From Hydrangea macrophylla (lineage: Eukaryota > Streptophyta > Magnoliopsida > Cornales > Hydrangeaceae), in the NCBI GenBank assembly GCA_033977485.1, contig CM066983.1:64962010-65026009 (forward strand): 64,000 bases of DNA, in the 5' to 3' direction. The notes under the pieces are model-generated. The model was not told the origin of the DNA. It saw only the letters and a list, made by a program, of their open reading frames with translations, and made no database searches. Position 1 is the stretch's first letter; every line of letters begins with the position of its first letter. Below, in pieces: positions 1 through 64,000 of the stretch. The translations under genes and the position numbers were made by a program.

Positions 1-574
1 GGGCTTAGACCATGTTTCAATAACGACTAATTGGACTTAAATCCAGAGGCAAAAATGATCCAATCCATTGAATTGTTCATAACTCATTCTTGTTTATATC
101 CATGCATTCATTTCATGTATATTGCTACTTAAGATTAGTATTAATCCTTGTCTTAAATTGCATTTGATTGAACTTAATTGAGTATAATTATTAGTTCCTT
201 ATGACCTAGTTGGGATTATACCATCTCTATACAGGCATTACATTAGTTCCTAGTTGAGACTTGTATATCTATAGAGGTGTTGTATCTCCAACTAATTAGA
301 AGGAATTCTTAATTATATAAACTATTTCTACAATTAGTGGATTTAAGCTAGAAGTTGAGATATGTTAGTTAGGATTTGATGCTATACTTTGATCAAGGCA
401 TGTGTACTAATCTTTGTTTTGTTGCATTATTGAGGCATGATTTCTTGACTTTTAACTCATTCATTTCATTTCTTGATTTTATTGATTCTTTCGACTTCAT
501 GTGCGACACCTTAGTTTAGGTTTTGCATTATGTGTATATGTGGATTAGAGACGTTTTTCCTATGATTTCTATTC
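1..574. other. AT-rich sequence with no recognised gene
   Basis: No convincing coding region, RNA gene or terminal repeat is visible. It ends where a block typical of the 3' half of LTR family A begins abruptly. It could be older repeat sequence, or a diverged part of the same retrotransposon that continues left of the window. Confidence 0.4.
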
Positions 575-952
575 TTGTGTGACGCCGAACTTGGACACTC
601 CCTGGCACCCATGGTAGTGCTAAAGTGTGGCCTACGGACACTCCCTGATACCCGAGTCTGGATACTGCGTGAGGTTGCTCCGGTATTTGCATGGCGGATT
701 AGGTATTCAAAGTGTGAGGCAATGGACACTCCCTGGTACCCCGGACCAAAGTGTGAGGCAAACTGGACACTCCCTGACGCCCCGTTGCTAAAGTGTGGCT
801 ATCTTAGTGTTTCAAAGATACTGGAGTAAGATAGTGGGTTGTTGTGTCTGTTGAGAGAAAAGAGTCGGCAAGATGAGTGTGGTGCATTGTCTCATACACG
901 AACATATGCTTTTATGAATGAACGACTGTTAAGATATCCCTCGTTGTTTTAT
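575..952 (+). repeat. Duplicated 3'-LTR block of retrotransposon family A (first copy)
   Basis: This block is almost identical to the segment from about 2848 to 3225; I count roughly six differences in about 380 bp. Both copies contain the 'GGACACTCCC...AAAGTGTG' minisatellite and the same tail up to 'cctcgttgt'. The first copy stops at about 952 and passes directly into sequence that matches the 5' part of LTR B (from about 45465). The first ~176 bp of the LTR are therefore absent and replaced by this block. Unequal recombination or template switching during reverse transcription would explain it. Confidence 0.7.
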
Positions 953-2120
953 AAAATTTGACAATACCTGTGTTGAATTTCAAATCTGTATTTCAAAACG
1001 GTGAAAGTAAATTCTTTTGATTCAAACTGTATTTTTATGAAACCAGAAAACCATTCCTTACGTTAAAATGAATTTTTTTGTATTTTTGTGGTGATCACCG
1101 CGCCCCGAAAATACCAGTTTACTTTCAAAACTGTCCGCGCGGTGCTAAACTTCCCCAGATTTTGGAAGTGATGTAAAGTGTGATTGGACATACACTTTAT
1201 TTCTATTTATGGCAACTCATCATTGGTTAAGGCCTTGTTTGGTTGTTACATATGTGAGTGTACATTGCTAGTGCCATAAGCCATATTTCCCAAACACCCC
1301 AAAGTTTGACCCCTACATATCTAGCTTGGCTCTTGGAGGATCTGTGGGATGTATATGCAGTGTATATACGTATGTACAGAATATGTGATTCATGTATTCA
1401 CTTTGTAATTCCTTAGTTTTATTAAATTGTTAACTAAATTAATTTGTTGAGTACATTAGAAACAACTTGGGCACCAAGTTGAGGATTTCTACATATATCT
1501 CATACACTCTCATTTCTTGCATAACATTAAACACAGAGAGAAAAGAGAGAGTTGAGAGTTCATAATATTATAGAAAGAGAAGAGCTCCTAATTCTCCATA
1601 GCTTAAAGCTTGAAGCTCCATTTGGGTTGCTTAATTCTAGTTTCTTTCTCAACTAAAACTCTAGCTTCAATCTCAGTGAGTATTCTAAACTCACCTAGAA
1701 TGTAATTCATACAGTATTTGTTAGTTTGTGTAGTTGAATTTATGATCACCATTTATGAATTTACGTTGAAGTTTCATAGCTTGAAAATCCTAACTTTCCA
1801 AACTCAACCAAAATCTGTATTTGTAGATAAATATGATAGATTTCATGTCATATATGTTGCCCCCAAAGTATTAGACCTTAATTTGTCCCAATGAGAAAGT
1901 ATATTAGAAATCAAATTTTCACAACTTTTAGTTTTTCATAAAATTCTAGTTATAGATTGATTGGTGTAAAATTGATTATGGAATCATAATCCTTGTGAAA
2001 AACCAAAGAAATCCATATATTATATGTCCTATATACTTTAGAATTGCAAAATGGGTCAAAAAGACCCCATTTAACGGAAACAGAGCAGTTTCTGCGAGGA
2101 AGAAGAAGCCTCAGCTTCAT

Positions 2121-2412
2121 CTCGCGCCACGATCGCGCGAGCGGTCCGCGCGAGCGACCCGTCGCGCGAGCGGCCCGCGCGAGCGATCCTTGTTTCCCCA
2201 GGCAGACAGGAAAGTTTATATATATAAAATGAAATTTAGGCAGGTCGCGCGAGCGAGGGTCGCGCGAGAGACCTTTCGCGCGAGCGACTCGCGCGCGCGA
2301 CCTTGGCTTTTTCAGGCAGACAGAAAAGTTTATATATAAAATGAAAATTAGGCATATCGTGCGAGTGGCCCGCGCGAGCGGCCCATCGCGCGAGTGGCCT
2401 GCGCGCGCGACC
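2121..2412 (+). repeat. CpG-rich tandem array in LTR A (CGCGCGAGCG blocks)
   Basis: Three units of roughly 100-114 bp each combine several copies of CGCGCGAGCG with an A-rich spacer containing 'GGCAGACAG' and 'AAAGTTTATATA' (for example at 2201 and about 2315). GC content jumps sharply relative to the AT-rich LTR on either side. The short open frames here are only a by-product of the GC-rich repeat. Confidence 0.8.
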
Positions 2413-2796
2413 TCTGGCAGTTTCCAGTTTTGCTTGTTTCGTGATAAGGGACTGTTTGGGATAAAATTTATATACTGTTTGTGTACGGTTTGGGAAATTT
2501 ACTAAAGCAGAATCCTTTTTGGTTATGTTTAAATGATCAAAACAATGAATTGCGACTTATCAATCCCCGTACGTACATTGTTCCTTTAATTCAGTATTTT
2601 GCTTTATGTTTAAAGTTCATGTCATTCATGTGGGGTCAGTGGTACATGCATGTGGGTGTTAGTCAGTGTGGAAAAGAGTTCTGGTCAATGTGGAAAGAGT
2701 ATGAGATCGAGATTGAGATTGAGATTGCGGTGGTGGTTGTGGTTGAGATTGCGGTGGTGGTTGTGGTTGAGATTGCGGCGAGGGTATCTTTGAAAT

Positions 2797-3080
2797 GCGA
2801 CGGTGGCAAATAAGGACACTCCCTGACGCCCATGGTAGCGTTAAAGTGTGTGACGCCGAACTTGGACACTCCCTGGCACCCATGGTAGTGCTAAAGTGTG
2901 GCCTACGGACACTCCCTGATACCCGAGTTTGGATACTGCGTGAGGTTGCTCCGGTATTTGCAGGGCGGATTAGGTATTCAAAGTGTGAGGCAATGGACAC
3001 TCCCTGGTACCCCGGACCAAAGTGTGAGGCAAACTGGACACTCCCTGGCGCCCCGTTGCTAAAGTGTTGCTATCTTAGTG
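2797..3080 (+). repeat. LTR minisatellite, GGACACTCCCTGG...AAAGTGTG units
   Basis: About five imperfect units of 40-55 bp each contain GGACACTCCCTGG, then ACCC or GCCC, then AAAGTGTG. The ACACT and AGTGT parts are complementary, so each unit could form a small stem in RNA. The same array is present in the block at 575-820 and in LTR B at about 50625-50890, so it belongs to the LTR family. Confidence 0.75.
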
Positions 3081-3752
3081 TTTCAAAGATACTGGAGTAA
3101 GATAGTGGGTTGTTGTGTCTGTCGAGAGAAAAGAGTCGGCAAGATGAGTGTGGTGCATTGTCTCATACACGAACATATGCTTTTATGAATGAACGACTGT
3201 TAAGATATCCCTCGTTGTCTTATAAATTAAATTCTCTCTATGGTCAAACTATTGATTTTACAAATTGAAAATGGAAAAAGGTAAATGAGTATGTTTTACA
3301 TTTAAAGTTATGTTTTTAATACTCACCACCTTCTTGAAGCTGACGACGTTGATGCGTCCTGGACATTCGTGTTCAGGCTTTTCAGGTTATGATCAGGAAG
3401 GACCTTATGACTACGCTAACTGAGAATGGATGCCTTTGGAATGAGAAAACTGTTTATTGATTATATGCTTTAAGTTATATGTTTTAAGTTTTTAAACTGT
3501 TTGTTTTATAAGGATGACTGTAATAGACATTAAGTTATTATTTTGTTTCAAGGCGGTCTGTGCCTTTAGATGACCCCGTGCTGTAATATGTAATAAGTTA
3601 GAAAAATTTTATAAGCCTTGATTGCTCTGCTCTGATTATTGTTTATTGTTGTTCGACGTTTGGGACGGAATCGATCCTTCAAACTGTCGCGACCTACGGG
3701 TCCATAAAAAAAATTAAACGCTTTCCTTATTTATGCTATGTCGGGGCGTGAC

Positions 3753-4906
3753 ATACTTGCACTTCACACACACAATCGCACATGGGTTAAGTAACAGTTT
3801 ACACTTATATTATATACATTACAGCTATTGTATATATATATCCTAAAATTGTAACAGTCTGAGATTAGCTATAGTACACTTTTAAATCATATCTCATCTG
3901 GTCTATACATATATTTACACAGACATATATATATATATATGTATCTAAATATATACATACATATGTAGATACAAACTGAACTAATTAATTAATAAAATTA
4001 AAATAACTAACGATAAAATTATGTAACAACACCACAACAATTTTATGAAAATAAAATTTTTTTAAAAAATTCCCATGCATCGCACTGGTTTTGAATCTAG
4101 TATATTAAAAAAGTAGAGTTTAACGAGTCATTTTTCCAATCTCCAAAATTTTTACAGATTTTTCGCCATGTAATTTTGACTATCGTAAAAGCAATGAAAA
4201 TATCCAATAACAGCAATTATTTTTTTGCAAAATCAAATGCTACTTGTGTTAATAGCAGTCGCCTGATAATGGTGAAATTATTCCAATTATTTCATGTGAC
4301 TATCACACCGTGTAAATGTCACTCTGATCTTTTTATTACTGTTGGACTCATGTGGGATTCACAAAATACTCAAATCATAGTGAAAGTAATCACACAAGAT
4401 AATTTTGCCTCATAATGTAGAGTTAAAGCCTTAAATTCCTAATTTGATAAAATTAAAATTTAAACAATAACCAATACAAAGTTTGAATTGCTTTTTCATC
4501 CAATTTACATAAATCCAATATCGAGACCAAAGCGCTGTGTTGCCAACAAGTTCTATATTACATTTGTCAACGTAAAACTGGGGTCGTGAAATTGGAATTG
4601 CGCGAACTAGAAATAATCCAACGCGACTTTTAAGTCAAATCATTTCAAACTTCAAAACTCCAATTCCACATTGCCAATTCTTGATCTACTGTCCTAATTG
4701 TTGGTACATCTCAACATCATGTCTGAGAAGTCACATGAACTATCACTTGGTATGACGGTCATATAGAATAATTTTTTAAATGTAATTTTGTGTTTAAGTA
4801 TGGCAAACAGTACTAACTATAAGTGTACATACATAGTTTGCAGAGGTAGATATTATAGCAAAGTCCCTCAAAATCCTCTCATGTAAGGTATTGGCTTTCT
4901 TGGAGA
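3753..4906. other. AT-rich intergenic sequence
   Basis: There is no supported gene. It contains TA-rich simple sequence (3920-3960). A possible Helitron 3' terminus is listed separately at 4072-4100. Confidence 0.5.
4072..4100 (+). mobile_element. Possible Helitron 3' terminus (decayed hairpin plus CTAG)
   Basis: An imperfect palindrome around CCCATGCATCGCACTGG is followed about eight bases later by CTAG and then T. Plant Helitrons end in a short GC hairpin followed by CTRR inserted before T. The 5' end was not located, and the hairpin carries mismatches. Confidence 0.3.
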
Positions 4907-5011
4907 CAGTGGCGGATACAGGGGGTAGTGGCCACACCTAGCTTTTGGGAAAATACATTTTTATACATGTATTTTAGAAAAAAATTTAAAATTTATTAGG
5001 CTTGCACACCA

Positions 5012-5045
<34 letters not shown>

Positions 5046-5227
5046 ACCAAATAAGTAAATTTATTATATAGCCTCCCAAAAAAAAAAACCTTTACTATAT
5101 ATAATATATTGGCCTAATTACAAGTAGACCCAAAAGAATTTGCCTCGGAGGCACTCCCCCCAAACCCCCATATGACTCTAAGCTCTTATACACAGCCCCA
5201 TGGCCGAGATTCCTAGATCCGCCACTA
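4907..5227. mobile_element. Non-autonomous hAT-like element (MITE), 321 bp
   Basis: The terminal inverted repeats are CAGTGGCGGAT on the left and ATCCGCCACTA on the right. The flanks are CTTGGAGA and CTTTGAGA, an 8-bp target duplication with one mismatch, which fits the hAT superfamily. The interior is non-coding and contains a run of 30 C. Confidence 0.75.
5014..5043. repeat. Homopolymer run of 30 C
   Basis: Uninterrupted C from 5014 to 5043 inside the hAT-like element. The length may be inaccurate because such runs are prone to sequencing and assembly error. Confidence 0.85.
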
Positions 5228-5779
5228 CTTTGAGAACAACTAGCCAGCTTCTATTTGACAGTGGAAGTCCCTCGAAAACTTCTAGATTTCCATACTTCTT
5301 CTTGGAATCATGAATTTCTAACCCATGAAACATAATTATTGCCAATTATATATATTTTTTCCCTTTTTTTATAAAAAAGAGAGATTTTATTGATTGCCAC
5401 GCAAATTACATAACAAATATCACATCACAATATGTTGTATTGACAACTAAGTCAAAAAACTATCAAATCAAAAGATATCTTCTTGTAAACTAATATCAAA
5501 TCAAGCAATATCATATGCTAAAATATTGCCCTTCGTCTTAGAATGATGACTCGATATTGAGCAAAATAGGGAGTGAGCTGCTTGAGAGACCCACGAAAGA
5601 TATTGCTACAAAGCTCTCCAGATCTGCAAACAAACTCCAGCAAAACTCTATATCTGATGAAAAAACACAAGCTTAAATATGATATTGAAGACAACGCCTA
5701 ATCAACATGAGAAAACAAGAAATTACCAAATCTAAAAAGGTAATAAAGACGTAACCACGAAAAGGAGTAGCTAGATCTG
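5228..5779. other. Spacer with a possible decayed LINE tail on the minus strand
   Basis: No intact gene. A T-run at about 5360-5375, read on the minus strand, would be an A-rich tail. Upstream of it there are short minus-strand translations that weakly resemble the RNase H end of plant LINEs. The similarity is too weak to be firm. Confidence 0.2.
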
Positions 5780-6077
5780 TGTCATGCCCCAGAAACAATA
5801 AGGTGATCCCAGGTTACGTGGCACGCCATCAAGGCTTACCAACGGTGATTAAAGTTCCTGAAAAAGACATGATAAAAGTTTTGCTCCAAGAAAACCAACT
5901 TCCAAATAGTGTTTCAAAGGTTATTTAAAACATGTGCCCAAACACGCCTTATCGAGTTCCATTTTCAAAAGTAACATTTTCGTAGGTCAAAAGGTCCCCA
6001 AAGGTACCCCCAAGTCTAATTAGAAGTTGTTCTGAGCATTGGAAGAAGGAGTTCAAAGTTTCGTGCAGGGGGTATTT

Positions 6078-6115
6078 CGACCGGTCGAACTGCTCCATTC
6101 AACTCTGGGCAGAAC
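6078..6115. repeat. CpG palindrome TTCGACCGGTCGAA in LTR C
   Basis: TTCGACCGGTCGAA is a perfect 14-bp palindrome. The other LTR has a longer version at 12968-13005, with a second copy of the word and mutated variants. The words are followed by CTGGGCAGAAC in both LTRs. Confidence 0.7.
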
Positions 6116-7266
6116 CCAACCTCCAAAAGACCATATTCACAATTGCCAAAATTGTTTCGCAAACGCCGTTAATTACTGGAGCTTCCCTAATAAACGTCTT
6201 TAATTCCCGGCGGTTCCGCAACAAACGCCGCTAATAAATCAATGCCTATTTTACCAAAAGAAACCAATCCAAACAAAACCATTTCAACCAAACAATTTCA
6301 AAACAAGTCAATTCAAAATCTTTGTTAAACATTTTAAGGACTTGCAAAAACATACACACCATTTATACAACAACCACAAACTCCTCCCGGGTTACAAGTA
6401 CCAAAAGTTCAAGATTCACATGTCTCAACAAACTAGGTCCTAAGGTGAACCAAGTATTGTACTCGCATATATAACAAGTCTTATTACAAGCCGCACGGTT
6501 AAACAAACGGCATAAGTTAAACATATATTACAAACATGGTATAAGTTCTATAAACATAAGGACCTCCGGTCCTTCATTGCCTCATTACCCGCGATTCTCT
6601 CCTCCAGTCATTGCCCCTGAATGGTTATTTATATAATCACAAATATTTGAATTTGTTTAAGCTAACGCTTAGTGAATAATATCAATCAAGCACACGTATG
6701 ACAATTATGTTCCAATCCATCATAACATATAACTATTCGGTCTCTAGGGAATAAGTGCACATTCACCGATCCAAAGTCTTAAGACTTAATTCGCGTTAAT
6801 GCCTTTCTCGGCAAGTGACCATCGCCACTACTAATCCTCCCCCTTCAAAAGGACGTCTCACGGTGCATTGGTACAAATCCCCCTTTAACCCACATAGGCA
6901 CATAAACATGCCTAGTTAACACATATCTTCATACTTTTCATTTCAACATACCTTGGGCCTACTTTACACATGAGTTTTGCCCAATATGAACTACGCATGG
7001 TATATATATAAAGTCTCTAGCATATCAAATGCATTAAACAATAGAACCATCCGAAAATCGAGATTGATATCACTCACCTCAAATGATTTGCTTAAGAATG
7101 TGAAATAGAAGTTCACCTCTATACCGGGTTCGATTCCTACACAAATTTGGCCAATTTCGGATTATGTAGCCCTTACCTATACGCGTCCAAAATCGATTTC
7201 GTATTGAAGATTGAAGATTGTTTGCTACTCGAATCGTCGAGAAAACTACCAAAGTTCAAGAACTCT

Positions 7267-7270
<4 letters not shown>

Positions 7271-7308
<38 letters not shown>
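7271..7308. repeat. (CT)n microsatellite
   Basis: About 19 uninterrupted CT units inside the 3' LTR of element C. The corresponding place in the other LTR (about 14153-14200) holds a shorter CT run followed by a TA run. Confidence 0.95.
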
Positions 7309-7312
<4 letters not shown>

Positions 7313-7885
7313 ATATCTATGATATATTGAAGAAGAGAAGAATGAGTCTTCTCTTTCTCTCTCCTCTATATAATATCTAAACCCTATTATGGGTATTTCT
7401 AGTGAAACCCCCCCCACTAGTTTTGGTTCATTTTAATTACACCCACGCTAATTATTAAACAAACTAGTTAACTACCCAAAAGTATATTTGAGTATTCATC
7501 CAAGTCCCATGTAGGTCCCACATATAAATTCCACAAAGTTACTAATTAGCCTACTAATTTTTCAACGTGTCCAATTTCATCCTCACCAGGCATCTAATGA
7601 CCCCAATGAGTCGCTATCAATAATGTAATAATCAATTATATTCAAACATGCCTTAATAAAATATTTAAGCACAGAATTATGAGTTATTACTAATTTTCCC
7701 AACCGTAGGGAATTCTCACATGTCCAACTTTTGGACTGCTTTCAAGGCCAAATACTGGGTTCTGAAAAGACACCCCAAACAACTAGTGAGTCATCACTGA
7801 CTTCACAAGTGCTAATTAACACAACAATGAGCATACCATGCATACTAAAATAATATAATTAAATACCATGAGAGCGTGTATGACA

Positions 7886-7898
7886 TCCTCTCTCCCTT
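7886..7898 (-). other. Polypurine tract of element C
   Basis: On the minus strand AAGGGAGAGAGGA lies immediately before the 3' LTR, the expected place for the plus-strand primer of an LTR retrotransposon. Confidence 0.75.
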
Positions 7899-7924
7899 AA
7901 AAGAAGTTTGTCCCCAAACTTTCA

Positions 7925-8553
7925 ATACCTCATGCCTCAAACAGAAATGGATACTTTGCCTGCATCTCATCCTCTCTTTCTCACGTGGCTTCTTCTACTG
8001 AGTGATTTTGCCACAAGACCATTACCAGTGGAACCATCTTGTTTTGTAAGACCTTATCCGTTCTATCTAGGATTCTCATCGGACGTTCAACATACGTCAA
8101 GTCTTCTCTGATTTCTAATGGCTCTGGAATAATCACATGACTTGAATAAGATATAACCCTTTTCAACATCGACACATGAAACACATCGTGTGCATTAGCC
8201 AAGTCTTGTAGTAACTCTAGCCGATAAGCTACTGGTCCCACTTTTATAACAATCTCAAATGGTCCAACGTCTCTACGATTCAACTTCCCTCTCTTTCCAA
8301 ACCTTGTAATCCCCTTAGAAGGTGAAACCTTCAAGAATACACAGTCACCTACTTCAAATTCTAGTGGCCTTTGCCCTATATCTGCGTAGCTTTTGTAATG
8401 ACTCTGAGCTGTTTTAAACCGTTGTTGTATTACCTTTACTTTATCCGCTGCCAACTGAACCATCTCAGGTCCTTTTAGCCTTCGTTCCCCTAACTTAGTC
8501 CAACAAATCACTGATCGACACTTATGCCCATACAGTGCATCATATGGTGCCAT
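7925..8553 (-). pseudogene. Integrase C-terminus and chromodomain of element C
   Basis: The translation starts in the integrase core end (MAPYDALYGHKCRS), passes through the C-terminal GPY/F-type region (VGPFEIVIKVGPVAYRLEL, then VFHVSMLKR), and ends in a chromodomain-like stretch (LQNKMVPLVMVLWQNHSVEE). This order is diagnostic of Ty3/gypsy chromoviruses, where the chromodomain is thought to direct insertion to particular chromatin. The frame from 8553 to 7981 is open, then hits TGA where the family normally has tryptophan just after EEAT. Readable sequence continues to about 7925. It is a pseudogene because the rest of pol upstream is broken. Confidence 0.85.
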
Positions 8554-8559
8554 CCCAAT

Positions 8560-9352
8560 ACTGGACTAGAAACTGTTATTATATGCAAATTCAATCAATG
8601 GTATATACTTTTCCCAGTCACCCTTAAAATCAAAAACATAGTTGAAGCATCTCTTTTAGTATCTGAATCACACGCTCGGACTGTCCATCTGTCTGTAGGT
8701 GAAAAGATGTACTAAAGTTCAACTTTGTACCCAAAGCTGCTTGTAGTCCTCTCCAGAATCTAGATTATAATCTACCATCCTTGTCTGAAACTACAGACAT
8801 TGGCGCTCCATATAGTCTTACAATCTCTTTAACATACAACTCTGCGAGTTTTATCAGTTCCTTTATCTTAATCGGCAAGAAATGTGAGGACTTAGCCAAT
8901 CGATCTACAATTACCCAAACACTGCCGTTCGATCTTGTTGACCTTGGAAAACCTGATACAAAATCCATTGTAATCTTTTCCCATTTCCATTCTCGTACAT
9001 CCAAAGGTTACAACAACTCTAGAGGCCTTTGATGTTCTGCTTTGACTTACTGACAAACCAAGCATTTGGCCACTTGCTCAGCTACCTCTCTTTTCATTCC
9101 AGACCACCAGTATAACTCTCGCAAATCTCAGTACATCTTGGTATCACTCGGATGAACTGTAATCTTGGTGTTATGAGATTCTTCAAGTATTAACTCTTTA
9201 ATCCCATCCACATTAGGTACACATACTCGATTTTTGAATTTCTGAATATTGTCCATAAAGGTAAACTTTGGATGTTTATCTAGCGGTATTTCATCATAGG
9301 TCTTCTTCAAAATGGGGTCTTGAAGTTGTTTCATCTTTATCTCATCTATCAA
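8560..9352 (-). pseudogene. Integrase zinc-binding and catalytic core of element C, broken
   Basis: The N-terminal part contains the HHCC-type zinc-binding pattern (a histidine pair around HNTKITVHPSDTKMY, then CLVC). The catalytic core follows with WKWEKITMDFVSGFP (first Asp), VDRLAKSSHF, and LYGAPMSVVSDKDGRL (second Asp). Several stops separate these blocks, including ones at about 9127 and 8764. The enzyme would insert the element's cDNA into the genome, but this copy cannot do so. Confidence 0.85.
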
Positions 9353-9449
9353 TGTCGGTTATGCTACAATAGCTGTTAGCAAACCTCCCTCAATTGTTGA
9401 AATCACCTTAAGTTCAAACATTTCCATTTCACCAATATGCTATTTCTGT

Positions 9450-9930
9450 GAAGTCAAATCATAGGCCAAATTATTAGTGGATTTCCTATTTAACACGTTA
9501 GCAACTACATTTGCTTTCCCAGCATGGTAGTGAATCGACAAGTCGTAATCTTGCATCCATTCCAACCATCGCCTCTGCCTCGTATTCAGTTCTTTCTGAG
9601 TAAACAGGAACTTCAAGCTCTTGTGATTTGTGCAGATATCACACTTTTCCCCGTAAAGATAGTGTCTCTAGATTTTCAATACAAAGATCACTGTTGCTAA
9701 CTTAAGATCATGAGTTGGATAATTCACTTAATGTACCTTTAACTAACGTGAACCATAAGCAATAACCTTGCCGTTCTACATTAAAACACATCCCAGTCCT
9801 CTATGTGAAGCATCACTTTAGATTATAAACCCCTCCGTACAAGACGGAATCTTCATGATTGGTGCTGACATAAGTCGAGTCTTCAGCTTTTCAAAACTCT
9901 TGTCTCATTCTGAGTCCCAATTAAATACTG
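9450..9930 (-). pseudogene. RNase H domain of element C, broken
   Basis: Minus-strand translation gives [55 protein letters not shown] and [10 protein letters not shown] in the right order for a Ty3/gypsy RNase H. Stops fall inside several of these blocks. It lies between RT and integrase, as expected. Confidence 0.8.
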
Positions 9931-10099
9931 CGTTCTTTTTCATCAGCTGAGTCATTGGCATCGCTAACCAGGAGAAATTCTCCACAAACCTTGTATAATA
10001 GCTTGCCAATCCCAAGAAATTTGGAATTTCTTACACATTTATTGGTTTTGACCAATTAGCTATAGCCTCAATCTTCTGCGGGTCCACTAAAACTTCATC

Positions 10100-10894
10100 C
10101 TTAGAAATTACATGCCCCAAGAAAGCTATCTCAGTCAACCAAAACTCATACTACTTCAATTTCCTAAATAATTTTCTCTATCGTAGTCGTCGTAATACCA
10201 AACGCAAATGCCTTTCATGTTCTTTAACACTTTTGGAATACACCAAGATATCATCTATGAATATAATCATAAACTCATTCAGATATTCCTTGAATAGCCT
10301 GTTCATCAAATCCATAAACGTCACTGGTGCATTTGTTATTCTAAATAGCATGACCAAAAACTCATAATGGTCATGTCGAGTCTGAAACGATGTCTTCTCA
10401 ACATCCTCCACCTTAACTTTCAATTGGTGATAACCCAATCTCAAGTCAATCTTTGAAAATATCTGAGCCCCTTGTAATTGATCAAGCAAGTCATCAATTC
10501 ATGGTAGTGGATATTTATTCTTGATCATCAACTTGTTCAACTCTCTATAATCTATGCACAATTGCATTGTCCCATCTTTCTTCTTAACAAACAATAGCGG
10601 TGCTCCCTATGGTGAGACAGTTGGTTGTATAGACCCTTTATTAAGTAGCTCCTGTAATTGGATTTTCAGTTCTTTCAATTCCACTAGTGCCATTCGGTAT
10701 GGTGCCTTCGATATCGGCTGCGTTTCATGTATCGTATCGTTGGTAAATTCAATCAACCTTTTAATTAGAGTATCAGGTAACTCCTCAGGAAACACATCAG
10801 GAAATTCCCTCACTATTGAAATGTTTTTAGCCCCCATTTCGGTGACTCTTGTATCAAGAATACTACATAAGAATCCTTGACAACCCTTTGTCAC
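10100..10894 (-). pseudogene. Reverse transcriptase of element C, broken
   Basis: Recognisable RT blocks in order are [45 protein letters not shown], and the catalytic FIDDILVYS at about 10230-10265. The open piece 10489-10178 carries fingers and palm. It is separated from the upstream piece (10894-10607) by stops at about 10500-10605, where the conserved DYR-type region has decayed. The domain would copy element RNA into DNA. The FIDD motif is intact, but the polyprotein is not. Confidence 0.9.
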
Positions 10895-10933
10895 TAGTCA
10901 ACAAGCTCATGCAGCTGACACAATATACAGTGG

Positions 10934-11290
10934 TCATGTGATACCTACCCCATGGAAATAAAACTCTTCCTGATCTGGTATTTGAAATACAACTCTTTGT
11001 CTTATATAATCAATTGAAGCATAATTTATCGATAACCAATCCATTCCCAAAATTACATCAAAGTGATGAATAATTAATGGTACCAAATCAACAACTAAGG
11101 TGTTTTCATTTACCTTAATGTCACATACTTTGTATACCAATGAACTTATTATAGGATTTCCTAACAGATTTGAAACAGACAAATCAAATCCCAACAGTTC
11201 TGACATCACATCTAAGCATTTAGCAAATTCATATGACACAAATGAGTGTGTGGATCATAAATCCATAAGTACATGTGCAGGGCGTGATCA
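10934..11290 (-). pseudogene. Aspartic protease region of element C, broken
   Basis: The active-site region reads with a stop next to the expected D-S-G position (about 11255), followed by THSFVSYEFA. The downstream hallmark FDVILGMDWLSINYASIDY is intact. This is the retropepsin-like protease that would mature Gag-Pol. The loss at the catalytic site means no activity is expected. Confidence 0.8.
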
Positions 11291-12447
11291 AATAAGTAGT
11301 GTACCTGACACCACGGAGTCCGCGGTGGCCGTCTCTCGTGGCAAAAGGTTGAATGCCCGCGCCTCCCTTTGTTCCTTCTTTCCTTTGTCTGGTTGTTGCA
11401 CTGTTCTCACTCCACTATAAGCCATAGAACCTGTGCCACGTTGTCGATTGTTTGGGCAATCCTTCTCCCGATGACCCGGCATACCACATTCATAACATTT
11501 ACCCCTCATATCCACGTTCACACTTTGTGTTCTTGTCTGTATACAATTCTTGGCAACATGTCCCGATTTATTACAAATATGACAAATTGTGTTTGCCACA
11601 TAAAAAACACCCCAATGTCTACGATTGCAAATAGTACACTCCGGTTTATCTCCTTCGGAGAATGAACTTCCCCCTTGATTTCCTAAACCAGCCCTAAATG
11701 CTCTTGAATAGGATTTTTTAAAGTTATCATGGTTCTTCCTTTGATTCTCATTTTTCCTCTTCCCTTATTGGCTAAGCTTATAGTTCTCAATATCTCTTTC
11801 CGCGATTTGGCCACATCTAGAACTTCAGCAAATGTTGGAAGACGAAATGTATTCACACAACTGTGGATATTTTCCCTCAGACCTTCTTTGAATTGCCTGG
11901 CTTTATCCACCTCTTCCAAAATTACACCTGGTGAAAATCGAGCCAACCCATTAAATGTAGTTGCATACGTGTTCACCGTCATTTCCCCTTGTCGCAAGTT
12001 CATAAACTCTCGCTTCTTTTGGGATTTTACCGAATCCGAAAAGTACCGCTTATCAAATTCCTCTATGAAACCTGTGCAAATAGTCGATGCTCTACTTGTG
12101 AGGATACTGACCCACCAATTCTGAGCTCCCTCTTTCAACGCATCAGTGGAATTTTCTATTTTCTCTCTATCAGTGCATGTCAAATTTCAGAATATGTGTT
12201 CCATATCCATTTTCCAAAAATCTGCCACATCATAATCTCATCCCCCCGTGAAGATTGTCTGGTTCTTTTTTGCGAACTTTTCGGCAATTATTTGCCCTGC
12301 CCTTGGTACCAAATTTGGATTTTCCAGCTCCATTCTCCTTGGTGGCACTCTGTCATCCACTGTTCTAATAGACCCCTCAATAGCGGCCTCTATTCAGTCC
12401 ATTCGCGAATTCGATGCATTGTCATTATTTATATCCACACTTTCCAT
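11288..12447 (-). pseudogene. Gag of element C with CCHC zinc knuckles, broken
   Basis: A start is readable at 12447 (MESVDINND). A retrotransposon Gag core follows, with ALKEGAQNWWVSI and EFDKRYFSDSVKSQKKREF and then LRQGEMTVNTYATTF. Near the C-terminus two zinc knuckles are intact: CHICNKSGHVAKNC and CYECGMPGHREKDC, both C-x2-C-x4-H-x4-C. Stops at several places, including one close to the start and one at about 11683, break the frame. Gag would form the particle that packages element RNA. Confidence 0.85.
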
Positions 12448-12668
12448 CACTTATCCTTGATAACCATCAACATAATGATATCATGCATGTCATGACATAT
12501 GTCCCATAGTACGCATGTAAGATACGGTGCATACAACCATTATTCATATGCATATGTAATATAATAATCAAAATTATGCACACATAATTCAATGTCCAAA
12601 CTCACGACGTAGTCTCTCGTCCCCAAAGCTCTAAACCTAAACCCATAGCTTAAGGTCTATAATCTTTT

Positions 12669-12680
12669 GCACTGATACCA
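12669..12680 (-). other. Primer binding site of element C (tRNA-iMet type)
   Basis: The minus strand reads TGGTATCAGTGC, which differs by one base from the usual TGGTATCAGAGC. It starts five bases after the 5' LTR end. Confidence 0.85.
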
Positions 12681-12685
12681 CTACA

Positions 12686-14153
12686 TGTCACACCCTGGAA
12701 CCAAAAGGTGGTCCCAGGTCCTGTGGCACGCCATCAAGGCTTACTAACGATGATTAAAGTTCCTAAAAAAGATTTAATAAAAGTTTTGCTCCAAGAAATC
12801 CAACTTCCAAAGGAAATTTCAAACACGTGCCCAAATACGCCTTATCGAGTTTCGTTTTCAAAAGTAACATTTTTGTAGGTCAAAGGGTCCCCAACGGTAC
12901 CCCCATACCTAATTAGAAGTTGTTCCGAACATTGGGAGAATGAGTTCAATGTTTCGTGCAGGGGGTATTTCGAACAGTCGAACTGCCCCGTTCGACCGGT
13001 AGAATAGGGTCTGGGCAGAACCCAACCTCTAAAATATCGTATTCACAATTACCAGTGCTTTTTTCGCAAACGCCATTAATTACCGTCACTTCTGTAATAA
13101 ACGTCGTTAATTCCCGTCGCTTCCGCGACAAACGCCGCTAATAATTTAATACATATTTTTCCAAAAGGAACCAAACCAAACAAAACCATTTCAACTAAAC
13201 CATTTCAAAATAAGTCAATTCAAAAGCTTTGTTAAACATTTTAAGGACTTGCAAAAACATACACACTATTTATACAACCACCACAAACCCCTCCAGGATT
13301 ACAAGTACCAAAAGTTCAAGATTCACACGTCTCGGCAAACTAGGTCTTAAGGTGAACCAAGTGCCGTACTCGCATATATAATAAGTCTTATTAAAAGCCG
13401 CACGATTAAACAACCAGTATAAATTAAAACATATATTACAAACGTGGTACAAGTTCTATAAACATAAGGAGCTCCCGGTCCTTCCTTTCCTCATTACCCA
13501 CGATTCTCTCCTCCAGTCCTTGCCCCTGAAGGGTTATTTATATAACCACAGATATTTGGATTTGTTTAAGCTAAGGCTTACTGAATAACATCAATCAAGT
13601 ACAAAGATGACAATTATGTTCCAATACATTATAACATATAACTATTCGATCTCTAGGGAATAAGTGAACATTCACCGATCCAAAGTCTTAAGACTCAATC
13701 ACGACCCATGCCCCTTAGACATGTCACATTAATGCCTTTCTCGGCAAGTGACCATCGCCACTATTATTCCTCCCCTTTCGAGAGGACGTCTCACGGTGAA
13801 TTAGCACAAATCCCCTTTTAACCCACACAAGCATACAAACATGCTTATTTAACATATATCACCATGCTTTTCATTTCAAGATTGACATGACCCACCTCAA
13901 ACGATTTGATTAAGAATGTGAAATAGAAGTTCACCTCTACACCGGGTTCGATTCCTACACAAATTCGACCAATTTCGGATTATGGGTCCCACATGGGCCA
14001 CCAAGAGGCTATCCATTAAACTCAATATAAAAGATAGCTATGTGTAGGCCTTACCTATACGAGTCCAAAACCGGTCTCGTATTGAAGATGGAAGATCATT
14101 TGTTACTCGAATCGTCGAGAAAACCGCCAAAGTTCAAGAACTTTAAAGTTTTG

Positions 14154-14198
<45 letters not shown>

Positions 14199-14774
14199 GA
14201 TATATTGAAGAAGAGAAGATGAGTCTTCTCTTTCTCTCTCCTCTATATAATATCTAAACCCTATTATGGGTATTTCTAGTGAAACCCCCATAAATTTTGG
14301 TTCATATTAATTACACCCCCACTATTTATTAAACTTACTAGTTAACTACCCAAAAGTATTTGAGTATCTATCCAAGTCCCGTGTGGGTTCCACATGTGGT
14401 CCCACATAAAAATTACACGAAGTTACTAATTAGCCTACTAATTATGCAACGTGTCCAATTTCGTCCTCACTGTGTATCTAATGACCCTAATGAGTCGCTA
14501 TCAATAATATAATAATCAGTTATATTTACATATGCCTAAATAAACATATAAGCACATAATTATGAGTTATTACTCATTTTTTCAATCGTAGGGAATTCAC
14601 ACATGCCCAAATTCTAGATTGCTTTCAAGGCCAAATATTGGGTTCTCAAAAAACACGGATACCCCAAACAATTAGTGAGTCATCACTCACTTCACAAGTG
14701 TTAATTAACACAACAGTGAGAATACCATGCATGTTAAAATAATATAATTAAATACCGCTGGAGCGCCTATGACA
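12686..14774 (-). repeat. 5' LTR of element C
   Basis: On the plus strand it starts TGTCACACCC and ends CTATGACA, followed by the target duplication ATCTG. It aligns with 5780-7885 throughout, with many substitutions and small indels. It retains a longer palindromic cluster (12968-13005) than the other LTR. Confidence 0.9.
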
Positions 14775-15070
14775 ATCTGATCACAGAAAGAGGAGTGCAA
14801 GGTAATGTCAAGTTAAAACTTGACTAAATAATAAATAAATAAATAATTGTCAAAAGAGAGGGATAAGAAAAACCTCATTAAGGGAGAAAAAATGCTCCTG
14901 AGGAGGGGTAGCAGTAAGTGCAGTAACCGCAAGAACCAAGGGAGAGAGAGTTCGTTTTTTTATTTTTTATTTTTTTTTAATGAGAGGTTTAGAAAGTTAA
15001 TCATTTCCTAATTTCATCTTAATTAGCACATCAATGATTTATTCCCTTTCTTTCACGTTTCAATACGATA
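14775..15070. other. Intergenic, A-rich simple sequence
   Basis: No gene. It starts with the ATCTG duplication of element C and contains an AAAT-type repeat (about 14826-14846) and a T-run near 14955-14978. Confidence 0.5.
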
Positions 15071-15234
15071 AGAGTAGTGCTACACACACACATTTTGATA
15101 CACTTTTTGACACTCGGTTTTAAATGCATGTACCATATCCTGTGTAAGTGGTGCATAGAAAAATATATATGAACATTTCAAACAGCACAAAGTTAAAACA
15201 TAGTGTGTCAAAAAGTGTGTGCAAAATATTTCCC
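15071..15234. mobile_element. hAT-like MITE, family 1 (copy 1)
   Basis: A 164-bp imperfect palindrome is flanked by the exact 8-bp duplication ATACGATA (15063-15070 and 15235-15242). It is related to the elements at 26534-26691 and 28407-28591, which share a core with 'CATGTACC', 'TGTGTAAGTGGTGCA' and 'CAAACAGCAC'. Confidence 0.8.
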
Positions 15235-15671
15235 ATACGATAAAGTGAGATCATTGTCTCCAATGGGTCATCAACGCTACGTTCATAGATTCAGGGAAAT
15301 GAAAAGAGAATACTAAGAAGTGTTTTTTTTTTTCTTGGTTGAAAAAAATAGTAAAAAGAAAAGGGCCTAAGAAAAAAATTGAATTTTTGAATTTATGAGA
15401 CACTTCGATTCCTTTTGAATTTTGGTTTGTAAGAAAATAATTGGAAAAGGATAAATATAAATTAATTTTTGTTATAAAAATTTTGTTACCAACTTCTTTC
15501 TTATTTATTGAGTTTCTATTTTATTTTAAAAATATTTAATTTTCAATATTCTTTAAACATAGATAAAAACACCCTTATTTTCTTTTTCTGAATTCATACC
15601 AAATAAATCTATGGGGCTAACGATCTTTTCATTCCAAAGACAAAATGTGTGTACATTTACACATTCAGTTA

Positions 15672-16037
15672 GGGTGTGTATGATAACCCAATTAAGTGTT
15701 GAAAACTTTAAGTGAAAAAATTCTACTGAAATAATCACTGGCTGTTTTTATTATTGCAAATTTTATCCCGGGTCTGTTTGATAACTCAATTAAGTGGCAA
15801 AAATGAAAACTTTCAGCACTTTTTTTTAGGACGTTTGATAACATACCGCTTAATTGAAAAAGCAACCAAAACCCCATTGAAAACTTGAAGTGAAACATTT
15901 CTACTGAAAATAATCACTGAATGCATCTATTTTCAGTACTTGAAAAACTATTTTTAGTTTTGCAAATTGAATCAGTACTTAAAATTTCCAGTATTTAAAA
16001 TTCAGTACTTAATTTTCAGTTTTATCAAACGGACCCC
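15672..16037. mobile_element. MITE-like palindromic element
   Basis: The left end GGGTGTGTATGATAAC and the right end, which reads GGGGTCCGTTTGATAAAAC on the minus strand, form inverted repeats. The interior repeats 'TTTGATAAC..CTTAATTGA' and 'ACTTCAGTACTTAA'-like blocks, so part is probably internally duplicated or nested. No target duplication was identified. Confidence 0.5.
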
Positions 16038-16237
16038 TAGTGAATGATAATTACTAATGTTTCCCTAATTTCTTATATCATGCCCAGGTTATTACTCTTG
16101 AAACATTTTCTCCTAGGGAAGGTCATAATCACTTTTAAGGTAGCTAGTTAATGAAAAATCATTTTTAATAGTCATTTCATTAGTCAAACAAAACAAATTC
16201 TTCACCCTTAGGCAAAATTCTCTCTTTTGGAAAAGGG

Positions 16238-16404
16238 TAATGCTAGGTACATAAAAGAGTTACAAAGAGATGTTCATAAAAGGATATGGCACTCATATAG
16301 CAGTAAGACTAATCACACTTAACTTAACCCACCGGATGAGACATGAGATGTCCCATCTTTTTGTATTTGTGATCCTTTTATCTTTTATGCCTAAAACATT
16401 ACCT
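16238..16404. mobile_element. MITE-like palindromic element, family 2 (copy 1)
   Basis: The left end TAATGCTAGGTACATAAAAG pairs with the right end (minus strand TAATGTTTTAGGCATAAAAG). The interior is similar to 29448-29611 ('GATCACAAAAGGATGTGGCA'-like). Confidence 0.5.
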
Positions 16405-16674
16405 CTTGGAAGAGAAAGAAACAGGGACCAAATTTGCTCACGACAAGAGCCTCACAGCTATTTCACAGAGGAGCCAAAAACTACGACATGGATGATGAGG
16501 ACAAAATAAAAAAAGAGGACTTAGGGGCTGTTTGCATTTATTAAAAAAATAAAAAATAAATAAATAAACAAACAAAATTTTTGAGGTTGTTTGGGATTAT
16601 AAAAAATAAAAATAAAAAACTTTGTGGGATTTAAAAAAAATAGAATTTTAGGGACCATTTGGAATTATAAATAA

Positions 16675-16678
<4 letters not shown>

Positions 16679-16711
<33 letters not shown>
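16679..16711. repeat. (AAT)n microsatellite
   Basis: About ten AAT/TAA units within an A-rich stretch. Confidence 0.9.
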
Positions 16712-16712
<1 letters not shown>

Positions 16713-16752
16713 CACTATCTTACTAACTAAGCGTTGCGAGTAAAATAAGCTG

Positions 16753-17013
16753 CTCCCTCCGTCCGAAATTGCTGGTCACGCTTTTTATTTTGGGTTATCC
16801 CAAAATGTTAGTCCATGTTAAAAGGTCAACACGATAATTTTTGAATCTTTCTTGTTTTGCACTTTCTTTTTTCACACTCCAACTAATCTAAATGCATTTA
16901 TGAGGGACAAATGTGAAAATTTTGAATATAAAAACTTGATAAAAGTGCAATTATTATGTTCCCTTAAAAAATAAAATTCTCTAAAAATGTCAAGCAATTT
17001 GAGACGGAAGAAC
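16753..17013. mobile_element. Decayed Stowaway-like element
   Basis: The left end CTCCCTCCGTCCGAAATTGC is a typical Stowaway end. The right end, TTTGAGACGGAAGAAC, is its diverged inverse, and GTCAAGCAATTT pairs with the left subterminal bases. The TA duplication is not clean. Confidence 0.55.
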
Positions 17014-17360
17014 TATTTATTTTTATTTCATCATCATTATCATCCATTAGACAGTTTTTGACTCTGCATGAACGAGCCGTAACCCGTGAGGCTCTTACCA
17101 TGAGCAAATTTGCTTCCAAGAGAAACCTAAATCTGTCAAGCTGTCGGCAACCGATGACCAAAGACCACGGACAGATTACCAAACAGCCCCATTTGAAAAC
17201 AAGTTGAGTCAGTGGGCCACTTGAACCCATAACAAACAAACACATCAAACTGTGGACCCCATGATTTGGTGAAACCAAAGTTGATCTCATACTCTGACAA
17301 ATAGCTGACAGATCATCGGACCTGACATCAAAATCTACTGGTAAAAAATAATAATAATAA

Positions 17361-17532
17361 TAGGTGTATAACGAAATGCACAACGAATTGTACAAATGTG
17401 CAGTACAGGGTAGACTTTGTGCTGAAAAATATATATACACAAAAAGGTATATGCAGACTTTTCAGCACAAGGTCCAATCCTATACTGCACGTTTGTACAA
17501 TTCATTATGCATTTTGTTGTACACCTATAATT
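17361..17532. mobile_element. MITE with long inverted repeats, family 3
   Basis: Both ends read inward as ATAGGTGTA..ACRAAATGCA..AATTGTACAAA.GTGCAGTA, and both arms continue to TTGTGCTGAAAA, giving arms of about 75 bp around a short AT-rich centre. A transcript would fold into one long hairpin. Confidence 0.75.
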
Positions 17533-17535
17533 ATT

Positions 17536-20500
17536 GTAAAAAATAAAATTAAGAACCTATTTATTTGTTTCAAACCCACAGCTACACGAGGATACAAATT
17601 TTCTCATTTTTCCAAATTTTGCCGTTGTGGTAAAAAAATAATTGTAGAAGATCCGTCATCCTAGTATTCTCATTCTAGCACCCAGTAATAAATTGGTAGA
17701 ATGCTACTAAATTAATTTTCTATTTGAATCTTATACCATCTCCAACAATGGAGGCAAAACTATTCTACCAAAATTATTTTTTGTGTCATGTCAGCAAAAT
17801 GAGCTCCAAAGGGAGCATCAAACAGCAGCAGAAATTTTGCTATATTTGCCTATTGCATCAAATCTATTTTTTTAGAATAAAACATGTGGGGGAGAGAGAG
17901 AGAGGGTTGTTGGATGATTAAAACTGATTAAAAAATTTGAATATAAAAATATGGAAAACTAAAGATATATTAAATTAATCAACATTTGGTATATCCTTTG
18001 GAGTGCATGTGTTTGATTCATGAGGCAAATGTAAATTCTTACATCAAATAAGTCATTTCATGAGTAAATTTTGCCTTCTTCTGTGAAGATGGTCTAAGAG
18101 AAATAAAATTTTGTTTCGTGATACGGAAAAAGAGATTGCTTAAGCTAACAAGTTGTGATTGTGACAATTTGTAAAATTAGAATCTTGTGCGACCATCCAA
18201 AATGTATGCGAGTGATAAATAATAGTAAAAAGAGATAGATAAAGGTAGGATGATTTTGATTTTTAATCTAAGAGTCCAAATTTGAGATCACTAGATTTTC
18301 GATGTTCACTATTGTTTACGGTCATTTGGCTTTTGGTTTAAAGCCTATTGAGCTTAAGAATTAAGAGAAGTTTGGCTTTTTCATAAAGGGCTTTTGGCTC
18401 TAGGGCTTGTTTGGTTTAATGTCTTTTGACTTAAACTAGTGCTGTTTTTTTCTTTTTTTCTTTTTTTTTAATGACTTCTGACTTTATGGCTGTTTTGGCG
18501 TAATGGTTGTTTTGCTTAACGACTTTTGGCTTAAAGGTTCTTGGCTCAAGGGCTGTTTGGGTATTGGCTTAAGAATTGTGTTTCGAAAATTTTTGGTCAT
18601 AATGCAAAGGCATGTGAAATTATTGACGAAAGACACCCATGCTTGGAATTGTTCAATGATACTTTTTAAAATATTAGATAAAGATTAATAGATACATACA
18701 CTACCACAACAATAATTCTCGTTTCTGTGCATGCATCACATGGAATCACATGGGCATCGATATTAAAGTTCCCCAAAATAAGGCTGTGTATTTTATTTTA
18801 TTTTTTGCTGAACATAATTAAGGTTGTGTTATTAGTTTTACTAGCATTAATTTGCATATTAGTTAAATGACGACTAGCAAAAATTCATATTAAAGTAAAA
18901 CTGAAATTTAAGAAAAAAAAAATATTTAAAATATTAAGTATATACCGTTATTGGAACTTGATTCGAATAATTTCGAATTGACATCTTGGACATTTTGGTC
19001 TTTTCATTCATATATTGGAAACCAAGTTAAATGTGGTCAAATCATTATTTTGATAATCTTGTACCACGTAGAGAAAATGATCTTGATCAACATCATCATG
19101 ACCAATATGGAACCATGACATTTGTGTATCCAATGATAATTTAACACCAAGTTTTTCACAACTATTTAACCATTTTTTCATCATGCAAAGAATGACCTCT
19201 ATGGTTTTTAGGCTCTGTTTAGTTATAGATTTTGTAAGGAAAACGACTTCCCTCATTTTATTTATTTATTTTCTTTCATGTTTAAAAAAATTAAATTTTT
19301 TGAAAATATAATTGTAAATTATGATTAAAGGAAGAAAAAAAAATGATTCACAACATTCAAAATATTTAACTTATTTTGCAACTTATATATTCTTCTATTT
19401 TTTCCATCGTTTCCCTCTCATTAATCAAATAAAGAAAAAAAAATCATATTTTTCTATTTCTTTTATTTTCTCTCACTTAATCCGAGAAGCAAACAATACG
19501 ATGAAAAATTTTCTTAGGATTGTTTCATATAATCTGAGAAAATGGGGGAAAAAAAAAATTTTGCCCTTTGTTTAGCATAACCATTAATGGAGGGGACCAT
19601 ACAAACCATATTTATCTACACAACTATTTTTTTTTTTTTAATTTCTTTTGCTAGGTGAGAACCAACCACATATAAGCCAAGGCAAAACGAATCCTCAAGA
19701 ACAAAATGTATTCGAAAAGAGAATATAATAAAGTATATATATATATATATATATCTATCTAGAAATGAACCTCATGAATTAGACACGTGTACAGGTTACG
19801 AGATAGGTCATGACAACCCCCAACTAGTGGTGGACCCCAAATTTTATTATTTGATAATTGAGATGGACGGCAGTGGAAATGAAAGCTGGTGGATTATATG
19901 TAGCTTTCATCTATTACGGACTCATTATATAATTGAAGGTGCTTCATTATATACACACTATATGTGAACTTCCTTACTCTATTTGAAAGTCATTCAGTTT
20001 TGGTTCGGATCCGGAACCCATATTTGACTTAAAATTTGCTCATTATTTTCACTTACCCCCAACAATAAATAGGTGCAGATACCCTTTTTTTTTTTTTTAA
20101 TTAATTAGCCTACTGCTAGCTTGTTTAAAAGTACAAGCATTTCAAATTAATAAAAAAAAAAAAATTCCCCCTAGATTAAAATAAAATTACTGAAGTAAAT
20201 TTACAACGGATCTTAAAAATAATAATTTAGTGATCTCATTGTAAAATTGCTTAAATACCCTTTTTTTGATAAGCTGTTAATGACTAATCTATTGATTTAA
20301 TCGTACCGAAGAGAAAAATATCACAAGCAACATAGACAAAGTAGAGAAACATAATTCATTTAGCTTGAGTCAATAAAAATCCTTAGTCAACATACACAAA
20401 ATAAAATGATGTTATTGAATTATTTAACACTTGAGAATTGAAATAAAGCTAGCAATAAACTAGAGAATAAAAGTTTCTCAAGCATAAAACTTTTCATACT

Positions 20501-20547
20501 CATAAAACTATGCTTTTTCTTGAAATCTTTGAATCTTACCATAAAAT
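17536..20547. other. AT-rich intergenic sequence
   Basis: No supported gene. It contains imperfect short repeats of 'GGCTTTTGGCTTAAAGG' type (about 18340-18560), TA-rich simple sequence (about 19733-19755) and a possible diverged hAT-like MITE at about 19209-19585 (ends GGCTCTGTTTAGTTATAG and CTTTGTTTAGCATAACC). Downstream of the gene at 20548 no AATAAA was found on the minus strand within about 250 bases. Confidence 0.4.
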
Positions 20548-20958
20548 TCACCAAAAACCCAGCAGTCCAAACAAGGCACAACTCACCAAAAGTGGCAGTG
20601 CTCTCACCACAAAGTTCCGACCCGCACCCGAAAAATATTGGTCCACCGGGTATAGATTTCCCGGAGGACCGGTGATGTAAATGAACGATGGCGGCGGTAC
20701 TTGTCCTGGACCTACTGGTGGTGGAGGGCAGTACGGTTTCGGAGGTTTCTTAGGCGGCGGTGGCGGTGATGGCGGCGGCGGTGACGGTGGTGGAGGGCTT
20801 GGAGTACATGTGCTGCAGCATGTGGTGCACTTCTCGCCCGGTGCTACAGGGACGGTGTTCTCGTCGAGCTTCCGAGGATTCAAGCCGTTGATTTTTGTTA
20901 CAATTATGCTGATCACAAAAAAGAGGATTAGTAGCTTCAAAGGATCGAATAGCCGCAT
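20548..20958 (-). CDS. Small proline-rich extensin-like cell-wall protein, probably GPI-anchored
   Basis: This 136-residue single-exon protein is the one convincing host gene. Residues 1-25 form a signal peptide (hydrophobic core LLILFFVISIIVT). Four cysteines follow at 44, 47, 48 and 51 (CTTCCSTC). An extensin-type tract, SPPPPSPPPPSPPPPP, starts at residue 54; such prolines are normally hydroxylated and arabinosylated. A conserved-looking segment, FIYITGPPGNLYPVDQYF, precedes GAGRNF and a hydrophobic C-terminal tail (about 117-136, ending CALFGLLGFW) suited to GPI-anchor attachment. Plants have a family of short hydroxyproline-rich proteins with this layout. It should act at the plasma membrane-cell wall interface; its exact role is unknown. 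The start at 20958 is the first ATG in frame and gives the signal peptide. The opposite-strand open frame over the GGC-rich part is only a shadow of the proline codons. Confidence 0.85.
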   Translation of the reverse strand: MRLFDPLKLLILFFVISIIVTKINGLNPRKLDENTVPVAPGEKCTTCCSTCTPSPPPPSPPPPSPPPPPKKPPKPYCPPPPVGPGQVPPPSFIYITGPPGNLYPVDQYFSGAGRNFVVRALPLLVSCALFGLLGFW

Positions 20959-21100
20959 TTTTTCGGATGGTTTTTGGAAATTTGATCTTCTATGTGTTTG
21001 ATTTTCTTGGTTATGTGGGTTTGATATGGTTTGGTTGATGAGAGAGAGAGAGAGAGAGACTTTAAAGAGAGAGAAGTCTGTCTATGGGAGCGGGTTGCTT
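20959..21100 (-). promoter_or_regulatory. 5' leader and proximal promoter of the proline-rich protein gene
   Basis: Read on the minus strand, the region upstream of the start is pyrimidine-rich with a CT repeat (plus-strand GAGAGAGA at about 21038-21060 and again at about 21066-21075). CT-rich leaders and Y patches are common near plant transcription starts. No clear TATA box was identified, so the start site is not placed. Confidence 0.4.
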
Positions 21101-21871
21101 ACGTTATTAGGTGCATGAAAGTTGTAATTTTGTGAACACATAAAAGGTCATTTGATTTTAAGTAATGGGCTTTTAGTAGGCAAAATGGAGTGATTGTGAA
21201 TTGGATTATTTGTCGTGCCCTTCTTATGGTATTGGCTTAGTCTACAAGGCAACCACATAGCATGTGGATGGTCCAAATTATGGGTCCCACTACATGGGCT
21301 CTAAAACAATTTCAATAATATATATATATATATATGCATCTAGATATACATACACATAATTGTATAGACCCACATAGAGTACTGTATACATATAAGTTGT
21401 AGCTTTCCTAATATTCAAGAGTTCTCTGCATTAGTTCTAAATGTTTGATAAAAATACAATGGTCTCCCTTGCTTCCTGTTAAAGTGATGAGCAAAAATAA
21501 CTGTAATGAGCAGTATATATTGTACGAATTTTAAAATAAGAAATCAAAAGTTGTTAAAGGATATGCGCTCAATTCACATGCATTTTTTTTTTTTTTTTTT
21601 GAACCATAAAATATTCGACTTTTGCCATGCGCTGATATAATTTCTAGTTCATAGATTTTTAAAATATACTAGGAGTATTAGAGTCATTTTGGAGTATAAT
21701 AATTATTATACCATTATTGGACTCCTTTGTCTTGGATTTAATCATAATATATTACATCATGCATATATCCACAAGAGAGTAGGCACAACTACCTAAGCTT
21801 GTTTTAGCAAAAAAAAAAAAAAAAATGGCTACGTTTGAGTACGGTTGTTGATTTGATCAAACAATCACGAC
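21101..21871. other. Intergenic, upstream of the proline-rich protein gene
   Basis: No gene. It contains a TA-type microsatellite (about 21314-21335), a T-run (about 21583-21600) and an A-run (about 21809-21825). Confidence 0.45.
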
Positions 21872-22111
21872 ATAGACCTGGGCCTTTGCCCAAGTGGTCT
21901 ACCCTCACCTCTCCCAAGTGGGAGGTGGGGAGTTCAAGACCCCTTAGGGGGAGTTTGGACCGGGAGATTTATTCCCCTCAGCCGTCTATGGGAGGAAGTC
22001 CCTTTGAAGTGGGCCCATGGCCCCCCCTGGTTGTTTGCAGCTTGTCTGCAGTGTGTGTGTGGCGCCTGCGGGTGCTTTGACCATCAGAAAAAAAAAAAAT
22101 AAAAAAAAAAA
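21872..22111 (+). mobile_element. tRNA-derived SINE with poly(A) tail and 13-bp target duplication
   Basis: The element starts ATAGACCTGGG and has a Pol III A-box-like segment (CAAGTGGTCTACC) and a B-box-like segment (GAGTTCAAGACCC). It ends in an A-rich tail from about 22088. The exact 13-bp repeat AAACAATCACGAC lies at 21859-21871 and 22112-22124. SINEs move as Pol III transcripts using a LINE's reverse transcriptase. The short open frame over it is not a gene. Confidence 0.85.
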
Positions 22112-22743
22112 AAACAATCACGACCTTTAATTTTGTGGAAATTAGAAGTCAAATATACAGGTGACGTGTAGAATATGAATACAACGGACTTGGCCCCACT
22201 AGCTAAAAGTTAGCTGAGAAATAGGTATTAGAAAGTGTTCAATATTGAAACCCGTTGAAAGCTTTGCATAAGGGATTCATATTATATAACTTGTCAAGAT
22301 GACCACGTTACCATTTCTATACATAAGGGTATTTCGGACAGCTATTTTATACGTATAAATATATGTATCAACTTTTGTGTATCAAAAATTTGTTGCACAT
22401 GAATGTTCTCGTTTGTGTAGAATTTTTCTGTGTTTGGACCATGTTCATATCACCCCCATCAACTTAAGTCCAAACTGTTGGAAATTTAACACGTGAAATT
22501 AAATTCTCCCAAATAAACACACACATGAGTAATAATTAAACATATACATTAAAGAAAAGATACAGAGATTTTTACGTGGCTTAGCCAAGCACCGGCTTAC
22601 GTCCAAACCCGAGAGATCCATTCTTTCACTATTGAGTAAAACATTGTACAAATCACATATATGGATTAAATCTCATAACCTAAATACAAGACCATTGTAC
22701 ACTCTCCACTCAATGCCCCAAACAATCTGACATAGTCACTGTA
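22112..22743. other. Intergenic, with a possible copia-type LTR remnant from 22469
   Basis: From 22469 the sequence reads TGTTGGAAAT. Further on, 'TTTTTACGTGGCTTAGCC...CTTACGTCC' resembles the end region of plant Ty1/copia LTRs on the minus strand. The remnant is cut by solo LTR G and appears to resume after 25017. No second LTR or duplication was found for it. Confidence 0.35.
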
Positions 22744-23410
22744 TGTCACGCCCCGGAGTAGCATAAATAGAGAAAAATAAATTTCCTTTATGGGTCCATA
22801 GGGAATGACAAGTGAAAGTCACTGATAATCCACACCACACAGTACTAGTCCAAACAGGAACAGTAAAACAACTGAAATATAAACACGGTTCTATCTATTA
22901 CAAACATCAGAGTACGGTCCACAGGATCACAACAGGTCTGGAGACAACATATGCCCAAGTACCCGTTAACTACAAAGTACAACAGTAAAAGGAAAAGTAG
23001 TAATATAACTACTATCTATCTTCAGGTCTTCAGCTAGCGTACGGATAGGCGTCAGCATAACTGGCATCAGTGGGGCCATTCTCTACCTAACTCCCTTCAG
23101 GGTAATCGTTATCGCCATGAGTTCCGTCATCTGCATTGTAAAGGACAGGATAGTCTGGACGGGGAATGTCCAGGCAATAAAGGCCGTCAGCTTGTTGAAA
23201 GCTGAGTGAGCACTAACTAACACAGTCTCATAGAAATGACATAATTACCATTATGAACGATATATGACAGTGATACTAAATATATATATTCCTCACTCGT
23301 TTATTCAGATATATCATTAATCGATTATTATCAACTCCCATTCTAAGACTGATTTCACAATACCCAACTGACTATCTCGAACTGATTATATCAGCACAAC
23401 ATACCAGTGC

Positions 23411-23671
23411 TCTTGTTCACCGCTATACCGCTTTTAAGAACTCTTGCGAGCACCCATACATTGTTCTCATATAACGACTGGTCTATGGATATACCCATAC
23501 TCTTGTTCACCGCTTTTAAGAACTCTTACTGTTCACCGCTGTTAAGAACGCTTGCGAGTACGATACATACACAGCTCTGGTAAATATAAATCATGGATGT
23601 GCCACAATTACTCTTGTTCACCGCTTTTAAGAACTCTTACTGTTCACCGCTTTTAAGAACGCTTGCGAGTA
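23411..23671 (+). repeat. Repeated hairpin motif GTTCACCGCTTTTAAGAAC in solo LTR G
   Basis: Five copies of a ~19-bp unit begin GTTC and end GAAC, so each is an inverted repeat. They are followed by CTCTT or GCTTGCGAGTAC. Two copies are arranged back-to-back twice (about 23505-23560 and 23614-23670). Confidence 0.8.
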
Positions 23672-24029
23672 CTGTGCACCCATAATTCTCACGATCCTGA
23701 TCAAATCCTTGACATACACTTATCGGATTTAACCTGAGCGAATCATCAGCTCGACACACACAACTTTGAACATACAATCCTCTTACTGACTCATTTCTCA
23801 CTTATCCAATACTACCCAATATTATCATTCAAACTTACTCGTTATCGCGTCGTACTATTACTAGCGTTTCGAACCCGACTACGTTACTCACCATGTTATC
23901 TCAATCTCGTTATCGTATCCCATTACCTCCGTAATCCATAGTATCGCATAATAGGAATATGGAACAACAATTAAACAACTACGCATTATGAATTAAAAAC
24001 TGAAAGGAATACATTCATGTTCTGCTAGG

Positions 24030-24235
24030 TTCGATCGATTGAGGTCATCTCGATCGCTCGAAGAAAGTGTTGTTCGATCGATTGAAGTCATCTCGATCGA
24101 TCGAAGTGAAGGTAGTCTCGATCGATTGAAGTATTCTCGATCGATTGAACTCAGGGAGGTTCGATCGATTGGACTCAGTTCGATCGATTGGGGCTCTGAT
24201 GTTCGATCGATTGAACTCAGTTCGATCGATTGAAC
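24030..24235. repeat. Cluster of TTCGATCGATTGAA palindromes in solo LTR G (part 1)
   Basis: About ten copies of TCGATCGATTGA and close variants lie in about 205 bp, spaced 15-25 bp apart. The consensus is close to the perfect palindrome TTCGATCGATCGAA. The spacers vary, so this is not a simple tandem repeat. Confidence 0.85.
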
Positions 24236-24740
24236 TTCGTCTTCCACAGATTCTGCCAGTGAACGTGCAGAATGTGCTAGGGGGGGTTTGGGTTATAATT
24301 AATACGTCCAGAATATGTAAAACATCATAATTACGATACCGAGTGAGTTTGGAACTCACCAAAAGTCGTTAAGGGCGCGTTTGGCTAAGCTTTATCTCCG
24401 AAGCTTTAATGGCGGCCTCTCTCTCTTGCTTGTCTCTGTCTCTCTCTTTCTCTGTCTCCTTCTCTCTCTTCTTTTTCCTTCTTCTTCTTCTATTCCTCTT
24501 CTTCTCCTCTGCTGAGTGTATATATATATATATATATAGATATGTGTGTGTATATATATATAGATATATGGAGGTATGTGTATATATATGTATACCAACA
24601 CACAAGCACACACTCTCAACTCTCTCTTGTCACAAGAGTTCAGCAAACCCACCACACACACGAATGCAGTGTATATATAGGAGAGGATGGGGTGCAAGTG
24701 GCAGCATTTGCGCAGAAACTGGAATTCTGATAATTACATT

Positions 24741-24932
24741 CTCGATCGATCGAAGGATGCTCGATCGATCGAACTCAGATCGGTCAGTTAGATCGATTGA
24801 AAAAAAGGTTTGATCGATTGAAGTGGGGACCACGTATTAAATTTATGTCGGTAGGGTTTCGATCGCTCGAAAAGGGTTCGATCGCTTGAACTGAAGGGTC
24901 TCGATCGCTCGAACTAGCTTCGATCGATCGAA
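24741..24932. repeat. Cluster of TTCGATCGATCGAA palindromes in solo LTR G (part 2)
   Basis: About eight further copies, several of them perfect (CTCGATCGATCGAA at 24741 and 24761). It is separated from part 1 by about 500 bp that include a CT-rich tract and a TA microsatellite (about 24519-24590). Confidence 0.85.
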
Positions 24933-25256
24933 GATTGAATTTCATGAATGGTCAATTGAAGTATATAGAATCTCTCTGCATTCAATATTTATTGAAAATA
25001 CGGGGTATTACACTGTAATACATAGAGAAATCATACAGACAAAAAAATACCCTCTCTACCTCACATCCCTATAACGCTTTGAACACCGTACCCCTTACAG
25101 AAAACCCCAATGATTAATGTCTCATGTCTCAAAGGGGCACCTTCTCTCGTCACCACTGTCTGGCCTAATGATTTAAACTCTTGTACAATGTATGGCATAT
25201 TTACACACATATGTATAATGTATCACCACCTACCAAGTTCCAGCCGTGTGAACAAG

Positions 25257-26320
25257 CAGGGCCGGCCCGTGGGAAGGGCGAGATGGGCAATTGCCCAGGG
25301 CCACAAAGAGTTTTAAAATTTTGAGGGCCTACCTACTAGTCTACTAGTACTAGGTTATATTAATATTATATAGGCTATGCTAATTGCTACACGACATATG
25401 ATATACATATTAATATATATAATATTAATATCCTAATAGGTTAAGACTTTGTGGCCATAAATGCTTCTGTTCTTCCTCTTCTCAGTCCTCTCACCATCTC
25501 ACGTGGCAATGCACTGCACAGCCTGCGTAGGCACTGGCAGCAGAGCTGCAGAATCACTGAATCAGTCAATCAACTGATCTGATCAAGGTAAGTACTAAGT
25601 AGGTAACTTAAAAAAGTCTATGACTCTTTGTAGTAGGTTATCATATTCATATATGATATATATATATATATGTATTATAATAGTATAATGAATCAATTTG
25701 GTATCCCCAGACTCTAAGTCTTGAGCATCTTTTTATGTAGGGATTTTGTTTTGTTAACATGTGCCCTTAGGCCTAGGGGCTAGGGCATATGTTTAGGATC
25801 CAAAAGTAAAAATAAATAAGGAGACAAATATTGAACCATACACCGACCACTTAAATCGACTATGTCACAAGAAAGATTGAATGGATTAGCCATGCTATCG
25901 ATTGAAAAGGGTATGGTTGAGGAGCTTGATTATACAAATTTGATTAGTGATTTTGCTTCAAAAAATGCGAGAAGAATGCACTTTAAGTGAAACTATCCTG
26001 CCGTTTGTTCATTGGCCTTTTTTGGGAAGGGGGGTGTTACGGTGTGATTTGTAGGCCTTTGGCTAGGGTGGGTAGTTTAGGAGAACTACATTGTGCTTGA
26101 TCCTTGGGGTCAGGTATAGCCCCCTCCTTGGTATGTAGGCAATCCTAAAGTTACTTAGATGCAGCACTTATTAGCTAGCAATAAAAAATATATATTATTT
26201 TATCTTAAAAAGTTGTCAAAAATGAACTTCAATGTGTTTAAAAAAATTTATATGTAAATGTATAGGGGCCTCCCTTTTGGTAGTTCGCCCCGGGCCTCCA
26301 AATACTCGAGACCAGCCCTG
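25257..26320 (+). mobile_element. hAT transposon, internally deleted, with 8-bp target duplication
   Basis: It is bounded by CAGGGCCGGCCC on the left and GACCAGCCCTG on the right. The exact 8-bp duplication TGAACAAG lies at 25249-25256 and 26321-26328. The subterminal parts are 'GGGCAATTGCCCAGGGCC' and 'GTTCGCCCCGGGCCTCC'. The interior keeps only the end of a transposase gene (25862-25990), so the element could move only with help from an intact relative. Confidence 0.9.
25862..25990 (+). pseudogene. C-terminal remnant of a hAT (zinc finger MYM-type/TTF-type) transposase
   Basis: The translation includes MSQERLNGLAMLSIEKG and ISDFASKNARRMHFK, then a stop. This is the conserved end of the hAT dimerisation region in plant transposases of the 'zinc finger MYM-type protein 1-like' type. 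The same frame is readable a little upstream (RPLKST). It is too short for the computed gene calls, and the catalytic region is missing. It ends about 330 bp before the right end of the transposon, as in full-length relatives. Confidence 0.75.
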
Positions 26321-26533
26321 TGAACAAGTAACGAAGTTCACTTCAATTTGAACACCATTGATTTATGGACCAATCAATTAATGACAACCACAACTTCTAG
26401 AAGTTCTAAGGCTACACAATTCAACACTTCCATTTTGTTTCAACTACTAAATAGGTCACGGCTTTGTCATGATTATCCATACAAGATACATGTGATATAT
26501 ATGTATTATCTCAACACAATGTTAATTTTGAAG

Positions 26534-26691
26534 CAGAAATGCTAAGCACACAACATATTTCACAACAGGGCTTTAAATGTGTTGTATCATGTGCTGTTTA
26601 AATTTTTCCCACTTTTCTATGCACTACTTACACAACACATGGTATATGTATTTAAAGCCTTGTTATGAAATGTATTGTGTACCTAGCATTT
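26534..26691. mobile_element. hAT-like MITE, family 1 (copy 2)
   Basis: A palindromic element of about 158 bp. A 12-bp direct repeat, TTAATTTTGAAG, lies at 26522-26533 and 26692-26703; the true duplication is probably a subset of it. Both ends carry GCTARG.ACACAA-type sequence, and the core is shared with 15071-15234 and 28407-28591. Confidence 0.75.
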
Positions 26692-26703
26692 TTAATTTTG
26701 AAG

Positions 26704-27342
26704 TTGATGGGTGAATTCATAAGGACCTTGTATCAAAAAAGAAAATAGCAGTTTCCACCCCCTAAAAAAATTTAAATAAATATGAAAATGTATGTTTAAT
26801 TTTTTGACCACCCTAAATTTCATTAGATCTTAGATTGCTTTAGGATATGTTACTATTTCTTGAACTTTGACCAGATCACCATGAATGATTATGTTTACTA
26901 AAATTTATACAAAACTTCTTCGTATTTCTTCTTAGGGTAATGGTATTATAAACACATTTTCGTATGCACAAATCTCATATGCACAAGCATTCTACAATTA
27001 TTGAATGAAAAAATACATATCTTTATTTAATGATATTTTTACTAATTATCTTAAGATCAAATCTCCATCAAACGGTCAAAAGCCGTTTTCTCACATGAGA
27101 AGGTGCTATTTAGAGTATCATTGTCCAACTACTTATATAACTATTTTTATGTTTTCTTAGAATAAAAAATAATTCATGACATAAAGCAACATTTTTTAAA
27201 TGAGCAAAATAACCATTCTGGTTCATCATTTTTTTTATTTAAAATGCTATGTAATTCAAAAACATCCAAACACCCAATTATCATTTGTAAACTTTTGACG
27301 GCCATTCAGATAAATAAAATAGGGACCATCTCAAAAAATATA
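26704..27342. other. AT-rich intergenic sequence
   Basis: No gene or clear element is seen between the two flanking MITEs. Confidence 0.4.
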
Positions 27343-27514
27343 GAGTAAAGATTGGGACACATTTAAAGATATAATTTTTGGTACACAACTTAAAAAATGT
27401 GTCTATATCTCTCATGTGATGTCACAGGACCCCATAGTGACACAGGAGAGAGATAGACACATCTATTCGGTTGTGTCCCAAAAGTTGTGTCTTTGAGTGT
27501 GTCCCAAGTTACCC
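27343..27514. mobile_element. MITE with 9-bp target duplication, family 4
   Basis: Inverted ends read inward GAGTAAAGATTGGGACACA and GGGTAACTTGGGACACA. They are flanked by AAAAATATA at 27334-27342 and 27515-27523. The arms continue through GGGACACAAC and GTGTCTATCTCTC blocks. A 9-bp duplication suggests a MULE-type element, although the AT-rich flank makes a chance match possible. Confidence 0.65.
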
Positions 27515-27568
27515 AAAAATATATGATCTTTAAATCCAAAATTTCAAAATCATACATGAAATTTTAAA

Positions 27569-27921
27569 GGGTTAATTACACTTTATCCCCCTATGGTTTG
27601 GCCCGATGTCACTCTATCCTCCTATGGTTTACAATTAACCACTTAACTCCCTTGTGCTTTCGGGTAAAGTATCACCGCTAAAATTAGTGACCGCTTTGCC
27701 CCCCTGTGGTTTGGTCCGATGACACTTTACCCCCCTATGGTTTGGCCCGATGACACTTTTACTTTTACCCCCCTGTGCTTTTGGGATAAAGTGTCAACTT
27801 AACACTAATTTTAGCGATGACACTTTACCCGAAAGCACATGGGGTTAAGTGGTCAATTTTAAACTACAGGAGGGTAAAGTAACATCGGGCCAAACCACAT
27901 GAGGTAAAGTGTAATTAATCC
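27569..27921. mobile_element. MULE-type MITE with exact 9-bp target duplication, family 5
   Basis: The ends read inward GGGTTAATTACACTTTATCC and GGATTAATTACACTTTACC. They are flanked by the exact duplication AATTTTAAA (27560-27568 and 27922-27930). The interior alternates 'CCCCCTATGGTTTGGCCCGATG' style blocks on both strands, giving a multi-armed palindrome. Confidence 0.85.
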
Positions 27922-28083
27922 AATTTTAAATTGATCAGCTGATAAGAAAATGTCGTAACTCCCTTTTTTGAAACAGTAGTACTAGTTACAACTATAAATT
28001 TTACCTTAACTAAACACTAGATTAAGAAGTTAAGTAAATTAATAAAGAAAAAAAAAAGTAGTCATTCAAGTTGAGGAGACACC

Positions 28084-28209
28084 TAATGTATTCCTACCAC
28101 CAAGTTTCTCACATGTGAGAACCCTTTGTATCTTAGCCAACCATGCTAATGTATTTCTACCACCAAGTTTCTCACATGTAAGAACCCTTTGTCTCTTAGT
28201 CAACCAAGC
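28084..28209 (+). repeat. Direct tandem duplication of a ~63-bp unit
   Basis: Two adjacent copies (about 28084-28146 and 28147-28209) share TACCACCAAGTTTCTCACAT, then 'AGAACCCTTTGT' and 'CAACCA.GCTA'. They differ at only a few bases. Confidence 0.8.
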
Positions 28210-28406
28210 TAGGCCTCACACATGCTTCTTTTTGAGGTCCTAATCTTTTTGGAAAGGCTTCGCCTTTGATATTTTGTTTGATTTCTCTCAAGGTCTTCAT
28301 CAAGAATGTGGTGGTCATGAATCAATTTAATTTCTATAAACATGAAAGTTCAATTTTTTGAAATATTATACATATATTGCTAGAACTATATATATATAGA
28401 GAGAAG

Positions 28407-28591
28407 TGCTAGGCACACATCCCAAAACACATCCCAAATCACATCCCAAATTACACTATATGCTTTAAATACATGTACTCTGTGCTGTTTGAATTTTTCA
28501 CACTTTTCTGTGCACCACTTACACAACACATGGTACATGTGTTTAAAGCAAGAGTGTGGTTTGAGGTGTGATTTGGAGTGTGTGCCTAGCA
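28407..28591. mobile_element. hAT-like MITE, family 1 (copy 3)
   Basis: Inverted ends TGCTAGGCACACA and TGTGTGCCTAGCA enclose a core shared with the copies at 15071 and 26534 (GTGCTGTTTGAATTTTTC, CACCACTTACACAACACATGG). TA-rich simple repeats on both sides hide the target duplication. Confidence 0.65.
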
Positions 28592-28955
28592 TTATTGATA
28601 TATATATATATATATATATGCATACACTGACCATGATTTTTGGAAGAAATTTTGGTAGTAAACATTAATGGAGGGGTTATTATTTTGAAGATTACCAAAC
28701 TTGATGAGAGAGGGGCATTTTAGTCCCTAAAAAATTTTAAGGACTTAATTATAAACGTGTTTTAACTCAAGAACCTAAATCTACATAATTGCACTATCTA
28801 GGGATTTATCATTATTTAACCTTAAAAGATATAACTATTAATTGTAAGTCAATTATACCAAGAACAATTAAGATTCCTGATTATAAGAAAATGTCATACG
28901 TGCATGAATATTAAGTGAAATTGCACTGGACCGTAGTCAACACACAAGAATATTA

Positions 28956-29247
28956 CTCCCTCCGTCCCATAATAAGTGTCCACTTCTATTTTGCACATTG
29001 TTTAAGAAAGTTGTATTATTTTAGTTTATTTGGTTCATTAAATGGTCACTTTCCAATTTTGCCCTTAGATGTGATGGGTGTTTGACTTTTACCTTGTTTT
29101 GAGGCCACAAATAAATGCTACTTTGTCTTTATTATAAGGGTAGTTTTGGAAAGTAAGTAAAAGTTATATGCCAATTTAGGAAAGTGGACACTTATTGTGG
29201 GACATCCAAAAAAGGAAATGTGGACACTTATTATGGGACGGAGGGAG
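28956..29247. mobile_element. Stowaway MITE with TA duplication
   Basis: Perfect inverted ends CTCCCTCCGTCCCATAATAA and TTATTATGGGACGGAGGGAG are flanked by TA (28954-28955 and 29248-29249). A subterminal copy, GTGGACACTTATTGTGGGAC, is repeated near the right end (about 29183-29202), a partial internal duplication. Confidence 0.9.
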
Positions 29248-29447
29248 TATAAAAGTTCTTTTTTAGGGACCTTTTAACAAACTAAGAATCATAATAGACT
29301 TTAAACCCTTAAAAGTTACTTCTGTGTTTCACCTAAATTTCTAAAAAAATTTAAAATAAACAAAAAAAATTTTACCTATTACTCTCATTGTTAACTTACT
29401 TACTTACTACTTTCATCTCATTTTAATAAGGTGGTATAAACTTTTAA

Positions 29448-29611
29448 GGGCGTTGTTTGGGATACAAAAGGATCACAAATGGATGATCACAAAAGGATGT
29501 GGCATCATGTGGCAACCACCACAGGTAACTCAACCCATGAGATACCACATAAGATGCCTTTTGTGAGCATCTCTTTATAACCCTTTTATTCCCTAGCATT
29601 ACCAAACTTTT
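29448..29611. mobile_element. MITE-like palindromic element, family 2 (copy 2)
   Basis: The inverted ends are GTTTGGGATACAAAAGG and, from the right on the minus strand, GTTTGGTAATGCTAGGG. The interior GATCACAAAAGGATGTGGCA resembles the element at 16238-16404. Confidence 0.6.
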
Positions 29612-30668
29612 AATGTTCCTAACAATGTTATTCATTGTAGGAGATCAAGACTCTCATCTGTGTGTGTGGATAGATACATTCCACCACGTGAAAAGAACAC
29701 ATATAGTCATTCACAACTCATCTTTAATTTTCCTCAAAATTAGTTTCAAGTAAGCAATAGAGACTAGAGACATTATCGTGTTTCTGAATGTTTACTTGAC
29801 TTTTCTATTACAATAATGATATACCTACACTCACATTCACACTTACAATCATATTTAGTATATTTTGACTTTTGATTATAGTAAATTTTATGTAAAATTC
29901 ACCAAAATTAAAGACAATCAAAGATTAAAATGTGCAAGATATAATTGTGGGTATAGATGTGGACGTGCGTGTCGATATATCATTACTCTTCCAAGTAATT
30001 TCCCAACTACTTTTTGTGATTTGTCGGTCGAGAAAACATAAGTTGCAAAAATAAATAAATAAATTAATTAAAAATAATAATAATTTTGCTGGTCTTTGAG
30101 TTGTGAGCCCACCAATCAAGTCTCATCACTCCGAAAGGTCAATAGAGCATACATGAACACAAAAGCTCTTGGAAGGGATTCAAGAGCCCTTATTACCATG
30201 TGACCACACCCTTTTGGTAGTGCAAAAGAATTTCAATACTAGTAAAAATCAATAGACTAGTGAGCATATTTGTATAAACATCGCGAGGAAAAAAAAAAAC
30301 ACCAATCAATCTAGGGTGCATTTGGGATACTTATTAAAAGAATCAATTCTTGAAAAAAAAAAAAAACATAAAAAAATAGTTTCAGAAAAGGAATTAGATT
30401 TTTTGAAAAGTTATGGAAAAGATCATTCAAATGATCAGCATTTTAAACAATCATTTATAAGTGATTGTTAATCCCATAATAGCTATTCCAAACCGGAGAA
30501 ATTATCTGATACAACCATCACACGTGTCGGACTTCTAATATAATTTCAATGTTTTGTGGGTCTCACAGTAATGGAGAAATCACAATGACTATCACGCAGT
30601 GGAACGGATTCATGGAATACCTTCTCCGCCAAATGGGCTCTAATTATACCCAAGCTAAGTTTATTTTT
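29612..30668. other. AT-rich intergenic sequence
   Basis: No gene or clear mobile element recognised. It includes A-runs at about 30290 and 30352-30365. Confidence 0.4.
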
Positions 30669-30971
30669 TGGGTAAATTGTACTTTTCACCCTTCATCTTC
30701 CGATTGATTTCACTTCAGTCTGCATTTTTTTTTAATTTTCTTAATTTAGTCCCCCAAGTTTGATAAGTATTTAAATTTGGTCCAACACCAACATTAGGTC
30801 GCAAAATAGTAAACATTTCATCACTAAATACTACTATTTTCGATGAAATTTTTATTATTAGACCAAATTTAAACACTTAACAACTTAGAGGACTAAATTG
30901 AAATAATTTAAAATGAAAGGAGGAAAGTACAATCAGCCCCAAAGTTGGAGAAAGAAAAGTGTTATTTACCA
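30669..30971. mobile_element. MULE-type MITE with 9-bp target duplication, family 5-like
   Basis: The ends TGGGTAAATTGTACTTTTCA and, reading inward from the right, TGGTAAATAACACTTTTC are flanked by TTTATTTTT (30660-30668 and 30972-30980). The style matches the 27569 and 36311 elements. The flank is low-complexity, so the duplication carries less weight here. Confidence 0.65.
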
Positions 30972-32033
30972 TTTATTTTTGTCTTGTCACTCCAAATAAT
31001 CATCACCCTCACACCATTGACAACTTCGAAGAGCTACTCTCCTATTAATTGTGGTAATAAAATTGTTTTGTTTCTGTTTTTCTTCTTATTTTAAAAAGCT
31101 AGGCAATATTGCTATGTACAAACAGCCTTCAATATGGAACTTAGAATTGAAGGAATATTAGAGCAAGAAAAAGGAGACAAAAAGCTTAGGAATATGGAAT
31201 CTGCACTCATTAATGAGTGATGGAGAAGAAAATTGTTAAGGAGGCCACCGTCCCATCACTTTGAAGCATCTTCCAAGTTTCTTCTTTTTCTTGAGTATCA
31301 TCATACTCAACTAACCAATTAATCATGTTTAATAACTCCCAACATTTTCTAAGAACCTCCATTATATACATGTACATATCAGAAATATGTATATATATAT
31401 ATAATGCTATGCACTACATTGATAAAGTACCCACTATTAAATGGGTAAAGAAATACCTTTACTAGCTCAACGAAATGAGAGGTGTATTAAGGTAACTTCA
31501 CAAAAGCTGCTATTTTAGTTCTGTTCTTTTGTACGTACCAAAAAAAAAAAAATTTGATATCCAATTTTATAAAAACCAACCCTTACAAAAAAAAATGCAT
31601 TGAATTAACACAATCTCAAATATTAAATCTAATAGCAAATTTAAAAAGTAAAAGAAAAATAATCAATTTTGGTATTAGCCAATTTCAATTGTAGTCAATA
31701 GTAATTTTGATCCAACACAAATTTACTGGGTGTATTTAACAAAATGAAATTTACTGGGTACATTTAGAAAATCCCTAAAGTTATATTTAAAACACCCACT
31801 CAATCTCCCTTAATTCCCACATTATTCACTGAAGATGTGTACACGCAACATTTACATGTGGGTAACTGCTTAAATTATTATATATATTATTTTCAGTGTA
31901 AATTATCTTAGTATGTACCATTATTTTAATAAGGTACAAAGATTTTTATTATTTAAGAACAGGCTTAATATGATCCTACGTGGACGTGCACGCATACATT
32001 AGAGCATTTGTAACATTGAGAACTAAAGCATTA
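30972..32033. other. AT-rich intergenic sequence
   Basis: No supported gene. TA-rich simple repeat at about 31388-31402 and an A-run at about 31540-31552. Confidence 0.4.
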
Positions 32034-32305
32034 CTCCCTCTGTTTCATATTAATTTAGAGTCCCTGCTTCCATTTTCAGATGTCCTTTTTTAAGTGTTAC
32101 TTTAAAAGGTCAATGCATTTTATCACACACTTTCTAAGTTATACATTTACTATATAAAACTCTTCAACCTTTTCTTTGATGTGCAACTAGAATTTTGAAA
32201 TTCAAAAGGGCAACAATGGAAAGTTATAAAATTTCATGGCAATCAAAGATATTCCCTTAAAAAGATGGAATTTTCAAAGAGACTCTTAATATGGGACAGA
32301 AAGAT
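32034..32305. mobile_element. Stowaway-like MITE, diverged
   Basis: The left end is CTCCCTCTGTTTCATATTAA, and the right end reads inward as ATCTTTCTGTCCCATATTAA. TA is present at both borders (32032-32033 and 32306-32307). Confidence 0.7.
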
Positions 32306-33439
32306 TATACCTTTTGTCTGATGAAGTCAATGATTAAGCTTAATGTTATACTTAGTACGATGTGATTTTTATTAGTGGACATATATATATATATATAAAA
32401 GAGAAAAAAAATTGAAATTTGTATAGAAATTAAAATAAGAAACATGCTTATAATTATTTACTATAGAAGTTGAAGAGTATATATTTCGTCAACTCTTTAA
32501 CATGTCGTCTAAAATGCAAACACAATCTTCAACATAGACGCAAATGCACTTACTTTTTTAACAACTAAATATTAAATTAGGACACATCTTTAAAGTAAGT
32601 TAATAACGAACACAAATTATAAAAATTAATTAGGCAAAAATCTCGAAGTAACTATCAAGAGTTGAAAGTTCTATTCGATGCTTAGTTTGTTAAAAAGTCC
32701 TTAAAAGGAAAAATTGTACTTAATATTCAAGTATAGGCCGGTGAAATTTCACTTACGCTTAGCTTGGCCCCCACGTGGCTTTTTAAAAGGAGCTTGTAAA
32801 ATTTATTATTGAGTTGTTTGATAATTTTATACAAGTGACACACTACCTTCAAAAAGACATCATGAAACCCAAAAGCAACCTTCAGCTTTTAAAAGCTCCA
32901 TTTACAGCTAAGCTCTCCAAAAAAAGCCCTTAGTTCAATTTTTGCAAACCTCATAAAATAGTTACCAAATGAATTAACATGAAATTGTGTTTTAAAAAAT
33001 GAGAAGCACCATAATGGGGGGCCAAACTAAGCCTTAATATGCATGTATGATCCAGTAGAATTTAATTTACTTAATGTTCATCTACGGAGGACATTTCCTA
33101 ATCAGGAATCTAAGTTGTCTTGAAATCTATGATAAAATAACATAATTGACCTATAATTATATCGCCCTTAAATAATACTAGTATAATTTTTCACTTCTTA
33201 TAAACAAAAATTAAAAAAAAAATATGCTAGTTCTTACAGATTTGATAATTTCTTTCCTCGGAAAAATGCTTGATCCATCTCTGCTGACTGCCTAATTCAA
33301 AAAATCTCTTATGTCTGTCTATTTTCTTTTCTCAACTAACTAGCTTGCTTTGCAGACATTTTGTGTACTTGGGTGCTCAATCAATGGAGTATCAAACACT
33401 GTTTGGTGCTGTAACTATATTTTATGTCGGTGTTTGCCG
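32306..33439. other. AT-rich intergenic sequence
   Basis: No gene or clear element recognised, apart from a TA microsatellite at about 32382-32397. Confidence 0.4.
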
Positions 33440-35010
33440 GTGTGTTTTTATGTCCCTGTTTCAAGCTCCTAAAGGAGTGATTGCAGAGCTGGAAAGAATC
33501 AGAATTCAATTCTTATGGGGAGGGACTGAGGGAGGGAGGAAAATATGTAAAGTTAAGTGAGATGTAGTTTGTAGGTCTAAAACAAGGGGAGGTTTGGGTC
33601 TGGGATTGTTGAGTAACCTGAACCTATGTTACCTGGACTCTCCTACTAACCCCAAGTACCCGATCCCCGTGTCTGACACCCGTACCCAATTATGACACTC
33701 GGATCCTTCACAAGTGATGTTGAAAAGGTAAGTAGAAGCTCAAAATTGTGGGCAAAGAGGTTTCTAACTATTGATATTAAGAAACATAGTATGTTTATAC
33801 CTTCAGAAGGTGTCCGCATACCCGTATCCAACGTTTAGACACATGTCCCCGGATCCCAAGATTTGGATTCAGAGGAGGTCCGACACCTAAATACACACCC
33901 ACACCTGACACTCATACCCGAGTCTAGGTAACATAGACCTGAACTCCGCAGTGCGTGGTAAATGGTGGTGGAGATGTAGTGTGGAAAAGGATGGCATAGA
34001 TTAGCTTGCGAAAAGTACAATTGGAATCTAGAAATCTGGGACCTTAAAAGCAGTAGGGGTAATAAAGTGTCAAAGAGTGTGGAAGGATATTCTTTCTCTT
34101 AAAAGAAATTAAAGAGGGAATTTCTAACTTTATTGGGACAGATGGTTGCAGATGGGTGTAATTGGTGATGGGAATAAAATAATGTTTGGGAAAGATATTT
34201 GGGTAGGGAACCACCCTCTTTGTCTTGATTTTCCAAGGCTATTCTCCATTTCGGTTAATAAAGAAGGCTAATGCTAAAGAGGTCCTTGTTTTAGATCTTA
34301 ATCCCATTTTCATGTTTAGAAGAAATCTGTACAGTTGGGAATCCAGAAGATATTGGCTGGTTACGCGAAAGAGAGTTATCGATTTGTCATTTTGAAAGTA
34401 GGCAGGATAAAATTGTTTGGAGCTCTGGCACTGATGGAAATTTTTTTTTGTTAAGAGATGTCGTGAGTTGTTGGAACAATAGGAAGGGTTTAATGATGCT
34501 CCTTGGGCCAAGTTAATCTGGAAAGTGAAGGATCCATAAAAAGTCCTTTACTTCATTTGGATGGCCATTTTGGAGAGAATCCACACAGAGAAATTTTTAG
34601 CAGCTCAGGGTTTTTCTTTATATGTTGATGATAGTGCTTGTCCTTGGTGTTGGGAAGTTGTAGAAGAGGAAACCATCTCCTAATTCTATGCCCTTGGATA
34701 TGGAGAGTTTGGGAGAAAAATATGGAAATGGTGGAAGATTTCATGGGTTTCGGCAGAAAATATGGATAAAAAAAAAAAAAAAAGGGTCCTACAAGGTTAC
34801 AATGGGATGGAATTCTGATTTTTGGGGAACAGATGCAATGATGGAGGACAGTGGGTTTGGCTTCTGTTTGGTATATTTGGTTAGCTAGGAATGAAGTTGT
34901 ATTTAAGAAAAAATAATGGGATTTTGGGGATATTGTTGAGTTGATTAAAATCCGATATTTTCATTGGGTTAAAGCATTAGATTCCAGCTTTGATTACTCT
35001 TTTCATGTGT
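33440..35010 (+). pseudogene. L1-type LINE fragment, C-terminal end of ORF2
   Basis: Plus-strand translation gives FMSLFQAPKGVIAELERIR, FLWGG, and (in a shifted frame) TRGGLGLG. After an inserted MITE it resumes with GKWWWR, LYWDRWLQ, GDGNKIMFGKDIWVGNHPL and later IRYFHWVKALDSSF. These are typical of the region after the reverse transcriptase in plant L1 ORF2, including the zf-RVT part. Many stops and frameshifts are present. The 5' end is not sharp. The reverse transcriptase and endonuclease are missing, as in 5'-truncated LINE copies. Confidence 0.75.
33624..33936. mobile_element. MITE with 8-bp target duplication, inserted into the LINE fragment
   Basis: The inverted ends CTATGTTACCTGGACTC and GAGTCTAGGTAACATAG are flanked by the exact 8-bp repeat ACCTGAAC (33616-33623 and 33937-33944). 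The interior repeats 'GACACCCGTACCC' and 'GACACTCATACCC' style blocks. Removing it restores the LINE collinearity. Confidence 0.85.
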
Positions 35011-35863
35011 AGGCTGAGAACCCGCTGTTGTGCGGGTGGGCCTCAATTCCCCATAATCAAGATCGCATCCACATAGAAAAAATAATTCACACACATGAAT
35101 AGAAAGAGCAAGATAGATCCACACACAAGAAATACAAACACCATACAAGAGAAGACACAAAGATTTCTACCAGGTTCGGCCAACCCTATGCCTACGTCCA
35201 CACCGGGTCTTTTCTTTTATTATTATATCAATGAATTTACAAGCCACTCTCTCACTCATTGTTGGATATTCAAGGCTCCAATTCTTCCTTCTTGTTGAAT
35301 GCTTGACCCGTCAAGAGCTTCTACCCATAAAGACATATCGATTAATCTTTCCTTCTCTCTAAGGATTCAATGATTATTCTCTGCCAAGGATTCTTCACCA
35401 TGAGTACATTCTTGCACTCATCTTCACCATCACCCCGAATGGGCCATGCCCACCGACTTGAGCTGAAGTTTCCACACTCACTTACTTGAATTCCCTCAAG
35501 GACATTTTGATTATTCAAAAAGCAGGTCCTCGCTGATTTCATTGTTGTTGAACACAATTTCCATGGAAAGTAACTTTCTCATTTATTATTTTTTTTTTGG
35601 TCAAAGAATTTCTCATTTGTAGAATCCCTGCTTTTATACTGAACCAATCAAGTAGAAGCATCACTCATAACCCAAGAGTGAGAAATTATTCCATTTGATC
35701 CTCACACCATGTCACATTACTGTGATTATTAGTGTAAGATCCACAAAATACTCAAATTGCCGTGAAAAGAGAGGGAAGAGGTTTTTCATATTTTCCAGAA
35801 AGATCTTTATTACTTGTGTCTATGAACAGCATAAATTCAAAATGTAAGGGCCCCTTCTGTAAC
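35011..35863. other. Decayed copia-type LTR-like sequence, probably minus strand
   Basis: 'ACAAAGATTTCTACCAGG' and 'CCTACGTCCACACCGGG' (about 35158-35206) resemble the end region of plant Ty1/copia LTRs in reverse orientation. No terminal pair, duplication or coding region was found. Confidence 0.35.
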
Positions 35864-36893
35864 CAGCCCCGGCCCGGCCATGCAGCCAAAGCAATGGTTG
35901 GGGACCCCAATTTTAAAGGACCCCAAATTTCCCAATTAGTCCATTAGTTTTCTAGTAATAGTTCAGCCCAAACAAATTTTAAAGCCCAATAGAGTTAAGT
36001 AAACTCCCAGCCCATTAAACTGCAGCCCATGTCCGCATTAAACCTTAGCCCCTATCCCCAAATGCATCTTATTTCTCTGTGTATAACTGTATAATCATCC
36101 ACTGATTTCTGGTTTTCAGCAAAAAAAAAAAAAAAAAAATCCACTGATTTCTTGTTTTCTATTTCATATTTGATTTTCTTGCTTTGTGATTGGTATGGTA
36201 TGAATGGAGTTGTTTGAATGTGTAAATTGGGATTTTATACACTACTTTGATACTGTGAAACTCTTGTTTTATGAATATAATGTGAAAGTGTTCTACACAT
36301 AAAACCAATTGGCTAAATTACATTTTGGTACTCCCAAAGTTTGGGCGAAGTTTCACTTTGGGCCCTCTAGTTTAAATTGCAATACTTTGGTCCTTGAAGT
36401 TTTGAATTGGTTTCAATGTCGGCCCTTACCTCTAACTCCGTCAATGCAACTTGACGGCACACTCATGTGCCTTGCAAACTCCAGGGCCCAAAGTGAAACT
36501 TTGCCCAAAATCTAAGGCCCAAAGTAAAAAACTTTGCACAAACTATAGGGTACCAAAATGTCTCTAATAAGTGGAGTCATGCAATGTATGCGAGTTTTTC
36601 GTCAAGTTGCATTGACGGAGTTAGAAGTCAAGCCTATATTGAAACCAATTCAAAATTACAAGAACCAAAGTATTGCAATTGAATCTAGAGGGCCCAAAGT
36701 GAAACTTTACCAAAACTGTAGGGTACCAAAATGTAATTTAGCCAAACCAATTTTATACATAATTACGTATAAGTAGACCAAAAAAAATAAAAATAAAAAT
36801 TACTTCAACGGCATTGCCCCCAAACCCCTGTAAGTCTTGGGGCCCCATCTTTAGAGTTCGCTTTGGGCCCCCAAGAACTCAAGACTGACTGTG
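35864..36893. mobile_element. Possible hAT-like non-autonomous element hosting a MITE
   Basis: The left border CAGCCCCGGCCCGGCC and the right border GGGCCCCCAAGAACTCAAGA resemble the ends of the 25257 element ('GGGCCTCCAAATACTCGAGA'). The flanks are TCTGTAAC (35856-35863) and TGTGTAAC (36894-36901), an 8-bp pair with one mismatch. The inverted repeats are weak and no transposase remnant is visible. Confidence 0.55.
36311..36743. mobile_element. MULE-type MITE with exact 9-bp target duplication
   Basis: The ends read inward GGCTAAATTACATTTTGGTA on both sides. The flanks are an exact AAACCAATT (36302-36310 and 36744-36752). The 433-bp interior is a nested palindrome with 'CCCAAAGTGAAACTTTGCCC' blocks in both orientations. 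Confidence 0.9.
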
Positions 36894-37058
36894 TGTGTAA
36901 CGTTGCAATTTTTAATTTTTGGTGTTTGTTTTCAATTTTTGTTACCAAGATTGAGGAGAACTCACCCAAAAAAAAAACATTAGAAACAAAAATAAAAAAC
37001 CGCAACTTTAATGGGCCATAATGTTACATCCCAAACTCTAGACTGTTATAAAAAGAAA

Positions 37059-37215
37059 CAACAATACTAGGGGCACTAACAAATCTCACTAACACTCACA
37101 CCCACACTCTATCTCCCTCCTACTGGCACTGTGAGGTCCGCTGAGTGCCAATAGGAGAGAGATAGAGTGTGGGTGTGTGTGTTAGTGAAATTTGTTAGTG
37201 CCCCAAATATTACTA
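37059..37215. mobile_element. MITE with 9-bp target duplication, family 6
   Basis: Both arms contain GGGGCACTAACAAA, then CACTAACAC and CCCACACTCTATCTC, with a short centre. The flanks are AAAAAGAAA (37050-37058 and 37216-37224). Long near-perfect arms make a hairpin of about 150 bp. Confidence 0.75.
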
Positions 37216-37224
37216 AAAAAGAAA

Positions 37225-38524
37225 TGACTATTTGTTTGTCATCCCTCTATCATCAATCTCACTTCTCAATGTTCTCATCATAGAGTTGCTATCGACTCGC
37301 TCGCTTAGCTGCAAAATCGAGTTGTTTCACCAAGTCCCAACCCCGAAATGTGTGTAAATTTTCAATATAACGGTCATTTACATTCATGCACATAAGTATA
37401 ATATTTGTATGGACACATCTTTTCTTTAAAATTAATTAAGACTGACATATGCTTGAATATTGACATTTACTGGTTGGTTTATAATACTACGTCAGCAAAA
37501 ATAACCATTGTAATAAATATTTTATCCACATGAAGGACATTGACAAGAAGAATTAGACCACTGAGGAAACTCGAGAACTCATAACCGTCTTTGTAAGCAT
37601 AATCTATAGCTCCTACCATGCTATGCACACGTATATGAGGATCGCTCAAAACTTTAAGGCTCTATTTGATTTGCGGATTCAAAGAAAGAAAAGGAAAATT
37701 AGTTCCTTCCCTTGTGTTTTCTTTGATGCTTGAATACCATTGAAAATAATAAATTACTAAAATATAATTGTAATATACGAATAAAGGAAGAGAAATTACT
37801 CACAACATGTATAATTTTGTTGTGCAGAAGAGATATGATCAATGGATCAGAACAGTCAAGCAAAGAATCCAAACCAAATACAAGAACACAAAATATACAC
37901 AGTTCGGCTAACTACCAAACTATGGAGGAGAAACCAATGATTCTACTATAATATGGAATACAATTACTAATTCGCTTAACTCTCTAAGAAATACTCTTGA
38001 AAAACCTCTCCAAGACTAACCAACAAGTTATCTTTAGGCTCTCAGTTTTTCAAAAACTTCTCCAAGACTAGCCAACAAGTTATCTTTAGGTTGTCAATTG
38101 TTTCAACAATCTTTTCCGTCCATGGCCGTAATCACCTTCACCACCCGGTGGGCTTGGGCCAAAGCTCCTCTCTCTTACTTGAGTCCCTCTCAAGGAACTT
38201 GATTTTCTCTCTAGTCTCAAGACACTCTTATTCTTTACCATAGCTCCCTATTTATATAGAATATATACCTTGCTGAATCCTAATATGAGTAAGACTACTC
38301 ACATGGTAATACTTCTCCACCAAGAAAAATAAATCCTAGTAGGAGTAAGACTACCCACATGGTAATACTTCTCCAACAAAAAAAATCTCCCTTGCAAGAA
38401 TCCCATATAGTTGGGAAACCTTTCAGCTTGTCCAAAATTGAAACAAACTTCAACAAATTTATTTCTCAACTATTCTTTTTTTTTTTCCTCCTCGTTTTCC
38501 TAATTAACGAAACAAACGAAATAG
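37225..38524. other. Decayed copia-type LTR-like sequence with two local tandem duplications
   Basis: No gene. A sequence at about 37845-37915 ('CAAGAACACAAAATATACAC..GTTCGGCTAACTACC') resembles copia LTR ends in reverse. A ~52-bp unit (CTCCAAGACTA.CCAACAAG) is duplicated at about 38005-38100. A ~56-bp unit (GAGTAAGACTAC.CACATGG) is duplicated at about 38278-38385. The translated frames are not gene-like. Confidence 0.4.
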
Positions 38525-39982
38525 TGTTGGGATTGTATGCCCTTAAAGCCACTCATTAAGACATTTTATTATTAATAAATTGAAATTATTATTGATTGTT
38601 ACTACATATTATGGGTATACCTATATCATTTCAATACATGAGCAGTGTATTGATGTATCCTCAAGTTGAATTATAGATGATCTAGGTGTATGGAAAGGAT
38701 TCAGACACGAGAGTTCATGATCATCAGTTCCTTTCAACTTAAAACTTAGTTCACAGTTAATATGAATTTGGGACAATTCATATGGATGAATGTAATATAT
38801 AGTTGCTACTTGGTGGAGTGACATAACTTTGTCATTGGAGTGGTTGAACTCACAACTTATATGTTAACGTGGTTGATGCGTTGAACAGGATCGCTAACTA
38901 GATTACTGCACTAAATGGCTGTCTCTTAAGAGTTTGTTTATCTAGTTTATTAAATTGTAAATTACTCTTAATCCGGAGGAGATAAATGGACTCAGCACTT
39001 TTATGCTAGTTACTTTGGTATACTATATAGTGTGAGATCTTATGATCAATACCTCGATATTTTGGGTGATTAGTATTTGAGGTCTGTGAACGTGTATCTT
39101 CCATATGGAATCCATGTTGGATAACTTTTGGGTAGTTTCATTCGATCACAGAAATCTGAGTATTCAGTTGGGTTTTTCCTAAACCAATTTATATATATAT
39201 ATATTATGGGTGATGCTATTGCCACTCCATCATTGAACCAAGCCACTCCATGGTACCATTCTTAAAGCATGTGGTACATGCATGTCATGCATTACATGCA
39301 TGGTACCACATGATCTGTTTGTGGGACAATGGAGTGCATTGGTTCAATGATGGAGTGGAAATAACAATTCCCATTATTTATAGTGAAATAATAATTATTT
39401 GCAAAAGGGTAGTATGGTCTTTCCATACGTGATCGATTGTGGATAACTAGACTTTCCAATAGTGGTAAATAATAGGTGACCAAAAAGGTAGACAATCAAT
39501 TATTCTTTTACCTTGTGTTACTTATTTACATAGAGGGGTATATTTACAGATAAATTTAGTGAGTTGGACCTTAGTATAATTTCCATTTTCTTGGAGTGCA
39601 ATTATAGCATTGTAGTAGGGTGTGTCTGTAATTAATCAGTTTTAGTTAGATCAAGAATTGATCAGATTGGCTAAGATGTGATTGGAAGACAGGAAAAGGA
39701 TGGCCATCAGATTTCATCGTTGGCTCTTAACCGTAGAGTTCATACTAAAGCTGTGTATGATATTTGTATATAACAGATTGTATTATATATAAGTATATGG
39801 ATAGTTTATCTTTTTATAATGATAAATATGTATATTAAATTAAAATTAATTTTTAATTTGAATTTAAAAGAGATAAGAGATTTAGTGCTACTATATCTCT
39901 GTATCCATATCTTATAGATAAATACATATCTATTAGGAAAAAACTAATGTGACTGAAAAATCACATACACCATATTGAGTGC
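38525..39982. other. Possible LTR starting TGTTGGGATTGTATGCCC, boundaries incomplete
   Basis: The first bases resemble a Ty1/copia LTR start, but the other end and the target duplication could not be placed. No coding sequence is visible. A palindromic MITE lies inside it. Confidence 0.3.
39207..39372. mobile_element. Palindromic MITE-like element, family 7
   Basis: Both arms carry CCACTCCATCATTGAACCAA and 'CACTCCAT', then GGTACCA around a centre rich in ATGCATG. Flanking bases are AT-rich and no clear duplication is seen. Confidence 0.65.
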
Positions 39983-41007
39983 TGTCACGACCCATCCCGC
40001 GCACGCGCGGAAATAGGACACATGACACGCCACCAAGATTCATCCAATTCCATTAAAGTAAAATAGCAGCGGAAAACATGAGCACAATTCTTTAAAATCA
40101 GAGTTATAAAAAGTTTTGCCCAATCAAAACACTTCCAAAGAATCCATTTTGAAGAACAGAGGTCCAGTCGACTGTGGTGGTTCCCTAGTTGACTGGAGAT
40201 CCAAAGCAGAAGGTTTTAAAAGTTCAACAGCCCCATCCAGTTGACTGTGTCGGGGACTCAGTCGATTGGGGCCTCAATTGTTCAGTCGACTGGTACCTCT
40301 TTCGGTCGGCTGAACATCTCTAGTAGAATGTCATGTTTTCGTGCAGAAACCAGTCGACTTTCATTAAAAATAGGGGTCCAGTCGACTATGTCGGGGACCA
40401 GTCGACTGATAGCTCTCAAAATTGCACAATTCTGTAGCATTACAGACCAAGGTTTCTCCAATTCAATTCGACATGAACACAACCACATTTTAACATATTG
40501 AAACATAATATATAGAAGTTCTATTACAAATTTTAAGATCTCGAACCTATGCCAAGATTCTATTTCAACATATTACAATTCCCAAATTCTTATTACAAGT
40601 TGGAAGAAAACAAAAGTATAAAAAAGCTTTCCCCGACATTCCTCGGCCTCACTCCTCACGCTTATTCTTTCCTCTTTTCTTTTCACCTGCAATGGAGTAA
40701 ATCTCCACTGCTCAGCTGTATACTGAGTGTACAATTCTAAATATATGTTTATATGACAATTCATGTTTAAAACATCTAAAACATATCAAAATAGTCTCTA
40801 AGGTGAGTGGTACGCATTCATTCGGTAAATGGAATCGATGTCGTGAAAGGCATACCTCTCCATCGCATCCCGTACATTGGTTGGGCCTTTCTCTATACCA
40901 GACACAACCACAATCAATATCACAATCCTCAAGGTTCGAGGAGCTTAACCCCAGATGAATTTGCACCAAACTCCCCTTTGACCCAAGTAGACACATAATA
41001 TGCTCGC
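39983..41007 (-). mobile_element. LTR of chromovirus-like element D, part 1
   Basis: It starts TGTCACGACCC and includes 'ACACGCCACCAAGATTC', which is similar to element C's LTR start ('CACGCCATCAAGGCTT'). It is interrupted at 41008 by solo LTR F1 and continues at 44220. Joined, the LTR would be about 2.06 kb, close to the LTR size of element C. The sense strand is minus. Confidence 0.7.
40163..40410. repeat. Cluster of CCAGTCGACTGG palindromes in LTR D
   Basis: About nine copies of the word CAGTCGACTG and variants lie in about 250 bp, with irregular spacing. Perfect CAGTCGACTG occurs at 40164, 40283 and 40398. Some variants differ by a C-to-T or G-to-A change at the CpG (AGTTGACTG, AGTCGATTG). 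Confidence 0.8.
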
Positions 41008-41295
41008 TGTAGACACCCCATTTTGTCGACTAACAGATTTAGGAGGCCACAAGCATGTCAAACCTCAATGATTAAAAAGATCGGATTTTTAGAGATTGCC
41101 TCTAACTCTCAAGAAGTAAAAGAATTTGCAGAAATGACCAAAATGCCCCTAAAAGCCCAAAACTCTCCAGATTGGCTCAGAATCTCAAAAATCATTCGAT
41201 ATTGTTCAAAACAAAAAAAAAAAGGTATTTTAAAAGATGAATATTTGAAATCGTAAAGCTCCCAGAGACCTCCGGAAGTTCCCAGAAAGTCTCCG

Positions 41296-41342
41296 TTGAC
41301 CAGTTTGACCAAAGTTTGACCAAGTTTGACCAAAGTTTGACC
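41296..41342 (+). promoter_or_regulatory. Array of TTGACC W-box cores in LTR F1
   Basis: Five copies of TTGACC lie within about 47 bp, as repeated GTTTGACCAA units. TTGACC/T is the core bound by plant WRKY factors. The array is conserved at 46273-46320 in F2, with a further group at 46441-46470. Confidence 0.55.
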
Positions 41343-41875
41343 AAAATCATCCGAATTCGTCCAAAAGTTCCGAGATCATCCAAGATCATGTGAAAAGTCT
41401 TAAAATATGTTTTAAAATAAAATCGAACAGAAACGTCAGTCTTTGGAGGCTCCCAGAACTTCCCGAAATTTCCTAGAAGTGCATTGTTTGACTGATTTGA
41501 CTGCAAGTTTAACCAAAAATCAAAGTCTCCTTTTTGATGTTGAAATATTTTTATCAAATACTAGAGGTCAATAGCTTTCCAACGGTATGTCGCACATAGT
41601 TTTTGGATCTAAAACGAATTTGTTATGAATTTCTAAAGGTGAAAAATGCGATCAATTCAGCTTTTATCGCGAATACCGAAAAACTTTCCAAAGTGACCCA
41701 ACTCCAAATTATTTTTTATGGAAATTAGATCTCAATACCTTTCCAACGGTATATCACAATCTCAATTTGGATTTCGTATGAATTTTCTGTGAATTTCGGA
41801 CGAAATAGGGCCATTTCGCGAATTTCGGGAGTTCTGGGGGCCAAAATGCAAATTCTGGTCAACGGGAGGGTTGAC

Positions 41876-41935
41876 TGCCACGGTGGCACTGGCCCACTGT
41901 TGCGGCGGCAGTGGCCAAGTGCCGCGGCGGCACTC
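41876..41935. repeat. GC-rich palindromic cluster GTGCCGCGGCGGCAC in LTR F1
   Basis: Three units of type TGCCRCGGYGGCA with TGGCCC spacers lie in about 60 bp. The corresponding cluster in F2 is at 46825-46886 with different base details. Confidence 0.75.
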
Positions 41936-44219
41936 TGAGTGATTTTTTATTTTTTTTTTGTAATTGTTTGTTAATTTTTGGGTTTTAATTCAAATTTTCA
42001 ACAAATAAAACGACATAGTTATGATAATCTGAACTTTTTGGACCAATTAGAGACTTTTAAAAATCCAAATACACCCCCATCTTGGCCTATAAATGAGACC
42101 CATTTGCTTCCATTTGGGGAGAGCTTGGAAGCCATTAGAGAGAGATATAGAGAATTAGGAAGAAATAGAGAGAGAAATAAAGATTTTCTTCTTCAAATCC
42201 AAGCCAAATGTGAGTTTTTATTTAGTTTTCTCAAAACTAAACTAGTATGTACAAGATTTCAATTCATTTTCTTCATCTTCTTTGAGTTTCTAATGAGTTA
42301 GAGAGCAATCTACACCCACATACACACATATATGAGAGGTTGAATGCTTGTGGTTCCACCATTGAATATCATCTATTGATTGTTTATTTTCTTGCTTATA
42401 TACAATGTTTATCTCCTCTTACCTCATTCCTTTTTTATTTTCTTTATTTTACTTATAGTTCATCATCATCTAAATGATGACATGAAGTTTGAGGTGAGTG
42501 AATCCTTATGGATAGTACCTCTTGACCTCAAAAACATGTTTAATAGATGACGATTATAACTTCAATACCTCCAAGGTATTCTTGAAGTTATATTCAAAAT
42601 AAAAATGAATCGCTCCAATAACATTGGGGGTTCTTGATGATGAGGTTGATGTTGATATTTCAAGAGGTCATAATCTCTATTTGATGTTGAAAATATACTT
42701 TCAAAACCTCTATTTCAAAACCCCTCTTTAACCCCCTCATTTTGATCTCAAGAAAGAAAAACTCTAGTTTTTCCCAAAATCTTCAAAACAGTGAGTGATC
42801 TGAGTTCAAAGATTTCTCTAGACCTCAATACTCAATGTATGAATGCAAGACCACTTGGAAAGTCTTCCTAACTCATTAGAGAACACCCATGATTTTTGGT
42901 TTGACATGGAAATACATGGAAGGGTTCCATTTTGGCCCAAACATTCACTCCAGATATTCTGCTTTTACTGTCACAACAGCTTGGTTGACTTTCAACTTGT
43001 TTTACAGAAAACTTTTCCAAAAGGGGTGGTCCCAACTCATTTTTACCTTGAACTTCAATGTCGTAGGGAACGTTCTGTATAAACTGGGCCCCTAGATCAT
43101 TTATTTTCATTTTCTAAGATATTTTAACATTTCAGTCGATAGTACGAACTCTGTTTCTGAGTAACCTCTATTGTTTATATGATTTCTCTCAATCTGTAAT
43201 AGTTATTAAAGATTGGCTTTTTAGGTTGTGTTCTAGACATAATAAAGAAGATCTCCATAAAAAATAATTCATTAAAAACATCCCTAACCCCTCTTTTAAA
43301 TTTCCACAAGATCAAGTCACTATTCTGTCCACTATTGACAGCAAACACACTTTTACTTCCATCCTTTGATTTGGTGCTTACATGCATTCCAAATTAGCTC
43401 ATGTCTTAGGAAGTATTTCATACTACATTTGTACATATCTCATGATGATCTCCTTCATTCATTCATACACATTCTAGACTTCTAAGTCATTCTAGGAATC
43501 CATGAACACAAAATACACTACAACCTTGGCACATTCTAGATACATACATTTCATCCATGCAAAGATTTGGGGCTTTTGTGACTCCTAATCTAAGAAGATT
43601 ATAAGGAATGAACTTGATCATACGTTCATGTTTTCCCTCGATCTAATCGTCCTTTCTCATCCATCCCAGGGATCGAGAGGTTTTCTTTTCTCAAAGATTA
43701 ACATGCATCATACTAGCTTGCTAAGCATATTTTGATTTCTTTGATTATTTATTTCAATAACAATTCATGTCCCCCTTTAGATTAGGAAGTCTTGATTATT
43801 TGATATATGATTAGACGATTTTTCCTAGGTTTGTTTGTGTGATCTTTCACTTTACATTGTGTGATATTTGGCTTAGATCTTATGAATGATATCTTATCTT
43901 TTGATCTTCTATTTCAAAATCCTTGTGTGATGTAATATACTATCATAGTATTAATTGTCGAACAAAACATAATAAAAGATGATTATTTGGATGCTAATTG
44001 AGGCCCGTTGAAAGACGGAGCGAGTTGAGGGTGTTTTGGTTGTGAAAGGCCGGTGCCCTTTATCCATTTGGGTGAGTCAAATTAGGTTTCTTGGTTCCTT
44101 AAAGGCCAAGTGGCGACTCTGTATCTGTTTTCAACAGACCTTTTCCTTTCCTTTTTCAAAAACAATCTCCAAACAAAACCAAAAGGAGTGGATGAGTGAT
44201 TCCACGTGTCCACGCTCAC

Positions 44220-45250
44220 ATAAACAGTTATATATGCTTTTCTAACATTTCTGCGTGCATAATTAACGGGCCTAATTTACACATGAATTTTGCCTAGATC
44301 CAACATATCAAAGTCGATATTCAAAACATGAAATTTCCATATTTCCATATATTTTATAGATCTAGAATTCATACCTCGTGCGATCTTCTAAAACATTTAA
44401 GGATCAAAGAGATGCCCGAATAAATGTCAGATCTCAAGTTATACGCGATTCCTACAATTTTTACTAGGTTTTCCCCAAAATTTTAGAAATTAGATTTTCA
44501 GAAAAAAAAAAAAAAAAAAAAAAAAAAGAAGTTGGCCAAACACGGCCTAAGAGGTATCAAATCGAAGCTCTTACCTCGAAGAGTCCAAATATGAAATTTG
44601 GAGAAAAACTGATCGACAAAAGATCGTCGATCGACGTCGGGAAGCTCGTATCCGCCAAATCTCCTTTTCTCTCTCCTCTAGGATATTTTTAGAATGTTTT
44701 ACAACTAATGAAAATCTCACCCTTACTATATATAGCCATAACTTTCGAAATTATGTCTACCACCCCACAAGTTTCTCAAGACTTTTAATTATCTCATAAA
44801 ACGTCATAAACGTCTACTTTATTATATCACGAGTGAAATTCAAATTTATAAAAGTTTCCGACTACGTTCCGTTTGGGTTCAAAAGAAGGATCCAAAAACT
44901 AATCTCCGTGGAATCTCTATACCACCTGCCTTTTATGCACGTAACACTTATGTTTTCACCACAGTGTTCAAAATAATCTAGAATAATATCAAAAACTAGC
45001 AGAAATTACTCTACACAGGTAAAGTTACTCTTGACAAAAATATCAGATAAGTCAAATAACATCTAAATCATATAAATGTCATTTAACCATGGCAACACAT
45101 CATGTATTACCAGATTCCCGTGTCTACACTTGACACCTCACCATTGACGCAAGTCAACTCTACTTTAAATTATCAATAAACATTAATAATGCTCAAAAGC
45201 TCAAATTATGCAATTTTTAAAACCATGATATTCTGGAATGGATGTAATAA
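44220..45250 (-). mobile_element. LTR of chromovirus-like element D, part 2
   Basis: It resumes after F1 and ends at GGATGTAATA, a decayed form of the expected end. It is followed by a tract that reads CTTTTTGGAGGGGAGAG on the minus strand, a polypurine tract. The bases after it ('AAGTTTGCCCCCAAACTTT') match the place just inside element C's 3' LTR. An A-run of about 27 lies near 44501. Confidence 0.65.
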
Positions 45251-45288
45251 CTCTCCCCTCCAAAAAGAAAGTTTGCCCCCAAACTTTA
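45251..45288 (-). other. Polypurine tract and first internal bases of element D, cut by element B
   Basis: Only about 38 bases of D's internal region are present before element B starts at 45289. The rest of D should lie beyond the right end of B, outside this window. Confidence 0.6.
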
Positions 45289-45980
45289 TGTAACAACCTG
45301 CATTGTCACATAAATTGTAATGGCATTTGTCGCATTTAAAATTTAATTGGGATTGCCTGCTTTTATTCAATTTCTATACTCATGTGTTAAACCATGTTAT
45401 TTTCATATTTAAAATTCTTGTTGGGGTCAAACTGTAATTTTGCAAATTTAGCAATACATGTGTTGGATTTTAAAACTGTATTTCAAAATGGTGGAAATGT
45501 TTGCTTTTGACTCAATCTGTATTTTTTTTATAAGACCCGAAAATCAATTCTTACTTTAAAATGAAAATTTTATATATATATATATATATATATTTGTAAT
45601 GATCACCACGTCGTGAAAATACATGTTTAGACAGGAAAACTGTCCGCACCGCGATAAACTCCCACAAATTTTGGAATCTACTTCAAATCAATTTGACCTA
45701 TGCCTTTTAATCATTTAAACCAACCAACGATTAAGTTAGGCTTGTTTGGGGATGCCTAATGTGTGTGTATTATATTAGTGCCATAAGCAATTTTTCCAAA
45801 CACCTTAATAGATTCCTAGACAAATTGCTTATACCTTGTTTGGGAGTGTTTTTTGTGTGTGGGTTAAACTAGTGCCTAAAGCTACTTTGCCAAACACCCC
45901 CATTTGACCCCTACTAATTCCTAGCAACTTCTAAACCAATTAAGGTGTATATGTATATGTATAATCTGTATGTATATAAC
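45289..45980 (+). mobile_element. 5' LTR of Tekay/Del-like element B, part 1
   Basis: It starts TGTAACAACCTGC. From about 45465 it is collinear with LTR A from about 953 ('GTGTTGGATTTTAAAACTG', 'GATCACCACGTCG', 'TGCCATAAGC'-like). It is interrupted by solo LTR F2 with the duplication ATAAC. Confidence 0.8.
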
Positions 45981-46272
45981 TGTAGACACCCCATTTTGTC
46001 GGGCTATCAGATTTAGGAGACCCATAGCTTGGTGGTTCACAATGATCGAAAAAGGACTCAAAAGGACTCCTGGAAGTTGGTTCTATTTCTCAAAATGCTC
46101 AGAATGACCAAAATGCCACTGAGAGCCCGAAAACTCCCAAATTTGGTCCAAAAGTTCTGGAAACATGCTATGTCGTAAGAAAAGTAAAAAAAATGAGTTT
46201 TTAAGTAAAGTCAGATGAAATCGTCAACTCCCAGAGACACCCGGAAGACCCGAAAGTTTCCGGAAAGTCCCT

Positions 46273-46470
46273 GTTGACCAGTTTGACCAAGGTTTGACCA
46301 AGTTTGCCAAGTTTGACCGAAATCGTCCAAATTTTCCGGAATCATTCTAGATCACAAAATGAGTTTTAAAAGAAAATCGAGCGAAAACATCAGCTCTTGG
46401 GAGCTCCCAGAGGTCTCCAGAACTTCCGAGGAATCTCAGATTTGACCAGTTTGACCAAAATTTGACTTTG
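46273..46470 (+). promoter_or_regulatory. W-box (TTGACC) arrays in LTR F2
   Basis: TTGACC occurs at about 46274, 46283, 46294 and 46313, and again at about 46442 and 46451, with TTGACT at 46462. The first group matches the F1 array unit for unit, apart from one unit decayed to TTGCC. Confidence 0.5.
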
Positions 46471-46824
46471 AAAATGGAGCACCGTAACAATTTTCAAACA
46501 TTTTTCATGGATATTAGAGGTCAATAGCTATCCAACGGTATATCACACATAATTTTTGGATTTAAAACGAGTTTATTATGAATTTCCGAAGGCAAAAAAG
46601 GCGATCAAATCGACTTTTATCGCAAATACCGCAAAACGTTTCAAAGTGACCTATCTCCGAACTATTTTTTATGTAAAATAGACTCCATTACCTTTCCAAC
46701 GGTATATCAAAACCTCAATTTGGAGTTCGTATGCATTTTCTGTGAATTTCGGACGAAATAGGGCTTTTTCGCGAATACCGGAACCTTTGGTGGCCTAAGC
46801 GTAAATTTCTGGGCGTCTGAGGAG

Positions 46825-46886
46825 CAGTGCCGCCGTGGCACTGGCCCAATGCCGTCGCAGCACAGGCCCAGTGCCGCCGCGGCACT
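46825..46886. repeat. GC-rich palindromic cluster AGTGCCGCCGCGGCACT in LTR F2
   Basis: Three units (CAGTGCCGCCGTGGCACTGG, then a decayed unit, then CAGTGCCGCCGCGGCACT) lie in about 60 bp. The palindromes differ in detail from F1 while the surrounding LTR aligns well. Confidence 0.75.
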
Positions 46887-49259
46887 CAACCCTCGCAGAG
46901 TTTATTTTTGTAATTTTTTTGGGGGTCCAATTTGATTAATTGAAAGCCAAAACGACAAAGTTTTGTGTTAACAGTTGTTTGGGACCAATAGGAGTATTTC
47001 TAAAACCCCAAAACCACCCCAAATTGGCCTATTTAAACCCCCCCATTGCTCTTCATTTTGGAGGGGCCAAGTGCAAAAGCTTGAAAAGTTGTAGAGAAGA
47101 AGAGAGATAGAGATAGGTTTAGAAGAGAGAAAAGGAGCTTCCTCCTACTATTTTGCTATAGAAAGTGAGTTTTAATCTTGTTTTCTTCCATTACCTTTCT
47201 TATACTTCACATTCCAAACACCCCCAATCACCATTCTTGAGCATTCTTGAGTTAGGAAGCAACTTCCATGTCCAAATGTCAAAATCTATGAGTGAAACAC
47301 CAAGCTACAAGTTCAATACATCATGAATATCATCTATTGATTGCTATCTATTTGCTTGCTTGTTTATATAATGTTCATCTCTTCTCACCTCATTTCTTTT
47401 TTATTTTCTTTATTTACTTACTAGTTCATCATCATCTAAGTGATGACATGAAGTTTGAGGTGAGTGAATCCTTATGGATAGTAGCTCTTGACCTCAAAAA
47501 CATGTTTGATAGATGATGATTATAACTTCAATACCTCCAAGGTATTCTTGAAGTTATGTTCAAATAAAAATAAATCCCTCCAACAATCTTGGGGGTTCTT
47601 GATGATGAGTTTGATGTTGATATTCCAAGAGGTCATAATCTCTATTTGATGTTGAAAATATACTTTCAAAACCTCTATTTCAAAACCCCTCTTAAAACCC
47701 CTCATTTTAATCTCAAGAAAGAAAACTCTAGTTTTTCCCAAAATCTTCAAAACAGTGAGTCAAAACAGTGAGTGATCTGAGTTCAAAGATTTTTCTAGAG
47801 CTCAATACTCAATGTATGGATGCAAGGTCACTTGAAAAGTCTTCCTAACTCATTAGAGAACACCCATGATTTTTGGTTTGACTTGGAAATACTTGGAAAT
47901 GGTCCATTTGGACCCAAACATTCCTTCCAGACATTCTGTTTTTGCTGTCACAGCAGCTAGGTCCACTTCCAACCTCTTTTCAGAAATCTTTTCCAAAGGG
48001 GGTGGTCCTAACCTATTTTTCCCTTAAACTTCAATGTCTTAGGGAACCTTCTGTGTAAAATGGGCCTCTGGATCATTTGTTTTCATTTTCTAAGAGTTTT
48101 CAACATTTCAGTCAACAGTACGGACTCTGTTTCTGAGTGATCTCTATTGTTTATATGATTTCTCTCAATCTGTGATAGTTATTAAAGATTGGCCTTTTGG
48201 GTTGTGTTCTAGACACAATAAGGAAGATCTTCATAAAAAAATATGCATTGAAAACATTCTTAACCCCTCTTTTCAATTTCTAAAAGATCATGTTACTGTT
48301 CTATCCACTATTCACAGCAAACACATTCTAACTTTCATTCTTTGATTTGATGCTTACATGCATTCCAAATTAACTCATGTCTTAGGAAGTAGTTCATACT
48401 ACATTTGTATATATCCCATGATGATTTCATTCACTCATTCATAGACATTCTAGACTTCTAAGTCATTCTAGGAATCCATGAACACAAAGCACACTACAAC
48501 CTTGGCACATTTTAGATACATACATTGCATCCATGCAAAGATTTGGGGCTTTTGTGAATCCTAATCTAAGAAGATTATAAGGAATTATCATGATCACACG
48601 TTCATGCTTCCCCCGATCTAATCATCCTTTCTCATCCATCCCGGGGATTGAGAGGTCTTCTTTTCTCAAAGAATAACATGCATCATACTAGCTTGCTAAG
48701 CATATTTTGATTTCTTTGATTATTTTGTTTCAAGAACAATTCATGTCCCCCTTTAGATTAGGAAAACTTAATTACTTGATACATGAGTAGGCGATTTTTC
48801 CTAGGTTTGTTTTGTGTGATCTTTCACTTTGCATTGTGTGATACTTGGCTTAGATCTTATGAATGATATCTTATCTTTTGATCTTCCAATTTCAAGTTTC
48901 TTATGTGATGTAATATATTACCATAGTATTAATTGTTGAACCATACATAGTATAAGATGATTATTTGGATGCTAATTGAGGCCCGTCGAAAGACGGGGCG
49001 AGTTGAGGGTGTTTTAGTCGTGACAAAGGCTCCTTCCCCTCTCGTACTAAAACCCCGAACCAAGTTCTTTGGCTATGAAGGGCCGGTGCCCTTTATCCAT
49101 TTGGGTGAGTCAAATTAGGTTTCTTGGTTCCTTAAAGACCAAGTGGCGACTCTGTATCTGTTTTCAACAGACCGTTTTTTTTTCTTTGATCCAAATCAAT
49201 TTCAAACAAACAAAGTAACAAAAGCAAAAAGAGGTGGAATCCCGCGTGTCCACAATAAC

Positions 49260-49446
49260 ATATACGTATATGTATATCTTGTATTTTAGAAATTAAAAAC
49301 AAATGCAATTATTGAGTGTTGAAGGTTGAGCTTGGAGCCCAAGTTCACCATATGGAACTTCTATTTATACACACACTTAACCTCACAGCTGCACATTTTG
49401 GTTGCAAACTAAATTAGAGAGAGAGTTTCAAAAATTTACAGAATTT

Positions 49447-49489
<43 letters not shown>

Positions 49490-51139
49490 ATCACCATAGC
49501 AAAACTCCAAGTGGATTTATTATTTGGTCTTTCCTTCTCAACACATATCTCAAAACACAATCACAGTGAGTATTATTAACTCACTTCTAATGTAATTCAT
49601 ACCTTATTTACTGTTCATATGGCTTGGTTTGAAAATCTCCATTGTTTTTTTACGTTTGGACCTCCATAGCTTTGAAATCAAGAATTTTCAAACTTGACCA
49701 AAATCCATTTTTAGATACGATTATGAAAGATTGTACATCATAGATGATATGTTTAAAGTATTAGGGCTTAATTTACTCAATTGAGAAAGTATATTAAGAT
49801 TGAAGTTTTGTCATCTTTTAGTTTTTCGTAAAATTCGTGAACTACGTTTGGATTCAAGTAAAATTGATTGTAGATTCATAATCCTTGCGAAAAACCGAAG
49901 AGATTCATATATTATAAGGCATGGTAACTTACGGAATCAAAAATAGGTCAAAAGACCCCTTAATTTTTGAAACAAGAGAAAACCAGCGAGGTAGATGAAG
50001 TCACTGCGTGAACTCGCACGCTCAATCGCGCGAGCGGCCCACGCGCGCGAGCCGTGTGGTTTCAAGCAGATAGAAAAGGTCTTAATAAGCAAAAATGAAA
50101 ATTGGGCATATCGCACGAGCGGACTGCGCGAACGACCCGCGCGAGCGATCCGCGCGCACGATCTTCCTGTGTTCTGGCAGTTTGGAAAGTTTTATAAAAG
50201 AAAACGAAAAATGGGCATTTCGTGCGAGCGAACCGCGCGAGCGACCCTCACGCGAGCGGCCCGCGCGTGCGACCTCTAACAGTTTCTAGTTTTTGCTTAT
50301 TTCATGTTAAGGAACTGTTTGGGTGATGTATTTGAACTTTAAGGCCCTGTTTGCGAAAATTGTTTAAAACAGTTTATGTTTTTGAGTATGATTGGTCATT
50401 AAGGAAGGATTATGAATTCAATTCTTTTCAAGCATACATTGTTATTATTCCTAGCACTTCATATGTTCTATGGATAGCTACATAACATTCATATGAAGTC
50501 AGTTGGGCATGTATGGGAGTAGTAGTCAGTACAGAAAAGAGTAATGATCGGTGTGGTTGAGATTGTGTTGTGGTTTGAGATTGTGATGTGGTTTGAGATT
50601 GCGGCTAGAGTATCTTGTAATGCGACGGTGGCAAAAATTGGACACTCCCTGGTATGGTAGCGCTAAAGTGTGTGACGCCAAACTTGGATATTTCCTGGCA
50701 CCTATGGTAGTGCTAAAGTGTGGCCTACGGACACTCCCTGGTACCCGAGTCTGGATACTGTGTGAGATTTCCTCCGGTATTTGTGAGGCAGATTAGGTAC
50801 TAAAGTGTGAGGCATTGGACACTCCCTGGTACCCAGACCAAAGTGTGAGGCAAACTGGACATTCCCTGGCACCCTTGTGTTAAAGTGTGGTTATCGGAGT
50901 ATTACAAGGATACTGGTGTGAGAGTTGTTGTGTTTGTCGAGAGAAAAGTGTCAGTAAGATGAGAGGGTGCATTGCTTTTCATACACGGTCACATATATGT
51001 GAATTATAGCTTTCAAATGATATCGTGGTGGTTTTCTAAAATGAACTCTTTACTCTAATGTAAACTTGTTAAATTAAATGGGAATTTGAAAAGGTAAATG
51101 AGTAAATGTTACATTCAAAGTTATGTTTTTAATACTCAC
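49260..51139 (+). mobile_element. 5' LTR of element B, part 2
   Basis: It is collinear with LTR A: leader-like region, GA microsatellite (about 49447-49486), CpG-rich array (50014-50274) and 'GGACACTCCC' minisatellite (about 50625-50890). It ends with AATACTCAC, where element E is inserted. Confidence 0.85.
50014..50274 (+). repeat. CpG-rich tandem array in LTR B (CGCGCGAGCG blocks)
   Basis: Three GC-rich blocks are separated by A-rich spacers ('AAAATGAAAATTGGGCATATC', 'AAACGAAAAATGGGCATTTC'), matching the 2121-2412 array of LTR A unit by unit. Several CpG sites have decayed to CA or TG. Confidence 0.8.
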
Positions 51140-52510
51140 TGATGTTGTCAATATCAAGATATAAAAGTATTCTCTACTTTTCAAAAGATTTGCAGTGTGG
51201 AAGTAAAGGTCGAACCCACAGAGATTGATTAACTACCGCGCTTTAATTTTAAAACCTAAATCTAATTAATTATGAAAAACGGATTTTGATTTGAATTTAA
51301 TTAAACTAATAACAATAAAACTAAATCTAAACTATGAAAGCAATTAAAAGTGTTTTAAATAATGTTTAAGGGAACCTAGGATTGCAAACCCACCACTAGC
51401 TTTATAATAGGAATATTTATGAATTACTTTAGCTTATTAAGTTGGATGATAATGGGGAATTGTAGCTACAAGCCCAATTCCTCCGACAAGAAGATATTCA
51501 TGGTTCAAGCACCAACATAATCCATCTTCGGTTAGCACGAATTATCCCACACTAAACTAGGGTTGTGATCTAATCCGTCTAACCTAGGCATGGACTATTC
51601 GGATACTTGATAGCACAAATCAATAAAGCACCATCACATGTAAACAATCTAAACAAGCACAGCAAGAATAGATCGTTGAGCACATCACAGTCAAAATAGA
51701 TCTAAGACAAGAATAAATTCTGAAAGTAATGATTTAATCAATAGAAGTACGATTTATTTATAAAAATCCTCTAAACATGTGACTGTCATCCATACATAAT
51801 AAAACTAAAATAAAAACATAAATAACACCCTATTACTCGTCTAGGGCTTCATTGAAACCCTAGATCTATGATCTAGCCGTCCATGGAAGTGATGGATGGC
51901 AAGTAGTTGATGGAGGAGGCCATGGAAACCCTTGGTCTTCTTCTTCTTCTCCTTGCTTCCCTCCCTTCAATGGCTGGAAGTATGTGTGTATATTCATTGC
52001 TAATAATGTCTAACAATGTCTAACCCTTTTATTGTAATAAAATAGAGTATATATAGATTTACAACAAGTTTTGGAAGCCTTCCCAACCCGAAACGAACTG
52101 AAACTGATGTAATTTACAGTCTAGACGTCGTTCAGCAGTTTCGTTTGCACAGGAGTCTTCAGTATACTGAAATACGCAACTTTGGTTTTTACACATATCG
52201 CGCGAGCGGGTCGCGCGAGCGCGACAATTGGGACCTCGCGCGCGCGGATCGCGCGAGCGATTCTGGGACTTTCGCGCGAGCGGATCGCGCGAGCGATAAC
52301 TGGTTTTCCGCGCCCGCGGGTCGCGCGCGCGACTTGGCTTTTTTAGCTTCTTTTCTTCTGCTTTTTCACCCTGTTTAGCCTGGTTTAGGTCATTTCTTCC
52401 AAAACCTGTCAGAAAATAGAAAACGAAGTAAAAATATACAAAAACAGGATAAAAAGGAACTAACAGATGCTCGTTAAGGCGTATAAATAGGATTTGTTCT
52501 CTCCCGATCA
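51140..52510 (-). repeat. 3' LTR of element E (1371 bp)
   Basis: On the plus strand it starts TGATGTTGTC and ends CTCCCGATCA. It is 13 bp longer than the other LTR, because the CpG-rich segment holds one more 'GGGTCGCGCGAGC' unit. Confidence 0.95.
52198..52332. repeat. CpG-rich palindromic cluster in the LTR of element E
   Basis: About nine CGCGCGAGCG or CGCGCGCG words lie in 135 bp, ending in CGCGCGCGACTTGG. The matching cluster in the other LTR is at 59431-59552, shorter by one unit. A further cluster of the same words lies inside the element at 54680-54890. Confidence 0.85.
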
Positions 52511-52523
52511 CACCCCCAAACCT
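52511..52523 (-). other. Polypurine tract of element E
   Basis: The minus strand reads AGGTTTGGGGGTG immediately before the 3' LTR start TGATCGG. Confidence 0.8.
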
Positions 52524-55100
52524 ACATTTTGCTAGTCCTCGAGCAAAACTAAAATAAAAACTAACTACTAATACCATACTATTCCATTTTCGCATAGATC
52601 ACGATTGCATTTAGCGTATGCAACAAGCCTTTTAAACCTCTAGGTGTCCCTAGTCGGACGAGTAAAGTCTCGTGAGGGTTCTCATCAACAAGTCACCCAC
52701 AACCATATTTATTAACTTAGAAATTTAAAAAGTTTTATTAAAACTAACGAACATAATATTCAACACTCCTTATTATAACACAATGATTTGAAATAGCATA
52801 ACGAACAAGAAGAAACGGAATCAAACGTCTACCTACATTATGAGAAACAATCAAGCGCATGCAATGTACTAATCAATAGAGTTCCTCATAAGATTGCACG
52901 TGTGTGATGTGGTAGTCAAATGAACACGCGTATGTCATCAACATGGAATATAACTCGGATAACCATTTAACTATGTCTCGACTACGAATCTCACAATGAA
53001 TTACACTTTCAAATGAAACACTCAGAAACAGGTGTAATTTATCTAGTATATGGGAGCAAAGAAATATATTTTCAAAACGATAAATGCTCACATATGACTC
53101 GAAAAAGACGCATGACACAAAAGAATAATAGTCTCATGGATAAGATGCCAATAATCAAGACAAATTAATCCTTACCATGTTTTAATCCCCCTCCCGTCGT
53201 TTTCATATCCGAACCATGTCTCCTAGGATCAAATAGGACTTTTCAAAGGTTATAACGTGGCTCAGGCAATGAAAAAGGATAGAAAGGATTTATCAAATAG
53301 TTTCAGAATGGCATTGTAAGGCATGTTCGATTTCTTTCATTCTTCTTCTCTACCAACTTTCATCTTTTCTTTCTCTTCATTCCTTTTCATTCATTTTTTT
53401 CAACCTTCTTCTTTTTATTTTTCAATATATTTCTCTTCTCCTTTTCCTTTTCCTTTTCTTGCTTCTCAAATGATTATTCATCGAATACCAAGCAACTACC
53501 CCAATAGCATCTTATTTTCTTCTTCCTTTTCAACACATCACCTTAACACTACTAAAAGGTGACAAATCTCTCAGTGGTGAACTCCGAGTTTGTCAAGTCG
53601 GAGCAAAAACAAGGATAATGGTAATCAAAGAAAGAAATGGCATTTTAACGGCTCAAAGGGCAAACTAAGGAAATTTTATAATTTATCGGTCGACAATAAA
53701 CAAAGAGGGCCTAAAATCATTTCCTAGGGTAATACGGTTCTTCAATGTTTACGACGGAAGATTATTTAGCATGGTAACAAATATTTTAACTTGACTATCA
53801 ACCAAAACAAGAATAATGAGACTAAACAACGAGTTGATGCGCTATTTCAATGAAATTCGACAAACACAAGATGTATTTATAACCCTCAAAACAGAAAAGA
53901 TAGGCTCAAATGCTTACTGGGTCTAGTCTCCACCATATGTTATCTAGAAATCCGAATCATATTATAGTTCACAACCAACATGTATTCAAGCGACTACGTG
54001 CAGTGCATAAGTTTATGTGCAAATCTATGATATAAAACTACGATTCAAACAATACATAACTTAAAACGTTACATCATAACTTCAGCAAATGTTTAATCAC
54101 ATCTTCTTTTGTTTATCACTCTATAACAATCATAGTTACATAATAAGAAGTATCAATTGAGATTGCAAAAACCGTAGGTAACATCGTTTATTTAAACATA
54201 CTTATTGAAAATTTTCAAAATTTCGCATAAAATAATGTGCATGTGTGTGCATACCCCCAAACCTAAACCTTTCATTGTCCCCAATGAAACAATAAAATGA
54301 AAGAAAGGAGAGTACGTAAGAAAGGAACGATAGTACCTTAGTTTCGGCAATGACAAACAGGTAAATGTATAAGAATATGGCGATAAAGTTCAATTGCTCC
54401 AAATGGAACCACCTGTTAATACTAGATAAAAAGAAACTAACAAAAGAATATTAAAAGTAAATGAAACCTAAATATGGAATATAAATCTAAAAACTAAGCT
54501 AAACTAAACTAAACAAGCAAATGGAAAAGAAATAAAACGAAAAAGTATAAATGTAACAAGGAAAACAACGAACACGAACTAAACTGAACCAAATAAACAA
54601 AAACAGAAAAGGAACACAAATAAAATAGATAGGGGGAAGGATATAGAAAACAAAACGGAAAAAACAGGAAAAGGGGAAATCGCGCGAGCGGTCCGCGCGA
54701 GCGGCCGTCGCGCGCGCGAATTCCCAATATTTTTTTTTTCGCGCCCGCGAGCTACCTCGCGCCCGCGACATCAGGCGCGAGGAGAACCTGAGGGCTCATA
54801 TAAAGAAAACGAAAGAAAAAACACTAAGGCACATTCTCGCGCCAGCGGGCCGCGCGAGCGACGTATCGCGCGAGCGGGTTGCGTGCGCGATTTGGGTGTT
54901 TTCCATTTTTTAGCTAAAATTATGTATATAATATTGAAATAAATTAATTCCAACCCCCAAACCTGTCCAGAATGTCCAAAACAGACTCAAACAGACTCAA
55001 AAACGACCAAAAATAAGAAAAACGAACGAAATAAAGCTTGGGTTGCCTCCCAAGAAGCGCTAACTTTTACGTCTTCAGCTAGACCGTTCTAGCTCAAGAC
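52524..55100 (-). other. Non-coding internal region of element E where pol would be expected
   Basis: No RT, RNase H or integrase motif is found on either strand. It contains 'GGGTTGCCTCCCAAGAAGCG' (about 55040, plus strand), which I associate with non-coding regions of plant gypsy elements, and a CpG-rich cluster at 54680-54890. Short open frames here are compositional. Confidence 0.65.
54680..54890. repeat. CpG-rich palindromic cluster inside element E
   Basis: Repeated TCGCGCGAGCGG and CGCGCCCGCGA words occur in two groups, separated by about 60 bp of A-rich sequence. It uses the same vocabulary as the cluster in the element's LTRs. Confidence 0.8.
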
Positions 55101-56771
55101 TTACGGAGGCTGTAACTCGGATTTTGTACCCCTAAGGATGTCAGGTAGAGCTCGGTGGTAAGCAGAAATCACGTCACTTCGAATTAATTCAATCGAAGGT
55201 TTGTCAGTATGTTCAAATTGATTTCTTACCTTTCGAGTAGATTCAGCATTAGGGTCCAGATTATTAGGGTCCATCCACTCATCATCCGCTACATCTTTGT
55301 CGTTACTCACATTTATTGCTTTGTTAGGCTCAATATTCCGTCTTACCTCACCTTCCGCCTCACATAGGTAATCGTCATCTTTAGGAGGTTGATCAATAGC
55401 ATTAAAAACGTTTAATTTTAAGTTCATGTTCCCAAACGACACTTTCATTACCCCCATCCGGCAGTTGACACGTGCGTTAGCTGTGGCTAAGAATGGACGG
55501 CCTAGAATGACAGGAGTGTGTTTCCTAGCATCTAGCACGGGTTCAGTGTCAAGGACCATGAAGTCTACAGGATAATAGCATTTATCAACCTTAACCAAGA
55601 CGTCCTCGACGATTCCTCTAGGTATTTTAATAGAACGATCCGCTAATTGTATTGTAGCGGCCGTAGGTTTCAGTTCACCTAGACCTAGTTGTTTATAGAC
55701 GTGATAAGGTAAGAGGTTAACACTAGCTCCTAAGTCAAGGAGAGCCCTCTGGATGATAGTGTCACCTATGACACATGAAATCGTTGGCGTACCAGGATCC
55801 TTATACTTTGGAGGTGAGTGTTGAAAAATAGAACTTACTTTTTCCGTGAGGAAGACCTTTTTCGGAGTATGACTACGTATTTTGCGCTTTTGTGTACAAA
55901 GGTCTTTTAGACATTTAGCATAAGCGGGAATTTGTTTAATAGCATCGAGGAATGGAATATTGATTTTAACTTGTTTAAATACCTCGAGTATATCCTCAAC
56001 CTTAGACTTTTTATTTGTAAGATTAGACGGCTCCTCAACATTAGGTGGATATGGCATTCTCGGAATATAATTCGTTGAGACCGGTTCATTTTCTTTTCTA
56101 CTTTGATTCACGTCCTCACCCCTCTCTTTATTAGAGTTGATATTCATATCTATCACATTCTCATTCTTATTAGGGGTTTCTATCACCTCCTCTCGTGTAG
56201 TCATCCTAGTTGAGACGGCGTTTACTTGTTCATTCGACCCCTTAACCTCATATTGTCCCTTAGGGTTTTGAATTGTTTGACTAGGCAACGTCCCCTTGTT
56301 TCTACGACTCACTACAATAGCTAGTTGTCCCATTTGGGATTCAAGCTTCGCAATGGATTGTGTATGAGAGTGCACTATTTGTGCTTGTGCCTGTACTTGC
56401 GTTTCAATTTTATTAAGGGATGCCAACACCTTTTCCTCAAAAATGTTACCCCTTGAAGGATTCGAATTAGGAGGCGGGTGTTGGTATTGACTAGGTTGAA
56501 ACTGAGGTCGATACGCATTTGGAAAATTAGTTGCCTCATTAGGATTATTATTATTTTTTTTCCACGAGAAGTTAGGATGGTTTCTCCATGGCGCATCCGG
56601 ATTATTAGTAGTCGAATTATAATTATTTCGTGGGTATTGTTGAATAGAGTTAATGTGTTGCTCCACGAATTTCGGAAATTGACTCGCCGATGGACATGCA
56701 AGTATCGAATGTGAAGGATCAGAACATAATGCACAAATTTCACGAGCGGGTGAGGCTGTCGTTTGGTTCAT
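55101..56771 (-). CDS. Gag C-terminus and aspartic protease of element E
   Basis: This 556-residue frame begins near a zinc knuckle, CALCSDPSHSILAC (about residues 15-28, C-x2-C-x4-H-x4-C). It continues through a Pro/Asn-rich linker and reaches a retropepsin-like domain at about residues 340-460. That domain contains ALLDLGASVNLLP (active site as D-L-G, usual for this family as I recall it), LADRSIKIPRGIVEDVLVKV and VILGRPFLATANARVNCRMG. The tail after KPSIE diverges from longer relatives and stops, with no RT following. It is in the same frame as the gag piece upstream, separated from it by one TAA and 16 codons, so the ATG at 56771 is probably not a true start. The long intact frame supports recent activity. 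Confidence 0.85.
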   Translation of the reverse strand: MNQTTASPAREICALCSDPSHSILACPSASQFPKFVEQHINSIQQYPRNNYNSTTNNPDAPWRNHPNFSWKKNNNNPNEATNFPNAYRPQFQPSQYQHPPPNSNPSRGNIFEEKVLASLNKIETQVQAQAQIVHSHTQSIAKLESQMGQLAIVVSRRNKGTLPSQTIQNPKGQYEVKGSNEQVNAVSTRMTTREEVIETPNKNENVIDMNINSNKERGEDVNQSRKENEPVSTNYIPRMPYPPNVEEPSNLTNKKSKVEDILEVFKQVKINIPFLDAIKQIPAYAKCLKDLCTQKRKIRSHTPKKVFLTEKVSSIFQHSPPKYKDPGTPTISCVIGDTIIQRALLDLGASVNLLPYHVYKQLGLGELKPTAATIQLADRSIKIPRGIVEDVLVKVDKCYYPVDFMVLDTEPVLDARKHTPVILGRPFLATANARVNCRMGVMKVSFGNMNLKLNVFNAIDQPPKDDDYLCEAEGEVRRNIEPNKAINVSNDKDVADDEWMDPNNLDPNAESTRKVRNQFEHTDKPSIELIRSDVISAYHRALPDILRGTKSELQPP

Positions 56772-56819
56772 TGTTAAAAGTCGGTCAAGTTTGTTAGATA
56801 GTTCTTTTACTTCAATTGA

Positions 56820-57803
56820 TTAGCTTGACTCGAACTTTACCTCCCTCTTAGGTTGTGGGTATCCCTCAGAACGGACAGACACCGCTTGGTGCATCGAATT
56901 CTCGCTTAACGTTTCAAAAATTTTCCAGGCCTCATCGGCACTTTTGTGTAGGAAGGTACCCGCACAAACAGCATCGACGGTGTTACGGACCGAAGGAATA
57001 AGTCCCTCGTAAAAAACCTGGACCAACTGCCACTTAGGAACCTGATGATGTGGACACGAACGTAACAATTCTTTAAATTTTTCCCATGTGTCGTAGAGCA
57101 ATTCCCCATCTTGCATCACAAAGTTTGTTATAGATTTTCTTATCTGATTCGTACGCATAATCGGGAAAAACTTTTGTAAAAATGCGGTGTGTAAGTCTTC
57201 CCATGTTCTAATTGTGTTTGGCTCCAAAGATTGAAGCCAATATTTAGCTTTATCTTTTAAAGAGAATGGAAAGAGCCGCAATTTTAATTCATCATCAGTT
57301 AAGTTTTGAATTTTCAAAGTAGAGCATATATCTTGAAAATCTCCTAAGTGTTTATATGGATCTTCATTTAAACGGCCATGGAACGATGGAAGTAGCGAGA
57401 TGGTAGACGACTTTATCTCAAAGTGAGATGCCGTCGCCTCCGGTAAGTCGATACAAGTTTGTGGCGTGTAAGTCGTAGGAATAAAATAGTCTTTAAGTGG
57501 AGGAGGAGGTGGTATATTAGGATTATTCAAATTATTTTCGTTGTTATTTTGGTTGTTTTCGTTATTATTTCCAATGTCTGCCATTTTAATCGGTTCTATG
57601 TTATGAAAGCGTGGTTTCTTTAGTCTTGTAAGAGTACTACGTATTTCAGATTCAAATAAAGACGTTGGTTTTGGTGTCAAATCGTCGTCTATTAAAAACC
57701 GAGCTCTAGAAGTTAAGTTTGAAGACTTGTTAAGTCTTAATGTACGTTCAATTTCAGAGTCGAAAGGTTGTAATTCCGGTTTATTTGAACGTGTACCTAA
57801 CAT
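56820..57803 (-). CDS. Gag capsid region of element E
   Basis: A 327-residue frame starting MLGTRSNKPELQPF. A low-complexity Asn-rich segment is followed by the Retrotrans_gag-type core (about residues 120-310) with FHGRLNEDPYKHLGDF, LRLFPFSLKDKAKYWL, WEDLHTAFLQKFFP and VQVFYEGLIPSVRNTVDA. The protein would form the particle for element RNA. It ends at a TAA (plus-strand 56820-56822) and the same frame then continues into the zinc knuckle and protease. The stop is therefore a point mutation in this copy or a leaky stop that sets the Gag to Gag-Pro ratio. Confidence 0.85.
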   Translation of the reverse strand: MLGTRSNKPELQPFDSEIERTLRLNKSSNLTSRARFLIDDDLTPKPTSLFESEIRSTLTRLKKPRFHNIEPIKMADIGNNNENNQNNNENNLNNPNIPPPPPLKDYFIPTTYTPQTCIDLPEATASHFEIKSSTISLLPSFHGRLNEDPYKHLGDFQDICSTLKIQNLTDDELKLRLFPFSLKDKAKYWLQSLEPNTIRTWEDLHTAFLQKFFPIMRTNQIRKSITNFVMQDGELLYDTWEKFKELLRSCPHHQVPKWQLVQVFYEGLIPSVRNTVDAVCAGTFLHKSADEAWKIFETLSENSMHQAVSVRSEGYPQPKREVKFESS

Positions 57804-58267
57804 AAACTAAAATAAAGTAAACTAAAAACAAAAACTGACTCAACTAAAAAAACAAATAGCAATCACGCAACTAAGATAACAAGCACTCAACTACTGTGAT
57901 GCATGAATATTATCCTGTAATGCAATGACCGCGTCAAGCCCAGTGCCCCGGGTTTCCTAGCTAATGCAGTGCAATTAACCCTAAACTAATGCAAATAGTG
58001 CGTCACAGCGCCCTGACTTATAGTGGTTTAAAGCGAGTTTCACAAGAAGCAATTTATTTTATTTTATTTATATTTTTATTTGCGTAAGCTCCTTTGATGT
58101 AATTAGCTACTCCACTCGAAAACGTTGGAATTTGATGACTCTAGAAACTACAGAATAAAAAGAAAAGTTAGTGACTCAAAATAAAACGAAAAATAAAAAA
58201 AATAAAAACTAACCTAATATTTACGAATCAACTAAACTAAGATTATAAAACTAAAGGTAGTAATGCA

Positions 58268-58292
58268 ATCCCCGGCAACGGCGCCAAAAATT
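58268..58292 (-). repeat. Second, distal copy of the tRNA-Asp primer binding site of element E
   Basis: The 25 bases ATCCCCGGCAAC followed by GGCGCCAAAAATT (plus strand) repeat exactly 81 bp further on at 58349-58373. The repeat includes the 5-nt spacer and one base of the LTR edge, so the copy came from a sequence already joined to the LTR. Confidence 0.85.
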
Positions 58293-58367
58293 CCACCACT
58301 AGCATAGTGGTAAGTATTCCCGCCTGTCACGCGGGTGACCCGGGTTCGATCCCCGGCAACGGCGCCA
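58293..58367 (+). tRNA. tRNA-Asp(GTC)-like sequence captured at the primer site of element E (pseudogene)
   Basis: The plus strand carries an almost complete tRNA-Asp. The anticodon stem CCCGC/GCGGG (58319-58323 and 58331-58335) encloses loop CTGTCAC with anticodon GTC at 58326-58328. The T arm is CCGGG-TTCGATC-CCCGG (58340-58356). The acceptor 3' strand is CAACGGC (58357-58363), then G and CCA (58365-58367). The A box TAGCATAGTGG (58300-58310) and B box GGTTCGATCC (58343-58352) are intact. The 5' acceptor strand is CCACCAC, which does not pair with CAACGGC, and CCA is encoded. So this is a copied tRNA, not a normal nuclear tRNA gene. Its 3' end is the primer binding site of element E, five bases from the LTR. 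Confidence 0.85.
58349..58367 (-). other. LTR-proximal primer binding site of element E (tRNA-Asp)
   Basis: The minus strand reads TGGCGCCGTTGCCGGGGAT, complementary to the 3' end of tRNA-Asp. It lies five bases from the 5' LTR end. Confidence 0.9.
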
Positions 58368-58372
58368 AAAAT

Positions 58373-59730
58373 TGATGTTGTCAATATCAAGATATAAAAG
58401 TATTCTCTACTTTTCAAAAGATTTGCAGTGTGGAAGTAAAGGTCGAACCCACAGAGATTGATTAACTACCGCGCTTTAATTTTAAAACCTAAATCTAATT
58501 AATTATGAAAAACGGATTTTGATTTGAATTTAATTAAACTAATAACAATAAAACTAAATCTAAACTATGAAAGCAATTAAAAGTGTTTTAAATAATGTTT
58601 AAGGGAACCTAGGATTGCAAACCCACCACTAGCTTTATAATAGGAATATTTATGAATTACTTTAGCTTGTTAAGTTGGATGATAATGGGGAATTGTAGCT
58701 ACAAGCCCAATTCCTCCGACAAGAAGATATTCATGGTTCAAGCACCAACATAATCCATCTTCGGTTAGCACGAATTATCCCACACTAAACTAGGGTTGTG
58801 ATTTAATCCGTCTAACCTAGGCATGGACTATTCGGATACTTGATAGCACAAATCAATAAAGCACCATCACATGTAAACAATCTAAACAAGCACAGCAAGA
58901 ATAGATCGTTGAGCACATCACAGTCAAAATAGATCTAAGACAAGAATAAATTCTGAAAGTAATGATTTAATCAATAGAAGTACGATTTATTTATAAAAAT
59001 CCTCTAAACATGTGACTGTCATCCATACATAATAAAACTAAAATAAAAACATAAATAACACCCTATTACTCGTCTAGGGCTTCATTGAAACCCTAGATCT
59101 ATGATCTAGCCGTCCATGGAAGTGATGGATGGCAAGTAGTTGATGGAGGAGGCCATGGAAACCCTTGGTCTTCTTCTTCTTCTCCTTGCTTCCCTCCCTT
59201 CAATGGCTGGAAGTATGTGTATATATTCATTGCTAATAATGTCTAACAATGTCTAACCCTTTTATTGTAATAAAATAGGGTATATATAGATTTACAACAA
59301 GTTTTGGAAGCCTTCCTAACCCGAAACGAACTGAAACTGATGTAATTTACAGTCTAGACGTCGTTCAGCAGTTTTGTTTGCACAGGAGTCTTCTGTATAC
59401 TGAAATACGCAACTTTGGTTTTTACATATATCGCGCGAGCGCGACAATTGGGACCTCGCGCGCGCGGATCGCGCGAGCGATTCTGGGACTTTCGCGCGAG
59501 CGGATCGCGCGAGCGATAACTGGATTTCCGCGCCCGCGGGTCGTGCGCGCGACTTGGCTTTTTCAGCTTCTTTTCTTCTGCTTTTTCACCCTGTTTAGCC
59601 TGGTTTAGGTAATTTCTTCCAAAACCTGTTAGAAAATAGAAAACGAAGTAAAAATATACAAAAACAGGATAAAAAGGAACTAACAGATGCTCGTTAAGGC
59701 GTATAAATAGGATTTGTTCTCTCCCGATCA
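58373..59730 (-). repeat. 5' LTR of element E (1358 bp)
   Basis: It is nearly identical to 51140-52510. It ends CTCCCGATCA and is followed by the CTCAC duplication. Confidence 0.95.
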
Positions 59731-59735
59731 CTCAC

Positions 59736-60154
59736 CAGCTTCTTGAAGCTGACGGCGTCGATGCGCCTTGGACATTCGTGTTTAGGCTTTTCAGGCTATG
59801 ACTATGTTGGGCCCTATGATTATGCAAACTGAGAACGGCTTATTTTGGAAGATAAAACTGTTATCAATATCCTATGCTTTAGTTTATGAACCGTTTTGTA
59901 ATAAGGATGACTGTAATAGATGTTAAGTTATGGTTTTGTTTTTTTTTAAGGCGGCTGGTGCCTTAGTTGACCCCGTATTGTAATATGTAGTAAGTTAGAA
60001 AATTATTGCAAGCCTTGATTGCTCTGCTCTAATTTTTATGGTTTTTATGTTGTTCGACGTTTGGGACGGAATCGATCCTTCAAACTGTCGGGACCTACGG
60101 GTCCATAAAGGGAATTAAACGCTTTCCATATTTATGCTACATCGGGGCATAACA
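59736..60154 (+). mobile_element. 5' LTR of element B, part 3 (3' end)
   Basis: It is collinear with 3325-3752 of LTR A ('TTCTTGAAGCTGACG', 'GTTCGACGTTTGGGACGG') and ends CGGGGCATAACA. The primer site follows. Summing the three parts gives an LTR of about 2.99 kb without the nested insertions. Confidence 0.9.
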
Positions 60155-60162
60155 TGATTTAG

Positions 60163-60174
60163 TGGTATCAGAGC
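60163..60174 (+). other. Primer binding site of element B (tRNA-iMet)
   Basis: TGGTATCAGAGC, followed by CAGG, begins eight bases after the LTR end and is complementary to the 3' end of initiator tRNA-Met. Confidence 0.9.
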
Positions 60175-60783
60175 CAGGTTATCTAGTTTGACTAGGCTCG
60201 GTTATTCACGCCACAGATTAGTGACATAGAATAGCTTTATGTTTTTACTAAGCCATACGATCAAGATTAAGTCGTGTCTGATTTACCCAATTTAGATTTA
60301 CCGAACAACCAGGTTCCAGATTTTAGTGGATTAACACCGATTGTTCATAGTTCAGAACTCGTAATCCAGGTTAGTTTCATCGTGGAGGCGATTGTGCATA
60401 TTTTGTCACATCGACAACAATGTTAGCAGTCGCCAAATAGCCTTGGATACATCTATTTAGAATTTAGCCAAGTTGGTTATGACATATGAATACCCTATAG
60501 GCAGATAGTAGCCGAGTTCCTAAGAAGTTGAGGTAAGCTAAAACCCTCATAAATAGCTTAGACACTGACGAACTTCCTGAGTCAAATCTCGGAACAGTCA
60601 GCATAGCCCATGGCCTAGAACTTGGAACGAGAATAAGAATATGACCTCCTTTCTATTAGATAGTCCTAGTACGAATACGTGTTTGGTGTAATATGTATAC
60701 TTGGATTTTGTTATGTGCTTATGCTGTAATACGAATATATTACGTAGTGATATTAACCCGTTAGGCTGCGTGTAGGAGCATAG

Positions 60784-61400
60784 ATGGCCAAGTCGTCTCA
60801 GGCAACCGAGAACCAATCAAGCGGGCAATCCCAACTGTCATCCCCAGAAGTCGACCCCACCGGTTTGGTCGAGTCACTTATTCTGAGCTTTTAGGAGGTG
60901 GGTAATAGAATCACCATAGGTCAATTAGGAGATTATCTATAAGAGAGTTTCCTTGCGAAATCATCCGAGCTACAGCAAGGCAAGAGAAAGTTCCAAGAAA
61001 TGGTGACTTCCGTTGAGAACAAGAGTACAAGCAGGCCAAGCGGCCTCTGTGCTAATTGCAACCTACCAGGTCACAGTTGGTATGATTGCAATGAGACTCG
61101 ATGGTTGGAACACGGCAGTTTGAGTCACTTCCATAAGGAGAAGGATGCACCAAAAGCGGAGAAGAAGAAATAGAAAACCAAACTTCGGGTCTGTTTTAAC
61201 TGCCAGATGCCCAGGCATTTTTGCTAAAAGATGTGCCTTACCCAAGAGGGTGACACAATGCTTTAATTACGGCAACCCCAGCCATATGGCTCTAGACTAC
61301 AAGGCACCTAAGCTCATCAAAATATAGTCTGTTATAACTGTGGTGAACCAGGTCACATCAGCAAGTTCTACACTGTTCCCAAGTAGGTGACTTATGGTCA
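60784..61400 (+). pseudogene. Gag of element B, internally deleted, with decayed zinc knuckles
   Basis: A start at 60784 gives MAKSSQATENQSSGQSQ and stops at 60891-60893. The capsid core that normally follows is missing. Zinc knuckles appear soon after: CANCNLPGHSWYDC (about 61051-61092, intact), then three more with lost residues, such as QCFNYGNPSHMALDYK and CYNCGEPGHISKFY. Four knuckles in series fit this chromovirus lineage. Stops and frame changes lie between them. Confidence 0.75.
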
Positions 61401-61506
61401 ACAAGGATAGACTCGCGTGAATGGTGTTATTCCTGATACCGCTGGATGTAATGAGACTGGGTATGAAGAAAAAGATTATGGAGAAGCGTAGCCCGACCAG
61501 CAAGCA

Positions 61507-61910
61507 GTGGAAGGTACTTTAACTCTGTTTAACTCCCATGTTAAAGTGTTATTTGATAAGGGTGCTGCACTTTTATTCATATCTGTTAATACTATTTGGA
61601 GATTGGGTATTCTGCCTCACCGTTTAGAGAAAACTCTGAAGGCTACCTCCCAATTAGGAGCCACAGTCAGATTAGGACACATGTGCAAGGATTGTCCCTT
61701 ATGGCTAGGAGACCTTGAAATCCCTGCAAGGCTGATCGTCCTATAGATGAAAGAGTTTGACATAATCCTAGGGATGGATTGTGCTCTCTCAGAACCAAGC
61801 GAAGTTGGAATCGTGCGAGGAAAAGAATTACATTCTCCAACAGTGGGAATTAACCCTTTTATTTTCAATGTAACCCTTCGGGAGATACGTTCCTCACAAG
61901 GTGCTTAGCT
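61507..61910 (+). pseudogene. Aspartic protease of element B, inactive
   Basis: The frame reads VKVLFDKGAALLFISVNTIW: the active site is D-K-G where D-S-G is expected. It continues with DLEIPARLIVL, a TAG stop at about 61744, and then FDIILGMD in the same frame, the second hallmark of the domain. A frame of about 130 codons, counting the stop, matches the family. Both the active-site change and the stop exclude function. Confidence 0.8.
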
Positions 61911-61929
61911 AACATTGAAGACGTCAGTA

Positions 61930-62850
61930 CAGAGATGACAGCGTCATCTATACCTATAGTAAAGGACTTCGAAGAAGTATTTCAAGATGTTTATGGTTTG
62001 CCGCCCGAAAGAAGTATAGAGTTCTGTATTGAGCTTATACCGAGTACTGTTCCGATCACCAAGGTCCCCTACGGATGGCTCCCACTGAACTTTTGAAATT
62101 GATAGAACAAGTTCAAGAGCTTGAGAACCAAGGTTTTGTACATCCAAGTACATCGCCTTGGGAAGCACTAGTGTTTTTCATGAAAATGAAGAATGGGATA
62201 TTTCAGTGGTGTATCAATTATAGAGGACTGAACTGAGTATGAGTACCCCTTACCTCGAACCGACGATTCATTTGATAAACTACAAGAAGCTACGACATTT
62301 TCTAAGATAGACCTAAGGTCGGGATATCATCAGTTGAGGGTACGGAAGGAAGACATACCTAAGATGGCATTCAGAACCTGATATGGTCACTATGAATTTT
62401 TGGTAATAACATTTAGAATGACGAATGCCCCAACAATGTTTATGGATCTGATGAACAGAATGTTCAAGCCTTGCTTGGATCAGTTTGTCATTGTCTTCAT
62501 TGATGATATTTTGATCTATTCTAAGTCAAAGGAAGAACACGAGCAACATCTACGGATTGCGATGCAGACGCTTAAGGACCATCACTTATATGCCAAGTTC
62601 AGTAAGTGTGAGTTCTGGTTACAAGAAGTAAAATTTTTGGGACACAAGGTGTCATCTCAAGGAATTTATGTGGATTCGTCCAAGACAGATGTTGTGTCAA
62701 ACTGGGTTAGGCCGAGCAATCCTACAGAGGTTAGGAGTTTTCTGGGTCTCGCAGGCTATTACAGAAGATTTGTTAAAAATATCTGCACCATTAACCGGAT
62801 TGACGAAGAAGAATTTGAAGTTCGACTGGATAGAGAAGCATGAGCGTGCC
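61930..62850 (+). pseudogene. Reverse transcriptase of element B, broken
   Basis: It begins VKDFEEVFQDVYGLPPERSIEF (about 61960). It continues with QVQELENQGFVHPSTSPW, NYRGLN with an adjacent deletion and stop, and [23 protein letters not shown] follows where a CpG-containing CGA arginine codon is expected (about 62380), then [20 protein letters not shown]. The catalytic [10 protein letters not shown] is at about 62495-62525. The last part, from 62400, is an open frame of 147 residues through KFLGHKV and [13 protein letters not shown]. The palm motif is intact but the gene is not. Confidence 0.9.
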
Positions 62851-63290
62851 TTTCTAGAGTTGAAAGAGAGACTCACTATCGCACCGGTACTAGCTATACC
62901 CAAGTCTAATGAGAAGTTCACTATCTTTAGTGATGCGTCATATCGAGGACTAGGGTGTGTACTTATGCAAGATGGTAGAGTTATCGCTTATGGATCCAGA
63001 CAGCTGAAGCGAATGAGTTGAACTATCCCATTCATGATTGGGAGTTGGCGGCAGTAGTATTCTCACTCAAGATTTGGAGACACTATCTCTACGGTGAAAA
63101 GTTTGATTTATTTTCTGATCACAAGAGTCTAAAATATTTGTTCACACAGAAAGAGTTGAACATGAGACAACGCAGATGGATGGAGCTGATCAAAGATTAC
63201 AACTTCAGGTTAGGGTACCACCCTGGTAAAGCTAATGTGGTCGCTGATGCTTTGAGTTGGCAGACTCGTGAGACGATCACCTCCTTAATG
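62850..63290 (+). pseudogene. RNase H of element B, broken
   Basis: [31 protein letters not shown] is followed by a frame change at about 63015, then [38 protein letters not shown] and [14 protein letters not shown]. This is the full order of the Ty3/gypsy RNase H. The first catalytic region (SDAS) and the later DHKSL block are well kept. Confidence 0.85.
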
Positions 63291-63330
63291 GTTAGAGAAT
63301 GGCGAGCATTGGAGATGTTGGTGAAGTTCG

Positions 63331-64000
63331 ATGTACACAGTGCTGAAGAAGGAGAAGGACAACTTTTCGGATGTCTTATCCTACAGCCTGTTCTTATCGA
63401 CCGCATTATTGGAGCTCAGAAAAAAAATTCAAGCATGGTTTACGAAGATGTCAGAGAAAGATCTGATAGAATGGAAGGTGAGAATCGATGAAGGATATCG
63501 ATGCAGAGACAGATTATGTGTACCAGACTGTGGGGATTTGAGAAATGATATTCTAGCAGAAGCACATAAGTCAAGATATACAGTTCACCCACGAGGAACG
63601 AAAATGTACAAGGATTTGAAAAAAAATTTCTGGTGGAAAGGTATAAAGAAGGATGCGGCCGAATTTTTATCCAATTGTTTGACGTGTCAGCAAGTCAAAG
63701 CCAAACATCAGAGGCCGTCAGGATTGTTGCAACCGCTACCTGTTCTAGGTTGGAAGTGGGAGCACATAACCATGGATTCTGTAGTGGGATTGCCTCAATC
63801 CCCAACAAAATCATGACACTATTTGGGTAATCATGGATCGACTGACTAAGTCGGCCCACTTTATCGCTTATAGTATGACATACCCGGTAGAAAAGATGAG
63901 CCGGATGTACATACAACAAGTTGTGCGACTTCACGGTGCACCTGTGTCGATTGTGTCAGACCATGACGCACGTTTTACTTCTAGATTTTGGGAAAGTTTG
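63331..64000 (+). pseudogene. Integrase of element B, 5' part, frameshifted and cut by the window end
   Basis: The zinc-binding part reads HKSRYTVHPRGTKMYKDLK then CLTCQQVKAKHQ. The core starts WKWEHITMDSVVGLPQSPTK (first Asp). A frameshift and stop occur at about 63813, then HDTIWVIMDRLTKSAHF and LHGAPVSIVSDHDARFTS (second Asp) in another frame. The catalytic Glu lies beyond 64000. Confidence 0.85.

Follow-up and report, generated by a model that had tools for sequence, protein, structure and literature searches.

Short palindromes with a central CpG are clustered in several LTR families of a 64,000-nt stretch of the Hydrangea macrophylla genome, here called the window, and this raises the question of whether each family possesses a word of its own and of what the words are for. 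We compared the LTRs of the window, A to G, with further word-bearing loci, of which 40 were used; 37 of these were chosen for carrying words, all within the initial 14 Mb of a single contig, and copies of one family are not independent of each other.

Palindromic words in the window and the genome

The clusters are real, and the words stand in large excess over reversed controls. In the window, CGCGCGAGCG matches 23 times (0 in 100 shuffles), CRATCGATYG 12 times (shuffle mean 0.11) and CAGTCGACTG, with at most one mismatch, 8 times (mean 0.57), seven of the eight being located in D. In the 2.22-Gb genome, TTCGATCGATCGAA occurs 101,717 times against 8 occurrences of its reversed control, and the core of word 1, CGATCGATCG, 169,636 times; word 2, CAATCGATTG, which is absent from the window, occurs 189,157 times against 1,095 for its control. 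Counted as exact cores, word 1, word 2 and their hybrid add up to more than 450,000. A cluster scan recovered 18 clusters, eight in the window and ten across 19 arbitrary 10-kb loci, and none in Markov-1 simulations, three per sequence; five of the ten clusters at arbitrary loci consist of words 1 and 2 and five of other words, two of the latter having been inspected. The Vitis motif CGGTCGACCG (1,199 in the genome, 305 for its reversed control) and an arbitrarily chosen palindrome of this form, CATGCGCATG (713 versus 107, or 6.7-fold, at scattered places among those listed), indicate that palindromes of such form generally exceed their reversed controls about 4- to 7-fold. Word 5, CGACCGGTCG, is 19 times as frequent as CATGCGCATG yet exceeds its own control by only 7.4-fold, hardly more than the arbitrary palindrome, so that the case for it is carried by its doublets: among the first 50 places listed, 10 of the 15 gaps below 100 bp are exactly 22 bp.

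The first-pass annotation, made from the window alone, held that the words differ completely. Words 1 to 5, however, all fit the scheme CRNNCGNNYG, word 3 being CAGTCGACTG and word 4 the imperfect palindrome CGCGCGAGCG, and the word of A and B recurs in E, a member of another lineage. An origin of word 2 through CpG decay of word 1 was considered and rejected: W1/W2 hybrids number 94,326 genome-wide, 26% of the expectation from independent halves (a deficit for which family structure may partly account), and the copies of word 2 in its arrays hardly deviate from it, which together argue against a simple decay series from one word to the other.

The arrays of the window are collected in Table 1. 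The palindrome blocks described for A and B, the words in both LTRs of E, the approximately nine CAGTCGACTG-like words of D and the 18 copies in G (near-copies of TTCGATCGATCGAA with at most three mismatches, over two arrays) were all recovered. Many of the words of A form doublets 13 bp apart (2133/2146, 2162/2175, 2276/2289 and others). C, which had been credited with a cluster, has none: beside the single word of its left LTR, the right LTR contains only CGTTCGACCG (12989) and no intact word 5. F1 and F2 do carry palindromic boxes that differ between them, as stated, but CRNNCGNNYG is found in neither copy and F stands outside the scheme. The internal array of E had been missed. Another bearer of word 4, L050, matches none of the other loci.

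Table 1. Palindromic arrays, boxes and single words of the window, with the sense of the element that bears them
Feature	Word	Positions	Sense	Remark
LTR A	word 4 (CGCGCGAGCG)	2121..2413	+	sense by homology with B
C, left LTR	single word 5 (TTCGACCGGTCGAA)	6076..6089	-	
G, downstream array	word 1, chiefly hybrid form CGATCGATTG (+ strand)	24030..24234	-	
G, upstream (U3) array	word 1 (TTCGATCGATCGAA and variants)	24741..24932	-	TATA-like box 61 nt downstream in - sense
LTR D	word 3 (CCAGTCGACTGG and variants)	40164..40409	-	near LTR 3' end
F1	three 17-bp GC-rich palindromic boxes, 22 bp apart	41874..41934	+	TATA-like box 152 nt downstream
F2	three 17-bp GC-rich palindromic boxes, 22 bp apart	46826..46886	+	
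LTR B	word 4	50014..50273	+	LTR interrupted by element E
E, left (3') LTR	word 4	52198..52333	-	TATA-like box 142 nt downstream in - sense
E, internal third array	word 4	54680..54890	-	between gag/protease ORFs and 3' LTR
E, right (5') LTR	word 4	59431..59552	-	without one 13-bp unit of left LTR

Sense was assigned to E by gag and by an Asp-type PBS pattern beside the LTR (- strand, at 58356 and 58275), the letters of which, and their tie to Athila/Tat, lead us to take E as presumably Athila/Tat-like. For G it was taken from homology with L015, for D from PBS positions in its relatives L030, L031 and L035, and for C from gag, SH3_Tf2-1/integrase and a PBS at 12669; for F it follows from the TATA-like box alone. 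A Met-tRNA PBS lies past the end of LTR B, at 60163.

Sharing across lineages and replacement within them

The proposal that each family has a private word fails: word 1 crosses superfamilies, word 4 is common to A/B and E, and close relatives have different words at the same place. Word 1 is present in a Copia element, in a Gypsy group without a detected chromodomain and in a chromovirus-like Gypsy family. The first setting is represented by L008, which has a copia gag; the Sirevirus-type 5' junction CA/ATTGG/TATCAGAGC of this family is an exact 16-mer in L008, L023 and L027, while L020 is without the exact 16-mer and has a Met-PBS match (at most one mismatch) at 995. The PPT AGGGGGAG followed by AT/TG was found in 0 of 55 loci, none of them known to span the 3' junction of the Copia family, and no C-run of the polyC-rich integrase signal occurs near the LTR 3' end of L008, the one member read. 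In the second setting (L024, L041, L026, L021), the nearby pol gives no match to SH3_Tf2-1 or a chromodomain. The third comprises G of the window and its homologue L015, whose pol contains SH3_Tf2-1 (94.7 bits) and a Chromo match of 16.5 bits, under the curated 25.1. The one integrase-end ORF of C that was scanned has SH3_Tf2-1 and a weak Integrase_p58_C match and no Chromo; overall, Gypsy-type gag, RT, RNase H, integrase or SH3_Tf2-1 lie in or beside the word-bearing C, E, A/B, L015 and L041.

The rapid turnover that had been suspected is supported by three comparisons. The two LTRs of E are 98.1% identical, yet differ by one 13-bp word unit; the homologous LTRs of G and L015 contain word 1-type words and word 2, respectively; and the flanks of L059 match LTRs with word 3 (86% on one side and, with L035, 76% on the other), yet enclose word 5.

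Spacing, promoter proximity and possible functions

Doublets 19–22 bp apart occur in four of the five main words, mostly at 19 bp for word 1, 20 for word 2, 20–21 for word 3 and 22 for word 5, often as a 20/25-bp lattice, and words 1 and 2 also have a 44–45-bp period. Word 4 differs, its common spacings being 13, 15–16, 23–25 and 36 bp. Since the spacing is steady in spite of word lengths of 10–14 bp, the distance between centres, not the length of the loop, is roughly constant. The spacers themselves had been called irregular, which holds for their sequence, hardly conserved and seemingly near random, and not for the spacing. Word positions carry 0.5–2.0 bits, most of them above 1.3, and flanks mostly 0.0–0.6 with a maximum of 1.1 (L032 and L033, which match only each other, were omitted).

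By family, the last word is followed by a TATA-like box at 61–65, 69–70, 22–23 or 142 nt. TATAWA lies within 160 nt of 15 of 18 chosen arrays and of 17% of random stretches. The count does not extend to the arrays of A/B, D and C or to the downstream one of G, because they are located elsewhere than upstream of a TATA box, and it would be circular for L021, L025, L028 and L029, which were first oriented by the box itself; of these four, L021 and L029 also share the stretch upstream of the 3' LTR of E, strand for strand, and the sense of E comes from gag. L049 has a TATA-like box only at 229 nt, and L047 and F2 have none within 300 nt. Arrays of the Copia family are also present in the leader, past the PBS (L008, L020, L023, L027).

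The reading that we prefer, with a probability of about 0.6, is that the arrays are rapidly evolving, promoter-linked binding sites for one or more dimeric host DNA-binding proteins. Of the three functions that had been guessed at, binding sites are the one that remains; the words, their copy numbers, spacing and position, their presence in both superfamilies and the turnover of the spacers are observed, and binding, host origin of the protein and activation are what we infer. The shortage of W1/W2 hybrids also speaks for this reading. Each word of 10–14 bp, with its dyad symmetry and central CpG, would be bound by one dimer, and doublets about two helical turns apart, repeated often 25 bp further on, would place two dimers on one face of the DNA in these non-coding parts of the elements, which frequently lie directly ahead of the promoter. 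An enhancer role could fall to the U3 array that precedes the TATA box; the second array, located downstream, within the LTR or the leader, could be an additional activating or anti-silencing element. Unrelated elements would have arrived at a common word because they use the same host protein, and a switch of word within a family might follow from a change to another member of the protein family or from escape from a repressor.

Words could instead be shared by descent, an ancestral array having been exchanged between Copia and Gypsy LTRs through recombination or nested insertion. The Copia family and the non-chromovirus Gypsy group do have in common spacings of 19 and 25 bp as well as the word. 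However, spacer identity across word 1 groups is 0.18–0.35 versus 0.23–0.29 when shuffled, near enough to the shuffle level that a recent transfer is not seen; the top value, between E-like arrays and reverse-complemented G, is above its own shuffle (0.23), and turnover could have erased an old exchange. We regard this origin as improbable. An equally improbable reading, in our judgement, is that the arrays are anti-silencing targets similar to those of VANC, evolving through tandem-repeat turnover, with a binder that lifts silencing and is host-encoded or borrowed from one element family. The evolution of VANC targets is comparable (a short motif, dense outside the coding regions, whose units diverge together and are gained and lost), but the VANC motifs are family-specific, in one orientation and recognized by an element-encoded protein (PMC5735166), whereas the words analysed here are palindromic and cross superfamilies.

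It is less likely still that the words act in the genomic RNA, by forming word-loop-word hairpins or by pairing RNAs of the same family for dimerisation or packaging, as had been suggested. The leader arrays of the Copia family are suitably placed, and predicted transcripts fold better than shuffles (L045:400-610, z -6.1, 0 of 200 as good; downstream array of G, z -3.0, 1 of 200), which is, however, expected of any set of palindromes. Doublet partners do not covary (n = 31, 23, 8 and 36, with shuffles at least as paired in 0.21, 0.09, 0.67 and 0.96), sense-strand G:U is not above A:C (54 versus 62; in G of the window alone, 0 versus 14, perhaps through copying of one hybrid word), and a constant centre distance is not a constant loop. 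L022, L024 and the initial part of L026 enter the G:U count and not the covariation test; both are confined to oriented loci and hence do not include L032 and L033. The G:U-compatible look of the window variants on the + strand vanished once sense was taken from coding regions, PBS and homology. For words common to unrelated families, family-specific recognition is impossible. Least probable is neutral, minisatellite-like growth of a functionless short tandem repeat in each LTR with diverging spacers, which would account for the gain and loss of units and the 44–45-bp period, but not for words that are so much better conserved than their flanks although CpG-rich sequence should decay fastest, nor for identical words, set at the same doublet spacing, in unrelated superfamilies whose spacers show no similarity.

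The binding-site reading may be extended, more tentatively and at somewhat under even odds, to a common plant LTR promoter code, in which a dimeric host protein family reads CRNNCGNNYG doublets and both superfamilies converge on them and switch words. If so, the arrays would be among the largest sets of binding sites in the genome, and a single family of host proteins may govern much of the retrotransposon transcription of a large plant genome. This bears on an open question, namely which host factors switch on plant LTR promoters and how the contest over them between elements and host is played out.

Relation to known palindromic and repeated motifs

Palindromes have reportedly been treated as insertion targets in one earlier paper (PMC6911290). 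In the open-licence literature, the 14-mer word has no match, and among the matches listed for four of the words none concerns retrotransposons by title; the term "palindrom" is absent from PMC4524691. Among the matches listed there is likewise no report of a word that Copia and Gypsy LTRs have in common, and the sharing of words across superfamilies, the shared spacing and the replacement of words in place are apparently new.

Of the known systems, the VANC/VANDAL motifs of Arabidopsis resemble the arrays in their concerted turnover and subfamily variants, and differ in belonging to DNA transposons (PMC5735166). In maize, Sirevirus LTR palindromes are hotspots of small RNAs (Bousios et al. 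2016, as cited in PMC5311732 and PMC10760457) and form a fast-evolving, palindrome-rich LTR regulatory region like the one described here, although in Copia elements. The same Sirevirus palindrome is the commonest motif of structured regions in Helitrons, which provides one precedent for sharing across element types (PMC10760457).

The closest parallel is the repeated palindromic motifs (RM) of Sirevirus LTRs, so that this kind of cluster, first thought to be undescribed, was in fact known. According to Bousios et al. 2010 (PMC2829016), each element has between 8 and 32 dyad-symmetric words, mostly a word of its own; RM form CpG islands, lie ahead of the TATA box as well as in a second region, have divergent flanks, and were reported as specific to Sireviruses (Ty1/copia), all motifs but that of Tnd-1 having a CGG-CCG core. 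At least eight words are present in most of the loci used for words 1 to 3 (word 3 has six copies each in L032 and L033 and seven in L037); word 5 loci have two to four, and C and F also remain below eight. The Tnd-1 motif, ACAATCGATTGT, includes word 2 exactly, and the Vitis motif and the Usier core CGGACGTCCG fit CRNNCGNNYG (motifs from PMC2829016). Under the promoter-code reading, the presence of the word 2 10-mer in tobacco Tnd-1 points to a reader protein of possibly great age among flowering plants. Unlike RM, the words described here are borne mostly by Ty3/gypsy elements, are without the CGG-CCG core on inspection of words 1 to 5, and combine one word across superfamilies, a common 19–22-bp doublet and replacement in place, which argues against the view of such palindromes as a peculiarity of Sireviruses.

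Palindrome arrays and their common scheme

The arrays of short CpG palindromes in the LTRs of this genome are a real and strong feature, and their kind is already known. A scan of 254 kb, comprising the window and 19 arbitrary 10-kb loci, detected 18 clusters (eight in the window, ten in the loci) against none in Markov-1 simulations (three per sequence), in line with the presence of clusters noted in the first-pass annotation. Five of the ten clusters in the arbitrary loci consist of words 1 and 2 (one in L002, two each in L008 and L015) and the remaining five of other words, L001 and L003 having been inspected. Across the 190 kb of these arbitrary loci, there are 13, 25 and 59 CpG palindromes of 14, 12 and 10 bases, compared with 1.6, 7.3 and 25 expected. 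As to the six LTR families for which clusters had been claimed, perfect palindromes, CpG density, self-comparison and direct reading bear out clusters in A, B, D, E and G; the claim fails for C, in which just one of the LTRs has a word, and a single one, and F has three boxes in each copy.

Exact matches to five words (word 2 lies outside the window; word 4 is an imperfect palindrome) were counted in the 2.22-Gb genome (19 contigs), with the same pattern read backwards as the control. Since the ratio to control is 7.4 for word 5 and 6.7 for an arbitrary palindrome, it is hardly better than arbitrary; word 5 is marked out by its higher number and by 22-bp doublets, a spacing seen in 10 of the 15 gaps shorter than 100 bp in the 50 places listed. 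Among the places listed on contig C1, those within the first ~1.3 Mb recur at an offset of ~503,600 bases (for example, 98,378 and 601,984), with what seems to be a further, inverted recurrence near 1.02-1.27 Mb; the pattern resembles a large duplication or an artefact of assembly.

The families' words had been thought to differ completely; all of words 1-5, however, match CRNNCGNNYG, with a central CpG and ends that are CG or its transition products CA/TG. The F boxes do not fit this scheme. A matched change in each half separates word 1 from word 2, and their hybrids number 94,326, against about 358,000 expected from both counts if the halves were independent. Repeated GATCGGCATGACGTGTTCGG-like units at L003:7300-7800 form a further CpG-rich array outside the scheme.

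Genome-wide counts of words, gaps between word starts (below 80 bp) and distances from the last word to TATAWA
Feature	Measure	Value
Word 1 TTCGATCGATCGAA	matches vs control	101,717 vs 8
Word 1 core CGATCGATCG	matches vs control	169,636 vs 1,067
Word 2 CAATCGATTG	matches vs control	189,157 vs 1,095
Hybrid of words 1/2 CGATCGATTG	matches vs control	47,726 + 46,600 vs 517 + 489
Word 3 CCAGTCGACTGG	matches vs control	14,039 vs 30
Word 4 TCGCGCGAGCGA	matches vs control	17,070 + 17,303 vs 5 + 7
Word 5 CGACCGGTCG	matches vs control	13,597 vs 1,832
Comparison palindrome CGGTCGACCG	matches vs control	1,199 vs 305
Arbitrary palindrome CATGCGCATG	matches vs control	713 vs 107
Word 1, Copia	gaps	19 bp 28/50; 16 bp 8/50; 25 bp 7/50
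Word 1, E-like	gaps	19 bp 23/46; 25 bp 11/46
Word 1, L024 group	gaps	18-19 bp 11/19
Word 1, G	gaps	19 bp 8/16
Word 2	gaps	19-21 bp 38/65; 24-25 bp 18/65
Word 3	gaps	20-21 bp 36/78; 24 bp 9/78; 50-53 bp 20/78
Word 5 (four loci)	gaps	21-22 bp 7/10
L015, L043, L045, L046, G	TATAWA distance	61-65 nt
L021, L025, L028, L029	TATAWA distance	69-70 nt
L002, L008, L020	TATAWA distance	22-23 nt
Both E LTRs	TATAWA distance	142 nt
F1	TATAWA distance	152 nt
L049	TATAWA distance	229 nt

Distribution of the words among elements

Word 1 is carried by elements for which we infer different lineage names. One is a Copia family (L008, L020, L023, L027) with a related LTR, L002 (91% over 1,496 bp), which looks solo. 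L008 encodes a copia-type gag, and the Sirevirus 5' junction CA/ATTGG/TATCAGAGC, as given in PMC2829016, is present in L008, L023 and L027 and was not found in L020. A plastid-like Ycf2 stretch lies within nuclear sequence at L008:5156-5668. Another is the E-like Gypsy group (L024/L041, L026, L021, L029), in which L024 overlaps the end of L041, the holder of a Gypsy pol with no SH3_Tf2-1 or chromodomain match in four of nine listed ORFs scanned; in L026, L024-like sequence adjoins an L021-like LTR, and the stretch upstream of the 3' LTR of window element E is common to L021 and L029. Word 2 occurs in L015, as 16 exact copies plus a single mismatched one. L015 codes for Gypsy RT, RNase H, integrase and SH3_Tf2-1, and its chromodomain match stays below threshold; window element G, aligned to L015 over 1,937 columns at 62.9% under relaxed scoring, carries word 1 and the hybrid.

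Word 4 is found in E and its relatives L047 and L049, and also in A/B and relatives (L048, L051-L055). Element E (window 51140-59731) has gag and protease matches on the minus strand, a palindrome array between these and the 3' LTR, and what we take to be an Asp-type primer-binding site (PBS); no RT was seen among 10 of the 30 listed window ORFs scanned, and E may be non-autonomous. Two Asp-type PBS pattern matches (58275 and 58356, within 58275-58368) lie beside its LTR, a stretch of tRNA-Asp-like look in which ARAGORN found no tRNA gene (58200-58420).

Word 3 is carried by D and its relatives (L030, L031, L034-L039) and by L032 and L033, each of which matches only the other. The word 5 loci L056 and L058 both match the L034/L036 LTRs, and L058 also matches a 90-bp stretch of C; L059 has word 5, yet the sequence flanking its array aligns with word-3 LTRs; the two sides match L035 over 420 bp (86%) and 105 bp (76%). 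The words, therefore, cross superfamilies, and relatives swap them.

Spacing, turnover and position

In arrays of words 1 and 2, gaps of 19-20 and 25 bp frequently alternate, giving a lattice of 44-45 bp. The F boxes are 22 bp apart, and the doublet distance of these boxes and of words 1, 2, 3 and 5 is about two turns of DNA, regardless of word length; the spacing of word 4 differs (commonly 13, 15-16, 23-25 and 36 bp). At word positions the information content is 0.5-2.0 bits, for the most part above 1.3, figures inflated by the choice of words by similarity, and the 14 flanking positions on each side, pieces of neighbouring words included, mostly 0.0-0.6 (maximum 1.1). Between the Copia, E-like and G groups, the spacers of word 1 doublets agree at 0.18-0.35, compared with 0.23-0.29 when shuffled. 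The arrays turn over, as seen in a 13-bp unit by which E's two LTRs differ and in L059 and L035, which align on both sides of the array with no alignment reported across it.

In 15 of the 18 arrays selected as U3 arrays, TATAWA lies no more than 160 nt after the last word, against 17% of 4,000 random 160-nt stretches, the 18 being not independent and the orientation of F resting on its TATA-like box itself. The distance is nearly fixed inside families; L047 and F2 have no TATAWA within 300 nt. Second arrays are located downstream within the LTR in G, L015 and the L021 group, and after the PBS in the leader of Copia elements (L020: PBS at 995, words from 1163). The words of D and C sit close to the 3' end of the LTR, and in B a GA-rich stretch precedes the A/B array, so all of these were assigned to the downstream position. 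On the downstream side of the palindrome arrays, the homologous LTR stretches of G (window 23400-23680) and L015 (6440-6770) share, as read by eye, more repeats of the GCTCTTAAAAGCGGTGAGC type.

Mode of recognition and known systems

Array RNA folds well, as is bound to happen with any set of palindromes. For the stem-loop pairing of RNAs, one of the possibilities raised by the first-pass annotation, no covariation was seen in doublets: in four groups (31, 23, 8 and 36 doublets), shuffles equalled or bettered the Watson-Crick pairing of partners in fractions of 0.21, 0.09, 0.67 and 0.96, and sense-strand G:U did not exceed A:C off word edges (54 vs 62 over 248 words). Given this lack of a pairing signal, recognition at the DNA level is preferred, and the words would be recognised as DNA rather than RNA, by a putative binding protein; our confidence is moderate because the sample is small and the copies are related.

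The same annotation knew of no such clusters in plant LTRs, but the kind is familiar from Sireviruses. According to Bousios et al. 2010 (PMC2829016), 13 Sireviruses have palindromic repeated motifs in 8 to 32 copies, mostly with a word that differs from element to element, and upstream of TATA; they are described there as Sirevirus-specific and missing from classic Copia elements. Subsequent work, as cited in PMC5311732 and PMC10760457, has Sirevirus palindromes as small-RNA hotspots, and the maize Sirevirus palindrome is also reported in Helitrons (PMC10760457). The Tnd-1 motif in PMC2829016 contains word 2 exactly, a match with an estimated chance of about 5% given a handful of words on each side, and VANC targets (PMC5735166) offer a model for array turnover. 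Compared with these descriptions, the phenomenon in Hydrangea is wider: unrelated superfamilies share the same word, doublets have a spacing in common, the distance to the promoter is near-fixed within families, and words are replaced in place.
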